64,000 nucleotides of DNA from Frigoribacterium sp. Leaf263. Lineage in GTDB: Bacteria; Actinomycetota; Actinomycetes; Actinomycetales; Microbacteriaceae. The notes under the pieces are model-generated. The model made no database searches. It saw only the letters and a list, made by a program, of their open reading frames with translations, and was not told the DNA's origin. The translations under genes were made by a program, and so were the position numbers. The stretch is taken from NCBI RefSeq assembly GCF_001422285.1, contig NZ_LMMO01000003.1:697135-761134 (forward strand), written 5' to 3'. Shown here piece by piece: positions 1 through 64,000 of this stretch. Position 1 is the stretch's first letter, and every line of letters starts with the position of its first letter.

Positions 1-85
1 ACGATCCCTGCATCTCGAGCGAGACGTCGATGTCCTCGATGCGTTCGCCGTCGTCGGGGCTGGAGAGGGTGTCGGTCGTCGTCAT
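1..85 (-). CDS. parC: DNA topoisomerase IV subunit A, N-terminal fragment (partial at window edge)
   Basis: Only the first 28 codons lie in the window; the gene runs off the left edge. The peptide begins MTTTDTLSSP and continues through EDIDVSLEMQGS, which matches the conserved start of GyrA/ParC-type subunits, where this stretch is normally followed by the SFLEYAYSVI segment. The protein would be the DNA-cleaving, rejoining subunit of a type IIA topoisomerase that decatenates or relaxes chromosomes in the cytoplasm. It is divergent from the phosphatase-like gene that starts about 70 bp to the right. ParC rather than GyrA is inferred from the N-terminal wording and from the neighbourhood with sepH, which is common in actinobacteria. 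No catalytic tyrosine or other domain can be checked. Confidence 0.7.
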   Translation of the reverse strand, partial: MTTTDTLSSPDDGERIEDIDVSLEMQGS

Positions 86-153
86 GCGCTTCTCAGGGGC
101 AGGAGGCGCGAAGCACCTCGGATGGATGGTTCGGCTGTGGCAGACTGGTGCCG

Positions 154-1293
154 ATGACGTCCATCGTACCGGGGCGCCCCCCGCACGCCGTGACCCTCGC
201 CGACGTGCTGCCGGCGGTGGTGTCCTCTCTCGCCGGGGCCGACAATCCCCTCCGTCTCCCGCCGGCCGTCTCGGCCATCGTCCTCCTCGTGGACGGCCTG
301 GGAAGCTCGGCGCTCGGTGCCCGGAAGGGCCATGCCCGGACCCTCGCGGCCGCGCCGGGGGGCAGCATCTGGTCGGGATTCCCGACGACGACCGCCGCCG
401 CACTCACGACCCTGATGACCGGTGTCCTGCCCGGCGAGCACGGTCTCGTGGGGTACTCCGTCCTCGATGCGGATCGAGACCGGGTGGTCAAGCAGCTCTC
501 CGGCTGGGACTCCGGCATGCGGCCCGACGTGTGGCAGCGCAGCAGCACGGTCTTCGAGCGGGCGGCCGATGCCGGGGTGACGAGCTTCGCGGTCGGTCCG
601 AGGCGCTACGCCGCCTCGGGGCTCACCGAGGCGATCCTCTCCGGCGCGACGTACGTCTCGGCCGAGTCGATGGGTGACCGCTTCGACCGGGCGCGCGATC
701 TGGCGGAGTCGACCCGCGCCTCCCTGGTGTATCTCTACGTCCCGGAGCTCGACATGATCGCCCACCGGGCGGGGTGGGAGTCGCCCGAGTGGACGACGGC
801 GCTCGAGGAGCTGGACGCCGAGATCCGTCGTCTCGGCGACGGACTCGGCGCAGGCACGGGCCTCCTCGTGACGGCCGATCACGGGATCCTCGACGTCGGC
901 GAACGCCGCCGCATCGTCTTCGGAGACCGGCCGGAGCTCGTCGACGGGGTCCGGCACGTCGCCGGCGAGCCGCGGTGTCTTCAGCTGCACTTCGAGCCCG
1001 ATGCGTCGGAGGAGCGCCGGGCCGCGACGCTCGCCGCCTGGCGGGACGCCGAATCGGAGCGTGCCTGGGTCGTCACCCGGGAGCAGGCCGTCGAGGCCGA
1101 CTGGTTCGGACCCGTGCACCCCGACGTGCTGCCGCGGATCGGCGACGTGCTGGTCGCGGCGCGCCGGGGCGTCGTCTACTACGACGGTCGCACCACCGGG
1201 GGAGTCGCCGGCTCGATGATCGGCCAGCATGGGAGCTGGTCGTCGGACGAGACGCAGGTGCCGCTGCGGCGTCTCGCGGCCTACGCGCGCTGA
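154..1293 (+). CDS. Alkaline-phosphatase-superfamily phosphodiesterase/pyrophosphatase (PF01663 type)
   Basis: A 379-residue protein of the nucleotide pyrophosphatase/phosphodiesterase branch of the alkaline phosphatase superfamily. Metal-site motifs appear in family order: VDGLGSS near residue 45, the catalytic threonine in FPTTTAAALTTLMTG near 78, TADHGILDVG near 239 and GQHGSW near the C-terminus. There is no clear signal peptide, so it is probably cytosolic. The substrate is unknown; family members hydrolyse nucleotide or lipid phosphodiesters. The ATG at 154 is chosen over the GTG at 148 because a -10-like CAGACT lies about 7 bp upstream with no Shine-Dalgarno, fitting a leaderless message. 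It is convergent with sepH with only about 20 bp between them. In many actinobacteria this gene sits beside sepH, but a shared function has not been shown. Confidence 0.85.
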   Translation: MTSIVPGRPPHAVTLADVLPAVVSSLAGADNPLRLPPAVSAIVLLVDGLGSSALGARKGHARTLAAAPGGSIWSGFPTTTAAALTTLMTGVLPGEHGLVGYSVLDADRDRVVKQLSGWDSGMRPDVWQRSSTVFERAADAGVTSFAVGPRRYAASGLTEAILSGATYVSAESMGDRFDRARDLAESTRASLVYLYVPELDMIAHRAGWESPEWTTALEELDAEIRRLGDGLGAGTGLLVTADHGILDVGERRRIVFGDRPELVDGVRHVAGEPRCLQLHFEPDASEERRAATLAAWRDAESERAWVVTREQAVEADWFGPVHPDVLPRIGDVLVAARRGVVYYDGRTTGGVAGSMIGQHGSWSSDETQVPLRRLAAYAR

Positions 1294-1314
1294 CCTAGGG
1301 TCAGGAACTGCCGG

Positions 1315-2472
1315 TCACTGGTCGTCGTCCGACCGGGCACCGAAGACGATCTCGTCCCAGCTCGGCATCGAGGCGCGTCCACGGCCCTTCTTGCCACCGG
1401 CCGGCAGGGGGGTGACGGGAGGGATGGCGCCGGGGCGACGCGGTCGACCCGTGCGGGGAGCCCCTGCGATCGGGTACAGCGGCGAGGAGCCCGCGTCGGG
1501 GGTCGCGTCGTGATCCGCCTCGGGGGCCGACTCGGTCGAGCCCTCCGGGAGTCCGAAGTCGTCGAGAGGGACGTCGATGATGCGGATCGACCCGGCCGAC
1601 GGGTGGGCCGCGGCGTCGTCATCCGAGAACCGGGCCGACTCCCGCTCGCCCCGGCGACGGCGGAGCGCCTCGAGCAGGTCGGCGGTCTGGTTGTGCGAGG
1701 ACGTCGGGTCGGGGGCCCGGTTCGTCGCCGCGACGGCTGCCGGGGATCGCGTGTCCCCCCGGCGACGGTCGGGTTCCGACGTCGGTGCCGACTCCGGCTC
1801 GACCTCGGGTTCGGGAGCGACGTCGACGACGAATGCTCCGCTGTCGAAACGACCGGACGTCGTGGCCGGTTCGCGATCCACGGCTCGCAGACGGGGAGCC
1901 AGAGGCCCGATGTCCTCTCGGTGCTGCGACAGGGTGTTCGCGTCGCCGCCGGACGGCGCGAGGAGGAGCTTCTTGGGGTCGAAACGCCAGGTGGCGTCCC
2001 GCGCGACCTCGCGGGTGACGTACGAGACGTGGACGACCCACCCCTGATCGACGTCCTTGTAGCTCGTCCACTCGCGGTCGGTCGCCTCGGCCGAGTCGAG
2101 ACGAGCCTCGATGACGCTCCCGAAGGTCGAGGATCCGCTGTCGGACTCCGTGGCGTCCGCGACCGTGACGGTGACGGCGAGAGCCGTCTCCAGCACGAAG
2201 GCGCGCTCGGCCAGGACGGGGCCCTCGAACCGACGGATGTAGGCGAGGTCGGCTCCGGTGGCGGCGGACACCTGCTCGGACGTCAGGCCCGCACGGATGT
2301 GCGCCTGGATCTCGCGGGGCGGCGCCTTCCGCTCCGCGGGGGAGCCGTCGGGTGCGGCGGCGCGCAGATGCGTGTGGAGCGAGTGCGTGACGGGGAGGCG
2401 GTATTCGCTCCCGCCGTCGGTCGCGACGAGCAGCGCACCGCTCTCGACTCCGATGACCCTCAGATCCTGCAT
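1315..2472 (-). CDS. sepH: Septation protein SepH (DUF3071)
   Basis: A 385-residue protein whose N-terminus (MQDLRVIGVESGALLVATD) is diagnostic for the DUF3071/SepH family. Roughly residues 1-170 form the conserved domain, including a helix-turn-helix-like segment near 57-90 (EIQAHIRAGLTSEQVSAATG). The remainder is long, low-complexity and acidic/Pro/Ser-rich, ending in a short conserved patch (WDEIVFGARSDDDQ). SepH homologues in Streptomyces and mycobacteria bind FtsZ and promote its assembly, so a role at the division septum is expected. It is monocistronic as far as can be seen; AAAGG lies upstream of the ATG. The variable tail is normal for the family. Confidence 0.9.
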   Translation of the reverse strand: MQDLRVIGVESGALLVATDGGSEYRLPVTHSLHTHLRAAAPDGSPAERKAPPREIQAHIRAGLTSEQVSAATGADLAYIRRFEGPVLAERAFVLETALAVTVTVADATESDSGSSTFGSVIEARLDSAEATDREWTSYKDVDQGWVVHVSYVTREVARDATWRFDPKKLLLAPSGGDANTLSQHREDIGPLAPRLRAVDREPATTSGRFDSGAFVVDVAPEPEVEPESAPTSEPDRRRGDTRSPAAVAATNRAPDPTSSHNQTADLLEALRRRRGERESARFSDDDAAAHPSAGSIRIIDVPLDDFGLPEGSTESAPEADHDATPDAGSSPLYPIAGAPRTGRPRRPGAIPPVTPLPAGGKKGRGRASMPSWDEIVFGARSDDDQ

Positions 2473-2669
2473 GTCCCACGCCTTTCGCCGTCGTGATTCG
2501 CCCGTAAGACTCGCACGCCGAGGGCGTTCAACCGGGGAATAGAACGGGCGTGCCGCCAGTTCCTCCGAGGCGCCCGGGAGGCCCTGCCGACCGGTTTGCT
2601 ATTCGGGAACGAGTCATGCAAACTGTGCGCGCCGAATTGGGTACACGAACGTAATAGAACTGGATGGGC

Positions 2670-2960
2670 ATGGCAACCGACTACGACGCACCTCGCAAGA
2701 ACGACGACGACTCGGAGTCGATCGAGGGGCTCAAGGAGCGGGTCCCCGACAAGATGACCGGCGTCGTGGACGACGACGCCGACAACCCGGGTTCGTTCGA
2801 ACTCGCCGGTCAGGATCTCTCCGACCTCGACCTCGACGTCGTGGTGCTGCCGCCGCAGGTCGACGAGTTCACCTGCGTCGAGTGCTTCCTGGTGAAGCAC
2901 CGGTCGCAGCTCGACCACGAGACCAAGCTCGGGGCTATCTGCCGGGAGTGCGCCGCCTGA
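2670..2960 (+). CDS. DUF4193 zinc-ribbon-like acidic protein
   Basis: A small 96-residue protein beginning MATDYDAPRKNDDD, the hallmark of the DUF4193 family found across actinobacteria. The N-terminal half is strongly acidic and disordered-looking; the C-terminal half carries a four-cysteine pattern, CVEC near residue 70 and CREC near 91, that should bind zinc. Function is unknown. The in-frame ATG at 2664 would add only two residues; the ATG at 2670 matches the family start. The last 26 bp overlap the 3' end of the convergent DUF3093 gene. Gene order sepH-DUF4193-DUF3093-dut-DUF3710-DUF3159 is characteristic of actinobacteria and supports the call. Confidence 0.85.
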   Translation: MATDYDAPRKNDDDSESIEGLKERVPDKMTGVVDDDADNPGSFELAGQDLSDLDLDVVVLPPQVDEFTCVECFLVKHRSQLDHETKLGAICRECAA

Positions 2961-3390
2961 TCGACGTCAGGAGGTCGACGACCTCGTCGGGTCGACGGGT
3001 CGACACCAACCAGTAGGGTGCCGGGTCCGTCGGGTCGGTCAGCTCGATCTTGACGACCGGCTTCACCCATCCTCTGAAGAGGGTCCATGCTCGCGCGTCG
3101 AGCAGGGGCCCTCTTTCCGCTGCCGCGGCGGCGCCACGGAACGCCGTGACCTCTCCGATCTCGTGCGCGTGCAGTCGGGCGCGCCCGGCAGAGAGGCCCT
3201 CGTCGTCGATCGCCAGGACGGGAGAGCCGAAGACGAGGGCGACGACCGCCCCGACGTAGAAGACGACGGCCATGACGATGCCCACGGTGACGTTGATCGG
3301 GAGGAACACCAGCAGGGTCGCCGGCAGCAGCAGGGCGGAGGCGACGAAGACGGTGACCGGCGGGGACAGCCGCTCGCGGTAGTTGTGCAT
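2935..3390 (-). CDS. DUF3093 family membrane protein
   Basis: A 151-residue protein with two N-terminal transmembrane helices (about residues 12-32 and 34-55), followed by a soluble domain of about 95 residues. The early motif YRERLSPP and the later segment AFRGWVKP-like (TLFRGWVKPVVKIEL) are typical of DUF3093. The C-terminal part predicts a PH-like fold by family analogy and ends YWLVSTRRPDEVVDLL. The biochemical role is unknown. It is divergent from dut, with 38 bp between start codons that must hold both promoters, and convergent with DUF4193, sharing 26 bp of coding sequence. Confidence 0.85.
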   Translation of the reverse strand: MHNYRERLSPPVTVFVASALLLPATLLVFLPINVTVGIVMAVVFYVGAVVALVFGSPVLAIDDEGLSAGRARLHAHEIGEVTAFRGAAAAAERGPLLDARAWTLFRGWVKPVVKIELTDPTDPAPYWLVSTRRPDEVVDLLTSIRRRTPGR

Positions 3391-3428
3391 GAGTCCATTC
3401 GACCAGACTTCTGCACTACCCTCGACAC

Positions 3429-3905
3429 GTGATTCAGACCCTGGACGTCCAGATCGCGGTCGACGGGGCCTCCGGCTCCGCGTTCGTGCCGAACTACTCG
3501 CACCCCGGGGACGCCGGTGCCGACCTCGTGTCGACGGAGGCGCTCACCCTCAGGGCCGGGCGCCGCGCCCTCGTGGGCACCGGCGTGCGCATCGCGCTGC
3601 CCGAGGGGCACGCCGCGTTCGTCGTCCCGCGCAGCGGTCTCGCGGCCAAGCACGGCATCACGGTGGTCAACAGCCCGGGCACGGTCGATGCGGGGTACCG
3701 CGGCGAGATCAAGGTCGCGTTGCTCAACACCGACGTCGAGCACGATCACGAGATCGCCGTCGGAGACAAGATCGCGCAGCTCGTCATCGTCCCGATCGTG
3801 AGGGCGACGTTCGTGCCGGTCGAGACGCTCCCCGAGAGCGTCCGCGGCGATGGCGGGTTCGGATCGACGGGCTACGCACAGCAGACAGGAGCGGCAACAG
3901 CATGA
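3429..3905 (+). CDS. dut: Deoxyuridine 5'-triphosphate nucleotidohydrolase (dUTPase)
   Basis: A 158-residue trimeric-type dUTPase that hydrolyses dUTP to dUMP and pyrophosphate, keeping uracil out of DNA and supplying dTMP synthesis. The five family motifs are present: GDAGADL (motif 1), PRSGLAAKHG (2), GTVDAGYRGEI (3, with the catalytic Asp), the KIAQLVI segment (4) and the glycine-rich RGDGGFGSTG at the C-terminus (5). The GTG start at 3429 has no Shine-Dalgarno, but a -10-like TACCCT ends about 7 bp upstream, fitting a leaderless transcript. Its stop overlaps the DUF3710 start (ATGA), so the two are translationally coupled. Confidence 0.95.
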   Translation: MIQTLDVQIAVDGASGSAFVPNYSHPGDAGADLVSTEALTLRAGRRALVGTGVRIALPEGHAAFVVPRSGLAAKHGITVVNSPGTVDAGYRGEIKVALLNTDVEHDHEIAVGDKIAQLVIVPIVRATFVPVETLPESVRGDGGFGSTGYAQQTGAATA

Positions 3906-4612
3906 GGAAGTCAAAGCGCGCACAGCAGGCGGCCGAGGTCGAGATCGACGTCGAGCAGGTCGACGGCGACGACGTCGAGATCGACGTCAGCGGTCTGGAC
4001 GACGTCGAGGTGTTCGACGACTCGAAGTCCGCACCGGCCGACCGGGCGGACGAGGGCCCCCTCGATGAGACCGAGGCGAATCCCGTCCGACCGTACGTGG
4101 ACCTCGGCGGCGTGAAGATCGTCCCTCGAGAGGGTCTGCACCTGCGGCTCGAGGTCGAGGAGGGCAGCAAGCGGGTCGTCGCCGTGGGTCTCGACTTCGC
4201 GAAGTCCACGCTGCAGGTGCAGCCCTTCGCAGCCCCGCGCAGCGCCGGCCTGTGGAACGAGATCCGGGGGCAGATCTCCGAGCAGATCCAACGCCAGGGA
4301 GGCGCGACCACGGAGGTCGATGGTCCGTTCGGTCCCGAGGTGCGGGCCGAGATCCCCGTGATGGGAGGCGACCCCGGTCACACACGGCTCGCACGGTTCA
4401 TCGGCGTGGATGGTCCCCGCTGGTTCCTCCGCGGGGTGATCGCCGGCGACGCCACCGTCGACGACGAGGCCGCCGCGAAGATCGAGGAGCTCTTCCGGAG
4501 CATCGTCGTGGTCAGGGGCACCAGTCCGATGGCGCCTCGTGACCTCATCCCCCTCTCCATGCCCAAGGCCGGTCCCACCGACGCGCCGGGCACCACTCCG
4601 TCGCAGGTCTGA
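3902..4612 (+). CDS. DUF3710 family protein
   Basis: A 236-residue soluble protein of unknown function. The N-terminus (MRKSKRAQQA) is basic, then a strongly acidic linker of about 50 residues (repeated EIDV, DDVE) leads to the conserved DUF3710 domain, with RPYVDLGGVKI near residue 62 and LHLRLEVEEGSKRVVA near 80. Later conserved parts include GPRWFLRGVIAGDA and EELFRSIVVVRG. The ATG overlaps the dut stop by 4 bp, indicating coupled translation; DUF3159 follows 5 bp after its stop. The persistent linkage to dut in actinobacteria suggests a housekeeping role, but none is established. Confidence 0.85.
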   Translation: MRKSKRAQQAAEVEIDVEQVDGDDVEIDVSGLDDVEVFDDSKSAPADRADEGPLDETEANPVRPYVDLGGVKIVPREGLHLRLEVEEGSKRVVAVGLDFAKSTLQVQPFAAPRSAGLWNEIRGQISEQIQRQGGATTEVDGPFGPEVRAEIPVMGGDPGHTRLARFIGVDGPRWFLRGVIAGDATVDDEAAAKIEELFRSIVVVRGTSPMAPRDLIPLSMPKAGPTDAPGTTPSQV

Positions 4613-4617
4613 CACCC

Positions 4618-5376
4618 GTGATCGACGACGGCCGCCCCGCGGCGGACAGCGGCTCGCCCGACGACGACCCCCGCGTCTCGCTGGCGGCTCAACTCCGAGC
4701 GGCGGCCGGCAAGGCGGGCATCGGACAGGTCGCACCGGGTGAGGTGCCGACGGCAGGCGCACTGCTCGCCGCCATCGGCGGGGTGCGCGGGCTCGCCGAG
4801 TCCATCCTCCCGGGGCTCGGCTTCGTCGTCGTCTACACGCTGACGGCCAGCCTCGTGCCGTCGGTGCTCATCCCCGTCGGAGTCGCGGTCCTGTTCGTCG
4901 TGGCGCGGGTCCTTCAGAAGGGCCCGGTGGCGCAGGCCCTCGCCGGCGTCCTGGGGATCGCGCTCTCGGCTGCCATCGCCCTGCTGAGCGGTCGGGCCGA
5001 GGGCAACTTCATCCCGGGTCTCGTCGTTAACGCCGTCTCCCTGCTCGGCCTCCTCGTGAGCATCGCCGTGCGGTGGCCGGTCATCGGGATCGTCGTCGGT
5101 CTCCTCACCAACGAAGGCTCCGCCTGGCGCCGCGATCGGGCGAAGCGACGGGTGCTGGTCGCCACGACGTGGCTCTGGTGCGGTCTGTTCGCCGGGCGCC
5201 TCGCGGTGCAGCTCCCGCTCTTCTTCTCCGGCGAGATCGCGGCCCTGGCGACCGTGAAGCTCGTGATGGGGGTGCCGCTCTACGCCGCCGTCCTCTGGGT
5301 CACCTGGCTGCTCGTGCGGACGGTCTACCGCGGCCGTCTCGAGGCCGACGTCGACCGCGACGCGCCTGGACGCTGA
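4618..5376 (+). CDS. DUF3159 family integral membrane protein
   Basis: A 252-residue protein from a GTG start 5 bp after DUF3710. An N-terminal cytosolic stretch of about 40 residues (the segment AAGKAGIGQVAPGE is conserved) precedes about five to six hydrophobic helices (around 58-95, 100-122, 128-150, 175-200 and 215-235). Family function is unknown; members resemble small transport or scaffold membrane proteins, but no catalytic or transport motif is evident. It appears to be the last gene of the dut-DUF3710-DUF3159 operon, and the region after it carries the regulatory palindrome for aconitase. Confidence 0.85.
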   Translation: MIDDGRPAADSGSPDDDPRVSLAAQLRAAAGKAGIGQVAPGEVPTAGALLAAIGGVRGLAESILPGLGFVVVYTLTASLVPSVLIPVGVAVLFVVARVLQKGPVAQALAGVLGIALSAAIALLSGRAEGNFIPGLVVNAVSLLGLLVSIAVRWPVIGIVVGLLTNEGSAWRRDRAKRRVLVATTWLWCGLFAGRLAVQLPLFFSGEIAALATVKLVMGVPLYAAVLWVTWLLVRTVYRGRLEADVDRDAPGR

Positions 5377-5402
5377 ACGCCTCCCGCCTCGCTCGGTGGT
5401 AC

Positions 5403-5426
5403 ATTTATCTCGACATCGAGATAAAT
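5403..5426. promoter_or_regulatory. Perfect 11-bp inverted repeat (operator candidate) upstream of aconitase
   Basis: ATTTATCTCGA at 5403-5413 is followed by a 2-bp spacer and its exact reverse complement at 5416-5426. It lies 106 bp before the acnA start and is strikingly AT-rich for this genome. A second, weaker element, TTAGGCTTGCCT at 5459-5470, partly resembles a DtxR/IdeR iron box. The size and symmetry suit a dimeric winged-helix repressor such as a MarR-type protein; the identity of the regulator is inference. Confidence 0.65.
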
Positions 5427-5531
5427 CGACGACGTCGGCTCATGGACCGTCTTCGGACTTAGGCTTGCCTCGCTGGTGCGGCATCCGACCAGCGACCATG
5501 ATGACGACGGAGTCAGCAAGGGAGACGGCAC

Positions 5532-8360
5532 GTGTCTGCAATCAACAGTTTCGGTTCGAAGGATTCGCTGAGGGTCGGAGGCACCGACTACGAGGTCTAC
5601 CGCATCGACGCGGTCGACGGAGCGGAGAGGCTGCCGTTCAGCCTGAAGGTCCTGCTCGAGAACCTCCTCCGCACCGAAGACGGTGCGAACGTGACGGGTG
5701 AGCAGATCCGCGCCCTCGGCTCCTGGCAGCCGAGCGCAGAGCCCGACACCGAGATCCAGTTCTCGCCTGCTCGCGTCGTCATGCAGGACTTCACCGGCGT
5801 GCCCTGCATCGTCGACCTCGCCACCATGCGCGAGGCCGTCTCGGCGCTCGGGGGCGATCCCACGAAGATCAACCCGCTCGCGCCGGCCGAGCTCGTCATC
5901 GATCACTCGGTCATCGCCGACCTCTTCGGCAGCGAGAACGCCCTCGAGCGCAACGTCGAGATCGAGTACGAGCGCAACGGCGAGCGGTACCAGTTCCTCC
6001 GCTGGGGACAGACGGCGTTCGACGACTTCAAGGTCGTGCCGCCGGGAACCGGCATCGTGCACCAGGTCAACATCGAGTACCTGGCCCGTGTCACCTACAG
6101 CCGCGACGTGGCGACGGCCGACGGCGGCACGGTCCTCCAGGCCTACCCGGACACGCTCGTCGGCACGGACTCGCACACCACCATGGTCAACGGCCTGGGC
6201 GTGCTCGGCTGGGGAGTCGGCGGGATCGAGGCCGAGGCGGCCATGCTCGGTCAGCCGGTGTCGATGCTGATCCCTCGTGTCGTCGGCTTCAAGCTGAGCG
6301 GCGCGATCCCGACGGGCGTCACGGCGACCGACGTCGTCCTCACCATCACGCAGCAGCTGCGCCAGCACGGGGTGGTCGGCAAGTTCGTCGAGTTCTACGG
6401 CGAAGGCGTCGCCGAGGTCCCGCTCGCCAACCGCGCCACGATCGGCAACATGAGCCCCGAGTTCGGGTCGACGGCGGCGATCTTCCCGATCGACGACGTC
6501 ACGCTCGACTACCTCCGCCTGACCGGTCGCAGCGACGAGCAGATCGAGCTGGTCGAGAAGTACTCGAAGCTGCAGGGACTGTGGCACGACCCCTCGGTCG
6601 AACCCGTCTTCAGCGAGTACCTCGAGCTCGACCTCGCGACCGTGGTCCCCTCCATCGCCGGGCCCAAGCGCCCGCAAGACCGCATCGAGCTCACCTCCGC
6701 CAAGTCGCAGTTCGAGGTCGACCTCGGCGCCTATGCGACCACCGATCACACGAGCGTCGACGCGGCGGTCGAGGGCACCTTCCCCGCTTCCGACCCGATC
6801 GGTCTGACCGCAGAGGACGACGCGACCGAGGCTCCGACGCACGTTCACACGTCGCACGCCCCGGCCAAGACGTCGAAGCCGACTCCCGTCACCCTGGACG
6901 ACGGCCGCGAGTTCACGATCGACCATGGTGCGGTCGCCATCGCGGCCATCACCTCCTGCACGAACACGTCGAACCCGTCGGTCATGCTGGCCGCGGGTCT
7001 CCTCGCGCGCAACGCCAGTCAGAAGGGCCTCAAGGCGAAGCCGTGGGTCAAGACGACCCTCGCACCCGGTTCGAAGGTCGTGACGGACTACTACGAGAAG
7101 GCCGGTCTCACGGCCTACCTCGAAGACCTGGGGTTCTACACCGTCGGCTACGGCTGCACGACCTGCATCGGCAACTCCGGTCCGCTGATCGACGAGATCT
7201 CGACGGCCGTCCAGGACAACGACCTCGCCGTGACCGCCGTCCTGTCGGGCAACCGCAACTTCGAGGGGCGGATCAACCCCGACGTCAAGATGAACTACCT
7301 GGCGAGCCCGCCGCTCGTCATCGCGTACGCACTCGCCGGTTCGATGAACTTCGACTTCGAGAACGACGCGCTGGGCACGGACTCCGAGGGGGGCGACGTC
7401 TACCTCTCCGACATCTGGCCCGACGCCGCCGAGGTGCAGAAGACCATCGACGAGTCGATCGACACGGACATGTTCACGCACGAGTACGCCGGCGTGTTCG
7501 ACGGCGACGAGCGGTGGCGGTCGCTGCCGACCCCCACGGGAGCCACCTTCGAGTGGGACGAGCAGTCGACGTACGTGCGGAAGCCTCCGTACTTCGACGG
7601 CATGACCATCGAGACGACGCCCGTCACCGACATCCTCGACGCTCGCGTCCTGGCCAAGCTCGGCGACTCGGTCACCACCGATCACATCAGCCCCGCCGGG
7701 TCGATCAAGGTCGACAGCCCCGCCGGGCACTACCTCGCCGAGCACGGCGTCGACCGCAAGGACTTCAACTCCTACGGATCCCGTCGAGGCAACCACGAGG
7801 TCATGATCCGCGGCACGTTCGCGAACATCCGCCTGAAGAACCAGCTGCTGGACGGCGTCGAAGGCGGTTACACGCGGGACTTCACCCTCCCGGACGCCCC
7901 TCAGGCGTTCATCTACGACGCCAGCGCGCACTACCAGGAGGCTGGCACCCCGCTCGTGATCCTGGGCGGCAAGGAGTACGGGTCGGGATCATCCCGCGAC
8001 TGGGCCGCGAAGGGCACGAGCCTCCTCGGGGTCAAGGCCGTCATCACCGAGAGCTTCGAGCGGATCCACCGTTCGAATCTGATCGGCATGGGCGTCGTCC
8101 CCCTGCAGTTCCCGGCCGGTGAGAGCTGGGAGTCGCTGGGCCTCGACGGCAGCGAGTCCATCAGCATCACCGGTCTCGAGGCGCTCAACTCCGGCACCAC
8201 GCCGAAGACGGTGCATGTGGTCGCCAGCCCGACCGCCCACTCGCCCGAGGGCAAGGCCGTCGTCGAGTTCGACGCGGTCGTCCGCATCGACACTCCGGGT
8301 GAGGCCGACTACTACCGCAACGGCGGCATCCTGCAGTACGTGCTCCGCAGCCTGGTCTGA
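5532..8360 (+). CDS. acnA: Aconitate hydratase (AcnA type)
   Basis: A 942-residue monomeric aconitase that isomerises citrate to isocitrate in the TCA cycle. The [4Fe-4S] cysteines are seen in [10 protein letters not shown] near residue 476 and [10 protein letters not shown] near 542-545. The active-site stretch [13 protein letters not shown] (about 212) and the swivel domain [17 protein letters not shown] (about 812) are intact. The protein is longer than the usual 890-910 residues because of a Thr/His/Asp-rich linker around residues 400-455 (near [10 protein letters not shown] and THVHTSH), as in other actinobacterial AcnA. The GTG at 5532 is preceded by GGGAGACGGCAC. Expression is probably controlled by the palindrome upstream and possibly by iron. 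Confidence 0.96.
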
Positions 8361-8373
8361 GCCTGGCCGATCC

Positions 8374-8418
8374 GAGAGGCCCCCGCCCCCGCGACATGCC
8401 GGTGGTCGGGGGTCTCTC
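8374..8418 (+). terminator. Hairpin after aconitase
   Basis: GAGAGGCCCCCG (8374-8385) pairs with CGGGGGTCTCTC (8407-8418), 12 bp with one G-T pair and a GC-rich loop, directly after the acnA stop. It lacks a real U-tract, like many high-GC terminators, and separates acnA from dxs. Confidence 0.6.
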
Positions 8419-8484
8419 CCGTTCTCCGCACCCTCGGTGCCTAGACTGAACCGATGCCCTCGGGGGCGTGGAAGGGAAGCCGGT

Positions 8485-10434
8485 ATGAGCCTGCTCGAAA
8501 CGATCAGCGGACCACGTGATCTCGACCGACTGACGGACGACCAGATGGTCGAGCTCGCGGGCGAGATCAGACGATTCCTCGTCGCCGAGGTCTCCAAGAC
8601 GGGTGGCCACCTCGGTCCGAACCTCGGCGTCGTCGAGCTCACCCTCGCGCTTCATCGGGTCTTCCAGTCTCCGCACGACGCCATCGTCTTCGACACGGGA
8701 CACCAGTCGTACGTGCACAAGCTCCTCACCGGCCGTCAGGACTTCACGCGTCTCCGCCTGCGGGGCGGACTGGCCGGATACCCCCAGCGATCGGAGTCCG
8801 AGCACGACATCGTCGAGAGCTCGCATGCATCGAGTTCGCTCTCGTGGGCGGACGGCATCTCGCGTGCGTTCCAGCTCACGGGTCAGTCCGACCGGCACGT
8901 CGTGGCCGTGGTCGGCGACGGTGCTCTCACCGGCGGCATGACCTGGGAGGCCCTCAACAACATCTCCGACGACAACGATCGCCGCCTCATCATCGTCGTG
9001 AACGACAACGGCCGGTCGTACGCGCCGACGATCGGCGGCATGGCGCGGTTCCTGAACACCGTCCGCACCCGCAGCACGTACCGGGACATGCACCGGGGCA
9101 GTCGGGCGTTCTTCGATCACCTGGGTCACCCGGGGCGGGCCTTCTATCGTGGCGTGAGAGGCGGGCTCCACGGTTTCCTCAGTCGCTTCACGAACAACGA
9201 GGCGCTGTACTCGAACCTCGACATCAAGTACGTCGGCCCGGTCGACGGACACGACCAGACGGCGATGGAGGAGGCGCTCCAGCAGGCCAAGAACTACGGC
9301 ACGCCGGTCATCGTCCACGCGATCACGGAGAAGGGCCGGGGCTACGACCCCGCCCGAGCCGATGTCGCCGATCAGTTCCACGCCGTGGGTCAGATCGACC
9401 CCGAGACGGGGGAGCCGATCGCGGCCACGGGCGCCCCGTCGTGGACCTCGGTCTTCGCCGATGAGATCGTGTCGATCGCCGAGCGCGACGCCACGGTCGT
9501 GGGCATCACCGCCGCCATGCTGCGCCCCGTCGGTCTCCACAAGCTCGCCGAGCGGTTCCCGGGGCGGGTGCTCGACGTGGGGATCGCCGAACAGCACGCC
9601 GTCACGAGCGCCGCCGGCCTCGCCTTCGGAGGGCTGCATCCGGTCGTGGCGCTCTACGCGACGTTCGTCAACCGTGCGTTCGACCAGATCCTCATGGACG
9701 TCGGCCTGCATCAGGCGGGTGTGACGTTCGTCCTCGATCGAGCCGGCGTCACCGGCCCCGACGGCCCGAGTCACCATGGAATGTGGGACCTCGCGCTCCT
9801 GCAGATCGTTCCGCACATCCGTCTGGCGGCTCCGCGTGACGCCACGCGCCTCCGCGAGGAGCTCCGGGAGGCTGTCGCCGTCACCGACGCCCCGACGGTC
9901 GTCCGGTTCTCGAAGGGCAGCGTCGGCACGGAGCACGACGCCGTCGAGCGACTGGCCGACGGCGTCGACGTGCTGCACCGGGGCGACCGCCACGACGTCC
10001 TCCTGGTCTGCGTCGGCCCCATGGCCACGGTGGGGCTCGACGTCGCCGCCCGTCTCGCCGACCAGGGCATCGGCGCCACGGTCGTCGACCCGCGCTGGGT
10101 CGTTCCGGTGGCCCGTTCGGTCATCGACCTGGCGGCGTCTCATCGTCTCGTGGTGACCATCGAGGACGGCGTCCGGGTGGGCGGTATCGGGACCCGGATC
10201 CGGCAGGACCTCCGGGAGGCCGGAGTGGACACCGCCGTCACCGAACTCGGTCTCCCCGACGAGTTCCTGGCGCATGGTTCGAGGGCCGAGATCCTCGAGG
10301 AGGTCGGGCTGACACCGCAGACCATCGCCCGCGACGTCGTCGCGCAGGTGCTGGGCAGCAAGATCCCGGTCGCCCGACCGCTCTCCGACGAGGAGTCCGC
10401 CGACGCACCGGGTTCGGCCCGGCACCGCGACTGA
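8485..10434 (+). CDS. dxs: 1-deoxy-D-xylulose-5-phosphate synthase
   Basis: A 649-residue thiamine-diphosphate enzyme that condenses pyruvate with glyceraldehyde 3-phosphate to give DXP, the entry step of the MEP isoprenoid pathway. HLGPNLGVVELTLALH near residue 40, the ThDP motif GDGALTGGMTWEALNN near 147, DGHDQT near 255 and the transketolase core AEQHAVTSAAGLAFGG near 372 are all present. The ATG at 8485 follows GAAGGGAAG; a -10-like TAGACT lies at 8442-8447. The C-terminus extends about 20 residues past the usual end (LSDEESADAPGSARHRD). It is followed by a strong terminator. Confidence 0.95.
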   Translation: MSLLETISGPRDLDRLTDDQMVELAGEIRRFLVAEVSKTGGHLGPNLGVVELTLALHRVFQSPHDAIVFDTGHQSYVHKLLTGRQDFTRLRLRGGLAGYPQRSESEHDIVESSHASSSLSWADGISRAFQLTGQSDRHVVAVVGDGALTGGMTWEALNNISDDNDRRLIIVVNDNGRSYAPTIGGMARFLNTVRTRSTYRDMHRGSRAFFDHLGHPGRAFYRGVRGGLHGFLSRFTNNEALYSNLDIKYVGPVDGHDQTAMEEALQQAKNYGTPVIVHAITEKGRGYDPARADVADQFHAVGQIDPETGEPIAATGAPSWTSVFADEIVSIAERDATVVGITAAMLRPVGLHKLAERFPGRVLDVGIAEQHAVTSAAGLAFGGLHPVVALYATFVNRAFDQILMDVGLHQAGVTFVLDRAGVTGPDGPSHHGMWDLALLQIVPHIRLAAPRDATRLREELREAVAVTDAPTVVRFSKGSVGTEHDAVERLADGVDVLHRGDRHDVLLVCVGPMATVGLDVAARLADQGIGATVVDPRWVVPVARSVIDLAASHRLVVTIEDGVRVGGIGTRIRQDLREAGVDTAVTELGLPDEFLAHGSRAEILEEVGLTPQTIARDVVAQVLGSKIPVARPLSDEESADAPGSARHRD

Positions 10435-10461
10435 GCGACGCGAACGCTGACGCTGACGCGA

Positions 10462-10494
10462 ACGGCCCCGCAGCCTCTCGGGCTGCGGGGCCGT
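10462..10494. terminator. Bidirectional intrinsic terminator between dxs and fadJ
   Basis: ACGGCCCCGCAGCC (10462-10475), loop TCTCG, then GGCTGCGGGGCCGT (10481-10494): a perfect 14-bp stem in the gap between convergent genes, able to end transcription from both sides. Confidence 0.85.
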
Positions 10495-10513
10495 CCCCGT
10501 CGGTCGACGCGGA

Positions 10514-12640
10514 TCAGGCGTTCACGCCTCGGATCGCCGGGGTGTGGAAGGTCGTGCCGCGGACGCGTTCGGAGGCCCCGACGCGATCCAGATACGGAGT
10601 GAGCCCGCCCATCTGGAACGGGTAGCCCGCGCCGAGGATGAGGCACAGATCGATGTCCTCAGCCGCGGAGACGACTCCGTCGTCGAGCATGCGACCGACC
10701 TCATCCGCGAGGCCGTCTTCGATCCGGACACGGAGCTCGTCGGCGGTGAGAGGCGTGCCCTGTCCCGCGACGAGGGCGACGGCCTTCTTGTCGAACCCCT
10801 GGCGGCGTCCCTTCGAGTCGCGATCGAAGATCCGTCCGTGATCGGCGAGCCGATGGAGCGCCTCGCTCGCGTGGAATCGCTCGGGGAAGGCCGCATGGTG
10901 GGTGTCGAGGACGTGCGCGCCCACGGTCAGACCGACGAGTTCGAGCAGCTCGAAGGGCGTCATGGGGAGGCCGAACGGATCGATGGAGCGATCGACGACC
11001 TCGAACGGGGTGCCGGTCTCGACCGCGTGCATGGCCTCGCCCAGGACCCTGGCGAGGATGCGGTTGACGACGAAGCCGGGCGTGTCGGCGGTGATGACGG
11101 CGTTCTTGCGGAGGTTCTTCGCCGTCACCATGGCGGTGCTCAGGGTCGCTTCGTCGGTTCGAGCGGTCTTCACGACCTCGATCAGGGGCATGACCGCCAC
11201 GGGATTGAAGAAGTGGAACCCGACGAGCCGCTCGGGGTGGGCGAGCCCCGAACCGATCGCCGCGACGCCGAGCGACGATGTGTTGGTCGCCAGAATGGTC
11301 GTCTCGGAGACCACGGCCTCCACGTCGGCGAACACCTTCTGCTTGATCTCGAGCTCCTCGAAGACGGCCTCGATGACCCAGTCGCAGTCGGCGAAGTCGG
11401 CGAGGTCGGTCGTACCGGTGACCAGCGCCTCCAGCCGGTTGGACTCGTCGGCCGAGATGCGGCCCTTCTCGGCGAGTTGGACGATCTCGGCTCTGATGCG
11501 GGCCACACCGGCATCGACGCGTCCCTGGTCGAGGTCGGTGATGACGACGGGCACTCGGAGCCGCCGCACGAACAGCAGCGCGAACTGACTCGCCATCAGC
11601 CCCGCTCCCACGACCCCGACCTTGCCGATCGCCCGTGCGAGGTCGGGAGAGGGGGCACCCGCGGGGCGCTTCGCGCGCTTTTGCACCAGATCGAAGGCGT
11701 ACATGCTGGCGGGGAACTGGTCGCCGGAGACCAGATCGGCCAGCGCCTCGTCCTCGGCGGCGAAGCCCGTCGCACGATCGGTGTTCTTCGCGGCCTTGAG
11801 CAGATCGAGTGCGGCGTAGGGCGAGGCCGCCACGGTGCCGATCTTCGACTGGAGCGACTTGCGGGCGATGCCGACGGCGGCGTCCCATTTGACGGCGCGC
11901 TCGATGCGCCCGGGCGTGTTCGGCCGCTTGACGGCGATCCGGCCCGTGACGACGCCGTCGGCCCAGCGGATGCTCTCCTCGAGGAACGTCGCGGGGCCGA
12001 ACATCGCGTCGACGATGCCCAGCTCGAGCGCCTGCGCGGGTTTCAGCGTCCGGTTGTTCTTCAGGGGGTTCTCGACGATGACCCGGAGGGCGTTCTCGAT
12101 GCCGATGAGGTTGGGCAGCAGCCAGGCTCCGCCCCAACCCGGGATGAGTCCGAGGAACACCTCGGGCAGCGCGATGGCCGCGGCCGACGAGTCGACCGTG
12201 CGGTAGTCGGCGTGGAGGGCGATCTCGACCCCGCCGCCCAGGGCGAGGCCGTTGACGAAGACGAAGGTCGGCACGCCGGCCTCGTGCAACTTGCCCAGGA
12301 CCGCGTGCCCCTGGCGGGCGAGCTCGAGGCCGACGTCGCGGCTCGGGATCTGGCCGACCTTGCTGAGGTCCGCGCCGGCGGCCAGGAAGTACGGCTTGCC
12401 GGTGACGGCGATGGCGTCGATCTCGCCTCGGGAGGCGCGGGCTCGCAGGGAGTCGAGGGTCTCGCCGTACTCGGCGAGGGTCGCGGGCCCCAGAGTGCTC
12501 GGCCGGGTGTGGTCGCGTCCGTTGTCGAGAGTGACGAGGGCGAGCACGCCGCCGGAGGGCAGCGGCACGTCGCGGACGTGCGAATGCGTCACGACCTCGT
12601 CCACGGAGAGGGCCTTCAGGGTCTCGAGCGCCGTCGTCAT
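10514..12640 (-). CDS. fadJ: Bifunctional enoyl-CoA hydratase / 3-hydroxyacyl-CoA dehydrogenase (FadB/FadJ type)
   Basis: A 708-residue fusion protein of fatty-acid beta-oxidation. Roughly residues 1-300 form the enoyl-CoA hydratase/isomerase domain (AITGKPYFLAAGADLSKV-like oxyanion segment near 80, LALGGGVEIALHADYR near 130). Residues about 325-505 form the NAD-binding hydroxyacyl-CoA dehydrogenase domain (VGVVGAGLMASQFALLF), followed by its helical C-terminal domains (GFVVNRILARVLGEAMH). It hydrates trans-2-enoyl-CoA and oxidises the 3-hydroxyacyl-CoA with NAD. The ATG at 12640 overlaps the stop of the thiolase gene (ATGA), so a longer upstream reading is rejected. Together the two genes encode a trifunctional alpha/beta complex. 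Confidence 0.93.
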   Translation of the reverse strand: MTTALETLKALSVDEVVTHSHVRDVPLPSGGVLALVTLDNGRDHTRPSTLGPATLAEYGETLDSLRARASRGEIDAIAVTGKPYFLAAGADLSKVGQIPSRDVGLELARQGHAVLGKLHEAGVPTFVFVNGLALGGGVEIALHADYRTVDSSAAAIALPEVFLGLIPGWGGAWLLPNLIGIENALRVIVENPLKNNRTLKPAQALELGIVDAMFGPATFLEESIRWADGVVTGRIAVKRPNTPGRIERAVKWDAAVGIARKSLQSKIGTVAASPYAALDLLKAAKNTDRATGFAAEDEALADLVSGDQFPASMYAFDLVQKRAKRPAGAPSPDLARAIGKVGVVGAGLMASQFALLFVRRLRVPVVITDLDQGRVDAGVARIRAEIVQLAEKGRISADESNRLEALVTGTTDLADFADCDWVIEAVFEELEIKQKVFADVEAVVSETTILATNTSSLGVAAIGSGLAHPERLVGFHFFNPVAVMPLIEVVKTARTDEATLSTAMVTAKNLRKNAVITADTPGFVVNRILARVLGEAMHAVETGTPFEVVDRSIDPFGLPMTPFELLELVGLTVGAHVLDTHHAAFPERFHASEALHRLADHGRIFDRDSKGRRQGFDKKAVALVAGQGTPLTADELRVRIEDGLADEVGRMLDDGVVSAAEDIDLCLILGAGYPFQMGGLTPYLDRVGASERVRGTTFHTPAIRGVNA

Positions 12641-13842
12641 GCTCGGGCCGCCTTTCGCGAGTAGTGCGGGTTCTCCCAGATGACGCTGCCGCCCTGGCCG
12701 AGGCCGACGCACATGGCGGTGAGGCCATAGCGCACGTCGGGTCGCTGCTCGAACTGTCGGGCGAGCTGGATCATCAGGCGGACCCCGCTCGAGGCGAGGG
12801 GGTGACCGACGGCGATGGCGCCTCCCCAGGGGTTGACGCGGGGGTCGTCGTCGTCGATGCCGAAGTGGTCGAGCAGAGACAGCACCTGCACGGCGAAGGC
12901 CTCGTTGAGCTCGAAGAGTCCGATGTCGTCGATGTCGAGCCCTGCCTTGCGGAGGGCCTTCTCGGTCGAGGGGACGGGCCCGATGCCCATGATCTCGGGG
13001 TCGACTCCGGCGTAGGCGAAGCTGACGAGACGCATCTTCGCGGCCAGGCCCAGTTCGTCGGCGGCCTGCTGCGACGCGAGCAGACTGACGGTCGCTCCGT
13101 CGTTCAGACCCGACGAGTTGCCGGCCGTCACGCGGCCGTGCGGTCGGAAGGGGGTCCGCAGAGAGGCGAGGCCCTCGAGGGTCGTCTCCGGGCGGGGCGC
13201 CTCGTCGCGGGTGGCGAGCCCCCAGCCCTCGTCGGTCGCGATGGCGACGGGCACGAGGTCGGGCTGCAGATGCCCGGCCTCGTAGGCCGCGGCCACCTTC
13301 TGCTGCGAGCGCATGGCGTAGCGGTCGGACCGCTCCTTCGTCAGCTGAGGGAACCGGTCGTGGATCCGCTCGGCCGTGTTACCCATGTTGAGCGCTTCGC
13401 CGCTGACGAGCTTCTCGGCCAGGAACCTCGGGTTCGGGTCGGCGTCGAAGCCCATCGGGTGGCGGCCCATGTGCTCGACGCCGCCGGCGATGGCGACGTC
13501 GTAGGCGCCGAAGGCGATGCCGCCGGCCAACGTCGTCACGCTGGTCATCGCGCCCGCGCACATGCGGTCGATGGCGAACCCGGGAACGGACTTCGGCAGA
13601 CCCGCCAGGAGGGCCGTGGTCCGACCGAGGGTGAGCCCCTGGTCGCCCTGCTGCGTCGTCGCCGCGATGGCGACGTCGTCGACGCGGTCGAGGGGCAGCG
13701 ACGGGTTCCGCTCGAGCAGCCCCGTCATCGCCTTGACGACGAGGTCGTCGGCCCGGGTCTTCCAGTACATGCCTTTGTCGCCGGCCCGCCCGAACGGGGT
13801 GCGTACCCCGTCGACGAAGACGACTTCTGTTCTCTCGGCCAC
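12637..13842 (-). CDS. fadA: Acetyl-CoA C-acyltransferase (thiolase, FadA type)
   Basis: A 401-residue thiolase that cleaves 3-ketoacyl-CoA to acetyl-CoA in beta-oxidation. Catalytic features are all visible: the nucleophile cysteine in RMCAGAMTSV near residue 94, the histidine in GHPLASSGVRL near 353 and the second cysteine in CVGLGQGGSV near 385. NSSGLNDGA near 252 is also typical. The GTG at 13842 is chosen because GGAGG stands just upstream and it gives the family N-terminus (AERTEVVFVDGVRTPFG). It is the first gene of the fadA-fadJ operon, coupled by ATGA. It lies about 70 bp after the RNase D gene in the same direction, with a -10-like TAGGCT between, so a separate promoter is likely. 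Confidence 0.94.
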   Translation of the reverse strand: MAERTEVVFVDGVRTPFGRAGDKGMYWKTRADDLVVKAMTGLLERNPSLPLDRVDDVAIAATTQQGDQGLTLGRTTALLAGLPKSVPGFAIDRMCAGAMTSVTTLAGGIAFGAYDVAIAGGVEHMGRHPMGFDADPNPRFLAEKLVSGEALNMGNTAERIHDRFPQLTKERSDRYAMRSQQKVAAAYEAGHLQPDLVPVAIATDEGWGLATRDEAPRPETTLEGLASLRTPFRPHGRVTAGNSSGLNDGATVSLLASQQAADELGLAAKMRLVSFAYAGVDPEIMGIGPVPSTEKALRKAGLDIDDIGLFELNEAFAVQVLSLLDHFGIDDDDPRVNPWGGAIAVGHPLASSGVRLMIQLARQFEQRPDVRYGLTAMCVGLGQGGSVIWENPHYSRKAARA

Positions 13843-13915
13843 AGTGCCTCCAGTGCTCGGATCTGCCGTGAGCCTAGGGATGGCACCTGTGCGGCGGAGA
13901 ATCCTTCGCGGAAGT

Positions 13916-15217
13916 CTACGAAGCCGGGGCGTCGCCGTCCTCGGGCTCTTGGTGGGCGTCGACAAACGCGTCGGCGAGCACGCCGGCGACGGCGTCGATC
14001 TGCCAGGGTCGGGCTCCGAGGCCCGCCAGAGCGGTGGCGACGGCCTCGGTCTCGAACGGGATCGGGGGCTCCCAGGCGAGTCGTCTGAGGTGCTCGGGCG
14101 TGAGGAGGTTCTCGACCGGCATGTCGAGCGAGTCCGCGATCTCGGCGACGCGGGGTCGGGCGAACCGGTAGCGCGCGTCGGCCATCGGGTTCTTGTCGGC
14201 CCAGCTGCGGGGCGGGGGCAGGGTCTCGCCGGCCGGACCGCGCGTCGAGGGCAGATCGCCGGTGGCGAGGCCGCGTTCGATGGCGGCCCACCAGCGGTCC
14301 AGCTCGCTGCGGCTCGCCCGCCCCACGAACTCGCGGAGCGAGGCGAGGGCGCGCTTGTCGGCAGGCATGGCCTTGGTCGCGGCCACGAGCGACGAGTCCG
14401 GGACGAGGCGTCCCGGGGCCGTGTCGATCTCGCGGGCGTACTCGTCGCGGGCCGACCACAGCTCGCGCGCGACGGCGAGTCCTCGAGCGCCCCGCACCGT
14501 GTGCAGGCCGGTCAGCCGACGCCAGGGCTCGGCCTTCGGCGGCTTGGCCTCGCGGGCCACCGTGGCGGCGAACTCCTGTCGGGCGATCTCGAGCTTGCCG
14601 GCGTCGACGAGCCGCGCCTCCATGGCGTCGCGGAGGTCGACGAGCAGTTCGACGTCGAGGGCGGCGTAGACGAGCCAGCTCTGGGGGAGGGGCCTGGTCG
14701 ACCAGTCGGCGGCGGAATGCTCCTTCGCGAGGTGCACGCCGAGGAGCTGCTCGACGACGGCCCCGAGACCGACCTTGGGCAGTCCGGCTATGCGGGCGCC
14801 GAGCTCGGTGTCGAAGACCGTCTGGGGATCGAGTCCGACCTCGCGGAGGCACGCGAGATCCTGGCTGGCGGCGTGCAGCACCCACTCCTCGTGGCCGATC
14901 ACCTCCTGCAGTTCGGCGAAGGAGCCGATGGCGGGGGGATCGAAGAGGAACACGCCCGCTCCGCGGCGGAAGACCTGAATGAGGTACGCCCGCTGCGAGT
15001 AGCGGAATCCGGAGGCGCGCTCGGCGTCGATCGAGACCGGTCCGCTCCCGGCGCGGATCGCCTCGACGGCGGCGAGGTAGCCGTCGCGGTCCGCGATGAC
15101 GTCGACGCGTCCGTGCAGGTCGTCCGCCGTGGTCAGCACGGTGGGCGAGACGGACACCACGGGCTCGGACGCCGCGGAGGCGTCGTCGCGACGGGGTTCT
15201 GATGCGGCGGTGTTCAT
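13916..15217 (-). CDS. rnd: Ribonuclease D-like 3'-5' exonuclease with HRDC domain
   Basis: A 433-residue DEDDy exonuclease. After a disordered N-terminus, the exonuclease domain spans about 40-215: Exo I SIDAERASGF, Exo II HAASQDLACL, and Exo III with the tyrosine form in YAALDVELLVDLRD. An HRDC domain follows near 245-330 (VARELWSARDEYAREID), then a second C-terminal helical domain as in actinobacterial RNase D. It would trim 3' ends of tRNA and other stable RNA. The gene lies 15 bp downstream of DUF3000 on the same strand, so the two probably form an operon, a linkage seen in many actinobacteria. Confidence 0.9.
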   Translation of the reverse strand: MNTAASEPRRDDASAASEPVVSVSPTVLTTADDLHGRVDVIADRDGYLAAVEAIRAGSGPVSIDAERASGFRYSQRAYLIQVFRRGAGVFLFDPPAIGSFAELQEVIGHEEWVLHAASQDLACLREVGLDPQTVFDTELGARIAGLPKVGLGAVVEQLLGVHLAKEHSAADWSTRPLPQSWLVYAALDVELLVDLRDAMEARLVDAGKLEIARQEFAATVAREAKPPKAEPWRRLTGLHTVRGARGLAVARELWSARDEYAREIDTAPGRLVPDSSLVAATKAMPADKRALASLREFVGRASRSELDRWWAAIERGLATGDLPSTRGPAGETLPPPRSWADKNPMADARYRFARPRVAEIADSLDMPVENLLTPEHLRRLAWEPPIPFETEAVATALAGLGARPWQIDAVAGVLADAFVDAHQEPEDGDAPAS

Positions 15218-15232
15218 GATCGTCCTTCTGGT

Positions 15233-15829
15233 TCAGTCCCGACCCACACGACGCGAGGCGAGGAGCGTGACGCCCTCGACCGTCGGCGGCAGTCCCGCGA
15301 GCGTGCAGATCAGTTCGCCCCAGGCCTCGATGTGGGGGCCGAGGTCGGTGCTGGTGGGGCTCCACGAGGCGCGCAGCTCGAGCAGGGCGCCGTCGCCGTG
15401 GCGCGCGAGCTCGCCGTACCCGGTCGAGAGGACCTTCGTGGCCGTGCCCGACGCCGAGTCGTACGAGGCGCCGCGCACGTCGAGCGAGTCGACGAGCCAC
15501 GACCAGGCGACGTCGGCGACGAACGGGTCGAGGGCGAGGTCGGTCTCGAGCGGCGCCTGCGCGAAGCAGACCACCCGGAACGGACCTCCCCAGGCCTTGG
15601 GTTCGGAGGCGTCGTGGAGGAGGGTGAAGCGTCCGGTGCCCAGGGCGGGGTCGGCACGGCCGCTGGCGCCGACCACGTCGCCGGCCAGGGCCAGCGAGCC
15701 GGGGGCCAGACCGCCCGGGGCGGGGATCTCGACGACGGCGAGGTCGTCCCGAGACGCGGCTCGGCGCACGGCGTCGACCGCTGCGAGGAACGCGGGCGCC
15801 GGCGACGGAGTCGGGGGATTGTCGGACAC
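15233..15829 (-). CDS. DUF3000 family protein
   Basis: A 198-residue actinobacterial protein of unknown function. Family features include FLAAVDAVRRAASR at the N-terminus, GRFTLLHDASEP, then LVDSLDVRGASYDSASGTAT, and LRASWSPT before HIEAWGELICTLAGLPP. There is no signal peptide or membrane segment. The GTG at 15829 follows TAGTCTGCACAC, so a leaderless transcript is plausible. It is followed 15 bp later by the RNase D gene. The constant pairing with RNase D suggests a link to RNA metabolism, which is inference only. Confidence 0.85.
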   Translation of the reverse strand: MSDNPPTPSPAPAFLAAVDAVRRAASRDDLAVVEIPAPGGLAPGSLALAGDVVGASGRADPALGTGRFTLLHDASEPKAWGGPFRVVCFAQAPLETDLALDPFVADVAWSWLVDSLDVRGASYDSASGTATKVLSTGYGELARHGDGALLELRASWSPTSTDLGPHIEAWGELICTLAGLPPTVEGVTLLASRRVGRD

Positions 15830-15950
15830 GTGTGCAGACTAGGCTCCGAGCTGACCGTCAGGATGGCGGCACGCCGCGTCGGGCCGCACGACGGGCGTCG
15901 TCCGTCCGAGCCGGTCGGCCCGTGCCCGCCTCGAGTGTCCGGAGTCCGTC

Positions 15951-17207
15951 GTGACCAGCCGAGCGTCCTCCCGTCCCGCGATCCGGCGGTCGTCCGCCGC
16001 CGGGTCCTCCTCCGCGCTGACCGTCGTCGCCGTGGTCGCGGCTTCGACCGTCGGCCTCTCCGTCCTCGCCGTCGCCGGTGGCGTCGTCTCCGCCATGCGG
16101 AGGATCGTCACGCCCGAGCGCCGTCGACGTGACGACCTGCGCATCCTCGGTCACGACCCGGAAGCGGGCACGGTCGCCCTGACGTCGACGGCCGACTCGC
16201 GCCTCCCCGGCCGGTACAGCCTCTGGTTCGACGGCGGGACCGGTCACGCGCGGCTCTCGGACCTCCTGAGCGACGACGGTCGCGTCGTCACGAGACGGGT
16301 CGAGCAGGTGACCGCCGGGGATCTCGGCCGGGCGCGATCGGGTCGGCTCGGCGGATGGCTCTGGTCGGACCCCGGCGAGGCCGGGCTGGACGCCGAGGAG
16401 GTGCGGGTCGTCACCGAGATCGGCCCGGCCCCCGCCTGGCTGGTTCCGGCCGAGGGAGGGACGGCGGGCCCGTGGATGATCGGCGTGCACGGTCGCGGGG
16501 TCACCCGCGCCGAGACGATCCGCTCGGTGCCGGTGTTCCGTCGGAACGGCCACAGCGCCCTCCTCGTGTCGTACCGGAACGACGGCGAGGCGCCCCGCTC
16601 GGCGGACGGGCGCTACGCTCTCGGGGACGACGAGTGGGCCGACGTGGAGTCGGCCATGGCGTACGCGCTCGACCACGGCGCGACATCGCTCGTGCTGATG
16701 GGCTGGTCGATGGGCGGGGCCGTCGTCCTCCAGGCGCTGACCCGATCGGCGCTGGCGCACCACGTCGACGGGGTCGTGCTCGAGTCGCCGGTCGTCGACT
16801 GGCGGACCACCCTCCGATTCCAGGGAGCGGCCATGCACGTTCCGGGGGCCGTCCAGCGACTGGTGCTGCGCCTCCTGCAGTCCCCGGTGCTCTCGAGGCT
16901 GAGCGGACGTCGGCGACCGATCGATCTCGACCGGCTCGACCTCGTCGCGAGGGCCCCTGCGCTCGACGTCCCGGTGCTGCTGCTGCACAGCGACGACGAC
17001 GGCTTCGTGCCGTCGACCGCGTCGCACGCCCTCGCCGCGGCCCGGCCCGACATCGTCCGACTCGAGGTGTTCGACACCGCTCGGCACACCAAGCTCTACA
17101 ACCTCGATCCCGAGCGCTTCGACCGGGTCATCGACGAGTGGCTGGCCCGTCTTCCACGAGCCAGCGGGCGTAGAGGGCGCTCTGCTCGTCCATCAGCAGC
17201 TGACTGA
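15951..17207 (+). CDS. Membrane-anchored alpha/beta hydrolase (S9/dienelactone-hydrolase-like)
   Basis: A 418-residue protein with one N-terminal transmembrane helix (about residues 22-48) and a downstream alpha/beta-hydrolase domain likely facing outside. The nucleophile elbow GWSMGG lies near residue 252; the acid is probably the Asp in LLHSDDDGFVP near 345; the histidine lies in TARHTKLYN near 382. The oxyanion-side motif HGRGVTRAETIRS is near 182. Substrate unknown; similar proteins act as esterases or peptidases. The start is the GTG at 15951. The last 80 bp, encoding a non-conserved basic tail (ASGRRGRSARPSAAD), overlap the 3' end of the convergent reductase gene. Confidence 0.8.
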   Translation: MTSRASSRPAIRRSSAAGSSSALTVVAVVAASTVGLSVLAVAGGVVSAMRRIVTPERRRRDDLRILGHDPEAGTVALTSTADSRLPGRYSLWFDGGTGHARLSDLLSDDGRVVTRRVEQVTAGDLGRARSGRLGGWLWSDPGEAGLDAEEVRVVTEIGPAPAWLVPAEGGTAGPWMIGVHGRGVTRAETIRSVPVFRRNGHSALLVSYRNDGEAPRSADGRYALGDDEWADVESAMAYALDHGATSLVLMGWSMGGAVVLQALTRSALAHHVDGVVLESPVVDWRTTLRFQGAAMHVPGAVQRLVLRLLQSPVLSRLSGRRRPIDLDRLDLVARAPALDVPVLLLHSDDDGFVPSTASHALAAARPDIVRLEVFDTARHTKLYNLDPERFDRVIDEWLARLPRASGRRGRSARPSAAD

Positions 17208-17886
17208 GCGTCAGGACCGAGGGGTCGAAGCGCTCACGGCCGAAGACCGGGAGCCCGCTGCCGATGACCACGGGGGAGGTCGAGAGGCACAGCTCGTCGA
17301 CCAGGCCGTCGTGCAGGAGCTGACCCGCGAGCGACGGACCTCCCTCGCAGACGAGCGACAGCAGCCCGTGCTCGTGGAGGCGGTCGAGCACGGCCGCGGG
17401 CTCGAGCCGCCGATCGTCGTCGGCGCAGGTCAGGACGGTCGCAGCCCCGGCGACCTCGTCGCCGAGGGTCCGACGGACCTCGGGGACGGCGGCCTCGGGG
17501 CAGACCACGACGACCCGCTCGGCGGCGGCCGGGTCCATGCGGTGACCCGACAGGTCGCCCGACGCGGTGACCACCACGAGTCGCGACGTCTTCGGCACGC
17601 GGTACCCCTCGGCCCGCACGCTGGCCGCGCCGACCACGACGCCGTCGGCCACGGCGCGGACGGCGGCGAGGATCATGCGATCGGTCGAGTTGCTGAGCGT
17701 CTCGGACGTGCCGTCCGACCCCGCCGCGTCGCCGCTGACGGCCGTGATCAGGTTGAGCCGGGTCCACACGTCCGCGGGAGGCGCGTACAGCTCGCGCAGG
17801 CGAGCCGGCGTGCCCTCGTGCTCGATGTCGAGCTCGAGACCGGTCGCGGAGGCCCGCTCGGTCGTGTGCAGCACGCGGAGGGTCAC
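17128..17886 (-). CDS. RibD C-terminal domain pyrimidine reductase family protein
   Basis: A 252-residue stand-alone reductase domain related to the C-terminal half of RibD and to dihydrofolate reductase. NLITAVSGD near residue 37 and STDRMILAAVRAVADGVVVG near 57-76 form the nucleotide-binding part. CEGGPSLAGQLLHDGLVDEL near 184 is the most diagnostic family motif. It would use NADPH to reduce a ribosylamino-pyrimidine or a similar compound; a free-standing copy need not act in riboflavin synthesis. The GTG at 17886 overlaps the sufE stop (GTGA), which fixes the start. It is the last gene of the sseA-sufE operon and overlaps the convergent hydrolase by 80 bp. Confidence 0.82.
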   Translation of the reverse strand: MTLRVLHTTERASATGLELDIEHEGTPARLRELYAPPADVWTRLNLITAVSGDAAGSDGTSETLSNSTDRMILAAVRAVADGVVVGAASVRAEGYRVPKTSRLVVVTASGDLSGHRMDPAAAERVVVVCPEAAVPEVRRTLGDEVAGAATVLTCADDDRRLEPAAVLDRLHEHGLLSLVCEGGPSLAGQLLHDGLVDELCLSTSPVVIGSGLPVFGRERFDPSVLTLSQLLMDEQSALYARWLVEDGPATRR

Positions 17887-18326
17887 GCGGAGGCGACCCT
17901 GTCGCGGATCTGCCGTTTGGCGCGGGCCAGCAGGGCCGTCATGCCCCGGATGCGCAACGGGCTGACGGCCTCGGTCAGCCCGATCGTCTGCGGGTAGTCG
18001 TCGGGCACGGCGTCGAGGACCTCCTCGACGGTGAGTCCGTCGAGGCCCTGCGCGAGGATCGACGCGAATCCGCGGGTCGTCGGAGCCTCGCGCGGCGCGG
18101 TGGCGTGCAGGTGCACCCGACCGTCGACGACCTCGACGAACAGGTACACCGGGGACTGGCACTCGACGACGCGCTCGAGGAGGTCGGGGTGGTCCGCGTA
18201 CCGGGCGGGCAGGTCGGGCAGCTCGTTCGAGAACTCGAGGAGCAGCTGCAGTCGGTCCCGCACCTCGAGGGCCCGGAACTCCTCGCGGATCTCGACGAGG
18301 GAGGCGGGCAGCGCGGCGGCCGTCAC
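17883..18326 (-). CDS. sufE: SufE family sulfur-acceptor protein
   Basis: A 147-residue SufE/CsdE-type protein that takes persulfide sulfur from a cysteine desulfurase and passes it on for Fe-S cluster assembly. The conserved core [12 protein letters not shown] (near 30) and the acceptor cysteine in [13 protein letters not shown] (about residue 52) are present, followed by [19 protein letters not shown]. The GTG at 18326 overlaps the rhodanese stop by 4 bp, fixing the start. Its neighbour on both sides is in the same coupled operon. A separate SufU-type scaffold or activator is encoded near 31 kb beside SufS, so this organism carries both kinds. Confidence 0.93.
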
Positions 18327-19222
18327 CGGGAGGGGACCTCTCCGGGCTCGCTGCCCCGCACGATCGGGACGCGGACGGCACTGCCCCATTCGGTCCACGA
18401 GCCGTCGTAGTTCCGGACGTTCTCGAAGCCCATCAGGTGATGCAGGACGAACCAGGTGTGGCTCGACCGCTCGCCGATGCGGCAGTAGGCGACGACCTCG
18501 TCGCCGGTCGCGAGGCCGGCGCCGTCGCGGTAGATCGCGTCGAGCTCGGCGGCGGACCGGAATCGCCCGTCGTCCGCCGCGGCCCGGCCCCAGGGGACGT
18601 TCGCCGCCGACGGGATGTGCCCGGCTCGCAGGGCGCCCTCGTCGGGGTAGGCCGGAGCGGTGGTGCGCTCGCCCGAGTACTCCTCGGGGGAGCGCACGTC
18701 GATGAGGGGCTTGCCCAGGTGGGCGAGCACGTCGTCCTTGTAGGCGCGGATGACGGTGTCGTCTCGCTCGACGACGGGGTAGTCGGTCGGCTCGGGCTCG
18801 GGCGCCTCGGTCGTGTACTCGCGGCCCTCGGCCTCCCAGGCGGCCCGGCCGCCGTCGAGCAGTCGGACGTCCTCGTGTCCGAACAGCGAGAACACCCAGA
18901 GGGCGTACGCCGCCCACCAGTTGTTCTTGTCGCCGTACACGACGATGGTCGTGTCGCGCGAGATGCCCTTCGACGACATGAGACGGGCGAAGCCCTCGCC
19001 GTCGATGTAGTCGCGGTGGACGGGGTCGTTGAGGTCGAGGTGCCAGTCGATCTTGACGGAGCCGGGGATGTGCCCCGTCTCGTAGAGGAGGACGTCCTCG
19101 TCGGACTCGACGACGACGAGACCGGGGGAGTCGAGGTGCTCCGCCAGCCAGTCGGTGCTCACCAGTCGTTCAGGGTGGGCGTACTCGCTGAAACGGGCGG
19201 ACGTGTCGTGCTCGACGACCAT
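18323..19222 (-). CDS. sseA: 3-mercaptopyruvate/thiosulfate sulfurtransferase (tandem rhodanese)
   Basis: A 299-residue protein with two rhodanese domains. The first (about 20-140) is inactive-looking: it has [20 protein letters not shown] and YGDKNNWWA where an active loop would be. The second (about 165-290) carries the active loop cysteine in [12 protein letters not shown] near residue 240. It transfers sulfane sulfur from thiosulfate or 3-mercaptopyruvate to a nucleophile such as cyanide or a protein thiol. The ATG at 19222 is preceded by GGAGGT, and it leads the sseA-sufE-reductase operon. Divergent from zapE across 221 bp. The operon partner SufE suggests use of the sulfur in cofactor assembly. 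Confidence 0.92.
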
Positions 19223-19443
19223 GGGCTTACCTCCGGGTGAGTCGCTCCGCCGAGGCGGAGGGCCGCGGGAGCGGCGGGTGTTCGGGTTGCGGGTGCGCAC
19301 TAAACTCGCGTCAGCACCACCCCGTCGAGGCTACGCACCGTGTCGCGGCCTCGCTCGGGAACCCCAGAGACTCTTCCACACATCGCCGGGCGGACGCCGG
19401 GCGTCTCCGTGCTCCGCCCCCGATCGACCCCGAGGCCGTCCCG

Positions 19444-20460
19444 ATGTCACCCGATCCCGCCGCGAGCGCCGTCTCGCTCGTCGACCGCACCCCCTCGATC
19501 ACGGGAGCCGAGATCGTGACCGAGCTCGTGCCTCCGCGGCAGTTCGCCGACGCGTCGCTCGAGAACTACCGACCCGACGACGACTTCCCGTCGCAGGCCG
19601 AGGCGGTCGAGGCCGTCCGCACCTTCGACGAGGCTCCGGCCCCCGGGGCCCGACGAGGGCTCTTCAGGAGGCGCGCCGAGGCATCCGTCGTGCTGCCGGG
19701 CCTCTATCTCGACGGCGGCTTCGGCGTCGGCAAGACGCATCTGCTCGCGGCCCTCTACAACCGCAGCGCGGGTCGACGCTACTTCGGCACCTTCATCGAG
19801 TACACCGCCCTCGTCGGGGCCGTGGGCTACGCGGGCGCCGCGGCCCAGCTGAAGGGGGCCTCGCTCGTGTGCATCGACGAGTTCGAGCTCGACGACCCGG
19901 GGGACACGATGATGATGACGCGTCTCCTCGGTGATCTCGCCGACGACGGCACCCGCATCGCCGCCACGTCGAACACCCCTCCGAACGCCCTGGGGGAGGG
20001 GCGCTTCGCGGCCGCGGACTTCCTCCGCGAGATCCAGGGGCTCTCGGATCGGTTCCGCACCCTGCGCATCGACGGGAACGACTACCGCCGGCGCGAGGTG
20101 GAGGCGACGGCCTCCGTGGTCGACGACGTGGACGCCGCCCTGTCCGCCACCCGGGGGCCCGTGTCCATCGACGACTTCGGCGCCGTCGTGGCACATCTGT
20201 CGACCGTCCACCCGAGCCGGTACGTCAAGCTCGTGGCCGGCCTCGACGCCGTCGGGCTCCGCGACGTCGCACCGCTCACCAGCCAGACGGACGCCCTCCG
20301 ATTCGTCGCCTTCGTGGATCGTCTCTACGACGGCCAGGTGCGGGTCGTGGCCTCCGGGACGCCGCTGGACTCCGTCTTCGGCGACGAGATGCTCGCCGGC
20401 GGGTACCGCAAGAAGTACCTCAGGGCCGTCTCGCGACTCGTCGCCCTGACGTCGCTCTGA
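19444..20460 (+). CDS. zapE: Cell division protein ZapE (AFG1-like ATPase)
   Basis: A 338-residue P-loop ATPase of the AFG1/ZapE family. Walker A is LDGGFGVGKTHLLAAL near residue 95 and Walker B is SLVCIDEFELDDPGD near 140. TRLLGDLADDGTRIAATSNTPP (sensor 1) and the C-terminal SGTPLDSVF complete the fold. In proteobacteria ZapE associates with the Z ring under stress; the actinobacterial role is inferred. The ATG at 19444 fits the family start, and a -10-like TAAACT lies at 19301. The 221-bp upstream gap shared with sseA shows no other gene. Confidence 0.88.
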   Translation: MSPDPAASAVSLVDRTPSITGAEIVTELVPPRQFADASLENYRPDDDFPSQAEAVEAVRTFDEAPAPGARRGLFRRRAEASVVLPGLYLDGGFGVGKTHLLAALYNRSAGRRYFGTFIEYTALVGAVGYAGAAAQLKGASLVCIDEFELDDPGDTMMMTRLLGDLADDGTRIAATSNTPPNALGEGRFAAADFLREIQGLSDRFRTLRIDGNDYRRREVEATASVVDDVDAALSATRGPVSIDDFGAVVAHLSTVHPSRYVKLVAGLDAVGLRDVAPLTSQTDALRFVAFVDRLYDGQVRVVASGTPLDSVFGDEMLAGGYRKKYLRAVSRLVALTSL

Positions 20461-20552
20461 GGCGCCGCCGACCGTGCTCCGTGCGAGAGGCGCCGGCCTC
20501 CGACCGGATCCGCTTCGATCCGAAACACGTTGTTTACACGGGCCCGAATCGC

Positions 20553-20590
20553 GTTACATTCCCGAAACATCGATGCACACGTAACGAAAC
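20553..20590 (+). promoter_or_regulatory. GlnR-type nitrogen-regulation box upstream of amt
   Basis: GTTAC, six bases, GAAAC, six bases, GCACA, six bases, GAAAC. This is the actinobacterial GlnR pattern of two a-site/b-site pairs (GTnAC, GAAAC) with exact 6-bp spacers; only the third element is degenerate. It ends 114 bp before the ammonium transporter start. A second partial pair (GAAAC at 20522, TTTAC at 20533) lies just upstream. Confidence 0.8.
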
Positions 20591-20704
20591 CTCACCCCAC
20601 GACACTGAGAGCCGCACCCCGGTCCCGCCCCCACAGCCCGTGAGTCCTCACGGTCGGGCGGCCGACCGTTGCCCCTGGCTCCCGAATCGAGAGGTGACTC
20701 ACAG

Positions 20705-21988
20705 ATGGATCAAGGCAATACCGCCTTCATGCTGATCACAGCAGCACTAGTGCTGCTCATGACCCCCGGCCTGGCGTTCTTCTACGGCGGCCTGGTCAAG
20801 GCCAAGAGCGTCATCAGCATGATGATGCTGAGCTTCGGGGCCATGGGCCTCATCGCCGTGCTCTGGGTCCTGTTCGGCTACTCGATCGCCTTCTCGAACG
20901 GCCCCGAGGGGCCCGCCGGCACCGACACCTACATCGGCTGGGACGGCGTCTTCGGCTTCGACCCCTCGATGTTCAGCCTCAACTCGCTGTTCGTCGACAG
21001 CCAGGACCCGGCCGGCGCCTACCCGACCATCGCCTTCGCGGCGTTCCAGGCGACGTTCGCCATCATCACCGTCGCCCTCATCTCGGGCGCCATCGCCGAC
21101 CGCGCCAAGTTCGGCGCGTGGATGATCTTCGCCGGCGTCTGGGCGACCATCGTCTACTTCCCCGTCGCGAGCTGGGTCTTCAACTTCACCCTCGGCGAGG
21201 ACGGCTCGGTGGTCGACGGCGGCTGGATCGCCAGCATGGGCGTGATCGACTTCGCCGGAGGCACGGCGGTCCACATCAACGCCGGTGCAGCGGCCCTCGC
21301 CCTCGCCCTCGTGCTCGGCAAGCGCGTCGGCTTCGCCAAGGGCGCCGACAAGCCCCACAACCCGCCCTTCGTGCTCCTCGGCGCGGGTCTGCTGTGGTTC
21401 GGCTGGTTCGGCTTCAACGCCGGCTCGGAGCTCGCCGCCGACGGCGTCGCGGCCCTCGCCTTCCTGAACACGATCGCCGCCCCGGCCGCCGCCATCCTCG
21501 GGTGGCTCGTGGTCGAGAAGCTCAAGGACGGCAAGGCGACGTCGATCGGCGCCGCCTCGGGTGCCGTCGCCGGCCTGGTCGCCATCACGCCCGCCTGCGC
21601 CGCCCTGACGCCGTTCTGGGCCATGGTGCTGGGCGTCGTCGCGGGTGCTGTCTGCGCCCTGGCGATCGACCTGAAGTTCAAGCTCGGGTTCGACGACTCG
21701 CTCGACGTCGTCGGCATCCACCTCGTCGGCGGTCTGATCGGAACCCTCTACCTCGGCTTCTTCGCCAACGGCAGCGGACTCATCTTCTCGGGCTCCCTCG
21801 ACCAGCTCGGCATCCAGGCCGTCTCGGCGCTGGCCGTCATGGTCTACTCGTTCGTCCTGGCCTACCTGATCGGCTTCGTCATCGAGAAGACCATCGGGTT
21901 CCGCGTCAAGAACGAGGACGAGGTCGCCGGCATCGACCTCGCCATCCACGGCGAGGAGGGCTACGTGCTGGAGAACTCGCGCCAGTAG
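20705..21988 (+). CDS. amt: Ammonium transporter (Amt/Mep/Rh family)
   Basis: A 427-residue membrane protein with 11 predicted transmembrane helices that conducts ammonium or ammonia into the cell. Family marks include FFYGGLVKAKSVISMMM near residue 20, WIASMGVIDFAGGTAVHINAG near 175 with the first pore histidine, LLWFGWFGFNAGSE near 227 and VVGIHLVGGLIGTL near 337 with the second pore histidine. The C-terminal tail (HGEEGYVLENS) keeps the conserved gating motif. The ATG follows GAGAGGTG. Unlike the common amt-glnK-glnD operon, it is monocistronic, with a strong terminator 16 bp after its stop. A GlnR box upstream implies induction under nitrogen limitation. Confidence 0.96.
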   Translation: MDQGNTAFMLITAALVLLMTPGLAFFYGGLVKAKSVISMMMLSFGAMGLIAVLWVLFGYSIAFSNGPEGPAGTDTYIGWDGVFGFDPSMFSLNSLFVDSQDPAGAYPTIAFAAFQATFAIITVALISGAIADRAKFGAWMIFAGVWATIVYFPVASWVFNFTLGEDGSVVDGGWIASMGVIDFAGGTAVHINAGAAALALALVLGKRVGFAKGADKPHNPPFVLLGAGLLWFGWFGFNAGSELAADGVAALAFLNTIAAPAAAILGWLVVEKLKDGKATSIGAASGAVAGLVAITPACAALTPFWAMVLGVVAGAVCALAIDLKFKLGFDDSLDVVGIHLVGGLIGTLYLGFFANGSGLIFSGSLDQLGIQAVSALAVMVYSFVLAYLIGFVIEKTIGFRVKNEDEVAGIDLAIHGEEGYVLENSRQ

Positions 21989-22003
21989 TCGACGCCGATC
22001 GAC

Positions 22004-22037
22004 GGAACGGCCCCGGTCCTCGGACCGGGGCCGTTCC
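22004..22037. terminator. Intrinsic terminator after amt
   Basis: GGAACGGCCCCGGTCC (22004-22019) and its exact complement GGACCGGGGCCGTTCC (22022-22037) form a 16-bp perfect stem directly after amt, ending its transcription before the Nudix gene. Confidence 0.85.
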
Positions 22038-22113
22038 CCGTCCGGGAGACGAGTCGCCTGCGTCGCTGCTCCGGCTCGATGCGGTTGAGGTCCGCGCATG
22101 CGAGAGTCGAGGC

Positions 22114-22848
22114 ATGCATCCCCGTGAGCTCGGTCCTGGCGTCGTGGTGCTCGACGGCGTCGACGTCCGCTTCGACGAGATGCCGGGGCCGGTCGTGCCT
22201 CGCGAGATGCTGGTCGCGATCGACGATGCGTGGGACGCCGCGGTGCGGCGGGATCCGTTCCTGTTCGACGGCCCCGTCGTCCTCTGCCGAGACGTCCGCC
22301 CGGGCGCCGCAACGCTCGAGGTGAGCTGGTCCCGGGCGACGTACCGCTATCGCGCCGTGCGGACGATCCCGGGCGCCCCCGCCCTGTCGTCGATCTTCGT
22401 CTGCGTCGTGCAGCCGACGACGGACGGCCGTCTGCTCGTCGGGCGCATGTCGGCGACGACGTCGAGCCCGGGTCTCGTCCAGTTCCCCGGGGGCGGTCTG
22501 GAGCCGACGGAAGGCGACGGAGGCGTGACCCTGGACAGCCTGCGGGCCCATGCCGCGACCGAACTCGCCGAGGAGGCCGGAGTCACGGCCGAACCCGGCG
22601 ACCTCGACCTGTGGGCGGTCGTCCGGCGCGCCGACCTGAACCTCGGGTTCTTCTTCCTCGCCCCCGCTCTGCCGGCGGAGGTGATCCGCGAGGGGCATGC
22701 GGCCGTCGTGCGGCGTGAGTCCGACCCCGAATTCGACGAGGTCTCGTTCGTCGCGTGCGCGGCCGATCTCGACACCCTGGGGGCCCCGTCCGTCGACTAC
22801 CTCGAGGTGCTCGTCGAGCGATTCCACCGGACGGCGTCTCGACGCTGA
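22114..22848 (+). CDS. Nudix hydrolase-like protein
   Basis: A 244-residue protein with a divergent Nudix box. QFPGGGLEPTEGDGG begins the box and ATELAEEAGV near residue 155 ends it, but a run of about 12 extra residues separates the halves and the usual Arg before ELxEE is Thr. The metal-binding glutamates EEAG are kept. The first 90 residues (VDVRFDEMPGP, YRYRAVRTIPG) are not a Nudix domain and look like a substrate-specific extension. It should cleave a nucleoside diphosphate linked to some moiety, if active. The ATG at 22114 fits the coding start; no good ribosome site is seen. It is isolated between a terminator and the tRNA cluster. Confidence 0.7.
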   Translation: MHPRELGPGVVVLDGVDVRFDEMPGPVVPREMLVAIDDAWDAAVRRDPFLFDGPVVLCRDVRPGAATLEVSWSRATYRYRAVRTIPGAPALSSIFVCVVQPTTDGRLLVGRMSATTSSPGLVQFPGGGLEPTEGDGGVTLDSLRAHAATELAEEAGVTAEPGDLDLWAVVRRADLNLGFFFLAPALPAEVIREGHAAVVRRESDPEFDEVSFVACAADLDTLGAPSVDYLEVLVERFHRTASRR

Positions 22849-22946
22849 CGAGAGAGGGCTGCGCGAAGCCGCGACCCACGAGGGAGACGTCGGGATCGAT
22901 GCCGCGGAGGCCCCTGGAGACGCAGACGCAGGCCCGGAGAAACGGA

Positions 22947-22970
22947 AGAGCCCCGGTTGACCGGGGCTCT
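22947..22970 (-). terminator. Terminator for the minus-strand tRNA-Val
   Basis: AGAGCCCCGG (22947-22956), four-base loop, CCGGGGCTCT (22961-22970), followed on the minus strand by a T-rich tract (TTCCGTTTCT). It lies 14 bp beyond the 3' end of tRNA-Val(CAC). Confidence 0.8.
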
Positions 22971-22983
22971 CTCGACTGTCGTG

Positions 22984-23056
22984 TGGGCGATACCGGACTC
23001 GAACCGATGACCTCTTCCGTGTGAAGGAAGCGCGCTACCAACTGCGCCAATCGCCC
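22984..23056 (-). tRNA. tRNA-Val (anticodon CAC)
   Basis: A 73-nt cloverleaf on the minus strand. The acceptor GGGCGAT pairs with ATCGCCC, with A as discriminator. The anticodon arm CTTCC-TTCACAC-GGAAG holds CAC, and the T arm contains GGTTCGAGTCC. CCA is not encoded. It reads GUG codons, which are abundant in this genome. A -10-like TAGCAT lies upstream on the minus strand. Confidence 0.93.
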
Positions 23057-23170
23057 CTGCGGGACTCGTCGATGCTAGTGCATGAGCAGGCTCGAACGCC
23101 ATTCGACACGGCGGTCGAAGAGGCGCGGTGCCGGCCGATCGGGTCTCGCAAGACACGAGGTTGACTCGAT

Positions 23171-23200
23171 TTGGTTTCTGGTCCGGGGTGTGGGTATTGT
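23171..23200 (+). promoter_or_regulatory. Possible promoter of the tRNA-Gly/tRNA-Cys pair
   Basis: TTGGTT (23171-23176) and TATTGT (23195-23200), 18 bp apart, lie in an unusually AT-rich stretch about 30 bp before tRNA-Gly. Position fits a stable-RNA promoter; the match to consensus is moderate. Confidence 0.4.
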
Positions 23201-23230
23201 TCTTTTGCACGCAGAAATGCAAAGCGAAAT

Positions 23231-23302
23231 GCGGATGTGGCGCAGTGGTAGCGCATCACCTTGCCAAGGTGAGGGTCGCGAGTTCGAATCTCGTCATCCG
23301 CT
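23231..23302 (+). tRNA. tRNA-Gly (anticodon GCC)
   Basis: A 72-nt cloverleaf. Acceptor GCGGATG pairs with CATCCGC with discriminator T; anticodon arm TCACC-TTGCCAA-GGTGA gives GCC; the T arm has GAGTTCGAATCTC. CCA is not encoded. It reads GGC, the main glycine codon here. Confidence 0.95.
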
Positions 23303-23317
23303 CGAGTGTCAAGCTCA

Positions 23318-23354
23318 CCAGAGGGTGGTCCACCGACTGGTGGCCTCCCTCTGG
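23318..23354 (+). repeat. Two-tier hairpin between tRNA-Gly and tRNA-Cys
   Basis: CCAGAGGG (23318-23325) pairs with CCCTCTGG (23347-23354), enclosing an inner CCACC/GGTGG stem around GACT. It may be a processing or termination structure between the two tRNA genes. Confidence 0.5.
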
Positions 23355-23367
23355 GGGCTACTCGTAT

Positions 23368-23441
23368 GGTGGAGTGGCCGAGAGGCGAGGCACCGGCCTG
23401 CAAAGCCGTTCACGCGGGTTCAAATCCCGTCTCCACCTCCA
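23368..23441 (+). tRNA. tRNA-Cys (anticodon GCA), CCA encoded
   Basis: Acceptor GGTGGAG pairs with CTCCACC, with discriminator T at 23438 followed by an encoded CCA to 23441. The anticodon loop CTGCAAA holds GCA, and the T arm has GGGTTCAAATCCC. It is the only one of the four tRNA genes here with an encoded CCA end. Confidence 0.95.
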
Positions 23442-23460
23442 ATCGTTGCAGACCCAGGTC

Positions 23461-23466
23461 TACAAT
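23461..23466 (+). promoter_or_regulatory. Possible -10 element for tRNA-Val(GAC)
   Basis: TACAAT follows a short palindrome (AGACC, CA, GGTCT) and lies 27 bp before tRNA-Val(GAC). No matching -35 hexamer is evident. Confidence 0.35.
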
Positions 23467-23492
23467 CGATGCAGTTCCAAGTGAAAAAGTTT

Positions 23493-23564
23493 GAGCGATT
23501 GGCGCAGCGGTAGCGCGCTTCCCTGACACGGAAGAGGTCGCTGGTTCGATCCCAGTATCGCTCA
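23493..23564 (+). tRNA. tRNA-Val (anticodon GAC)
   Basis: A 72-nt cloverleaf. Acceptor GAGCGAT pairs with ATCGCTC, discriminator A; the anticodon arm CTTCC-CTGACAC-GGAAG gives GAC; CCA is not encoded. It is nearly identical through D arm and anticodon stem to the oppositely oriented tRNA-Val(CAC) 440 bp away, so the two form a long imperfect inverted repeat. Confidence 0.95.
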
Positions 23565-23570
23565 CACCGA

Positions 23571-23598
23571 GAAAGCCCCGGCACACGCCGGGGCTTTC
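23571..23598. terminator. Terminator after tRNA-Val(GAC) and coaBC
   Basis: GAAAGCCCCGGC (23571-23582), loop ACAC, GCCGGGGCTTTC (23587-23598): a 12-bp perfect stem, usable from both sides; it ends the tRNA transcript and the convergent coaBC message. Confidence 0.85.
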
Positions 23599-23673
23599 GT
23601 CATTCCCCGGCCGACTCGTCGGAGGGGCCGACGAGGACATCCCGGTCGAGGGGTCCGTCGGCCGGGCGGCCCC

Positions 23674-24984
23674 TCAGACCGCTCGGAGAGCGGCCACCGC
23701 GGTGAGCAGAGCGTCGGCCACCTCGTGCTTCGTCCCGCGTGCTTCGGCGACATCGGTCCCGTCCCGATCGATGACGACCACCGCCGTGTCGTCGCTGCCG
23801 AATCCCGCCGACCACCCGACCGAGTTCAGCACGAGCAGGTCCGCGCCCTTCCGCCGCTGCTTCGTGCGCCCGAGTGCGACGAGCTCGTCGCGGTCGTCCG
23901 TCGTCTCGGCGGCGAAGCCGACGACGGTCTGGTCCACGCCGCGGTCCGCGACGAGCCCGGCCAGCACGTCGGGGTTGCGGACCAGACGGACGACCATCTC
24001 ATCGCCCGTGTCGTCCTTCTTGATCTTTCCCGCCGACACCTCCGCGGGTCGGTAGTCGGCCACGGCGGCCGTCATGACGACCACGTCGTTGGCGGCGGCC
24101 TCGCCGCGCATCGCCGTCTCGAGCTCGAGAGCGGTCGAGACGGGCAGCACGCGGATGCCCGGCACGGCCGCGATCGTGCGCAGCACCGCGCCGTCGAGCT
24201 CGGCGGCGACGACGGTCACCGTCGCTCCCCGGCGGGCGGCGGCCAGGGCGATCGCAGCGCCCTGCTTTCCCGTGGACCGGTTGCCGATGAAGCGGACGGG
24301 GTCGAGGGGCTCGCGGGTGCCTCCGGCGGACACGACCAGCCGGAGCCCCGCGAGGTCGTCGACCCGCGCCTCCTCAGCGGGGTCGTGGGCGGTGGAGGAG
24401 GTGCGGCTCGCGACCGCGAGCGCGGCCGCCACGATCTCGTCGGGCTCGCTGAGACGACCCGGCCCCGAGTCGCCGCCCGTGAGCGGGCCGTCCGCGGGTC
24501 CGACCACCGTGACGCCGCGGCTGCGGAGGAGCTCGGTGTTCGCGACCGTCGCGGGGTTCCGCCACATCTCGGTGTGCATGGCGGGTGCGACGACCAGCGG
24601 CGCGGTGCTCGCGAGGATGGTGGTGCCCAGCAGGTCGTCCGACAGGCCGTGCGCGATCTTGGCGAGCGTGTGCGCGGTCGCGGGGGCGACGACGATCAGA
24701 TCGGCTTGCTGCCCGAGAGCTACGTGCCGCACCTGCGCCACGTCGTCGAAGACCGAGGTGTGCACCGGGTTGCGGCTGATCGCCTCGAGGGTCGGCGCGC
24801 CGACGAAGCGGAGGGCCGCCTCGGTCGGGACGACGTGGACGTCGTGCCCCTGCACGACGAACCCCCGCACGACCCCGACGGCCTTGTACGCGGCGATCCC
24901 TCCCGAGATCCCGACGACGATCGTGAGTCGCCGCGCGGGGTCGGTCGTGTCGGCGGGGGAGTGCGGGGAGGAGTCGTGCGTCAC
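23674..24984 (-). CDS. coaBC: Bifunctional phosphopantothenoylcysteine decarboxylase/phosphopantothenate-cysteine ligase
   Basis: A 436-residue fusion enzyme making 4'-phosphopantetheine for coenzyme A. The CoaC flavoprotein domain spans about residues 20-190: GISGGIAAYKAVGVVRG near 25, DLIVVAPATAHTLAKIAHGLSDDLL near 97 and VAPAMHTEMWRNPAT near 132. The CoaB ligase domain follows: VVSAGGTREPLDPVRFIGNRS near 220, MTAAVADYRP near 310, the conserved lysines in AGKIKK, and NPDVLAGL. The GTG at 24984 is taken because it begins just before the conserved domain; no strong ribosome site is visible. It is divergent from the NRDE gene. Confidence 0.94.
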   Translation of the reverse strand: MTHDSSPHSPADTTDPARRLTIVVGISGGIAAYKAVGVVRGFVVQGHDVHVVPTEAALRFVGAPTLEAISRNPVHTSVFDDVAQVRHVALGQQADLIVVAPATAHTLAKIAHGLSDDLLGTTILASTAPLVVAPAMHTEMWRNPATVANTELLRSRGVTVVGPADGPLTGGDSGPGRLSEPDEIVAAALAVASRTSSTAHDPAEEARVDDLAGLRLVVSAGGTREPLDPVRFIGNRSTGKQGAAIALAAARRGATVTVVAAELDGAVLRTIAAVPGIRVLPVSTALELETAMRGEAAANDVVVMTAAVADYRPAEVSAGKIKKDDTGDEMVVRLVRNPDVLAGLVADRGVDQTVVGFAAETTDDRDELVALGRTKQRRKGADLLVLNSVGWSAGFGSDDTAVVVIDRDGTDVAEARGTKHEVADALLTAVAALRAV

Positions 24985-25128
24985 GGGGTGCCTGTCGATC
25001 GATGCGGACGGTCGGCCGATCCGGGGCGGGATCGGTAGCGTTGCACTGCCACGATGCCGCATCTCGTGACCGCTCGCCTGATCGTCCGCCCGTCCACCAG
25101 CCGCCGGGTGCCGTCGCCCGGAGGACCC

Positions 25129-25875
25129 ATGTGCACCGTCGTCGTCTCGATCGCGCCCGACGCCGAGTGGCCGGTGGTCCTCTTCGGGCTGCGCGACGAG
25201 TCACCGGACCGCCCGTGGGACGAGCCCGGGGCCTGGTGGCCCGAGCTCGGCGACCGGGTGACCGGGGTGCACGACCGCGAGGCCGGTGGGGCCTGGCTGG
25301 CCGTCGCGGACGATCCGAGTCGCGCGAGCGTCGTGCTCAACCGGCACGAGGAGCCGCCCGTGCCGGAGGGCGGCTGGGCGACCCGGGGCTCGCTGCCGTT
25401 GCGGGCCGCGGCCGACGGCGTGCTCCCCGTCGGTCCGCAGCGCACGCGCACCTTCAACCTGCTGACCGCCGATCGAGGAGGCGCGACGCACTCCACGTGG
25501 GACGGCTCGATCACGACGACCACCCGTCTCGCCCCCGGGGTGCACGTGCTGACGCATGCAGCGCCCGACGACCGCTCGGTGCCGCGCGTCGACCGCTGGC
25601 TGCCGCGATTCCGCGATGTCGCGCCTCCTGCCGGGCCCCTCGGCTCAGCGGGCGAGGGCGAGGGCGCCTGGGGGCCCTGGCTCGATCTGCTCCGCGAGAG
25701 CAGCCGCCTCGCCCCCGACGACGACGATGCGCTCATCCGGTCGGATCTCGTCGACGGACGCCTCTTCTCGTCGCTGTCGCTCAGCGCCGTTGCGGTGTCG
25801 GCCGATCGCGTCGCCCATCGGCACATCCGACTCGACGGCGCCCCGTCGGTCGAGGCCGCGCTGTCCCGCCGCTGA
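25129..25875 (+). CDS. NRDE (TANGO2-like) family protein
   Basis: A 248-residue protein beginning MCTVVVS, the start seen in NRDE/TANGO2 proteins whose second residue is a conserved cysteine. The ATG at 25129 is chosen over the upstream reading because CGGAGG lies 6 bp before it and it exposes Cys2. Other family features are LFGLRDESPDRPW near residue 18, the stretch GGAWLAVAD near 54 and LNRHEEP. These proteins resemble N-terminal nucleophile hydrolases; the eukaryotic member is linked to heme or lipid handling. The substrate here is unknown. It stands alone between coaBC and the ABC importer. Confidence 0.75.
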   Translation: MCTVVVSIAPDAEWPVVLFGLRDESPDRPWDEPGAWWPELGDRVTGVHDREAGGAWLAVADDPSRASVVLNRHEEPPVPEGGWATRGSLPLRAAADGVLPVGPQRTRTFNLLTADRGGATHSTWDGSITTTTRLAPGVHVLTHAAPDDRSVPRVDRWLPRFRDVAPPAGPLGSAGEGEGAWGPWLDLLRESSRLAPDDDDALIRSDLVDGRLFSSLSLSAVAVSADRVAHRHIRLDGAPSVEAALSRR

Positions 25876-25987
25876 GCCGCCGGCGGCCGCCTCGCACGTC
25901 ATCCCGGGTCATCGGGAATCACGCCGACGCCTGCGGCGTTAGTGTCGGATGGCTCGTCCGACCCCCGAGTCGCAGTGAAGGATTCCC

Positions 25988-26848
25988 GTGAAGATCACCG
26001 CCCCCCGCACCGTCCGCCGTCTCTCCGCCCTCGGCGTCGTCGCCGCAGCCGCCCTGGCGCTCACCGCCTGCGCGCCGGCCTCCACCGACGGGGTGGTCAC
26101 GCAGACCGGCGACTCGACCGCCGACACCAGCGCGGCGAAGAGCCTCAGCGACATCCGGGACTCGGGCGAGCTCGTCATCGGCACCGAGGGCACCTATCAG
26201 CCCTTCACGTACCACGAGGGCGGCTCGGGCGCGCTCACCGGCTACGACGTCGACGTCGCGACGGCCGTCGCCGAGAAGCTCGACCTCACCCCGACCTTCG
26301 AGGAGACCCAGTTCGACGCGCTCCTCGCCGGTCTCGACGCCGGGCGCTTCGACATCGTCGCCAACCAGATCTCGATCACCGACGAGCGCGAGGTCAGCTA
26401 CGACTTCTCGACGCCGTACACGGTCAGCCGCGGCGCCGTGATCACGGCCGCCGACGACACCGACATCACCTCGCTCGCCGACCTCGCGGGCAAGACGACC
26501 GCGCAGTCGCAGTCGAGCAACTTCTACACGACGGCGAAGGACGCGGGGGCCGACGTGCAGGTCGTCGAGGGCTGGGCCCAGTCCGTCGCGCTCCTCGAGC
26601 AGGGCCGCATCGACGCCACGGTCAACGACGAGCTGACGTTTCTCGACTACGTGAAGACGAACCCCGACCGCGCCGCCGGCATCAAGATCGCCGCGACCAC
26701 CGACGACGTCTCCCGTTCCGCCCTGGTCACCACGAAGGGCAGCGACGACCTCGTCGAGGCGATCGACGAGGCCCTGTCCGAGCTGAAGGCCGACGGCACG
26801 CTGGCCGAGATCTCCGACCGGTACTTCGGCCAGGACGTCAGCGAGTAG
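25988..26848 (+). CDS. Polar amino-acid ABC transporter, substrate-binding lipoprotein
   Basis: A 286-residue solute-binding protein (SBP_bac_3 family). The signal peptide ends in a lipobox, ALTACAPAS, with the lipidated Cys near residue 27, so it is tethered to the outer face of the membrane. The mature domain carries GELVIGTEGTYQPFTYHE near 63, ALTGYDVDVATAVAEKL, then ISITDEREVSYDFSTPYT. These resemble cystine/glutamine-type binders, but the ligand cannot be told. The GTG start follows AAGGA. It is the first gene of a three-gene importer operon, 2 bp before the permease. Confidence 0.92.
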   Translation: MKITAPRTVRRLSALGVVAAAALALTACAPASTDGVVTQTGDSTADTSAAKSLSDIRDSGELVIGTEGTYQPFTYHEGGSGALTGYDVDVATAVAEKLDLTPTFEETQFDALLAGLDAGRFDIVANQISITDEREVSYDFSTPYTVSRGAVITAADDTDITSLADLAGKTTAQSQSSNFYTTAKDAGADVQVVEGWAQSVALLEQGRIDATVNDELTFLDYVKTNPDRAAGIKIAATTDDVSRSALVTTKGSDDLVEAIDEALSELKADGTLAEISDRYFGQDVSE

Positions 26849-26850
26849 CC

Positions 26851-27516
26851 GTGCAGTCCTCCCTCGACCTCTTCGGGCGGTCGCTCTGGCCGATCGTGTC
26901 GGGGGCGCTCGTCGCGTCGATCCCGCTGGCGTTCATCTCGATGGCCCTCGGGCTCGTCATCGCGATCACGATCGCGCTGATGCGCCTCTCCGGTCAGAGC
27001 TGGCTGGCGGGCATCGCGCGGTTCTACACCTCGGTGATCCGGGGCACGCCGCTGCTGGTCCAGCTGTTCGTGGTGTTCTACGGTCTGCCGTCGCTGGGGA
27101 TCCGGCTCGACCCGTGGCCGAGCGCCATCATCGCGTTCTCGCTGAACGTGGGCGGGTACGCGGCCGAGGTCATCCGGGCGGCCATCCTGTCGGTGCCCAA
27201 GGGGCAGTGGGAGGCCGCTCACACGATCGGCATGTCCCGAGGGCTCGCTCTGCGGCGGATCATCCTGCCGCAGGCGGCCCGCGTGTCGGTGCCCCCGCTG
27301 TCGAACACCTTCATCAGCCTGGTGAAGGACACCTCGCTCGCGAGCGTCATCCTGGTCACCGAGCTGTTCCGTCAGGCCCAGCAGATCGCCACGGTCTCGA
27401 ACGAGTTCCTCCTGATCTACCTCGAGGCGGCCCTGGTCTACTGGGTCATCTGCCTCATCCTGTCGTTCGGGCAGGACGCCCTCGAGAAGAGATTGGACCG
27501 CCACGTTGCCCGCTGA
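26851..27516 (+). CDS. Polar amino-acid ABC transporter, permease
   Basis: A 221-residue inner-membrane permease with about five transmembrane helices (HisMQ family). The FYTSVIRGTPLLVQLF segment near 52-67 and the EAA loop EAAHTIGMSRGLALRRIILP near 130, which docks on the ATPase, are both clear. GTG start, 2 bp after the binding-protein stop. Its 3' end overlaps the ATPase gene by 11 bp. The usual partner for such a permease is a homodimer, since no second permease is encoded here. Confidence 0.94.
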   Translation: MQSSLDLFGRSLWPIVSGALVASIPLAFISMALGLVIAITIALMRLSGQSWLAGIARFYTSVIRGTPLLVQLFVVFYGLPSLGIRLDPWPSAIIAFSLNVGGYAAEVIRAAILSVPKGQWEAAHTIGMSRGLALRRIILPQAARVSVPPLSNTFISLVKDTSLASVILVTELFRQAQQIATVSNEFLLIYLEAALVYWVICLILSFGQDALEKRLDRHVAR

Positions 27517-28309
27517 CGTCAGACCTCCCGCAGATCCTTCCGGCGCCGATGCCCCGGTGCTGATCGTCCGCGGGCTGCGCAAGGCCTTCGGCGCGAACGA
27601 GGTGCTGCGGGGGATCGACCTCGAGGTCCGCCGTGGGCGGGTCGTCGCGATCATCGGCCCGTCGGGCTCGGGCAAGACGACGGTGCTGCGGTCGCTCAAC
27701 AGCCTCGAGGTCCCCGACGCGGGCACGGTCACCCTGTCCGACGGCCGGGCCGTCGACTTCGGCGCGAAGGTCGGCAGACGCGACCTCACGGCTCTCCGTG
27801 ACCGCTCGTCGATGGTCTTCCAGCACTTCAACCTGTTCCCGCATCTGACCGTGCTGCAGAACGTCGTCGAGGGCCCCGTCCGCGTCCAGGGACGGGACCC
27901 CGAGGAGGCACGGGTCGAGGCCGAGTCGCTCCTCGCGCGGGTGGGTCTCGCCGACAAGACGGACGCCTACCCGTCCGAGCTCTCCGGTGGCCAGCAGCAG
28001 CGCGTGGGGATCGTCCGGGCCCTGGCCCTCCGACCGGAGCTGCTGCTCTTCGACGAACCCACCTCGGCCCTCGACCCCGAGCTGGTCGGCGACGTGCTCA
28101 CGGTCGTGAAGGAGCTCGCCGACGAGGGGTGGACGATGATCGTCGTCACGCACGAGCTCGAGTTCGCCCGTCGCGTCGCCGACGAGCTCGTCTTCATGGA
28201 CGCCGGCGTCGTCGTCGAGCGGGGACGACCCGCCGACGTGCTGAGCCGGCCGCGCGAGGCTCGCACGCAGCAGTTCCTCCGGCGCGTTCTGAAGCCCCTC
28301 GACGACTGA
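27506..28309 (+). CDS. Polar amino-acid ABC transporter, ATP-binding protein
   Basis: A 267-residue ATPase of the GlnQ/HisP type. Walker A GPSGSGKTTVLRSLN near residue 52, Q-loop MVFQHFNLFPHLT near 107, signature LSGGQQQRVGIVRAL near 155, Walker B LLLFDEPTSALDPE near 177 and the switch histidine VTHELEF near 213 are intact. The TTG start at 27506 overlaps the permease by 11 bp; this gives an 18-residue N-terminal tail before the fold. It energises uptake by the two preceding gene products. A 16-bp hairpin built from the 14-bp repeat ends the operon. Confidence 0.94.
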   Translation: MPADVRPPADPSGADAPVLIVRGLRKAFGANEVLRGIDLEVRRGRVVAIIGPSGSGKTTVLRSLNSLEVPDAGTVTLSDGRAVDFGAKVGRRDLTALRDRSSMVFQHFNLFPHLTVLQNVVEGPVRVQGRDPEEARVEAESLLARVGLADKTDAYPSELSGGQQQRVGIVRALALRPELLLFDEPTSALDPELVGDVLTVVKELADEGWTMIVVTHELEFARRVADELVFMDAGVVVERGRPADVLSRPREARTQQFLRRVLKPLDD

Positions 28310-28328
28310 CGGGACGCACCCGGCCACG

Positions 28329-28375
28329 ACGACCCGCGCCTCCTCGGCCCCGTGACCGCAGGAGGCGCGGGTCGT
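28329..28375. terminator. Bidirectional terminator built from two inverted copies of the 14-bp repeat
   Basis: ACGACCCGCGCCTCCT (28329-28344) pairs perfectly with AGGAGGCGCGGGTCGT (28360-28375), 16 bp with a 15-nt loop, in the gap between the convergent ABC ATPase and MetE-like genes. Both arms contain the recurrent word AGGAGGCGCGGGTC. Confidence 0.75.
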
Positions 28376-28380
28376 GCCGC

Positions 28381-31624
<3,244 letters not shown>

Positions 31625-31661
31625 ACTGGCGTGGCCCCTCCCACGTAAGGACATCACCACC

Positions 31662-33683
<2,022 letters not shown>

Positions 33684-33685
33684 CG

Positions 33686-34288
33686 ATGGACGACCCCGTG
33701 GCCCCGGAGGCCTCGGGCGACTTCGCCGGGGTGCCGGACGCCTTCCAGAGACTCTGGACACCGCACCGCGCCGTCTACGTCGGCGCGGGGCAGGGCGCCC
33801 ACGACACCGACTGCCCGTTCTGCGAGGCGCCGTCGAAGTCCGACGCCGAAGCGCTCATCGTGGCGAGGGGGCGGCACGCCTACGTCGTGCTCAACCTGTT
33901 CCCCTACAACCCCGGCCATCTGCTCGTCTGCCCGTACCGGCACGTCGCGACCTACGATCTGGCGACCCCCGACGAGGTGGCCGAGATCGCCTGGCTGACC
34001 CAGACCGCCATGCGCGTGCTGACCGAGGTGTCCCGGGCTCAGGGCTTCAACATCGGCATGAACCAGGGCAGGGTCGGCGGCGCCGGCATCGCCGAGCATC
34101 TGCACCAGCACGTCGTGCCGCGCTACGGGGGCGACTCGAACTTCTTCCCGATCATCGCCGAGACCAAGGCGATCACTCAGCTGCTCGGCGACGTGCGGGT
34201 GGCCGTGGCCGAGGCCTGGCCGGCCCCGCCCACGGGCCCGGCGACGGGCCCGGCGACGTCGGCGACCACCTCATCCGAACAGGCCTAG
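33686..34288 (+). CDS. HIT family hydrolase
   Basis: A 200-residue histidine-triad protein. A CPFC pair near residue 47 likely binds zinc with a later histidine. [20 protein letters not shown] lies near 87 and the triad [17 protein letters not shown] near 135. HIT proteins hydrolyse dinucleoside polyphosphates or nucleoside phosphoramidates. Start ATG 2 bp after thrS; this linkage is frequent in actinobacteria, where the next genes are usually phospholipid and mannosyltransferase genes, absent here. The C-terminus has a small direct repeat (PATGPATG). Confidence 0.9.
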
Positions 34289-34291
34289 AAT
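34286..34291 (+). promoter_or_regulatory. -10 element TAGAAT for leaderless pdxS
   Basis: TAGAAT overlaps the HIT stop codon. Transcription starting 7-10 bp downstream would begin near the ATG at 34302, which has no Shine-Dalgarno. No -35 match is seen. Confidence 0.45.
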
Positions 34292-34301
34292 GGACGCCAT
34301 C

Positions 34302-35216
34302 ATGAGCGACACGACCCCCGCCCCCACCTCGTCCGCCACCACAGGCTCCGACCGCGTCAAGCGCGGTCTCGCCGAGATGCTGAAGGGCGGCGTCATCATG
34401 GACGTCGTGAACGTCGAGCAGGCGAAGATCGCCGAAGACGCCGGGGCCGTCGCGGTCATGGCTCTGGAGCGCGTCCCGGCCGACATCCGCTCCCAGGGGG
34501 GAGTCGCCCGCATGAGCGACCCCGACATGATCGACGAGATCGTCGCGGCCGTCTCGATCCCCGTCATGGCCAAGGCCCGGATCGGGCACTTCGTCGAGGC
34601 GCAGATCCTACAGACGCTCGGCGTCGACTACATCGACGAGTCCGAGGTGCTCAGCCCGGCCGACTACGTGAACCACATCGACAAGTGGAACTTCACCGTC
34701 CCCTTCGTCTGCGGCGCGACGAACCTCGGAGAGGCCCTGCGTCGCATCACCGAGGGCGCGGCCATGATCCGATCCAAGGGCGAGGCCGGCACGGGCGACG
34801 TCTCCGAGGCGACGAAGCACATCCGCACCATCTCGAAGGAGATCGCCCAGCTCCAGGGGCTGAAGACCGACGAGCTGTACGTCGCCGCCAAGGAGCTCCA
34901 GGCTCCGTACGAGCTCGTCAAGGAGATCGCCGAGACCGGCAAGCTCCCCGTCGTCCTCTTCACCGCGGGTGGGGTCGCCACCCCCGCCGACGCCGCGCTC
35001 ATGATGCAGCTGGGTGCCGACGGCGTCTTCGTCGGGTCCGGCATCTTCAAGTCGGGCAACCCGGCCGAGCGCGCCCGGGCGATCGTCAAAGCGACCACGT
35101 TCTTCGACGACCCGCAGGTCGTCGCCGACGCGTCCCGCGGCCTCGGCGAGGCCATGGTCGGCATCAACGTGCCCGATCTGCCTGCGCCGCACCGTCTCGC
35201 CGAGCGTGGCTGGTAA
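34302..35216 (+). CDS. pdxS: Pyridoxal 5'-phosphate synthase subunit PdxS
   Basis: A 304-residue barrel enzyme that builds PLP from ribose 5-phosphate, glyceraldehyde 3-phosphate and ammonia. Conserved stretches include [19 protein letters not shown] near 28, [20 protein letters not shown] near 50, [13 protein letters not shown] near 89, the lysine in [12 protein letters not shown] near 153 and [20 protein letters not shown] near 220. The ATG at 34302 is preferred to that at 34290, four codons upstream, because a -10-like TAGAAT suggests a leaderless message. It overlaps pdxT by 11 bp and forms the synthase complex with it. Confidence 0.96.
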
Positions 35217-35829
35217 GACCACGACCGGTTCGACGTCACCGCGGGTCGGGGTCCTCGCACTCCAGGGCGATTTCCGGGAGCACCTGGGTGTCCTGACATC
35301 GTTGGGCGCCCAGGCCGTACCCGTCCGCCGGGCATCCGAGCTGGCTGACGTCGATGGACTCGTCATCCCCGGGGGCGAGTCGAGCGTCATGGACAAGCTG
35401 ACGCGCATGTTCGACCTGGCCGAGCCGCTGCGAGACGCGATCGACGCGGGTCTGCCCGTGTACGGGACGTGCGCGGGGCTGATCATGCTCTCGGACCGCA
35501 TCGTCGACGGCATCGCCGGGCAGCGCAGTCTCGGCGGCCTCGACGTGGCCGTCCGCCGCAATGCCTTCGGCAACCAGAACGACTCCTTCGAGACCGACCT
35601 CGACGTCCCGGTCATCGGCGGACCACCCGTGCACGCCGTCTTCATCAGGGCCCCCGTCGTCGACGAGGTCGGGCCGGCGGCGACGGCGATCGGCGTCCTC
35701 GACGACGGTCGTGTGGTCGCCGTCGAGCAGGGCAACCTGCTCGGGACGTCGTTCCATCCCGAGGTGACCAACGACTACCGGTTCCACGCGTACTTCCTCG
35801 ACAAGGCCCGCGCCTGGGCGTCGCGGTAG
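35206..35829 (+). CDS. pdxT: Pyridoxal 5'-phosphate synthase glutaminase subunit PdxT
   Basis: A 207-residue class I glutaminase that supplies ammonia to PdxS. The nucleophile cysteine lies in [11 protein letters not shown] near residue 87, and the His-Glu pair in [11 protein letters not shown] near 185. [12 protein letters not shown] near 15 and IPGGESSVM near 54 are family motifs. GTG at 35206 is the only start able to reach the conserved N-terminus, so the gene overlaps pdxS by 11 bp and is translationally coupled. Confidence 0.95.
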
Positions 35830-35866
35830 ACTCGTCCCGATTTCCGCCAGCAGTTGAAGGAGCACC

Positions 35867-36631
35867 GTGTCCGGGCATTCCAAGTGGGCAACGACGAAGC
35901 ACAAGAAGGCCGTCATCGACAGCCGACGGGCGAAGTCGTTCGCCAAGCTCATCAAGAACATCGAGGTCGCGGCCAAACAGGGTGGGGCCGACATGTCGGG
36001 GAACCCCACGCTCGTCGACGCCGTCCAGAAGGCCAAGAAGACCTCCGTCCCCAACGACAACATCGACAGGGCCATCAAGCGCGGTGCCGGTCTCAGCGGT
36101 GAGAGCGTCGATTACCAGACCATCATGTACGAGGGCTACGGCCCCAACGGCGTCGCCCTGCTGATCGAGTGCCTCACCGACAACAAGAACCGTGCCGCGG
36201 CGAACGTCCGCACGGTCATGTCGCGCAACGGCGGCACGATGGCCGACCCGGGCAGCGTCGCCTACAACTTCAGCCGCAAGGGGGTCATCGCCGTCATGAA
36301 GAACGGCGACCTCTCGGAGGACGACGTGCTCGCCGCGGTCCTCGACGCCGGAGCCGAGGAGGTCACCGACCGCGGCGAGGGGTTCGAGATCGTGACCGAG
36401 GCCTCCGACCTCGTCCCTGCCCGCACGGCGCTCCAGGAAGCCGGCATCGATTACGACTCCGCCGACATCGAGTTCGTGCCCGGGCTCAAGATCGAGGTCG
36501 ACGTGGAGACGGCGCGCAAGGTCTTCCGGCTCATCGACGCCCTCGACGACGACGACGACGTCCAGAACGTCTACGCGAACCACGACGTCCCGGCCGACGT
36601 CCAGTCCGTGCTCGACGACGACGACGAATAG
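35867..36631 (+). CDS. YebC/PmpR family DNA-binding regulatory protein
   Basis: A 254-residue protein of the YebC/TACO1 family. The N-terminal [14 protein letters not shown] and [17 protein letters not shown] are hallmark sequences; [23 protein letters not shown] near 105 and the acidic C-terminal ADIEFVPG follow. Members act as transcription factors or, as recently shown for some, help ribosomes pass difficult motifs. GTG start after GAAGGAGCA. It sits at the head of yebC-ruvC-ruvA-ruvB, a common bacterial order. A -10-like TAGACT lies between pdxT and this gene. Confidence 0.94.
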
Positions 36632-36640
36632 CAGTCGACG

Positions 36641-37234
36641 GTGACGCTCCGGGTGCTCGGCATCGACCCCGGGCTCACCCGCTGCGGGGTGGGGATCATC
36701 GAGGTCGACGCGACGCGACGCCCCACTCTGGTGGCCGTCCATGTGATCCGCTCCGCGGCCGACGCGCCGCTCGAACGGCGGCTGCTGACCATCGGGCGCG
36801 GCATCGACGAACTCGTGGACGAGCACCGTCCTGATGCCATGGCCATCGAGCGCGTCTTCGCGCAGAACAACCTCCGCACCGTCATGGGGACGGCTCAGGT
36901 CAGCGGTCTGGCCCTCCGTTCGGCGGCGGAGCGGTCGATCCCCGTCGCCCTGCACACGCCGTCCGAGGTCAAGGCGGCCGTGACCGGTTACGGATCCGCC
37001 GACAAGGCGCAGGTGGGTGCGATGGTCGCGCGCCTGCTCGGTCTCGCCGAGGCGCCCCGGCCCGCGGACGCCGCGGACGCCCTCGCCCTGGCGATCTGCC
37101 ATGCCTGGCGCCGCGACGGGATGGGGCCGGGAGCGGACCCCGCCGGGCCGGCCGCCGCGGGTCGACTGACCCCTGCGCAGCGGGCGTGGCGGGACGCCGA
37201 GAAGTCCTCGCGGGCTCCTAGGCTGGGCGCATGA
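36641..37234 (+). CDS. ruvC: Crossover junction endodeoxyribonuclease RuvC
   Basis: A 197-residue Holliday junction resolvase. The acidic active site is seen in LGIDPGLTRCG (Asp, near 8), AIERVFAQNN (Glu, near 71) and AADAADALALAICH (Asp, near 145). The C-terminal 35 residues (rich in Pro/Ala) are an actinobacterial extension. GTG start 9 bp after yebC. Its stop overlaps the ruvA ATG by 4 bp. Confidence 0.95.
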   Translation: MTLRVLGIDPGLTRCGVGIIEVDATRRPTLVAVHVIRSAADAPLERRLLTIGRGIDELVDEHRPDAMAIERVFAQNNLRTVMGTAQVSGLALRSAAERSIPVALHTPSEVKAAVTGYGSADKAQVGAMVARLLGLAEAPRPADAADALALAICHAWRRDGMGPGADPAGPAAAGRLTPAQRAWRDAEKSSRAPRLGA

Positions 37235-37845
37235 TCTCCAGCGTCCGTGGCACCGTCCTGTCCGCCTCCGGAGGGTCGGTCGTCATCGAGGTCGGGGGAG
37301 TCGGCCTCAAGGTCGGCGTCACGCCCCAGGTGGCCCTCACGGTGCACGTCGGCGACACCGCGAGGCTCTTCACGACCCTCATCGTCCGTGAGGACGACCT
37401 CTCGTTGTTCGGATTCCTCGAGCTGGAGGAGCTCGAGGTGTTCGACCTCCTCCGCGGAGTGACGGGCGTCGGCCCGAAGTCGGCGCAGGGCGTGCTGGCG
37501 ACGCTCACCCCGACGCAGATCGCCCAGGCCGTGCTCGACGAGGACGACGCCGCGTTCCGGCGGGTCTCGGGCATCGGCCCGAAGACCGCCAAGCTCATCG
37601 TCCTGTCGCTCGCCGGCAAGCTCGTCGTCGCCCCGTCGGCGCCGAGCGTCACCGCGGCCACGACCACCGCCTCCGACGTCCTGGTGGCGCTGGTCGGTCT
37701 CGGCTGGGTCGAGCGCGAGGCGCAGAGCGCGATCGACGACGTCCTGACCGAGACCGGCCCCGACACCTCCCTCACCGTCCCGCAGCTCCTCCGGGCGTCA
37801 CTCGGCCGCCTCGGACCCCAGAAGCCGTCGGCGGCACGGTCGTGA
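37231..37845 (+). CDS. ruvA: Holliday junction branch migration protein RuvA
   Basis: A 204-residue junction-binding subunit. The N-terminal OB domain begins [23 protein letters not shown]. Two helix-hairpin-helix motifs, [16 protein letters not shown] near 72 and [13 protein letters not shown] near 112, contact DNA. The C-terminal domain ([18 protein letters not shown]) binds RuvB. It is coupled to both neighbours: ATGA from ruvC and GTGA into ruvB. Confidence 0.95.
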
Positions 37846-38867
37846 CCGGCGACGACGTCGTCCGAGCCACGATCGAGTCCGAGACCGAGCTGGCCTTCGA
37901 GGGTGCGCTGCGCCCCGCGTCCCTCGCGGAGTTCGTCGGTCAGACCAAGGTCCGGGGACAGCTGCAGCTGCTGCTGAAGGCGGCCGAGATGCAGAACCGC
38001 TCTCCGGACCACATCCTGCTGGCGGGCCCGCCAGGACTCGGGAAGACGACCCTCGCGATGATCGTCGCCCACGAGAGCTCGCGGCCCCTGCGCATGTCCT
38101 CCGGTCCGGCGATCCAGCACGCCGGCGACCTGGCCGCCATCCTCTCGGCGCTGGTGCCCGGCGAGGTGCTCTTCATCGACGAGATCCACCGCATGGCCCG
38201 CTCCGCCGAGGAGATGCTGTATCTGGCGATGGAGGACTACCGCATCGACATCATGGTCGGTAAGGGCGCGGGCGCGACCAGCATCCCTCTCGAGCTCGCG
38301 CCGTTCACCCTGGTCGGCGCCACCACCCGCAGCGGCATGCTGCCCAACCCCCTCCGCGACCGCTTCGGCTTCACCGCGCACCTCGAGTTCTACGACGAGG
38401 CCGAACTGACCGAGGTGCTCCGGCGTGCCGCCTCGCTGCTCGGCGTCGGCATCGACGGACGTGCCCTCGCCGAGATCGCCGGCCGCTGCCGAGGCACGCC
38501 CCGCATCGCCAACAGGCTCCTGCGGCGTGTCCGCGACTACGCGCTGGTCCACGACCGTCCCGCCGATCTCGCGACCGTCCAGGAGGCGCTCGCGCTCTAC
38601 GACGTGGACGATCTGGGGCTCGACCGCCTCGACCGCGAGGTCCTGTCGACGATCCTGCGCCGATTCGACGGCGGGCCGGTCGGACTCAACACCCTCGCGG
38701 TCTCGGTCGGCGAGGAGGCGGACACGATCGAGTCCGTCGTCGAGCCGTTCCTCGTCCGCGTCGGACTCGTCACGAGGACGCCCCGGGGTCGCATCGCGAC
38801 GCCCGAGGCCTACCGGCACTTCGGCCTGACACGCGACTCAGGGGGCCTGTTCGGCGATGACCTATAA
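37842..38867 (+). CDS. ruvB: Holliday junction branch migration ATPase RuvB
   Basis: A 341-residue AAA+ motor that drives branch migration with RuvA. Walker A is [16 protein letters not shown] near 63, Walker [11 protein letters not shown] near 112, sensor 1 LVGATTRSG near 159 and the arginine finger [13 protein letters not shown] near 174. The C-terminal winged helix contains [12 protein letters not shown]. The GTG at 37842 overlaps ruvA by 4 bp. The yajC promoter TATAAT overlaps the last codons. Confidence 0.96.
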
Positions 38868-38868
38868 T
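38863..38868 (+). promoter_or_regulatory. TATAAT -10 element before yajC
   Basis: A perfect TATAAT in a very GC-rich context, spanning the ruvB stop, 80 bp before yajC. No clear -35. It probably drives yajC-secD-secF. Confidence 0.55.
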
Positions 38869-38947
38869 TCCTCCAGGCCAGTCGGCGCGGCGAGCTAGTC
38901 CCCGTCGCCGTCGCCCTCACACCACGAGCTTCGAAAGGCAGTTCCGC

Positions 38948-39361
38948 ATGGACGCCACAACAGTCATCATGGTCCTCCTTCTGGTGGTCCTCGTCTTCTT
39001 CATGTTCCGCAACAAGCGCAAGCGCGACAGCCAGCAGGCCGAGCTCCAGCGCAAGATGGTCCCCGGCGTCGAGGTCATGCTCACGTTCGGTCTCTACGGA
39101 ACCGTCGTCTCCATCGACGACGAGACGAACGTCGCCGAGGTCGAGGTCTCTCCGGGCACGATCGTCAAGGTGCATCGTCAGACCCTCGGGCGGGTCGTCG
39201 ACCCGGTCGACGAGACCGTGGCCGATGACGATGTCGTCGACGACGACCGTCCCGTCGTGGCATCCGACCCCGCGCTCGACTCGCCCGTCTACGGCGAGCG
39301 TGCCGATGAGCCCCGCATCGAGACGTCGACCGCCAAGGACTCCGACAAGCCCACCGCCTGA
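38948..39361 (+). CDS. yajC: Preprotein translocase subunit YajC
   Basis: A 137-residue protein with one N-terminal transmembrane helix (about residues 5-21) followed by the basic FRNKRKRDSQQAELQRKMVPG, the family signature, and a small beta domain (VEVMLTFGLYGTVVSID). The remaining 55 residues are an acidic, poorly conserved tail. YajC associates with SecDF at the translocon. ATG after GAAAGGCAG. The 70 bp between it and secD hold two hairpins. Confidence 0.9.
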   Translation: MDATTVIMVLLLVVLVFFMFRNKRKRDSQQAELQRKMVPGVEVMLTFGLYGTVVSIDDETNVAEVEVSPGTIVKVHRQTLGRVVDPVDETVADDDVVDDDRPVVASDPALDSPVYGERADEPRIETSTAKDSDKPTA

Positions 39362-39369
39362 TCCCGTCC

Positions 39370-39426
39370 TCCCGGTCGTGCACTGACGACCGGGACCGAC
39401 TCGCGCGCGCCCCTGTCGGGCGCGCG
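39370..39426 (+). repeat. Two tandem hairpins between yajC and secD
   Basis: TCCCGGTCGT (39370-39379) pairs with ACGACCGGGA (39386-39395). CGCGCGCCC (39404-39412) pairs with GGGCGCGCG (39418-39426), ending 5 bp before the secD ATG. They may attenuate transcription or mask the secD ribosome site. Confidence 0.6.
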
Positions 39427-39431
39427 TTCCC

Positions 39432-41246
39432 ATGAGAAAGCTGAGTTCCTCCGTGGCACGTTCGACCCCGGTGAAGAAAGCCATCCGTTCGCTGACCTGG
39501 CTCCTGGTGATCATCGCCGGACTGACGGCGCTGAACGGCACGGCGACCGTGCTGAACGACTCCGGTCGGGAGGGCTGGTGGAACGGCGCGAGCTGGGTCC
39601 CCGAGCTGGCCCTCGACCTCCAGGGCGGAACCCAGATCACGTTGGCCGCCCAGCTGCAGAACGGCGAGACGGTCTCGAGCCAGCAGCTCGATCAGGCCGT
39701 GACGATCATCCGGCAGCGCATCGACTCGGCCGGGGTCTCCGAGTCGGAGATCACCAAGCAGGGCAGTCAGAACATCGTCGTCTCCATCCCGGGGCGGCCC
39801 GACAACGCGACGCTCGAGCGCATCGAGGCTTCGGCGAAGCTGTCGTTCCGCCCGGTGCTGTTCACCGGTGCCGCGTCGAGCGCCGAGGTCGGCGGCGAGG
39901 CCGACGGCGCCAGCGCCAGCGCCAGCCCGAGCGCCAGCGCCGAGCCGGGGTCGGAGACCGAGCCCTACACGCCGAACCCCGATCTCGAGAGCACGCCGAC
40001 GGCGTCTCCCACGAACGGCTCGGACCTCGCCTGGATCACGCCGCAGCTGGCCGACGTCTACGAGAACTACAACTGCGCGGCCGACAACGAACTGGCCACG
40101 GCGCCCGACGACGAGCCGCTCGTGACCTGCTCCACCGACGGCACCGCCAAGTACATCCTCGGTCCCGTCGAGGTCGAGGGCAGCGACATCAGCGACGCGA
40201 CGAACGGGCTCGCCACCGACTCGCAGGGCAACTCCACCAACACCTGGGCGGTCAATCTCGAGTTCGACGGCCAGGGCAGCGACCAGTTCGCCGACGTGAC
40301 CTCGCGCCTCGTGACCCTGCAGGCACCTCAGAACCAGTTCGCAGTGACCCTCGACAACCAGGTCATCACGGCCCCGTCGGCCAATGCCGCGATCACCGAC
40401 GGTCGCGCGCAGATCACCGGTCAGTTCACCCAGGACAGCTCGAAGGCGCTGGCCGACCAGCTGAAGTTCGGCGCCCTGCCCCTCAGCTTCTCCGTGCAGA
40501 GCAACGAGACGATCACGGCGACGCTCGGTCAGACCCAGCTCGTCAGCGGTCTGATCGCCGGGCTCATCGGTCTGATCCTCGTCGTCATCTACTCGCTGAT
40601 CCAGTACCGGGCGCTGGCCTTCGTGACCGTGCTGTCGCTGATCATCGCCGCGGCACTGACCTACCTCGTCATCGCCATCCTGTCTTGGCGCGAAGGGTAC
40701 CGACTCTCGCTGGCGGGGGTCACCGGGCTCATCGTCGCCATCGGCATCACGGCCGACTCGTTCATCGTCTACTTCGAGCGCATCCGTGACGAGCTCCGCG
40801 ACGGGCGCATCCTCGAGAACGCCGTCGAGTCGGGCTGGAAGCGAGCCATCCGGACCGTCATCGCGTCCGACACGGTCAACTTCCTGGCGGCGATCACACT
40901 GTTCATCCTCGCCGTCGGCAACGTCAAGGGCTTCGCTCTGACGCTCGGGATCACCACGGTCATCGACCTCATCGTCGTGTCGCTGTTCACCCACCCCATG
41001 CTGCAGCTGATCGCCCGCACCCGCTTCTTCGGCGACGGCCACCGCCTCAGCGGACTCGACCCGAAGGCGCTCGGTGCCGTGTACCGGGGTCGGGCGCGCT
41101 TCCGCGAGCCCGTGGTCGTGAGCAGCCGCAAGAAGGCCGGCGGACGCGAGGCGGTCATCCGCCAGACCATCGCCGAGCGCAAGGCCGCCGAGAAGAACAC
41201 CCGACCGGGCGCGGACGCGTCCGGCGACGAAGGGACCAACTCCTGA
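39432..41246 (+). CDS. secD: Protein translocase subunit SecD
   Basis: A 604-residue membrane protein that, with SecF, uses proton motive force to complete protein export. TM1 is at about 18-38; the large extracellular domain has the conserved LDLQGGTQITLAAQ near 58 and GRPDNATLERIEASAKLSFRP near 118. A Ser/Ala/Pro-rich insert (about 155-195) contains a GCCAGC microsatellite. LADQLKFGALPLSF near 342 leads to five C-terminal helices, including AIGITADSFIVYFERIRDE. No Shine-Dalgarno precedes the ATG at 39432; the GTG at 39453 (VARSTPVKKA) is an alternative. The stop overlaps the secF start. Confidence 0.93.
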   Translation: MRKLSSSVARSTPVKKAIRSLTWLLVIIAGLTALNGTATVLNDSGREGWWNGASWVPELALDLQGGTQITLAAQLQNGETVSSQQLDQAVTIIRQRIDSAGVSESEITKQGSQNIVVSIPGRPDNATLERIEASAKLSFRPVLFTGAASSAEVGGEADGASASASPSASAEPGSETEPYTPNPDLESTPTASPTNGSDLAWITPQLADVYENYNCAADNELATAPDDEPLVTCSTDGTAKYILGPVEVEGSDISDATNGLATDSQGNSTNTWAVNLEFDGQGSDQFADVTSRLVTLQAPQNQFAVTLDNQVITAPSANAAITDGRAQITGQFTQDSSKALADQLKFGALPLSFSVQSNETITATLGQTQLVSGLIAGLIGLILVVIYSLIQYRALAFVTVLSLIIAAALTYLVIAILSWREGYRLSLAGVTGLIVAIGITADSFIVYFERIRDELRDGRILENAVESGWKRAIRTVIASDTVNFLAAITLFILAVGNVKGFALTLGITTVIDLIVVSLFTHPMLQLIARTRFFGDGHRLSGLDPKALGAVYRGRARFREPVVVSSRKKAGGREAVIRQTIAERKAAEKNTRPGADASGDEGTNS

Positions 41247-42241
41247 TGGCCAGCTTCTCGAAGTTCGGCAACGACCTCTACACCGGGTCCCGCTCGTACG
41301 ACATCGTCGGACGACGCCGGACCTGGTACTGGATCGCAGCGCTCGTCATCCTGATCTCGGTGACCGTCCCGTTCCTGCGCGGCGGTTTCCACTTCGGCAT
41401 CGAGTTCACGGGCGGGTCCGAGTTCCAGATCGCACAGCCCGCCGAGCTCGACCAGGACCTCGCCGCCGAGACGGTCGAGGAGGTCGTGCCCGACTCGAAC
41501 CCCCGCGTGACGCAGGTCGGCACGGACACCATCCGCGTCCAGACGTCGCAGCTCGAGGCCGCCGAGACGAACGACCTGGCCGCCGCCCTCGCCACCGCCT
41601 ACGACGTACCCGACGATCGCGTCACCTCGTCGTTCATCGGGGCGTCGTGGGGTGCGGACATCACCGGTCAGGCGATCAAGGGTCTCGTGATCTTCCTGAT
41701 CCTCGCCGCGATCGGCATGACCCTCTACTTCCGCACCTGGAAGATGTCGCTGGCGGCGATGGCCGCCCTGCTGCACGACCTCGTGCTCACGGCGGGCATC
41801 TACGGCATCGTCGGCTTCGAGGTCACCCCGGCCGCGGTCATCGGGTTCCTGACGATCCTCGGATACTCGCTCTACGACACGGTGGTGGTCTTCGACAAGA
41901 TCCGCGAGAACACCACGGAAGACGGCGAGGGATCTCGCCGCACCTTCGGCCAGTCCATCAACCTGGCGATCAACCAGACGCTCGTCCGGTCGATCAACAC
42001 GTCCGTCGTCGCCCTGCTGCCCGTCGCGGCGATCCTCTTCATCGGAGCGTTCGTGCTCGGTGCCGGCACACTCCGCGACATCTCGCTGGCCCTGTTCATC
42101 GGCATCCTCGTCGGCACGTACTCCACGATCTTCATCGCCTCGCCTCTGTACGCCACGCTCCGACTCCGTGAGCCGGAGATCGCCAAGCGCGATGCCCGCA
42201 AGACGGAGTCCTCCGACACGACGCTGGTGGAGGCGCAGTGA
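41246..42241 (+). CDS. secF: Protein translocase subunit SecF
   Basis: A 331-residue partner of SecD with six predicted transmembrane helices. FGIEFTGGSEFQI near residue 51, SLAAMAALLHDLVLTAGIYG near 165, GYSLYDTVVVFDKIRENT near 207 and LVRSINTSVVALLPV near 245 are family motifs. It starts within the secD stop (TGATG), so translation is coupled, and overlaps the rhodanese gene by GTGA. Confidence 0.95.
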   Translation: MASFSKFGNDLYTGSRSYDIVGRRRTWYWIAALVILISVTVPFLRGGFHFGIEFTGGSEFQIAQPAELDQDLAAETVEEVVPDSNPRVTQVGTDTIRVQTSQLEAAETNDLAAALATAYDVPDDRVTSSFIGASWGADITGQAIKGLVIFLILAAIGMTLYFRTWKMSLAAMAALLHDLVLTAGIYGIVGFEVTPAAVIGFLTILGYSLYDTVVVFDKIRENTTEDGEGSRRTFGQSINLAINQTLVRSINTSVVALLPVAAILFIGAFVLGAGTLRDISLALFIGILVGTYSTIFIASPLYATLRLREPEIAKRDARKTESSDTTLVEAQ

Positions 42242-42585
42242 GCCCGATCGACGACCTGCCCGGCATCACCGCCGCCGAGGCCATCGAACGCGCCGACGGC
42301 GGTGCACGACTGATCGACGTCCGCGAGCAGTCCGAATGGGACGCGGGCCACGCGCCCCAGGCGACCCTCGTCCCTCTGTCCGAGCTCGGCGATCGGCTGG
42401 GCGAGATCCCCACCGATGAGCAGGTCCTGGTGGTCTGCCATGCGGGGATGCGCTCCCTCCGAGCCACCGCAGCCCTGCGTCGCGCCGGGATCGACGCGGT
42501 GAACGTCGAGGGCGGCATGCTGGCGTGGCGGGACGCCGACGGCGAACTCCGTTCCGAGAACGGCTCACCGGCGTCGGTCGACTGA
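42238..42585 (+). CDS. Single-domain rhodanese-like protein
   Basis: A 115-residue rhodanese. LIDVREQSEWDAGHAPQA near residue 24 and the active loop VVCHAGMRSLRATAAL near 67, with cysteine as nucleophile, predict sulfurtransferase activity. The GTG overlaps the secF stop by 4 bp, so it is coupled to the Sec genes, though no functional tie is known. The actual sulfur donor and acceptor are unknown. Confidence 0.9.
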   Translation: MSPIDDLPGITAAEAIERADGGARLIDVREQSEWDAGHAPQATLVPLSELGDRLGEIPTDEQVLVVCHAGMRSLRATAALRRAGIDAVNVEGGMLAWRDADGELRSENGSPASVD

Positions 42586-42681
42586 CGCCGAGCGAGTAGC
42601 GTTGCCCTGTCGGCTCCGCGTCACGACGCGGCAGCACCCCGCAGGCGGAGACGCCCGCGACCACGAGAGCGAGGGTCGTCC

Positions 42682-44970
42682 GTGACCGAGATCACCACCA
42701 GCCAGAGCGCCTCCTCGACCGAGCCGGCCGGAGGGACGGCGTCGCTCCGCACGCTGCTCCCGCGGCTGTTCTCCCGCAGCCAGCCCGCCGGCGCCGTCGA
42801 CCGTCTGGTCAAGACGGTGCGCATGCACCATCCCAAGGCCGATCTCGTCATCATCGAACGCGCGTACTCCGTGGCCGAGAAGGCGCATCGGGGGCAGCTG
42901 CGCAAGAGCGGCGAGCCGTACATCACGCATCCGGTGGCCGTCGCGCAGATCCTCGCCGACCTGGGCATCGGCTCCAAGACGATCGCCGCCGCGCTGCTGC
43001 ACGACACCGTCGAGGACACGGACTACACGCTCGCGATGCTGCAGAGCGACTTCGGCGACGAGATCACGATGCTCGTCGACGGCGTCACGAAGCTCGACAA
43101 GCTGAAGTACGGCGACAGCGCGCAGGCCGAGACCGTCCGCAAGATGGTCGTCGCCATGTCGAAGGACATCCGCGTCCTGGTCATCAAGCTGGCCGACCGA
43201 CTGCACAACGCCCGGACGTGGGGCTTCGTCGAGAGCGCGTCCGCCACCCGCAAGGCGACCGAGACCCTCGAGATCTACGCGCCGTTGGCGCACCGGCTGG
43301 GCATCCAGACGATCAAGTGGGAGCTGGAGGACCTCTCGTTCGCGGTTCTGCACCCGAAGCTCTACGTCGAGATCGACAATCTCGTCAAGCAGCGCACTCC
43401 TCAGCGCGAGCAGTTCGTCCAGAACGTCATCAACGCCGTGAAGTCGGATCTCAAGTCGACGAAGATCCGCGGCGACGTCGTCGGTCGCCCCAAGCAGTAC
43501 TACTCGATCTACCAGAAGATGATCGTCCGCGGGCGGGAGTTCGACGAGATCTACGACCTGGTCGGGATCCGCGTGCTCGTGAACTCGCTGCGTGACTGCT
43601 ACGCCGTCCTCGGCTCGATCCACGCCCGATGGAACCCCATCCCGGGCCGGTTCAAGGACTACATCGCCACGCCCAAGTTCAATCTGTACCAATCGCTGCA
43701 CACGACGGTCATCGGCCCGAAGGGCCGCCCCGTCGAGATCCAGATCCGCACGCACGAGATGCATCAGCGGGCCGAGTTCGGCGTGGCCGCACACTGGAAG
43801 TACAAGCAGCGGATGAACGGGGGCCGTGACGAGTCGGCCACCGGTGCCCGGACCGACACCGACATGGCCTGGCTCGCCCACATCTCCGACTGGCAGGCCG
43901 AGACGGCCGACCCGGGGGAGTTCCTCGACAGCCTGCGCTTCGAGATCGGCGCGAAGGAGGTCTACGTCTTCACGCCGCAGGGCAAGGTCATCGGGCTGCC
44001 GTCGGGCGCCACCCCGGTGGACTTCGCGTACGCGGTGCACACCGAGGTCGGGCATCGGACCATGGGCGCCAAGGTCAACGGCCGACTGGTCCCGCTCGAG
44101 AGCGCTCTGTCGAGCGGCGACGTGGTCGAGGTCTTCACGTCGAAGAATCCCGACTCCGGTCCGAGCCAGGACTGGCTCATGTTCGTCAAGAGCCCCCGGG
44201 CCCGGAACAAGATCCGGCAGTGGTTCACCAAGGAGCGCCGCGACGAGGCGATCGAGCAGGGCAAGGACGCCATCGCCCGGGCGATGCGGAAGCAGAACCT
44301 GCCCCTGCAGAAGCTCATGAACCAGGACAGCATCGCCGAGGTCGCCGCCCTGCTGCGCTACGACGACGTGTCGAGTCTGTACGCGGCCGTCGGCGAGGGC
44401 CACCTGTCGACGCAATCGGTCATCGAGAAGATCCTCTCGGCCGTCCAGCAGCAGAACGAGGTCGAGGAGGGCGAGTTCGAGTTCCCGAGCAAGGGAGCCA
44501 CGCGCCCGCTGCGCAACAGCGACTCGGGCGTGCTCGTACGAGGGGCGCCCGACATCCTCGTGAAGCTCGCGAAGTGCTGCACGCCCGTCCCCGGTGATCA
44601 GATCGTGGGCTTCGTGACGCGGGGTCAGGGTGTCAGCGTCCACCAGGCCACCTGCCACAACGTGCAGAGCCTGATGAACGAGCCGGAGCGGATGATCGAC
44701 GTCGAATGGGCGCCGTCGTCGAAGAGCGTGTTCCTCGTGCAGATCCAGATCGAGGCGCTCGATCGCAGCGGCCTCCTGAGCGACGTGACGCGCGTCCTCA
44801 GCGAGCATCACGTCAACATCCTGTCGGCGAGCGTCTCGACGTCGGACGAGAGGCTGGCACTCAGTCGGTTCGTCTTCGAGATGGGCGACACCACGCACCT
44901 CGACCGGGTGCTCAATGCGGTCAGACGCATCGACGCCGTGTACGACGTGTACCGGGTCAGCGCCGGCTGA
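42682..44970 (+). CDS. relA: Bifunctional (p)ppGpp synthetase/hydrolase (RelA/SpoT family)
   Basis: A 762-residue alarmone enzyme. The hydrolase HD domain (about 60-210) has GEPYITHPVAVAQ and ALLHDTVEDTDYT with the HD pair; the synthetase domain (about 265-380) has GREFDEIYDLVGIRVLV and FNLYQSLHTTVIGP, so both activities look intact. A TGS domain near 435 (YVFTPQGKVIGLPSGATPVD) and a C-terminal zinc-finger/ACT region (KLAKCCTPVPGDQI, then RSGLLSDVTRVL) are regulatory. The GTG at 42682 lies about 75 bp after a -10-like TAGCGT. It controls the stringent response. Confidence 0.96.
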   Translation: MTEITTSQSASSTEPAGGTASLRTLLPRLFSRSQPAGAVDRLVKTVRMHHPKADLVIIERAYSVAEKAHRGQLRKSGEPYITHPVAVAQILADLGIGSKTIAAALLHDTVEDTDYTLAMLQSDFGDEITMLVDGVTKLDKLKYGDSAQAETVRKMVVAMSKDIRVLVIKLADRLHNARTWGFVESASATRKATETLEIYAPLAHRLGIQTIKWELEDLSFAVLHPKLYVEIDNLVKQRTPQREQFVQNVINAVKSDLKSTKIRGDVVGRPKQYYSIYQKMIVRGREFDEIYDLVGIRVLVNSLRDCYAVLGSIHARWNPIPGRFKDYIATPKFNLYQSLHTTVIGPKGRPVEIQIRTHEMHQRAEFGVAAHWKYKQRMNGGRDESATGARTDTDMAWLAHISDWQAETADPGEFLDSLRFEIGAKEVYVFTPQGKVIGLPSGATPVDFAYAVHTEVGHRTMGAKVNGRLVPLESALSSGDVVEVFTSKNPDSGPSQDWLMFVKSPRARNKIRQWFTKERRDEAIEQGKDAIARAMRKQNLPLQKLMNQDSIAEVAALLRYDDVSSLYAAVGEGHLSTQSVIEKILSAVQQQNEVEEGEFEFPSKGATRPLRNSDSGVLVRGAPDILVKLAKCCTPVPGDQIVGFVTRGQGVSVHQATCHNVQSLMNEPERMIDVEWAPSSKSVFLVQIQIEALDRSGLLSDVTRVLSEHHVNILSASVSTSDERLALSRFVFEMGDTTHLDRVLNAVRRIDAVYDVYRVSAG

Positions 44971-45091
44971 CTCCTCGACTCCGCCCGGTGCGACTCGTCG
45001 GGTCCGACCGGGACGCGGGCCCTGGAGCGGCCTACCGTGGGGCGGGCAGCGCCCGATCGGGCGGTGCGGATCCCGACACGAGGAGGACAGC

Positions 45092-45268
45092 ATGAGAGAC
45101 GAGCCCCTGGAGTTCCAGAGCAGCGACGCCGACGCCGACGACGGGAAGAAGTGGGACCAGGCCCTGAAGGGCCAGGACTACGACCTCGACGCGGACGGCG
45201 ACGTCGACGACGACGTCCAGGCGGACGAGCCCGCCGCGGGCACCACCCCCTCGCCCGACCAGGTCTGA
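45092..45268 (+). CDS. Small acidic protein of unknown function
   Basis: A 58-residue peptide beginning MRDEPLEFQSSDADADDG, followed by KKWDQALKGQDYDLDADGD and a run of Asp, Val and Gln. About a third of the residues are acidic. It has no membrane helix or known motif. The ribosome site AGGAGGAC, 6 bp before the ATG, is the best in this region, which supports expression. The next gene to the right, DUF2795, is convergent. It may be secreted, chelate metal or bind a basic partner; none of this is established. Confidence 0.65.
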   Translation: MRDEPLEFQSSDADADDGKKWDQALKGQDYDLDADGDVDDDVQADEPAAGTTPSPDQV

Positions 45269-45277
45269 GCCGGGACC

Positions 45278-45325
45278 GCCGCGCACGACCTCAGACGAGG
45301 TCCGAGGTCCGAGGCCGTGCGCGGC
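45278..45325. terminator. Bidirectional terminator
   Basis: GCCGCGCACGACCTC (45278-45292) pairs with GAGGCCGTGCGCGGC (45311-45325), 14 of 15 bp, between the convergent small acidic gene and DUF2795. Confidence 0.7.
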
Positions 45326-45353
45326 ACCCCGGGCGGGGCGTGTCAGACGGCGC

Positions 45354-45548
45354 TCACTCGTCGGCGACGCCCTTGCTGACCGCGGTCGGAGCGTCGAACG
45401 AATCGCCCTCCAGCCCCTGCAGCGCCTCGATCACGTCATCGGGGGCGCCCTGGTCCTCGGCGGCGGCGATCAGGTCGTCCTTCGACACCGGGTAGTCGAT
45501 GCCGCTGAGGTACTTCTGCATCTGGATGGGGTTCGGGGTATCGGCCAT
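45354..45548 (-). CDS. DUF2795 domain protein
   Basis: A 64-residue protein matching DUF2795: QMQKYLSGIDYPVSKDDLI, then AAEDQGAPDDVIEALQGL, consistent with a small three-helix fold related to histone-like or Fe-S-adjacent regulators. Function unknown. It follows the family 2 glycosyltransferase by 16 bp on the same strand, so it is probably the last gene of the ALDH-hldE-GT2 operon; in other actinobacteria DUF2795 genes are found in varied contexts. Confidence 0.85.
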   Translation of the reverse strand: MADTPNPIQMQKYLSGIDYPVSKDDLIAAAEDQGAPDDVIEALQGLEGDSFDAPTAVSKGVADE

Positions 45549-45564
45549 GACGGTCTCTCTCTTC

Positions 45565-46536
45565 TCATCTCGTGGTCAGCCGGTCGGAGTCGACCGGCCG
45601 CTCGGTCCCGTCGGCGCCCACCGGCTTCTCCGGCCGGTCGGATCCGACGAGACGGTCGAGGTCGACCACGTCGGTCGCCTCGACGTCTCGGTGCGGCACG
45701 GTGGTGGGCGCCTCGAGGTGGACGGCTCCGCTGGGGACGATGCCCGCGCCTCCTCGGCGTTCCATCACGCGCCACTGCGCGGCGACGTCCTCGCCCGCGT
45801 GATCGGGCGGCAGCTCGTCCCAGAAGTCGAAGCCTCCGACCTCGAGCAGCGTCTCTCGGCGGTACAGCGCGCAGCCGCCCACCCACGCGACCCGATACGC
45901 CGCCCAGTCACCCGGCTCGAGGTCGAGGCTCGCGGCCTCGTGGGCGAGGTTGGCCGCGTTGTGCAGCGGCCATCGCTCGAAGCCGGGGCCGCCCCGCCGG
46001 ATGCGCTCGGGCTCGACGCGGCCCGGCCAGAGTTCGAACGCCTCGCGCTCCTGAGGCCGCACGTCGCCGAGATGCGACAGCCCCTGGACGGCCGACCCGA
46101 CGAAGCCGCAGTCGAGTCGCTCCAGAGCGTCGTGCAGTCGGGTGAGGGTGCCGGGTTCGAGCCACACGTCGTCGTCGAGGAACAGCACGGCGGGCGCAGT
46201 GGCCCGCTCGAGCAGCGACTGCCGGTGCTCGGCGAGCCCCCGCCGCGGGTGGTGCACGTGGGTGGAGACGGGACGGCCCTGGGCTCGCAGCACCCGCAGC
46301 ATCGCCTGCGCGGCGGGTGCGGCCCAGTCGGGCTCTCCCGTCGACTGGTCGCTGATCACCACCGAGAAGGGCGGGTCGTCCTGCGCGGCGAGGCCGGCGA
46401 GAGTGACGGCGAGCTCGGCCGGTCGGTCGGCCGTGGGCACGAGCACGTCGATCGCGGGGGGCACCGGAGGCGCGGCTCCCTCGTCGACGACCGCCGACGA
46501 GGCCCACGCACCCGACCAGCGTCTGCTGACGGTCAT
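45565..46536 (-). CDS. Family 2 glycosyltransferase
   Basis: A 323-residue GT-A enzyme. DVLVPTADRPAELAVTLAGL near residue 29 binds the sugar nucleotide, VLFLDDDVWLEPGT near 116 carries the metal-binding Asp triad, and GGCALYRRETLLEVGGFDF near 215 is the acceptor-side motif with AGEDVAAQWR. It lacks membrane helices, so it acts at the cytosolic face. The donor is unknown; the upstream hldE suggests heptose. The C-terminal 40 residues (SDRPEKPVGADGTERP) are repetitive. An internal copy of the 14-bp repeat encodes the RRGGAG stretch (45743-45754). ATG overlaps the hldE stop. Confidence 0.85.
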   Translation of the reverse strand: MTVSRRWSGAWASSAVVDEGAAPPVPPAIDVLVPTADRPAELAVTLAGLAAQDDPPFSVVISDQSTGEPDWAAPAAQAMLRVLRAQGRPVSTHVHHPRRGLAEHRQSLLERATAPAVLFLDDDVWLEPGTLTRLHDALERLDCGFVGSAVQGLSHLGDVRPQEREAFELWPGRVEPERIRRGGPGFERWPLHNAANLAHEAASLDLEPGDWAAYRVAWVGGCALYRRETLLEVGGFDFWDELPPDHAGEDVAAQWRVMERRGGAGIVPSGAVHLEAPTTVPHRDVEATDVVDLDRLVGSDRPEKPVGADGTERPVDSDRLTTR

Positions 46537-48137
46537 GGAGCGCTCCCCGCGCCGCGGATGCGTTCGACGAGGCCTGTCGTCGAGTGGTCGGCGACGTAGT
46601 CGAGGATCCGCACCTCGCCGCCGCCCTCGAGCACGGCCGAGGTCTCTTCGAGCATCTGCGGCGTGTAGTCGCCGCCCTTGGCGTAGAGATCCGGGCGGAT
46701 CCGCCGGATCAGGGGGATGGGCGTGTCGGTCGAGAACGACGTCACGTAGTCGACGCAGCTGAGCGCCGAGAGGACTCCGGCCCGGTCGGCGAGGGCGTTG
46801 ATCGGTCGGTCGGGGCCTTTCAGCCGGCCGGTCGAATCGTCGTCGTTCAGCGCGACCACGAGCACGTCACCCAGCTGCTTCGCCTGGGTCAGGTACGTCG
46901 TGTGCCCCCGGTGCAGAACGTCGAAGCAGCCGTTCGTGAGGACGATGCGGCGACCGGCGGCGCGTTCGTCGTCGAGTCGCCGGGCGAGGTCGTCGGCCGG
47001 CAGCAGGAGATCGCCCGTGCGGTCGAGGTGGATGAGGAGGTCGTCGGTCGAGCAGACGGAGGTGCCGAAGCGCTGCACGACGACATCCGCGGCCGCTTGA
47101 GCCAGATCGACGCTCGTCGTGAGCGGCAGACCCGCGGCGCGGGCCACGGTGAGCGCCGCGACGAACGAGTCCCCGGCGCCGGAGGCCTGCCGCTCGCGCG
47201 CGCGCCGGGCCCAGGTGCGATGCCGTACCCGCGCCTCCTGCCGGGGGTGGTCCGCGGCGTCCGGGTCGGCCTCGTCCTCGGCGGCGGAGACCGAGGAGGC
47301 GGTCGTCACGTCGAGGGGATCCCTCGCGAGGGTGAGGGTCCCGTCGTGATCGAGCGTGACGACGACGGCCGCGGCGTCGGTCGCGTCGAGCAGCGCATCC
47401 GCTGCGCCGGTGACGCGGGCCACGCGCTCGTCGCTCGGGACGGCGTCGCCGACGGAGAGCGGGACCAGCGCGGCCGTCTCGGCCGCGTTGGGGGTCACGA
47501 TGTCCGGACGCAGGCGCGCCCAGGGCCGCAGGTCGTGAGCATCGACGACGACCAGGCCCGGACGCCCGCTCCGCTCTCGCGCGACGAGGGCGTCGAGCAC
47601 GGCCCCGGTGAGGGCGCCGGAGCCGTAGTCGCAGACGAGCTCGGCGTCGGCGCCGTGCGACTGCGCCGACGCGTTCTCGGCGAGCAGGTCCAGAGCCTCG
47701 GCAGGCGGGGGCTCGGTCGCGAGGTCGTCGAGCCGGATGAGCACCTGATCGTCGACGAGCACGCGGTTCTTCGCGACGGTCGTCAGGCCGCGCACGCGGA
47801 CGACACCCGTCGTGTCGACGCCGTGGGCCGCGAGAAGGGCCGTGAGACGCCGACCCGCGTCGTCGTCGCCGACGAGACCCGCGACCCGGACGCGCGCACC
47901 GAGGGCCGCGAGGTTCACCGCCGTGTTGGCGGCTCCTCCGGGCACGTACCGTCGGGTCGCCACCTCGACGACGGGCGCGGGGGCCTCGCGCGTCATGCGC
48001 TCCGTCGTGCCCTGCCACCAGCCGTCGAGCATGAGATCGCCGACGACGCTCACCACCGGGGCCGTCTCGCGCAGCGCGCGGACCACGTCGGGACTCAGTC
48101 CGCGGACCCTCGTCAGGTCGACCGGCATGCCGATCAC
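46533..48137 (-). CDS. hldE: Bifunctional heptose 7-phosphate kinase / heptose 1-phosphate adenylyltransferase, copy 1
   Basis: A 534-residue HldE-type fusion. The PfkB kinase domain (about 28-350) has VVGDLMLDGWW near 32, PGGAANTAVNLAALG near 66 and the catalytic GAGDSF at 320-325. The nucleotidyltransferase domain (about 395-534) has TNGCFDVLHRGHTTYL near 401 (HxGH), GRLKGPDRPIN near 438 and KGGDYTP near 487. It would phosphorylate D-glycero-D-manno-heptose 7-phosphate at C1, then transfer AMP after GmhB removes the 7-phosphate. An Asp/Arg-rich insertion (about 281-317) before GAGD is unusual and contains a copy of the 14-bp repeat. GTG 48137 follows GGAGG and overlaps the ALDH stop. Confidence 0.9.
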   Translation of the reverse strand: MIGMPVDLTRVRGLSPDVVRALRETAPVVSVVGDLMLDGWWQGTTERMTREAPAPVVEVATRRYVPGGAANTAVNLAALGARVRVAGLVGDDDAGRRLTALLAAHGVDTTGVVRVRGLTTVAKNRVLVDDQVLIRLDDLATEPPPAEALDLLAENASAQSHGADAELVCDYGSGALTGAVLDALVARERSGRPGLVVVDAHDLRPWARLRPDIVTPNAAETAALVPLSVGDAVPSDERVARVTGAADALLDATDAAAVVVTLDHDGTLTLARDPLDVTTASSVSAAEDEADPDAADHPRQEARVRHRTWARRARERQASGAGDSFVAALTVARAAGLPLTTSVDLAQAAADVVVQRFGTSVCSTDDLLIHLDRTGDLLLPADDLARRLDDERAAGRRIVLTNGCFDVLHRGHTTYLTQAKQLGDVLVVALNDDDSTGRLKGPDRPINALADRAGVLSALSCVDYVTSFSTDTPIPLIRRIRPDLYAKGGDYTPQMLEETSAVLEGGGEVRILDYVADHSTTGLVERIRGAGSAP

Positions 48138-49756
48138 CCGCCCTCCGCGGGCTGCCCGGGATGCACCCGGGGCTGGTCATCGCCCTCGGCGTCTGACGCG
48201 CCCTCGGCGTCCGGGTCTCCGCCCTCGGCCGGGTCCTGGGGATGCGGGGTCCGGCCGGGTCCGGCATCGACCGCGACCTCGTCGGTCGGCGCCCTGCCGG
48301 TCGCGGTCAGCACGGGGGAGCCGTAGTGGACCACCTTCGTGAGGGTCATCTCGTCGAGCAGCTCGGGCCCGTAGCCGAAGCCCGCCCCGCTCTCTCCGCG
48401 AGGCTGGGCGGAGCCGCCGGGGGCCCCGCCGAAGACGGCGTTGATCTTGACCGTGCCCACCGGCAGCTCGGCCACGGCGCGGTTGGCGTTCGCGATCGAG
48501 CCCGTGAGCACGGTCGCGGCGAGTCCGTACCGGTCGGCCGAGGCGAGGGCCAGGGCCTCGTCGAAGTCGGCGACCACCTGCACGGGCGCGACCGGGCCGA
48601 ACGTCTCCTCCTGCATGATCGTCATCCTCGGACCGCAGTCGACCAGGACGGTCGCCGGGTACCACGCGCCCGGCCCCGACGGCACGGCGCCGCCCACGAG
48701 GGCGGAGGCGCCGCTCGCCAGGGCCTCGTCGACCTGGCGCTGCACCTCGTCGCGGAGCCGACGGTCGACGAGGGGGCCGAGCTCGTGCCGTCCGTTGCGA
48801 CGCGTCGCCTCGGCCGCCAGGGCTTCGACGAACGCCGGCGCGATCTCGCGATGCACGAAGACGCGTTCGACGCTCGTGCAGATCTGACCCGCGTTGGCGA
48901 ACGCGCCGACGGCGGCCTGCTCGGCGGCCCACACGGGATCGACGCCCGCGTCGACGATCAAGGCGTCATCGCCGCCGTTCTCGAGCACGACATGGGCGCC
49001 GGTGAGGGCGGCGACGCGGGCGATGCGGCGGCCGGTCGCGGTGGAGCCGACGTGCGCGATCGCGTCGACGTCGGGCTGCTCGGTGAGGGCGGCGCCGACC
49101 GCGCCGCCTCCGGAGACCGTCATGAGCACCTCGGGGGGCAGGACTCCGGAGAGGACCTCGCCGAGCATGCGGCCCACGTGCGGGCAGCGTTCGCTCGGCT
49201 TGTGCACGACGGTGCTGCCCGTGACGAGCGCCGCGCCGATGAGACCGCACGCGACCGCCACGGGGTCGTTCCAGGGCGTGATGACCGCGACGACGCCTCG
49301 GGGCTGATCGATGGTGAAGTCGGCCGCGTCGCGAGCACCCACGAGACTGCGGCCGCGGTGCAGAGGACCGATCTCGGCGTACTGACGCAGGGTGTCGGCG
49401 CCGGCGAGCACGCCGCCGAGAGCGTCGTCGAAGGGCTTGCCGGTCTCGCGTCCGTTCAGTGCCGCCATCTCGTCCGCACGCTCACGGAGCGCGGTCGCGG
49501 CCGCGTGCAGCAGGACCCCGCGGTCCGCCGCCGGGGTGCGCATCCAGGCATCCTGGGCCGACCGGGCCCGGCGCACGGCGTCGGCGACCTCCTCGCGGCC
49601 GGCCTCGACGACGCTGCCGACGAACGAGTCGTCGCGCGGGTCGAGCACGGTCAGGGTGCCGGTGCCGGTGCCGGTGCCGGTGCCGACCGCCGCCGCCGGG
49701 ACGGCGTGCGGGGCCCGCTCGGCGAGACCGGTCGGGCCCGTCGTCGGGCGACTCAC
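48134..49756 (-). CDS. Aldehyde dehydrogenase family protein
   Basis: A 540-residue NAD(P)-dependent aldehyde dehydrogenase. The oxyanion Asn lies in ITPWNDPVAVACG near residue 160, the general base Glu in VVLENGGDDA near 257 and the catalytic Cys in NAGQICTSVERVF near 290; EETFGPVAPVQVV near 385 is also conserved. The C-terminal 60 residues (GGDPDAEGASDAEGDDQ) are acidic and not conserved. The N-terminus is odd: a Gly-Thr run encoded by five GGTGCC repeats. The GTG start has no ribosome site of its own and overlaps the stop of a 12-codon reading frame. Substrate unknown; being first in the hldE operon, it may oxidise a sugar aldehyde. Confidence 0.85.
   Translation of the reverse strand: MSRPTTGPTGLAERAPHAVPAAAVGTGTGTGTGTLTVLDPRDDSFVGSVVEAGREEVADAVRRARSAQDAWMRTPAADRGVLLHAAATALRERADEMAALNGRETGKPFDDALGGVLAGADTLRQYAEIGPLHRGRSLVGARDAADFTIDQPRGVVAVITPWNDPVAVACGLIGAALVTGSTVVHKPSERCPHVGRMLGEVLSGVLPPEVLMTVSGGGAVGAALTEQPDVDAIAHVGSTATGRRIARVAALTGAHVVLENGGDDALIVDAGVDPVWAAEQAAVGAFANAGQICTSVERVFVHREIAPAFVEALAAEATRRNGRHELGPLVDRRLRDEVQRQVDEALASGASALVGGAVPSGPGAWYPATVLVDCGPRMTIMQEETFGPVAPVQVVADFDEALALASADRYGLAATVLTGSIANANRAVAELPVGTVKINAVFGGAPGGSAQPRGESGAGFGYGPELLDEMTLTKVVHYGSPVLTATGRAPTDEVAVDAGPGRTPHPQDPAEGGDPDAEGASDAEGDDQPRVHPGQPAEGG
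49655..49684. repeat. GGTGCC x5 microsatellite in the aldehyde dehydrogenase
   Basis: Five perfect 6-bp units encode a Gly-Thr run at about residues 25-34. Length changes would keep frame, so it could vary the linker but not switch the gene off. Confidence 0.8.
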
Positions 49757-49791
49757 ATCGGCACCGGGGTGCTGGGGGCGAAGGTGCTCAT
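49753..49791 (-). CDS. Possible 12-codon leader peptide before the aldehyde dehydrogenase
   Basis: ATG at 49791, preceded by GAGAGGA 7 bp upstream, encodes MSTFAPSTPVPM and stops at a TGA overlapping the GTG start of the dehydrogenase (ATGTGAG). The dehydrogenase itself has no ribosome site, so coupled re-initiation would explain its translation. Could equally be a chance reading. Confidence 0.35.
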   Translation of the reverse strand: MSTFAPSTPVPM

Positions 49792-49881
49792 GAGGGCGTC
49801 CTCTCGTGTCGGTGCCCCTGCCCTACCCCGGCAGGGTCGGCCTCACACGTCACGATCCGCGTCGTCGCCGGCACGGCACGC

Positions 49882-49931
49882 AGGAGGCGCGGGTCGGGTG
49901 GGCGATCCCGCCCCGTCGACCCGCGCCTCCT
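49882..49931 (-). terminator. Hairpin from two inverted 14-bp repeats after the aldo/keto reductase
   Basis: AGGAGGCGCGGGTC (49882-49895) and GACCCGCGCCTCCT (49918-49931) pair perfectly with a 22-nt loop, 8 bp after the reductase stop. Confidence 0.7.
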
Positions 49932-49939
49932 CGGTCCGG

Positions 49940-50944
49940 CTACGCCTCGCGACCGGCCGGCATCTGCGTCTTCCGAGGGTCGGTCTCGGCGAGTCCCTCG
50001 AAGATCGACTCGATCCTCGACAGCACGTCGGCCTCGAGCGTGACGCCCGACGCCTTCGCGTTCGACTCGACCTGCTCGGGGCGCGAGGCGCCGATGATCG
50101 CCGAGGCGACGTTCTCGTTCGAGAGCACCCAGGCGAGGGAGAGCTGAGCCTGCGTGAGGCCCAGGTCGTCCGCGATGGGCTTCAGCTGGGCGACCGCGTC
50201 GAGCACGTCGTCGCGCATCCAGCGCTCGATCATCGCCGCGCCGCCCTTCTGGTCCGTCGCGCGGCTGCCCTCGGGCAGGGCGGCGCCCTTCGCGTACTTG
50301 CCGGTCAGCACGCCCTGGGCGATGGGCGACCAGACGATCTGCGAGATGCCGAGCTCCTTCGAGGTCGGCACCACCTCCTCCTCGATGACGCGCCAGAGCA
50401 GCGAGTACTCGGGCTGATTCGACACGAGCTGGATCTTGAGCTCGCGGGCGAGGGCGTGCGCCTCGCGCAGCTGCTCGGCGTTCCACTCCGAGACGCCGAT
50501 GTAGAGGACCTTTCCCTGGCGCACCAGGTCGGCGAAGGTCTCCATCGTCTCCTCGAGGGGCGTCTCGACGTCGTAGCGGTGCGCCTGGTAGAGGTCGACG
50601 TAGTCGGTCTGGAGCCGCCTGAGCGACGCGTTGATCGACTCGGTGATGTGCTTGCGGCTGAGCCCGGTGTCGTTGTGCCCCTTGGGGCCGGTGGGGCCGT
50701 AGACCTTGGTGAAGATCTCGACCGACTCGCGCCGCTCGCCCTTCAGGGCCTCGCCGAGCACGACCTCGGCCTGGGTGTTCGCGTAGACGTCGGCGGTGTC
50801 GAACGTCGAGATGCCGACGTCGAGGGAGGTCCGGACGCAGGCGGCCGCCGTGTCGTTCTCGACCTGCGAGCCGTGGGTGAGCCAGTTGCCGAAGGTGAGC
50901 TCGGAGACCTTGAGGCCCGAGTTGCCGAGGTACCTGAATTCCAT
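49940..50944 (-). CDS. Aldo/keto reductase (Kv beta-like)
   Basis: A 334-residue NADPH-dependent oxidoreductase. The catalytic tetrad is visible: Asp and Tyr in FDTADVYANTQAE near 50, Lys in IFTKVYGPTG near 82 and His in YQAHRYDVETP near 122. Cofactor-binding residues lie in GASRPEQVESN near 295. It begins MEFRYLGNSGLKVSELTFGN; the ATG at 50944 is fixed by this family start and an AAGGAG 7 bp upstream. It lies alone on the minus strand, divergent from the GT9 gene. A role in sugar or aldehyde detoxification is possible but not shown. Confidence 0.9.
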   Translation of the reverse strand: MEFRYLGNSGLKVSELTFGNWLTHGSQVENDTAAACVRTSLDVGISTFDTADVYANTQAEVVLGEALKGERRESVEIFTKVYGPTGPKGHNDTGLSRKHITESINASLRRLQTDYVDLYQAHRYDVETPLEETMETFADLVRQGKVLYIGVSEWNAEQLREAHALARELKIQLVSNQPEYSLLWRVIEEEVVPTSKELGISQIVWSPIAQGVLTGKYAKGAALPEGSRATDQKGGAAMIERWMRDDVLDAVAQLKPIADDLGLTQAQLSLAWVLSNENVASAIIGASRPEQVESNAKASGVTLEADVLSRIESIFEGLAETDPRKTQMPAGREA

Positions 50945-51062
50945 GGGGTGTGCTCCTTGTCGGGCGCGCTCCGATGCGCGCCGCCGTGCACGGTAGTCCG
51001 CACACCGTGGTTTGGCGACGCGTGTCGGCGGGCACGGGAGCATCGACAGAGAGAGGATCACC

Positions 51063-52454
51063 GTGAGCTGCGAACGACGTCGGCCCGTGCCCGGACTCCC
51101 GCCGCTCGGCGAGACGCTCCCCGACGTGCGGCGCATCGCCGTGCTGCGCGGCGGCGGGCTCGGCGACCTCGTCTTCGCCCTGCCGGCGATCGCCGCGCTG
51201 AGGGCGAGCTACCCGGGCGCCTCGGTGACCCTGCTGGGGTCGCCCGTGCACCGTGCGCTCCTGGCGGGCCGGCCCGAAGTCGTCGACGAGGTCGACGTGC
51301 TGCCCGTCGTGCCGGGCGTGGGCGATGCGTCGGGTACCGAGGTCGACGACGCCGCCACCGAGCGCTTCGTCGCGCGGCACCGCGCCCGGGGCTACGACCT
51401 CGCGGTGCAGGTGCACGGCGGCGGCCGCAACTCGAACCCCTTCCTGCTGCGGCTCCGGGCACGGCACACGATCGGCACCCGCACCTCCGACGCGGTGCCG
51501 CTCGAGCGCACGATCCCGTACGTCTACTACCAGCACGAGGTGCTGCGGGCCCTCGAGGTCGTCGCGCTCGTCGGGGCGGCCCCCGCCGGAGGCACCGTGC
51601 TGGCCCCGACCCCGGCCGAGCTCGAGCGCGGTGCCGAGCTGCTCGGCCGCTCGGGCCCCGACGGTGACGGCCGGCCGGTGGTCGCCCTCCATCCCGGGGC
51701 GAGCGACCCGAGGAGGCGCTGGTCGCCCGACCGCTTCGGTCACCTCGCGGCCCGGCTCGCGCACCACGGCGTGCGGGTCGTCGTCGTCGGCGAAGGCGAG
51801 GACGTCGCCCTGGCCGACCGGATCGTGGCCGTGGCGCGCGCGCGGGAGCCGCGCCGCGCCTCCCTGGTGGGCTCGCTCGCCGGCCGGCTGAGCCTCTCCG
51901 ACCTCGTCGGGGTGCTGGCGTCGGTCGACGCCTTCGTGGGGAACGACAGCGGTCCGCGGCACGTGGCGGAGGCCGTCGGCACGGCGACGAGCTCGGTGTT
52001 CTGGTTCGGCAACGTGATCAACGCGGGTGCCCTCGGCCGCACCCTGCACCGCGTCGCCATGGCGTTCACCACGGCCTGCCCCGTCTGCGGCGTCGACATC
52101 ACGCAGGTCGGGTGGACGGCGGAGCGCTGCGAGCACGACGCGAGCGTGGTCGACGCCGTCACGCTCGACGAGATGTGGGAGAACACTCGGGAGGTGCTCG
52201 ACGGGGTGCTCGCCGACCGCGGGGAACGGGCCGAGCGCGAGGCCGTCGAGTGCGACCTCGACGAGCGCGAGGCCGTCGAGTGCGACGACGACGAGCGCGA
52301 GGTCGTCGAGTGCGACCTCGACGGGCGCGAGGTCGTCGACGGGGACGACGCCGGGGACGGTGCCCCGGGCCCGGCCCGGGGCGAACCGGTCGCCGAGACG
52401 GCGGCCCGCCCCGGGGGGACGCAGGTCGACCCGACGTACGGCCTGCGGGGCTGA
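51063..52454 (+). CDS. Family 9 glycosyltransferase (heptosyltransferase-like) with repetitive C-terminal tail
   Basis: A 463-residue GT-B enzyme. IAVLRGGGLGDLVFALPAIA near residue 25 and VALHPGASDPRRRWSP near 205 are typical of ADP-heptosyltransferases; FVGNDSGPRHVAEAVGT near 295 binds the donor. CPVCGVDITQVGWTAERCEHD near 340 adds a Cys cluster. The final 75 residues are low-complexity, built on four imperfect copies of a 10-residue acidic unit. The GTG start follows GAGAGGAT. No membrane segment. The donor is probably a nucleotide-heptose from the neighbouring pathway genes, by inference. Confidence 0.85.
   Translation: MSCERRRPVPGLPPLGETLPDVRRIAVLRGGGLGDLVFALPAIAALRASYPGASVTLLGSPVHRALLAGRPEVVDEVDVLPVVPGVGDASGTEVDDAATERFVARHRARGYDLAVQVHGGGRNSNPFLLRLRARHTIGTRTSDAVPLERTIPYVYYQHEVLRALEVVALVGAAPAGGTVLAPTPAELERGAELLGRSGPDGDGRPVVALHPGASDPRRRWSPDRFGHLAARLAHHGVRVVVVGEGEDVALADRIVAVARAREPRRASLVGSLAGRLSLSDLVGVLASVDAFVGNDSGPRHVAEAVGTATSSVFWFGNVINAGALGRTLHRVAMAFTTACPVCGVDITQVGWTAERCEHDASVVDAVTLDEMWENTREVLDGVLADRGERAEREAVECDLDEREAVECDDDEREVVECDLDGREVVDGDDAGDGAPGPARGEPVAETAARPGGTQVDPTYGLRG
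52233..52352 (+). repeat. 30-bp minisatellite in the GT9 gene
   Basis: Four tandem 30-bp units, 52233-52262, 52263-52292, 52293-52322 and 52323-52352; the first three differ at only a few bases, the fourth more. Each encodes a 10-residue unit starting ER(E)AVECD or a variant. Confidence 0.9.
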
Positions 52455-52491
52455 CCCCGCCGACGGCCCGGGGCGCGGGCCGTCGACGGGG
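52455..52491. terminator. Bidirectional terminator between the GT9 gene and the secreted repeat protein
   Basis: CCCCGCCGACGGCCC (52455-52469) pairs 14 of 15 bp with GGGCCGTCGACGGGG (52477-52491) in the gap between convergent genes. Confidence 0.75.
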
Positions 52492-52503
52492 TCGGGGTGA
52501 CGC

Positions 52504-53835
52504 CTAGCGGGCGTCGACCGAGAACTCGACCGGGCCGTCGACGCCGATCATCGTGAGCTGGTAGGTCGACACGACGCCGGCGGGGGCGGGGACCCGGATC
52601 GTGCTGCGGTAGCCCTCGAAGCGACCGCCGGCGACGCAGTCGCCCGCCGCGTCGTGCACCAGGTAGGCCCCGAAGAACGGGCCGGTGATCGAGACCGAGG
52701 CGACGCCGTCGCGGATCTCGCCGACGACGACCTCGCCCGGCGTCGGCGTGACGGGCACCACGGGGGGCTGCTCGACGTCGCCGACGCGGTCGATGACGAT
52801 CTCGTGGCTCTCGACCACGGTGTAGTCCTCGCGCAGGGCGAGCGTGTATGACGTCTGCTCGCCGGCCGGGGCGCTCAGCGACACGCGGTCGGTACCCGAG
52901 GCGCCGAAGCGGCCGCCGCCGGCCCAGCGGCCGTCGGCGTCGGAGACGCCCCAGTTGGCGCCGGCCGGTCCGGTGAGGGCCACCTGGGCGTAGCCCTGCC
53001 CGACGCTGGTGATCTCGAAGGACGCGCGGGCGTCACCGGGCGTGCCGGGCTGCTCGGGCTCGACCGGGGTCTCCGGCTCGACGGGGAGCTCGGGCTCGAC
53101 CGGCACCTCGGGCGTCGGCGTGACGGGGTCGCCCGCCGTGCGGTCGATCACGATGTCGGCCTTGTCGACGACCTCGTAGTTCTCCCTGAGCTCGAGGGTG
53201 TACCGGGTCACCACGCCCGCGGGCACGTACAGGCTGATGTTGTCCGTGCCCGCCGACGAGAACACGCCGCTGCCGGCCCAGCGGCCGTGAGCGTCGACGA
53301 CGCCGTAGCTCTTGCCGGCCGGGCCGGTGAGGACGACCTGCGCGTAGTCGTGCCCGATCGACGTGACGTCGTACGTCACGAGGCCCGCACCGGGGTCGGC
53401 CGGCGAGTCGTCGGTCGGGGGAGCGACCTCGCGGGGGTCGACGCTCCACTCGAAGTCGACGCGGTCGACGACCCGGTTCTCGTCGTCGAAGAGCGTCGCC
53501 GTCATCTGGAACGTGTACGCGCGGCCGTTCGCGATGCCGAGCTGGATCGTGTTGTGGCCCGACTCGTCGAGCAGCACGCGGCGGTTCTGGCCGTCGTCGT
53601 AGGTGAAGTCGACCATCGAGTTCGGCGTGCCCTGCACGTCGACGACGAGGAGGCCGCTGCTGACCTGGGTGGCGGTGAGGACGGGGACGGCGACGCGGCC
53701 CTCCTCGGCGGTGGCGGCCGCGGTGGCGGTGCCGGCGGTCGGCGCGGGCGCGGCGAACGCCGGGCCGGCCACGAGTGAGGCGAGGACGACGCCGGTGGCG
53801 CCGATCGTCGCGAGGCAGGCTTTCTTGGGGGGCAT
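52504..53835 (-). CDS. Secreted protein with Ig-like beta-sandwich repeats
   Basis: A 443-residue exported protein. The signal peptide (about 1-28) ends GPAFAAPA. Four related domains follow: about 45-132, 150-232, 265-345 and 365-443. The middle two are most alike (YAQVVLTGPAGKSYGVVDA and YAQVALTGPAGANWGVSDA), and each ends ADIVIDR or HEIVIDR. A Pro/Glu spacer (PVEPELPVEPETPVEP) separates repeats 2 and 3. There is no LPXTG or membrane anchor. The fold suggests an adhesin, wall or glycan-binding protein, possibly glycosylated by the enzymes around it. ATG with AAGGAG, behind a hairpin. Confidence 0.75.
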   Translation of the reverse strand: MPPKKACLATIGATGVVLASLVAGPAFAAPAPTAGTATAAATAEEGRVAVPVLTATQVSSGLLVVDVQGTPNSMVDFTYDDGQNRRVLLDESGHNTIQLGIANGRAYTFQMTATLFDDENRVVDRVDFEWSVDPREVAPPTDDSPADPGAGLVTYDVTSIGHDYAQVVLTGPAGKSYGVVDAHGRWAGSGVFSSAGTDNISLYVPAGVVTRYTLELRENYEVVDKADIVIDRTAGDPVTPTPEVPVEPELPVEPETPVEPEQPGTPGDARASFEITSVGQGYAQVALTGPAGANWGVSDADGRWAGGGRFGASGTDRVSLSAPAGEQTSYTLALREDYTVVESHEIVIDRVGDVEQPPVVPVTPTPGEVVVGEIRDGVASVSITGPFFGAYLVHDAAGDCVAGGRFEGYRSTIRVPAPAGVVSTYQLTMIGVDGPVEFSVDAR

Positions 53836-53846
53836 GGTGCTCCTTG

Positions 53847-53876
53847 GATCAGGCGTGCCGGAGTGGCACGCTGATC
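53847..53876. promoter_or_regulatory. Imperfect palindrome in the 5' region of the secreted repeat protein
   Basis: GATCAG-G-CGTGCC (53847-53859) pairs with GGCACGCTGATC (53865-53876), with one bulged base. It lies between a minus-strand -10-like TAGCAT (53880-53885) and the ribosome site, so it may be an operator or RNA hairpin. Confidence 0.55.
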
Positions 53877-53994
53877 AGAATGCTACACATCGCATGTCGG
53901 CTGGTCGCGCGGACGCCCTCTCGCGGCCCCCGTGGTGTGGCCCGGCGAGGCGCCGGCCCGGGGTGCTCCGCATCGTGTCCCAGACGCGTGGCGC

Positions 53995-54741
53995 TCAGGG
54001 CCAGCTGTCCTCCTCGGGGTGGGTGACGACGAGTTCGCGGATCTCGCTCGTCGCGGGCATGCCGAGCACGTACAGCACGGCGTCGGCGACGTCGGCCGGG
54101 TCCTGCAGACGGGAGTCGTCCTGCGGCTTGTACTGCTCGTCGCGCGCGTCGAAGAAGCGGGTCCTCATGCCGGAGGGGATGAGCGTCGTCACGCCGACGA
54201 CGCCCTTCAGCTCGGCCGCCAGCGAGCGGGTGAAGCCGACGACCCCGAACTTCGACGCGCAGTACGCAGTCGCGTCGCCCACGGCCTTGATGCCGAGCGA
54301 CGAGGCCACCGTCACCACGCGCCCGCGGGACTCGCGGAGGTGGGGGAGGGCCGCCCGGACGGTGGACACCGTGCCGAGGAGGTTGACCGCGACGATCTTC
54401 TCCCAGGTCTCCGTGCTGATGCCGTCGAGGGGCGCCGGGGTGTCGATGCCGGCGGCCGTGACGACCGCATCGAGACCGCCGTGCGCCGCGGCCGCGGCGA
54501 TCACGGCCGCCTCGACGGCCCTCGAGTCCGAGACGTCGACCTGGTGCGCGTCGATCCCCTCGGGGACGCCGTCGACCACGAGGTCGACCACGATCGGAGT
54601 GCCTCCGGCGAAGTGGACGGCACGGGCGACGGCCGCGCCGAGGCCGCTGGCGCCGCCCGTCACGAGGACGCGTCCGGGGCCTCGGCGGGCGGCCCGCGCC
54701 TCGGTGGGCGTGGGGACGGTGGTCGGGTCGGTCGTGGTCAT
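53995..54741 (-). CDS. Classical short-chain dehydrogenase/reductase (SDR)
   Basis: A 248-residue NAD(P)-dependent oxidoreductase. The Rossmann motif VLVTGGASGLGAAVA is near residue 26, the Asn in VVTAAGID near 80, the Ser in VTVASSLGIK near 135 and YCASKFG near 152 give the catalytic set. It is too short for an epimerase of the HldD type and lacks that family's TGG-x-G-FIG start. ATG after GGAAGGAAC. It follows hldE copy 2 on the same strand by 140 bp containing the tandem 14-bp repeats, so it may share its transcript. Substrate unknown. Confidence 0.88.
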   Translation of the reverse strand: MTTTDPTTVPTPTEARAARRGPGRVLVTGGASGLGAAVARAVHFAGGTPIVVDLVVDGVPEGIDAHQVDVSDSRAVEAAVIAAAAAHGGLDAVVTAAGIDTPAPLDGISTETWEKIVAVNLLGTVSTVRAALPHLRESRGRVVTVASSLGIKAVGDATAYCASKFGVVGFTRSLAAELKGVVGVTTLIPSGMRTRFFDARDEQYKPQDDSRLQDPADVADAVLYVLGMPATSEIRELVVTHPEEDSWP

Positions 54742-54840
54742 GGTGGTTCCTTCCGGTGGGTGCACGACGTCACGGTGTGCGCGACGCGATGCGGGTTCGA
54801 GGGCGGGTGCCGGTCGCGGCGGGTCAGGTCGCGGCGGGCC

Positions 54841-54882
54841 AGGAGGCGCGGGTCAGGAGGCGCAGGTCGGGAGGCTCGGGTC
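54841..54882. repeat. Three tandem copies of the 14-bp repeat
   Basis: AGGAGGCGCGGGTC, AGGAGGCGCAGGTC and GGGAGGCTCGGGTC lie head to tail, with no spacer, immediately after hldE copy 2 (minus strand); the last overlaps the stop codon by 2 bp. Confidence 0.9.
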
Positions 54883-56293
54883 ATCCCACGCGGGCGAGGG
54901 CCGACGCGAGACGGGTCGTCGAGCGCCCCGGGTGGAACGGCACGGTGACGGTGCGCCCGCCCCAGCCCGCCACGAGCGACGCCTCGGGCAGGGTCTCGGC
55001 GTCGTAATCGCCGCCCTTGACCCAGACGTCGGGCCTCAGCCGGTCGAGCACGGCGTGCGGGGTGTCCTCGTCGAAGACGATCACAGCGTCCACGCACTCG
55101 AGCGCCAGCAGGAGGTCGACCCGGTCGCCCTGGCTCATGATCGGGCGCTCGGGGCCCTTCAGACGGCTCACCGACGCGTCGCTGTTCACGCAGACCACGA
55201 GGCAGTCGCCGAGCGCCCGGGCTGCTGCGAGCGTCCGGGCGTGGCCGGCGTGCAGCAGGTCGAAGCAGCCCCCGGTGGCGACGACCGTGCCGCCGCCGGC
55301 GGCGACGCGCCGGCACACGGCGAGGGCGTCGGCACCGGGCAGGACGACCGGTTCGGGAGGTGCGTCGTCCGCAGAACGGTCACCGCGCCTCCCGAGCGCC
55401 GACAGATCGAGAGCCGCCACCCCTCCGGCGGCGAGGAACGCCGCCGCCGCGTGGACGGCGCGGCCGAGCGCCTCGTCGAGGGGGAGCCCCTCGACGAGCG
55501 CCACGGCGAGGGCCGACGCGAGCCGGTCGCCGGCACCGCACGGGTCGACCGTGCCGATCGCGGGGGCCGGCACGTGGGCGGCGACCGCGGCGGTGTCGTG
55601 CGTGACGAGCACGGCGCCGCGCGACCCGAGCGTGACGGCGACGCTCGCGACGTCCCAACGGCGGCGGAGCGCCGCCCCGGCCGCCCCGGCCGAGGGGATG
55701 TCGTCCACCTCGGCCCGGTGCAGGGCCTGCGCCTCGCCCTGGTTCGGGGTGACGACGGTGCAGCCGGGCACGGGGCGCGCACCGCGGGGGTGCGGGTCCC
55801 AGACCACCGGCACACCCCGTCGGGCGGCCGTCCGCAGGGCGGCGCGGAGGGGCTCCGCGGCGGTGAGCCCCCGACCGTAGTCGGCGACGACGAGGGCGTC
55901 CGCCCCGAGCACCGCCTCGAGCATCTCGTCGGTGACCGTCGGCGGGGCGACGGGACCGCAGTGGTCGTCGACGCGGGCGATCGCGTGTCCGCCCTCGGCC
56001 CGGAGCCGTGTCTTGGTCGGCGTGCCGGCGCCGAGCGGACCCGCGACGACGGGCACGGCGCCCAGCGCGGCCCGGAGCTCGGCGGCGCCGTCGTCGTCCG
56101 CGAGGGCTGTGACGAGCGTGACCTCGACGCCGTCGAGGGCGAGCATCGCGGCGACCAGCCCGGCGCCGCCGGCACGTCGACTGCGTGCCGAGACGTCCAC
56201 CACGGGGACGGGTCCGTCAGGACTGAGCCTCGTGGCCGTGCCGATCACGTCGACGTCCAGCAGGGTGTCGCCGACGACCACGACCCCGCTCAC
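54881..56293 (-). CDS. hldE: Bifunctional heptose 7-phosphate kinase / heptose 1-phosphate adenylyltransferase, copy 2
   Basis: A 470-residue HldE-type protein. Kinase domain (1-300): VVVGDTLLDVDVIG near 4, RAGGAGLVAAMLAL at 40-53 (where copy 1 has GGAANTAVNLAAL) and catalytic DPCGAGD at 250-256. Adenylyltransferase domain (about 335-470): ATGGCFDLLHAGHARTL at 339-355 with HxGH, RLKGPERPIM near 377 and KGGDYDAETLPEA near 426. It diverges from copy 1 throughout and is not a recent duplicate. It lies right after gmhA and is coupled by GTGA, so it is the likelier pathway enzyme. No HldD is encoded nearby. Confidence 0.9.
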   Translation of the reverse strand: MSGVVVVGDTLLDVDVIGTATRLSPDGPVPVVDVSARSRRAGGAGLVAAMLALDGVEVTLVTALADDDGAAELRAALGAVPVVAGPLGAGTPTKTRLRAEGGHAIARVDDHCGPVAPPTVTDEMLEAVLGADALVVADYGRGLTAAEPLRAALRTAARRGVPVVWDPHPRGARPVPGCTVVTPNQGEAQALHRAEVDDIPSAGAAGAALRRRWDVASVAVTLGSRGAVLVTHDTAAVAAHVPAPAIGTVDPCGAGDRLASALAVALVEGLPLDEALGRAVHAAAAFLAAGGVAALDLSALGRRGDRSADDAPPEPVVLPGADALAVCRRVAAGGGTVVATGGCFDLLHAGHARTLAAARALGDCLVVCVNSDASVSRLKGPERPIMSQGDRVDLLLALECVDAVIVFDEDTPHAVLDRLRPDVWVKGGDYDAETLPEASLVAGWGGRTVTVPFHPGRSTTRLASALARVG

Positions 56294-57027
56294 GGTCGCC
56301 CTCCGAGGCCCGTGCCGCGGCGATCGGGGCCGGCGACCCCGGTGCGCTCGATCTCCGCGTCGAAGACGAGGCAGAGGGCGTGGACCGCGATGAGCTGAGC
56401 CTCCTGCACGTTGGACGACGGCCCCGGCAGGGTGACGGCGTCGTCGCAGACGGATGAGAGCGGGTTCGGCCCGGGTCCCGTCAGCGCCCAGGTGGTGACG
56501 CCGATCTCCCGAGCGGCCTCGGCCGCCTCGACGAGGTTGCGGCTCGCGCCGCTCGTCGACAGCAGCACCAGGACGTCGCCCGCGCGACCGTGCCCCTGCA
56601 CCTGCCGGGCGAAGACCCGGTCGTAGCCGTAGTCGTTGCCGATCGCCGTCACGGCGCTCGACTCCGCGTGCAGCGAGATGGCCGAGAACGACGGCCTGTC
56701 CGCGGCGAAGCGTCCGACGAACTCGCTCGTCAGATGCTGCGCCTCGGCCGCCGACCCGCCGTTGCCCGCCGCGAGCAGTCGGGCGCCGGCGCTCAGACGC
56801 GCGGCGAGCTCGACGCCCCAGTCGCGCAGATGGTCGGCCTCGTCGCCGAGCGCCCGGAGCACCGGGACGAGCGTGACGAGGTGCTCGCGCACGAGATCGG
56901 CGTGATCGGGTGTCGTGGTCGTCGGCGTCCCCGGAGGCGCGGCCTCCGGCGCCTCCTGGGGGCGGATCCCCGGACTGGTCGCGGTGCGCACGATGGTGAG
57001 GGGCCGGGTGCGGATGATCGAGGTCAC
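56290..57027 (-). CDS. gmhA: Phosphoheptose isomerase (sedoheptulose 7-phosphate isomerase)
   Basis: A 245-residue SIS-domain enzyme that turns sedoheptulose 7-phosphate into D-glycero-D-manno-heptose 7-phosphate, the first step to nucleotide heptose. LLAAGNGGSAAEAQHLTSEF at 84-103 carries the phosphate loop and catalytic Glu; STSGASRNLVEA at 157-168 and NVQEAQLIAVHALC at 206-219 (catalytic Gln/His) complete the site. About 40 extra N-terminal residues precede the usual start. GTG 57027 overlaps the glycosyltransferase stop by 4 bp. Confidence 0.92.
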   Translation of the reverse strand: MTSIIRTRPLTIVRTATSPGIRPQEAPEAAPPGTPTTTTPDHADLVREHLVTLVPVLRALGDEADHLRDWGVELAARLSAGARLLAAGNGGSAAEAQHLTSEFVGRFAADRPSFSAISLHAESSAVTAIGNDYGYDRVFARQVQGHGRAGDVLVLLSTSGASRNLVEAAEAAREIGVTTWALTGPGPNPLSSVCDDAVTLPGPSSNVQEAQLIAVHALCLVFDAEIERTGVAGPDRRGTGLGGRP

Positions 57028-58298
57028 AGGGTCGCTCCTGTCAGAGGCTCCCGAGCCGCCCGGGCCTCGGCGGCCGAGCGGCGGATGGTCGAGCGGTAGC
57101 TGGTGGCGGTCACTCCGGCGATGCGGTCCCACGAGTAGCGGGCCACTGCTCGCCGACGGCCCTCACGGCCGTAGCCCGCGGCCGTCGCGGGGTCGTCGAG
57201 CAGCGCCGAGAGCGCACCCGAGATCGCCTCGGGGTCCCGCGGCGGCACGAGCCGTCCCGTCGTGCCGTCGACCACGGTGTCGATGAGTCCGCCGACGCTG
57301 GCGGCCACGACGGGGACCCCGCAGGCCATCGCCTCGAGCGGGACGATGCCGAACGGCTCGTACCAGGGGGTGCAGACGAGCGCGTCGAGCGAGCGGAGCA
57401 CGACGGGCAGCTCGCGCTGCTCGACCCGTCCGCGGAAGTCGACGCGGTCGCTCACGCCGAGCTCCGCTGCGAGCGCGGCCAGCGCCCGATACGTCGGGTC
57501 GTCGCTCAGCTGCGCGCGCGGGGGCCCGCCGATGACGAGCAGCTCGGCGTCGCGGCCGTCGGCGACCAGCCGGGCGAGGGCGGAGATCGCGTTGCCGTGG
57601 CCCTTGCGGGTGACCAGGCGACCGACGGTGGCCATCCTGACGGGGCGTCCCCGCGCCTCCTGCGGGCCGTCCGGGGTGAAGAGGCCGCTGTCGACGCCGC
57701 AGGGCGCCACGTCGATCCGGTCGGCGGGGACGCCGATGTGCCGCAGCTCGAAGACCTCGTCCGAGCAGGTGGCGATGACCGTGTCGACGTCGGCGCCGAC
57801 GCGGGGCTCGAGCCACTCGCGATCGGGCGGGCTCGTGTCGAGCAGACCCTGGTGGCGCCGCTTGACGTGTCCGAGGGCGTGGAACGTCTGCACGACGGGC
57901 ACCGGATCGCCGCCGCCGGCTCCTCGGATCGCGCGACGGCGGGCGGCGGCGACCGCGGCCAGACCGCTCATCCAGAAGTGCGCGTGCACCACGTCGGGGC
58001 GATCCTCCAGCCACGCTCGCTCGAGCCCGTCGGCGAGGGCGCGCATGTGGGGCAGCAGCTCGTCCTTGGGGAGGGGCGAAGCGGGTCCGGCGTCGACGTG
58101 CACGACGGTGACCCCCGACGGCATCTCGACGCGTTCCGGCAGGTCGGTGCCATCGCGCCGCGTGTAGACGACGACCTCATGGCCGCGCCGCACGAGGGCG
58201 GCCGAGAGCTCGGCGACGTGCACGTTCTGCCCCCCGGCGTCCACCCCGCCGAGGACGGCGAGGGGGCTGGCGTGCTCGGAGACCATGGCGATTCTCAT
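57024..58298 (-). CDS. Family 4 glycosyltransferase
   Basis: A 424-residue GT-B enzyme. The N-terminus MRIAMVSEHASPLAVLGGVD, followed by DAGGQNVHVAELSAALVRRG, resembles sucrose-synthase/D-inositol-phosphate glycosyltransferase-like GT4. The donor site has EPFGIVPLEAMACGVPVVAA near 345 with the Glu pair. GGVDAGGQNVH also matches a set that uses sugar nucleotides at the cytosolic face. A copy of the 14-bp repeat encodes a QEARG linker (57650-57661). ATG after GGAGAGGAC; ATGA overlap with the upstream gene. Confidence 0.88.
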   Translation of the reverse strand: MRIAMVSEHASPLAVLGGVDAGGQNVHVAELSAALVRRGHEVVVYTRRDGTDLPERVEMPSGVTVVHVDAGPASPLPKDELLPHMRALADGLERAWLEDRPDVVHAHFWMSGLAAVAAARRRAIRGAGGGDPVPVVQTFHALGHVKRRHQGLLDTSPPDREWLEPRVGADVDTVIATCSDEVFELRHIGVPADRIDVAPCGVDSGLFTPDGPQEARGRPVRMATVGRLVTRKGHGNAISALARLVADGRDAELLVIGGPPRAQLSDDPTYRALAALAAELGVSDRVDFRGRVEQRELPVVLRSLDALVCTPWYEPFGIVPLEAMACGVPVVAASVGGLIDTVVDGTTGRLVPPRDPEAISGALSALLDDPATAAGYGREGRRRAVARYSWDRIAGVTATSYRSTIRRSAAEARAAREPLTGATL

Positions 58299-59380
58299 GC
58301 GGGTGTCCTCTCCGTCGCCGGGATGGCGGGTCGGTCGGTGCGGTCGAGGCGGTCGGTCCGCCGGCGAGGCGGCCGTCCGGGGGCGGCGCGCGGCCCGCCC
58401 GCCACGACGCCGCCGAGGACGGCGTCCCAGTCGGTCAGGAAGCGCGCGAGGCCGAAGCGCTCGAGGGCGTGGGTCCTCGCCGCCTCGCCTGCGGCCCGGG
58501 CGGCGTCCGGGTCGGCGATCAGCTCGCGGGCGGCGCGCACGAGCTCGTCGAGGTCCGTCGAGAGGGCGCCGGCGTCCGGCGGGACGGCGCGCAGAGCCTC
58601 CGTCGTGGCGAGCGCGACGACCGGCATCCCCGCCTGCATCGCCTCGATGAGCGACAGCCCGAGGCTGGTCCAGCGGATCGGGTGCAGGTAGACGCGGCAC
58701 CGAGCCAGTCGTCGGTGGAGCTCACGCGTCGGGAGGTCGCCGACGACCTCGAGCCGATCGGGCCCGAGTCCGGTGACCCGCGGAAGGTCGTCCGCCCCCA
58801 TGCCGAAGACGTCGAGCGGGGCCGCTGCGGCGAAGCTCGGCAGCAGGTCGGTGCCGGTGACCCTCCCTCGGCGCACGGGGTCGTTGACGACGACGCCGAG
58901 TCGCGCGAGCTCGCCCGTGTAGAGGGGGCCCGGGTCGACGACTCCGTGCTCGACCACGGTGGTGGGGGCGTCGCCGCAGTCCCAGAACAGGGCGTTGAAG
59001 TGGGTGACGTGCACCACGAGCACGTCGTCGCGCTCGGCGAGGGGGTGTCGACTGTCGGGGACCGCGACCCTCGGGGCGTTGTGCTCGACGAAGACGGCCG
59101 GCACGCGCCCGGGGCCGTGGCCGAGGGGGCGGCCGAGCAGACGCTCGGCCTCGGCGAGCTCCTCGGTGCGCTGCAGCACGACGAGGTCGACGTCGGCGTC
59201 GTGGAGCGACTCCGGGGCGACCTCCGTCACGGAGTCCGGCCAGTCGCGACCGGCCCGGCCGAGTCCCCACGCGCCTCCTTCGCGGGTCGTCGGCAGCAGG
59301 TACTCGTGGTCGCCGCGCACGAAGGCGTCGGTCCAGCCGCCGTGCACGTGCCAGAGCAGGATCGTCAGGCGTCCGGTCAT
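58295..59380 (-). CDS. GT-B glycosyltransferase (GT1/GT4-like)
   Basis: A 361-residue protein. Its start, MTGRLTILLWHVHGGWTDAF, is a recognisable GT-B nucleotide fold. FVEHNAPRVAVPDSRHPL near 105 and TSLGLSLIEAMQAGMPVVAL near 255 (acidic donor-side motif) are conserved in glycosyltransferases that act on surface polysaccharides. Translation is coupled by ATGA at both ends. The C-terminal 25 residues are Arg/Pro-rich and probably disordered. Donor and acceptor are unknown. Confidence 0.82.
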   Translation of the reverse strand: MTGRLTILLWHVHGGWTDAFVRGDHEYLLPTTREGGAWGLGRAGRDWPDSVTEVAPESLHDADVDLVVLQRTEELAEAERLLGRPLGHGPGRVPAVFVEHNAPRVAVPDSRHPLAERDDVLVVHVTHFNALFWDCGDAPTTVVEHGVVDPGPLYTGELARLGVVVNDPVRRGRVTGTDLLPSFAAAAPLDVFGMGADDLPRVTGLGPDRLEVVGDLPTRELHRRLARCRVYLHPIRWTSLGLSLIEAMQAGMPVVALATTEALRAVPPDAGALSTDLDELVRAARELIADPDAARAAGEAARTHALERFGLARFLTDWDAVLGGVVAGGPRAAPGRPPRRRTDRLDRTDRPAIPATERTPA

Positions 59381-60537
59381 CGGGCGGCCTCCTCGGATTC
59401 GATCGGGCGGGACGCGCCCGCGGTCGTGAGGGGCCTCGTCCGGAGGGGAGCCGAGGAGGCGCGGGTGGCCTCCTCGAGGCCGTGGCGCCCCGGTCGTCCC
59501 GCGAGTCGCGTCACGGCCTCGGCCGCATCCGCGGCGGTGACGCCCGTCAGGCACGGATGCCCCGCGACGGGGCACTCGCGCGCGCGACTGCCCCGGCAGG
59601 CCGCCGACTGATCGCCGAGCAGCACCACGGGCACGCCGTAGGGAGCCCAGCGCGAGGCCGGCACGACGGGGGAGAAGAGACTGACGACGGGGGTGCCCAC
59701 GGCGGCGGCGAGATGGGCAGGGCCGGTGTTGCCGGTGACGACGGCCGCCGCTCGCTCGAGGACGACCGCGAGGACCCCGAGATCGGTGCGCCCCGACAGG
59801 TCGACGCCGACTCGGCCCGCGACCGCGCGCGCCAGCGGCGCCTCGGCGGCTGCTCCCGTCACGACGACGATCCAGCCGGCCGAGGCCAGCGCCTCGACGG
59901 TCTCGCGGTTGCGGTCGACCGACCAGGCGCGCGAGGGGACGGCCGCCCCGGGATGCACGACCACGAACGGGGCGCCGCCGACGGTCTCGGCGAGCAGAGC
60001 CACGGCGGCTGCCCGCGCCGCTTCGCCCGGCTCGACGGCGAGGCGACCGTCGTCGCCCGCGGGCGATGCGAAGCCGGCCGCCTCGGCGATCCGTCGGGCC
60101 CGCTCGGGCTCGGGCTGATCCTCGTCGAGCGTCTCGCCGGGTCGGAGGCGGACGTCGAGCAGGCTGCCCGCGTAGTCGACGGAGGCTCCCGTGATGCGGA
60201 CGACGCCCGCCAGCCGGAGCAGGAGGGCCAGCGGCAGGGGCGACTGGTGGAACGAGGTCAGGATCACCGCCTCCTCGGGGTCGACGTCGGCGAGCAGCTC
60301 GGCGAGCTCGTCGAGGCGGGCGTCCGAGACGGCGGGGGCCGGGTCGACGATCCACGGTGCCGCCCAGGTGAGGACCCGGTCGACGCCCGGCAGGAGGCGG
60401 GCGGCGGCGGCGCCCTGCGGACCGGCGAGCACGGTGACCTCGACGTCGGGCTGCGCCGCGACGGCGCGGATCGCGGGACCGGAGATCAGCACGTCGCCGG
60501 CGCTGTCGAGTCGCGCGACGAGCACGCGGCGGGTCAT
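59377..60537 (-). CDS. Family 9 glycosyltransferase (heptosyltransferase-like)
   Basis: A 386-residue GT-B enzyme. RRVLVARLDSAGDVLISGPA near residue 3, FVVVHPGAAVPSRAWSVDRN near 195 and VTGNTGPAHLAAAVGTPVVS near 270 match ADP-heptosyltransferases. The C-terminal 40 residues (EEATRASSAPLRTRPL) are a non-conserved tail; a near-perfect 14-bp repeat copy lies there (59454-59467). ATGA overlaps with gmhB and with the next gene tie it to the heptose operon. Likely donor: ADP-heptose, by inference from family and context. Confidence 0.88.
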   Translation of the reverse strand: MTRRVLVARLDSAGDVLISGPAIRAVAAQPDVEVTVLAGPQGAAAARLLPGVDRVLTWAAPWIVDPAPAVSDARLDELAELLADVDPEEAVILTSFHQSPLPLALLLRLAGVVRITGASVDYAGSLLDVRLRPGETLDEDQPEPERARRIAEAAGFASPAGDDGRLAVEPGEAARAAAVALLAETVGGAPFVVVHPGAAVPSRAWSVDRNRETVEALASAGWIVVVTGAAAEAPLARAVAGRVGVDLSGRTDLGVLAVVLERAAAVVTGNTGPAHLAAAVGTPVVSLFSPVVPASRWAPYGVPVVLLGDQSAACRGSRARECPVAGHPCLTGVTAADAAEAVTRLAGRPGRHGLEEATRASSAPLRTRPLTTAGASRPIESEEAAR

Positions 60538-61187
60538 GCCGCACCGCCCGCGGGAGGAGCGGTCGACGCGAGGCCGTCGGGCACGAGGCCGCGGCCGGCG
60601 GTGTCGGCGGATGCCGGCCCGACGACGGGGCGGACGCCGCGCCCGGTGAGGTGCGCGACGGCGAGGTCGACCGCCCGCCGGATGTCGGCGGCGACCACGT
60701 CGGCGTCGTCGATCTCCTCCTGCAGGGTCACGGCCGTGGGCACGAGCACGGAGCGGGCCCCCGCGGCGCGCGCTGCGACGACGTCGCTGCCGATGTCGCC
60801 GATCACGACGCAGTCGCCCGGCTCGACGCCGAGCGCGTCCGCCGCGGTCAGCACCAGTCCCGGCGCCGGCTTGCGGCAGCCGCAGCCCTCCGACGCGGCA
60901 TGAGGGCAGACGGCCCAGAAGTCCAGCCGACCGACGAGCTCGTCCACGCGGCGGTTGACCGCGTCGACCCGCTCCCGGGTCAGCGCACCCTCGCCGACGG
61001 CGGACTGATTGGTGACCGCTCCGACGGCGAGACCGGCCCGACGGACGGCGGCCACCGCCTCCCGGGCACCCGGCATGAGGACCACGCGGGCGGGGTCGCC
61101 GTTGCGCACCACGTCGACGACGAGCGTGCCGTCGCGGTCGAAGAGCACCGCACCGGCACGCGAGGAGGTGCGGCTCGAGCTGGTCAT
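60534..61187 (-). CDS. gmhB: D-glycero-beta-D-manno-heptose 1,7-bisphosphate 7-phosphatase
   Basis: A 217-residue HAD-IIIA phosphatase, first gene of the heptose operon. The nucleophile and acid/base Asp pair lie in LFDRDGTLVVD at 15-25; TNQSAVGEG at 59-67 and the zinc-binding loop CPHAASEGCGC at 94-104 (Cys, His, Cys, Cys) are hallmarks of GmhB. GDIGSDVVAARAAGA near 130 binds Mg. It removes the 7-phosphate from heptose 1,7-bisphosphate. An ATG start with no strong ribosome site; the C-terminal 40 residues are extra. Confidence 0.9.
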   Translation of the reverse strand: MTSSSRTSSRAGAVLFDRDGTLVVDVVRNGDPARVVLMPGAREAVAAVRRAGLAVGAVTNQSAVGEGALTRERVDAVNRRVDELVGRLDFWAVCPHAASEGCGCRKPAPGLVLTAADALGVEPGDCVVIGDIGSDVVAARAAGARSVLVPTAVTLQEEIDDADVVAADIRRAVDLAVAHLTGRGVRPVVGPASADTAGRGLVPDGLASTAPPAGGAA

Positions 61188-61247
61188 GACCGGTCCCTGC
61201 CCCGGGGCGCCCGCCGTGAAACGTGCCCCGGTCGCCTTCTTCTCCGA

Positions 61248-61303
61248 GCCCTCCTCCTCGCTTCCGCCCCGCCGCCGTCGGCGCCGCGCCGCAGGAGGAG
61301 GGC
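61248..61303. repeat. Large inverted repeat in the gap between gmhB and the next GT9 gene
   Basis: GCCCTCCTCCT (61248-61258) and AGGAGGAGGGC (61293-61303) pair exactly around a GC-rich core. It lies in the 198-bp divergent promoter region of two heptose-locus transcripts. Confidence 0.6.
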
Positions 61304-61385
61304 GCGCGCCACCCACGCCCTTGCGCCCTTCTGAGCGCTGCGCAACCCCTCGACACGTCGAGACGCCCGGTGGCAGCGTGGCCGC

Positions 61386-62357
61386 ATGCGACGACTCCCC
61401 GACGCCGACGGCGCTCCCGAGCTCCTGGCCCTCAGGGCCCTCAAGCTCGGGGATCTGCTGGTCGCCGTGCCCGCCCTGAACGCCGTCGTCCGCGAGCGTC
61501 CCGAGCACCGGATCGTGCTCGCCGTCCCCGGGTGGCTGGAGCCGATCGCGGATCTCGTGCCCGGGCTCGACGTGCTCTGGCCGACACCGGGTCTCGACCA
61601 TCCGCTCGGCATCGCGTCCGGGCGCCTCGACACGGTCATGAACCTCCACGGGAACGGCCCCGAGAGCCGGCGTGCGCTCGAGCAGCTCGACGCACGGGTG
61701 CGCCTCGGCCACGAGAGCCCCGGATGGACGGGCCCGACGTGGGAGGACGGCGTCCTCGAGCGGCATCGCTGGGCGCGGCTCGCGACCGAGCACGGGATGC
61801 CCGCCGACGAGGGCGACATCAGCATCGACCGGCCCTGCGTCCCGAGCCCCGCCCCCGGGGCGGTCGTCGTGCACGTCGGAGCCTTCTACGCCTCGCGGCA
61901 CTGGCCGGTCGACCGCTTCGCCCGCGTCGTCCGGTCGTTCCGCGACGACGGGCATCGTGTGGTGCTGACCGGCAGCACCGCGGAACGGGCGCGGGCGCTC
62001 GATGTGGCCGCGTCCGCCGGTCTGACGGACGTCGAGGTGGCCGAGCACGTCCTGGCGGGCGCCATCGACCTCGCGCAGATGGCGTCCCTCGTCGCGGACG
62101 CCGCGCTCGTCGTGAGCGTCGACACCGGGGCGGCCCATCTGGCCTCGGCCTACTCGACGCCCTCCGTCGTCCTCTTCGGTCCGGCGCCGCCCGAGGAATG
62201 GGGGCCCCCGGCCACCGGGCCGCACGTGGTCCTCACCGACGCCGCCTCGCGCGTCGGCGACACGTTCGGCTCGGAACCGGATCCGGCGCTCCTGGCCGTC
62301 TCCGCCGCGGACGTCGTGTCCGCTGGTCGCGACGTGCTCCGCCGGGCGGTCCGATGA
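61386..62357 (+). CDS. Family 9 glycosyltransferase (heptosyltransferase-like)
   Basis: A 323-residue GT9 enzyme. LLALRALKLGDLLVAVPALN near residue 13, VVVHVGAFYASRHWPVDRFA near 160 and LVVSVDTGAAHLASAYSTPS near 239 give the family pattern. No membrane helix. Its ATG at 61386 has no strong ribosome site. The stop overlaps the GAF-ANTAR gene by 4 bp (ATGA), an unexpected coupling of a glycosyltransferase to a regulator. It starts 198 bp from gmhB on the other strand, so both may share control. Confidence 0.87.
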   Translation: MRRLPDADGAPELLALRALKLGDLLVAVPALNAVVRERPEHRIVLAVPGWLEPIADLVPGLDVLWPTPGLDHPLGIASGRLDTVMNLHGNGPESRRALEQLDARVRLGHESPGWTGPTWEDGVLERHRWARLATEHGMPADEGDISIDRPCVPSPAPGAVVVHVGAFYASRHWPVDRFARVVRSFRDDGHRVVLTGSTAERARALDVAASAGLTDVEVAEHVLAGAIDLAQMASLVADAALVVSVDTGAAHLASAYSTPSVVLFGPAPPEEWGPPATGPHVVLTDAASRVGDTFGSEPDPALLAVSAADVVSAGRDVLRRAVR

Positions 62358-63187
62358 GCGGCGACGCCGACTTCTTCGCCTCTCTGACGGCCGACCTGCA
62401 GTCGGAGCCCGACCTGCGCGTCACCGTCCAGCGGGCCGTCGGCTACGTCCGGGCGCTGACGCGCTGCGACGACGCGGCGGTCAGGCTGCATCACGTGGCC
62501 GACGACGGACTCCCGTGCATCGTCGCCACGACGCGACGGGGCGAGCTGCTCGACCGGCTGCGCGATCATCATCCGTCGCCCGGCGTCGGGATCGCACGGC
62601 GAGGCGGCCGCGCGGCGGCGGACGTCGTCGCCGTCGGACGCGCACGCGAGCGGTCCGACCTCGTCGACGACACCTCCCTCGACGGACGATGGCCGGGCTG
62701 GTCGCGCGACCTCGCCGCCTCAGGGGTCGGGACGACGCTCACGCTGCCCCTCGCGGCGCGCGGAGACGACATCGGACTCCTCACCCTGTACGCGGCGATC
62801 CCCGGGGCCCTCCGGCGCGTCGACGACGAGCCTCTGCGACTCCTCGTGCGGCAGGTCGCCCTGGCGCTGGCCGCCTTGCGCGCCGCCGAGGACCTCGCCA
62901 GCGTGCGCGAGTCCCGGACCCTCGTCGGGCAGGCGCAGGGGATCCTGATGGAGCGCCACGGCCTCGACGCCGACACCGCCTTCGCGGTCCTCCGCCGATA
63001 CTCGCAGCGCGGCAACGTCAAGCTGAGAGAGGTCGCCGCGCGGCTGGTCGAGACGCGGTCGCTGCCCGACGAGACGAGATCGGCGCCACCGGCGGAGGCG
63101 TCGGACGGGCCGCCGGCGCGTCGTCGAGCTGGTCGCGCAGCCGGGCGAGCACCTTCGTCAGCAGACGGGACACCTGCATCTGCGTGA
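62354..63187 (+). CDS. GAF and ANTAR domain RNA-binding regulator
   Basis: A 277-residue protein. A GAF sensor domain (about 15-165; RVTVQRAVGYVRALTRCDDA near 24) is followed by an ANTAR domain (about 180-235; LVGQAQGILMERHGLDADTA, then VLRRYSQRGNVKLREVAARL). ANTAR proteins bind paired hairpin RNAs to prevent termination. After the ANTAR domain comes a 40-residue non-conserved tail encoded opposite the sigma factor gene: the two genes overlap by 170 bp. Its ATG overlaps the GT9 stop, so it is coupled to the glycan locus. The signal sensed is unknown. Confidence 0.85.
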   Translation: MSGDADFFASLTADLQSEPDLRVTVQRAVGYVRALTRCDDAAVRLHHVADDGLPCIVATTRRGELLDRLRDHHPSPGVGIARRGGRAAADVVAVGRARERSDLVDDTSLDGRWPGWSRDLAASGVGTTLTLPLAARGDDIGLLTLYAAIPGALRRVDDEPLRLLVRQVALALAALRAAEDLASVRESRTLVGQAQGILMERHGLDADTAFAVLRRYSQRGNVKLREVAARLVETRSLPDETRSAPPAEASDGPPARRRAGRAAGRAPSSADGTPASA

Positions 63188-63980
63188 CGCCGAGCATCCG
63201 TCCGATCTCGGCCTGACTCAGCTCGTCGACGAAGCGCAGACGGACGATCACGCGGTCACGCTCGGGAAGGGCGGCGATCGCGCGGTCCAGCTCGCACCGC
63301 GCCTCCGCGTGCGGCCACGGGTCGTCGTCCGCGATGGTCTCGCCGACCGTGACACCCGACTCGGGGTCCACGACGACGTCGAGCGATCCGGCGAGGCGGT
63401 CGGCACGGGCCCGCAGCGCCTCATCGACCTCGCCCTCCGGCTCGCGCAGCTCCGCGGCGATCTCGGCGACGTCGGGGATCCGCCCGAGCGACTGCGCCAG
63501 GGAGGCGCGGGTCGTCAGGGCGGCGGAGCAGAGCTCCTGCAGACGGCGAGGGGGCCGCACGAACCACGTCGTGTCCCGGAGATGCCGCTTGACCTCGCCC
63601 GACACCGTGGGTGCCGCGAAGGCGACGAAGTCCTCGCCCACGGTGCAGTCGAAGCGGAGGGCCGCCTTGACGAGCCCGAGCCGCGCCACCTGACGGAGGT
63701 CCTCGCGTTCGACCCCCGCCGATGCGTAGCGGCGCGCCACGGCGTCGGCCACATCGAGGTGCGTCTCGACGACCCGGGCGACGAGAGATCGACGGGCGGC
63801 CTCCCGGTCCGTGGGCGGGTCCGCCTCCGAGAGGGCGTAGAGCGCGAGCGTCTCGACGCGGCGACGCTCCTCGCTCGGCGTCCGGGCCGACGAGACCCGA
63901 TGAGCGTCCCCGGAGGGGACGACGGCGGTGGTGCTGGTGACGGTGGTGACGCTGCTGACGCTGCTGCTGGAGGTCCGCAC
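63018..63980 (-). CDS. SigB/SigF-like RNA polymerase sigma factor
   Basis: A 320-residue sigma-70 factor of the SigB/SigF/SigG group. Region 2 (HLDVADAVARRYASAGVERE near 74; EDLRQVARLGLVKAALRFD), region 3 and region 4 with helix-turn-helix (LSQAEIGRMLGVTQMQVSRL near 254) are all present, and the family's VRPPRRLQEL is seen near 143. These factors drive general-stress or sporulation-type programmes and are usually held by anti-sigma factors; none is encoded here. The N-terminal 40 residues are Ser/Thr-rich. GTG start at 63980 after GAGGACC. The C-terminal 35 residues form a basic tail. It overlaps the ANTAR gene by 170 bp. Confidence 0.88.
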   Translation of the reverse strand: MRTSSSSVSSVTTVTSTTAVVPSGDAHRVSSARTPSEERRRVETLALYALSEADPPTDREAARRSLVARVVETHLDVADAVARRYASAGVEREDLRQVARLGLVKAALRFDCTVGEDFVAFAAPTVSGEVKRHLRDTTWFVRPPRRLQELCSAALTTRASLAQSLGRIPDVAEIAAELREPEGEVDEALRARADRLAGSLDVVVDPESGVTVGETIADDDPWPHAEARCELDRAIAALPERDRVIVRLRFVDELSQAEIGRMLGVTQMQVSRLLTKVLARLRDQLDDAPAARPTPPPVAPISSRRAATASRPAARRPLSA

Positions 63981-64000
63981 GGCGTGGTCCTCGATCCTGC

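Follow-up and report, generated by a model that had tools for sequence, protein, structure and literature searches.

Gene content of the locus

The window, the whole 64,000-nucleotide stretch of Frigoribacterium sp. Leaf263 DNA analysed here, carries from 44972 to its last position (64000), and on to 477 bp beyond it, a probable heptose-glycan cassette with genes on both strands that is missing at the same site in relatives. Its core is a row of six minus-strand genes, gmhB-GT9_L-GT_K-GT4_J-gmhA-hldE2, in which neighbours overlap by 4 bp each, provided that the chosen starts are correct. An earlier note on this DNA had proposed a single coupled operon of this composition. The overlaps agree with this, and the order is conserved in 69 of 80 named loci of other actinobacteria, so that the gene set is more than a product of chance. 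The members listed in that note (gmhB, GT9, GT, GT4, gmhA, hldE and the three GT9 genes) all lie where it had placed them.

The nucleotide-heptose route that it had recognised is also supported: GmhA, GmhB and HldE are present and keep their catalytic motifs; most NCBIfam equivalog cut-offs are missed by the proteins of the locus (HldE, GmhA, GmhB and the heptosyltransferases). The putative heptose bisphosphate 7-phosphatase GmhB (60534..61187) retains both DRDGT and the zinc motif CPHAASEGCGCRKPAPG, and its nearest solved structure is 4pnh (E 4e-22). It reaches 100 of the 178 bits of the GmhB equivalog, and its best NCBIfam match is a generic histidinol-phosphatase domain, scored slightly higher and above its own cut-off. 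The predicted sedoheptulose 7-phosphate isomerase GmhA (56290..57027, start uncertain) matches SIS_2 with 85.7 bits and its equivalog with 154 of 276 bits, short of the cut-off. Among its 15 PDB sequence matches, the best 11 all bear the title phosphoheptose isomerase, and two of the remaining four are DiaA. It contains NGGSAAEAQHLTSE and QEAQLIAVH, which we take to be metal-site motifs bearing the metal-binding residues. HldE2 (54881..56293) would combine kinase and nucleotidyltransferase, with 180.1 bits to rfaE_dom_II, just under 181.5.

Between gmhB and gmhA lie three glycosyltransferase genes. GT9_L (59377..60537; PF01075, 79.9 bits) belongs to family 9. GT_K (58295..59380; PF00534, 44.5 bits) is a GT-B/GT4-like enzyme that we use as the locus marker, and its predicted structure (pLDDT 86) lies nearest to the folds of sucrose-P synthase, PimB' and BshA, with PimA and GlgM among others close by. 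GT4_J (57024..58298; PF00534/PF13439, 124 bits) is an MshA-like GT4 enzyme with 232 bits to TIGR03449, under 462.5. Two more family 9 enzymes are encoded on the plus strand, GT9_E (51126..52454; 76.7 bits; nearest solved structure 1psw, heptosyltransferase II) and GT9_N (61386..62357; 82.3 bits). GT9_E, GT9_L and GT9_N are the only PF01075 proteins of the genome (77-82 bits, cut-off 22), and they show the N-terminal GD, HPGA or VGA, and DSG/NTG/DTG..H motifs of GT9; none reaches the heptosyltransferase I, II or III equivalogs (42-76 bits vs 134.6-185.3). Together with GT2_A on the minus strand (45565..46536; PF00535, 47.6 bits) this makes six glycosyltransferases, three GT9, two GT4-type and one GT2, and the three enzymes outside family 9 that the earlier note had counted are confirmed by family.

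GT2_A is coupled to a second HldE gene, hldE1 (minus strand, 46533..48128, a GTG start at 48137 being possible; rfaE_dom_II 186 bits, above 181.5), which is coupled in turn to the aldehyde dehydrogenase gene ALDH_C (minus strand, 48134..49756; PF00171, 380 bits). The earlier note had reported one HldE; HldE2 is indeed that protein, but HldE1 had escaped it. ALDH_C is found in 42 of the 80 named loci and GT2_A in 22, many loci stopping short of the position of GT2_A. The short-chain dehydrogenase SDR_G (minus strand, 53995..54741; PF00106, 127.8 bits) is found in 64. By hydropathy the conserved locus enzymes look soluble, except for one hydrophobic stretch in ALDH_C.

Other genes belong to the cassette in this genus and lie outside the wider locus. 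The aldo/keto reductase AKR_D (minus strand, 49940..50944; PF00248, 256 bits) has a 95% identical copy near the locus in genomes G159 and G150 and a weak match in one of the 80 named loci. SEC_F (minus strand, 52504..53835), a secreted-looking repeat protein with a signal-peptide-like N-terminus, has no Pfam or NCBIfam match and no counterpart in the 80 loci; with a 54% identical counterpart in G150, it is a passenger at genus level. A GAF-ANTAR regulator (plus strand, 62354..63187; ANTAR, 76.9 bits) is found in G150 and G159, is matched by none of the 80 loci and is a cassette member in this genus only.

The sigma factor SIG_P (minus strand, 63018..63980) is of SigB/SigF/SigG type (SigBFG 212 bits, under 234) and travels with the cassette. 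Of 16 congeners, it occurs in exactly the 3 that have GT_K. A sigma match is present in 41 named loci, and in 39 of these it lies on the plus strand and the nearest matched neighbour is GT9_N or gmhB; 39 of the 80 loci have none. One loose SigF-like promoter pattern gave three matches in the window and none in the cassette. SIG_P probably controls cassette expression.

Mobility and distribution

In the closest relative, G162, the sequence matching window position 44971 connects directly to that matching 64478, with 6 bp in between. This empty site sets the cassette at about 19.5 kb, from relA on one side to 477 bp beyond the window on the other, and the actual gene unit thus exceeds the span of 45565-62357 given in the earlier note. 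G151, G110, G150, G159 and G035 likewise lack the cassette at this site downstream of relA, and GT_K is patchy, being present in 3 of 16 congeners. Because of the empty site and the different chromosomal place, we regard the cassette as movable, a horizontally moving unit. Sequence divergence was dropped as proof of transfer since the identity ranges of cassette (69.7-82.1% against G150/G159, 91.4% for AKR_D) and flanks (78.4-90.3%) overlap. The two cassette ends have only a few 11-mers in common, and there is no integrase among the scanned genes.

The locus is widespread. Among 394 genomes of the class, 98 (about a quarter) have GT_K, together with HldE in 91 and alone in 7, and HldE occurs alone in one; the rarity in Gram-positives assumed by the earlier note is not supported. 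A match in the HldE1 range (at least 440 bits to the HldE1 profile) is absent from 69 of the 92 genomes with HldE, four of which (G256, G354, G391 and G433) contain pieces that may be a broken-up HldE1. We therefore disfavour HldE1 as the main heptose enzyme. HldE1-less named loci (e.g. Streptomyces L104, L109 and L135; Micromonospora L120, L122 and L136) extend only about 6.5 kb beyond HldE2 and alone are no proof of its absence. Conversely, 2 of 23 HldE1-range genomes have no HldE2-range match (G369, and G527, which is 63% complete), and three Pseudonocardia loci (L116, L124, L140) hold gmhA and gmhB with no HldE2 match within the available stretch. A Frankia locus (L144) has gmhA, gmhB and HldE1 and decides nothing, since its stretch stops at the expected place of hldE2. 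In some loci, genes resembling sugar importers, hydrolases and secreted proteins, judged from their first residues only, are inserted between the modules.

G068, G125 and G008 retain HldE1 with no gmhA in the locus, which, like the many HldE genomes lacking HldE1, speaks for HldE1 as an add-on. These genomes and G132 encode another SIS_2 protein, whose neighbours are a ROK kinase and a GH38 mannosidase (assigned by Pfam in G068, by first residues in the others) and whose gene occurs in 11 of 150 genomes of the family. This gene is present in all four genomes that have HldE but no gmhA at the HldE1 locus, vs 2 of 20 with gmhA there (Fisher p 0.0014, post hoc, with G068 and G132 congeneric). It might supply the role of gmhA in HldE1-only genomes, but its context is catabolic. 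G132 has an additional gmhA in a second set (L050), and G008 has further SIS_2 proteins besides.

Two HldE paralogues

In a tree built from 66 of 160 available rows, HldE1 and HldE2 are deeply separated, each as a single clade with a bootstrap of 100. The nucleotidyltransferase motifs HxGH and KGGDY are kept, as is GAGD in both proteins, and the two reach 204 and 144 of 345 bits for the rfaE_dom_I kinase domain and 355 and 278 of 521 bits for the NCBIfam HldE equivalog. The seven best structural matches of the HldE2 model are all HldA. The kinase signature GGAANxAxN is found in 70 of 73 HldE1 vs none of 92 HldE2 sequences, and the DPK of E. coli HldE is absent from both proteins. Thus, the sugar could differ.

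The paralogues also diverge at the STTR5 position, a published signature of heptose nucleotidyltransferases able to use CTP or UTP as well (PMC11573728, PMC11461863), although it is not strictly required for nucleotide promiscuity (PMC11461863). HldE2 ends in FHPGRSTT here, a strict match to (F/L)xxGRSTT and like these enzymes, whereas HldE1 reads YVADHSTT and has no Arg. The Arg is present in 81 of 83 scorable HldE2 vs 17 of 65 scorable HldE1 relatives, counts that leave out L050-L054 and include at least some duplicates (G016, G097 and G134 are probably L098, L134 and L112). The split is not universal: 15 of the 17 Arg-bearing HldE1 come from Arthrobacter or Pseudarthrobacter, and among the 83 scorable HldE2 relatives no more than 19 have the strict (F/L)xxGR start. 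HldE1 might supply ADP-heptose to GT2_A and GT9_E, and HldE2 CDP- or UDP-heptose to the core transferases, in two nucleotide pools; we think this unlikely.

A probable heptose pathway and its possible products

Taken together, the gene set supports a route to an NDP-D,D-heptose with all four activities represented, coupled in one operon to likely heptosyltransferases. The product would most likely be NDP-D-glycero-D-manno-heptose, transferred to the glycan of some acceptor. No HldD epimerase exceeds the cut-off in the genome itself (best 95.7 bits vs 274.6). We propose that GT9_L, GT_K, GT4_J and GT9_N would assemble an oligosaccharide on this acceptor, either in the cytoplasm or on the inner side of the membrane, while HldE1, ALDH_C, GT2_A and GT9_E would form an add-on module supplying a second activated sugar, ADP-heptose or other, for extension or modification. 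Our main reading, a cassette that spreads horizontally and serves to make a glycan containing heptose, with core pathway, glycosyltransferases, HldE1 add-on and sigma control, has in our estimate a probability of about 70%. Its gene content and order, motifs, conservation, co-occurrence and empty site are observed, whereas the enzyme activities, acceptor, export and regulation are all deduced.

As to the acceptor, GT4_J and GT_K could start on an inositol or polyprenyl lipid like PimA/PimB', with GT9 enzymes adding heptose to give an LPS-core-like glycolipid. GT4_J is MshA-like, the fold of GT_K is near those of PimB', PimA, BshA and GlgM among others, and an inner-leaflet lipid needs no transporter, but such folds are generic for GT4 and no lipid-specific gene was recognised in the locus; we hold this idea tentatively. 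A little less probable is a heptose-bearing polymer of the wall, resembling a teichoic acid or a capsule, of the kind favoured by the earlier note, exported by general machinery encoded elsewhere. Six glycosyltransferases fit an oligosaccharide repeat and the patchy presence in congeners fits a surface antigen, and a gmhD deletion in the actinomycete R. ruber is said to lack capsule and aggregate (PMC12298843), although that GDP-heptose branch differs. However, no family of transporters, polymerases, flippases or ligases was recognised among the 12 conserved proteins, which tells against the teichoic-like polymer, and the genes inserted in some loci resemble importers, hydrolases and secreted proteins instead.

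The GT9 enzymes might also heptosylate a protein before export, as TibC/Aah do, their likeness to TibC being our assumption. The soluble look of the conserved enzymes and the presence of SEC_F both in this cassette and in that of G150 agree with such cytoplasmic modification, but SEC_F occurs in none of the 80 named loci and we saw no common protein target. We find it doubtful; attachment of heptose to proteins is among the established uses of ADP-heptose (PMC11461863). Highly improbable is a secondary metabolite of the septacidin or hygromycin B type: NDP-heptose use is known from antibiotics such as septacidin (PMC10948575), but no aglycone-building gene was recognised among the scanned cassette genes, and the conservation is wide.

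The proposed heptose-glycan cassette resembles several known systems. It shares isomerase, bifunctional HldE and phosphatase, with their motifs, with the Gram-negative ADP-heptose pathway (GmhA, HldE, GmhB, HldD), but has two HldE paralogues, no HldD over the cut-off and no known LPS context. Its transferases have the GT9 family and motifs of WaaC/WaaF, but weak scores that miss the equivalog cut-offs. Tridomain NDP-heptose synthetases of actinobacteria, with isomerase, kinase and nucleotidyltransferase fused, were reportedly described by Tang et al. in 2022; NDP-heptose synthesis would be a shared feature, whereas here GmhA and HldE2 are separate, overlapping reading frames and a second HldE is added. 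Streptomyces and Microbispora loci (L135, L104, L148) share gmhB, GT9_L, GT_K, GT4_J, gmhA and hldE2, but a carbamoyltransferase gene adjoins and the available stretch holds no HldE1 module. Literature searches, with a coverage mostly outside subscription papers, recognised no paper on this locus. Actinobacterial NDP-heptose synthetases are already published; what appears new in the searches made is the locus with two HldE genes, the breadth and tightness of its conservation, and the fact that it moves together with a sigma factor.

In a commentary, the discoverers wrote that the roles of CDP- and UDP-heptose 'remain elusive' and that conserved genes nearby could give hints (PMC11573728). The locus is such a neighbourhood: HldE and one glycosyltransferase occur nearly always together across the class, and a second HldE, often present, differs in many lineages, this one included, at the residue said to set nucleotide choice. 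If the two-pool split is true, it would give CDP- or UDP-heptose a first role in physiology, in a glycan locus of Gram-positive bacteria that is widespread and mobile and has a sigma factor of its own here. NDP-heptoses are potent immune agonists and are established in general as agonists of ALPK1 (PMC11573728, PMC11461863). The host effects that the earlier note considered possible do not follow from this for the present organism. Such agonists may be made by many actinobacteria of soil and plants.

Gene content and predicted route

The window (C3:697135-761134 of a 3.24-Mb genome) holds all but the last 477 bp of a cassette of about 19.5 kb whose core is a minus-strand operon, gmhB-GT9_L-GT_K-GT4_J-gmhA-hldE2 (hldE2 at 54881-56293), with 4-bp overlaps throughout, given the chosen starts; SDR_G follows behind hldE2. 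The plus strand carries GT9_N and GT9_E, a second minus-strand operon runs ALDH_C-hldE1-GT2_A (hldE1 at 46533-48128), and the set ends with genes for a GAF-ANTAR regulator and a SigB/SigF-type sigma factor (SIG_P). G+C is 0.73-0.77 in the cassette versus 0.67-0.70 in the preceding 8 kb, and reaches 0.74 elsewhere in the window. The cassette also encodes a secreted-looking, repeat-containing protein (443 residues, 52504-53835) that matches no known family and, just inside its edge, contains an acidic 58-residue ORF whose ATG is preceded by a purine-rich stretch (45092-45268).

The top 11 of the 15 solved-structure matches to GmhA are all titled phosphoheptose isomerase, and two of the remaining four are the related DiaA. 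GmhB keeps its zinc motif and has the heptose bisphosphate phosphatase 4pnh as its nearest solved protein; among NCBIfam models, its top score is a generic histidinol-phosphatase domain. HldE1 and HldE2 alike combine PfkB kinase and nucleotidyltransferase domains, and a predicted model of HldE2 (mean pLDDT 83.5, pTM 0.63) retrieved HldA in all seven best matches of a structure search. HldD had no match above the cut-off in the genome, so the D-glycero form is expected. The locus proteins fall short of most NCBIfam equivalog cut-offs, which may be the effect of a distant branch, yet is a caution.

Two types of HldE

A 66-row tree (56 random plus chosen ones, among them both HldE of the window, the E. 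coli HldE and that of locus L050; 71 HldE1 and 85 HldE2 of fitting length were available) resolves HldE1 and HldE2 each as a single clade with bootstrap 100. The motif GGAANxAxN occurs in 70 of 73 HldE1 versus none of 92 HldE2. The types also differ at STTR5, the arginine at position 5 of (F/L)xxGxSTT, which passages of PMC11573728 and PMC11461863 describe as a mark of heptose nucleotidyltransferases that also use CTP/UTP, the latter passage adding that it is not strictly required. HldE2 has this arginine in 81 of 83 scorable sequences (9 more not scorable) and HldE1 in 17 of 65 (8 more not scorable, 3 of these ERSTA), the 17 being 15 Arthrobacter or Pseudarthrobacter loci, L048 and L138. The window pair reads FHPGRSTT in HldE2 and YVADHSTT in HldE1. 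In the window's HldE1, about 30 additional residues precede GAGD (47226-47321); they are mostly missing in 20 aligned relatives.

Across 150 family genomes, the nucleotidyltransferase model matches 68 at E 1e-3 and 24 above the cut-off, with two matches of at least 178 bits in 20 of these 24. In G132, one of the 20, the partner of HldE1 is an HldE of another kind (L050), which clusters with E. coli HldE on long branches flagged by the tree tool. L050 (G132 C1:403001-423000) comprises a further gmhB-gmhA-hldE set and a GT9, at 28-37% identity to those of the window, and the same genome carries the HldE1 module as well. HldE1 stands alone in G068, G125 and G008. In G053, HldE2 is reduced to its kinase domain (L043 4091-4957), and thus HldE1 would have to provide the nucleotidyltransferase there.

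A GmhA-like SIS_2 protein adjoining a ROK kinase and a GH38 mannosidase (L064 8644-13029, L065, L066 and L067; neighbours assigned by Pfam in L064 only) occurs in each of the four HldE carriers whose HldE1 locus lacks gmhA, versus 2 of the 20 whose HldE1 locus has it.

Spread and mobility

In the class, the profile of GT_K, our marker of the locus, matches 98 of 394 genomes and 46 of 138 genera, and the HldE1 profile, which also picks up HldE2 and was scored for at most three candidates per genome, matches 92. Both occur in 91 genomes, GT_K only in 7 and HldE only in 1. With ranges judged from HldE1-profile scores, 23 genomes have an HldE1-range match (at least 440 bits), 21 of them also an HldE2-range match; the exceptions are G369 and G527.

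In the 80 best-matching named loci out of at least 580, retrieved with GT_K as bait and many of them on stretches that end early, the core is nearly constant (GT4_J 80, GT_K 80, GT9_L 78, GmhA 77, GmhB 74, HldE2 73) and its order unbroken in 69. Other genes vary (SDR 64, GT9_N 58, SIG_P 41; on the HldE1 side, HldE1 50, GT9_E 43, ALDH 42, GT2_A 22), with AKR_D in 1 and SEC_F and ANTAR in none. Hosts include Arthrobacter, Rathayibacter, Clavibacter, Curtobacterium, Streptomyces, Micromonospora, Frankia and Pseudonocardia.

Of 16 congeners, 3 have GT_K, the same 3 the sigma gene and all 16 relA. In the closest relative (G162, RelA 99% identical), window position 44971 abuts 64478 with 6 bp between, and the cassette is also missing from that site in five further congeners examined. 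G150 and G159 carry the locus at another place, with two HldE each; G162 and G151 have no HldE.

NDP-heptose synthetases in actinobacteria are reportedly already in print, from Tang et al. in 2022. A heptose-linked loss of capsule in Rhodococcus is cited in a passage of PMC12298843. In the literature searched, we recognised no paper on the two-HldE locus, on its class-wide coupling with GT_K or on its moving together with a sigma factor.

Product and acceptor

A simple hydropathy count shows no membrane segment in the 12 conserved proteins, bar one hydrophobic stretch in the ALDH, and no exporter or polymerase family was found among them; therefore, this is not a complete wall-polymer locus. 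Carbamoyltransferase genes adjoin the locus in Streptomyces and Microbispora (L135 5814-7439, L104 5532-7166, L148 7520-9094), which suggests a carbamoylated sugar; the Pseudomonas LPS core contains 7-O-carbamoyl heptose. Candidates for the product are a glycolipid, a glycoprotein and a glycan handed to general export, and we rank a glycolipid and an exported wall glycan about equally.
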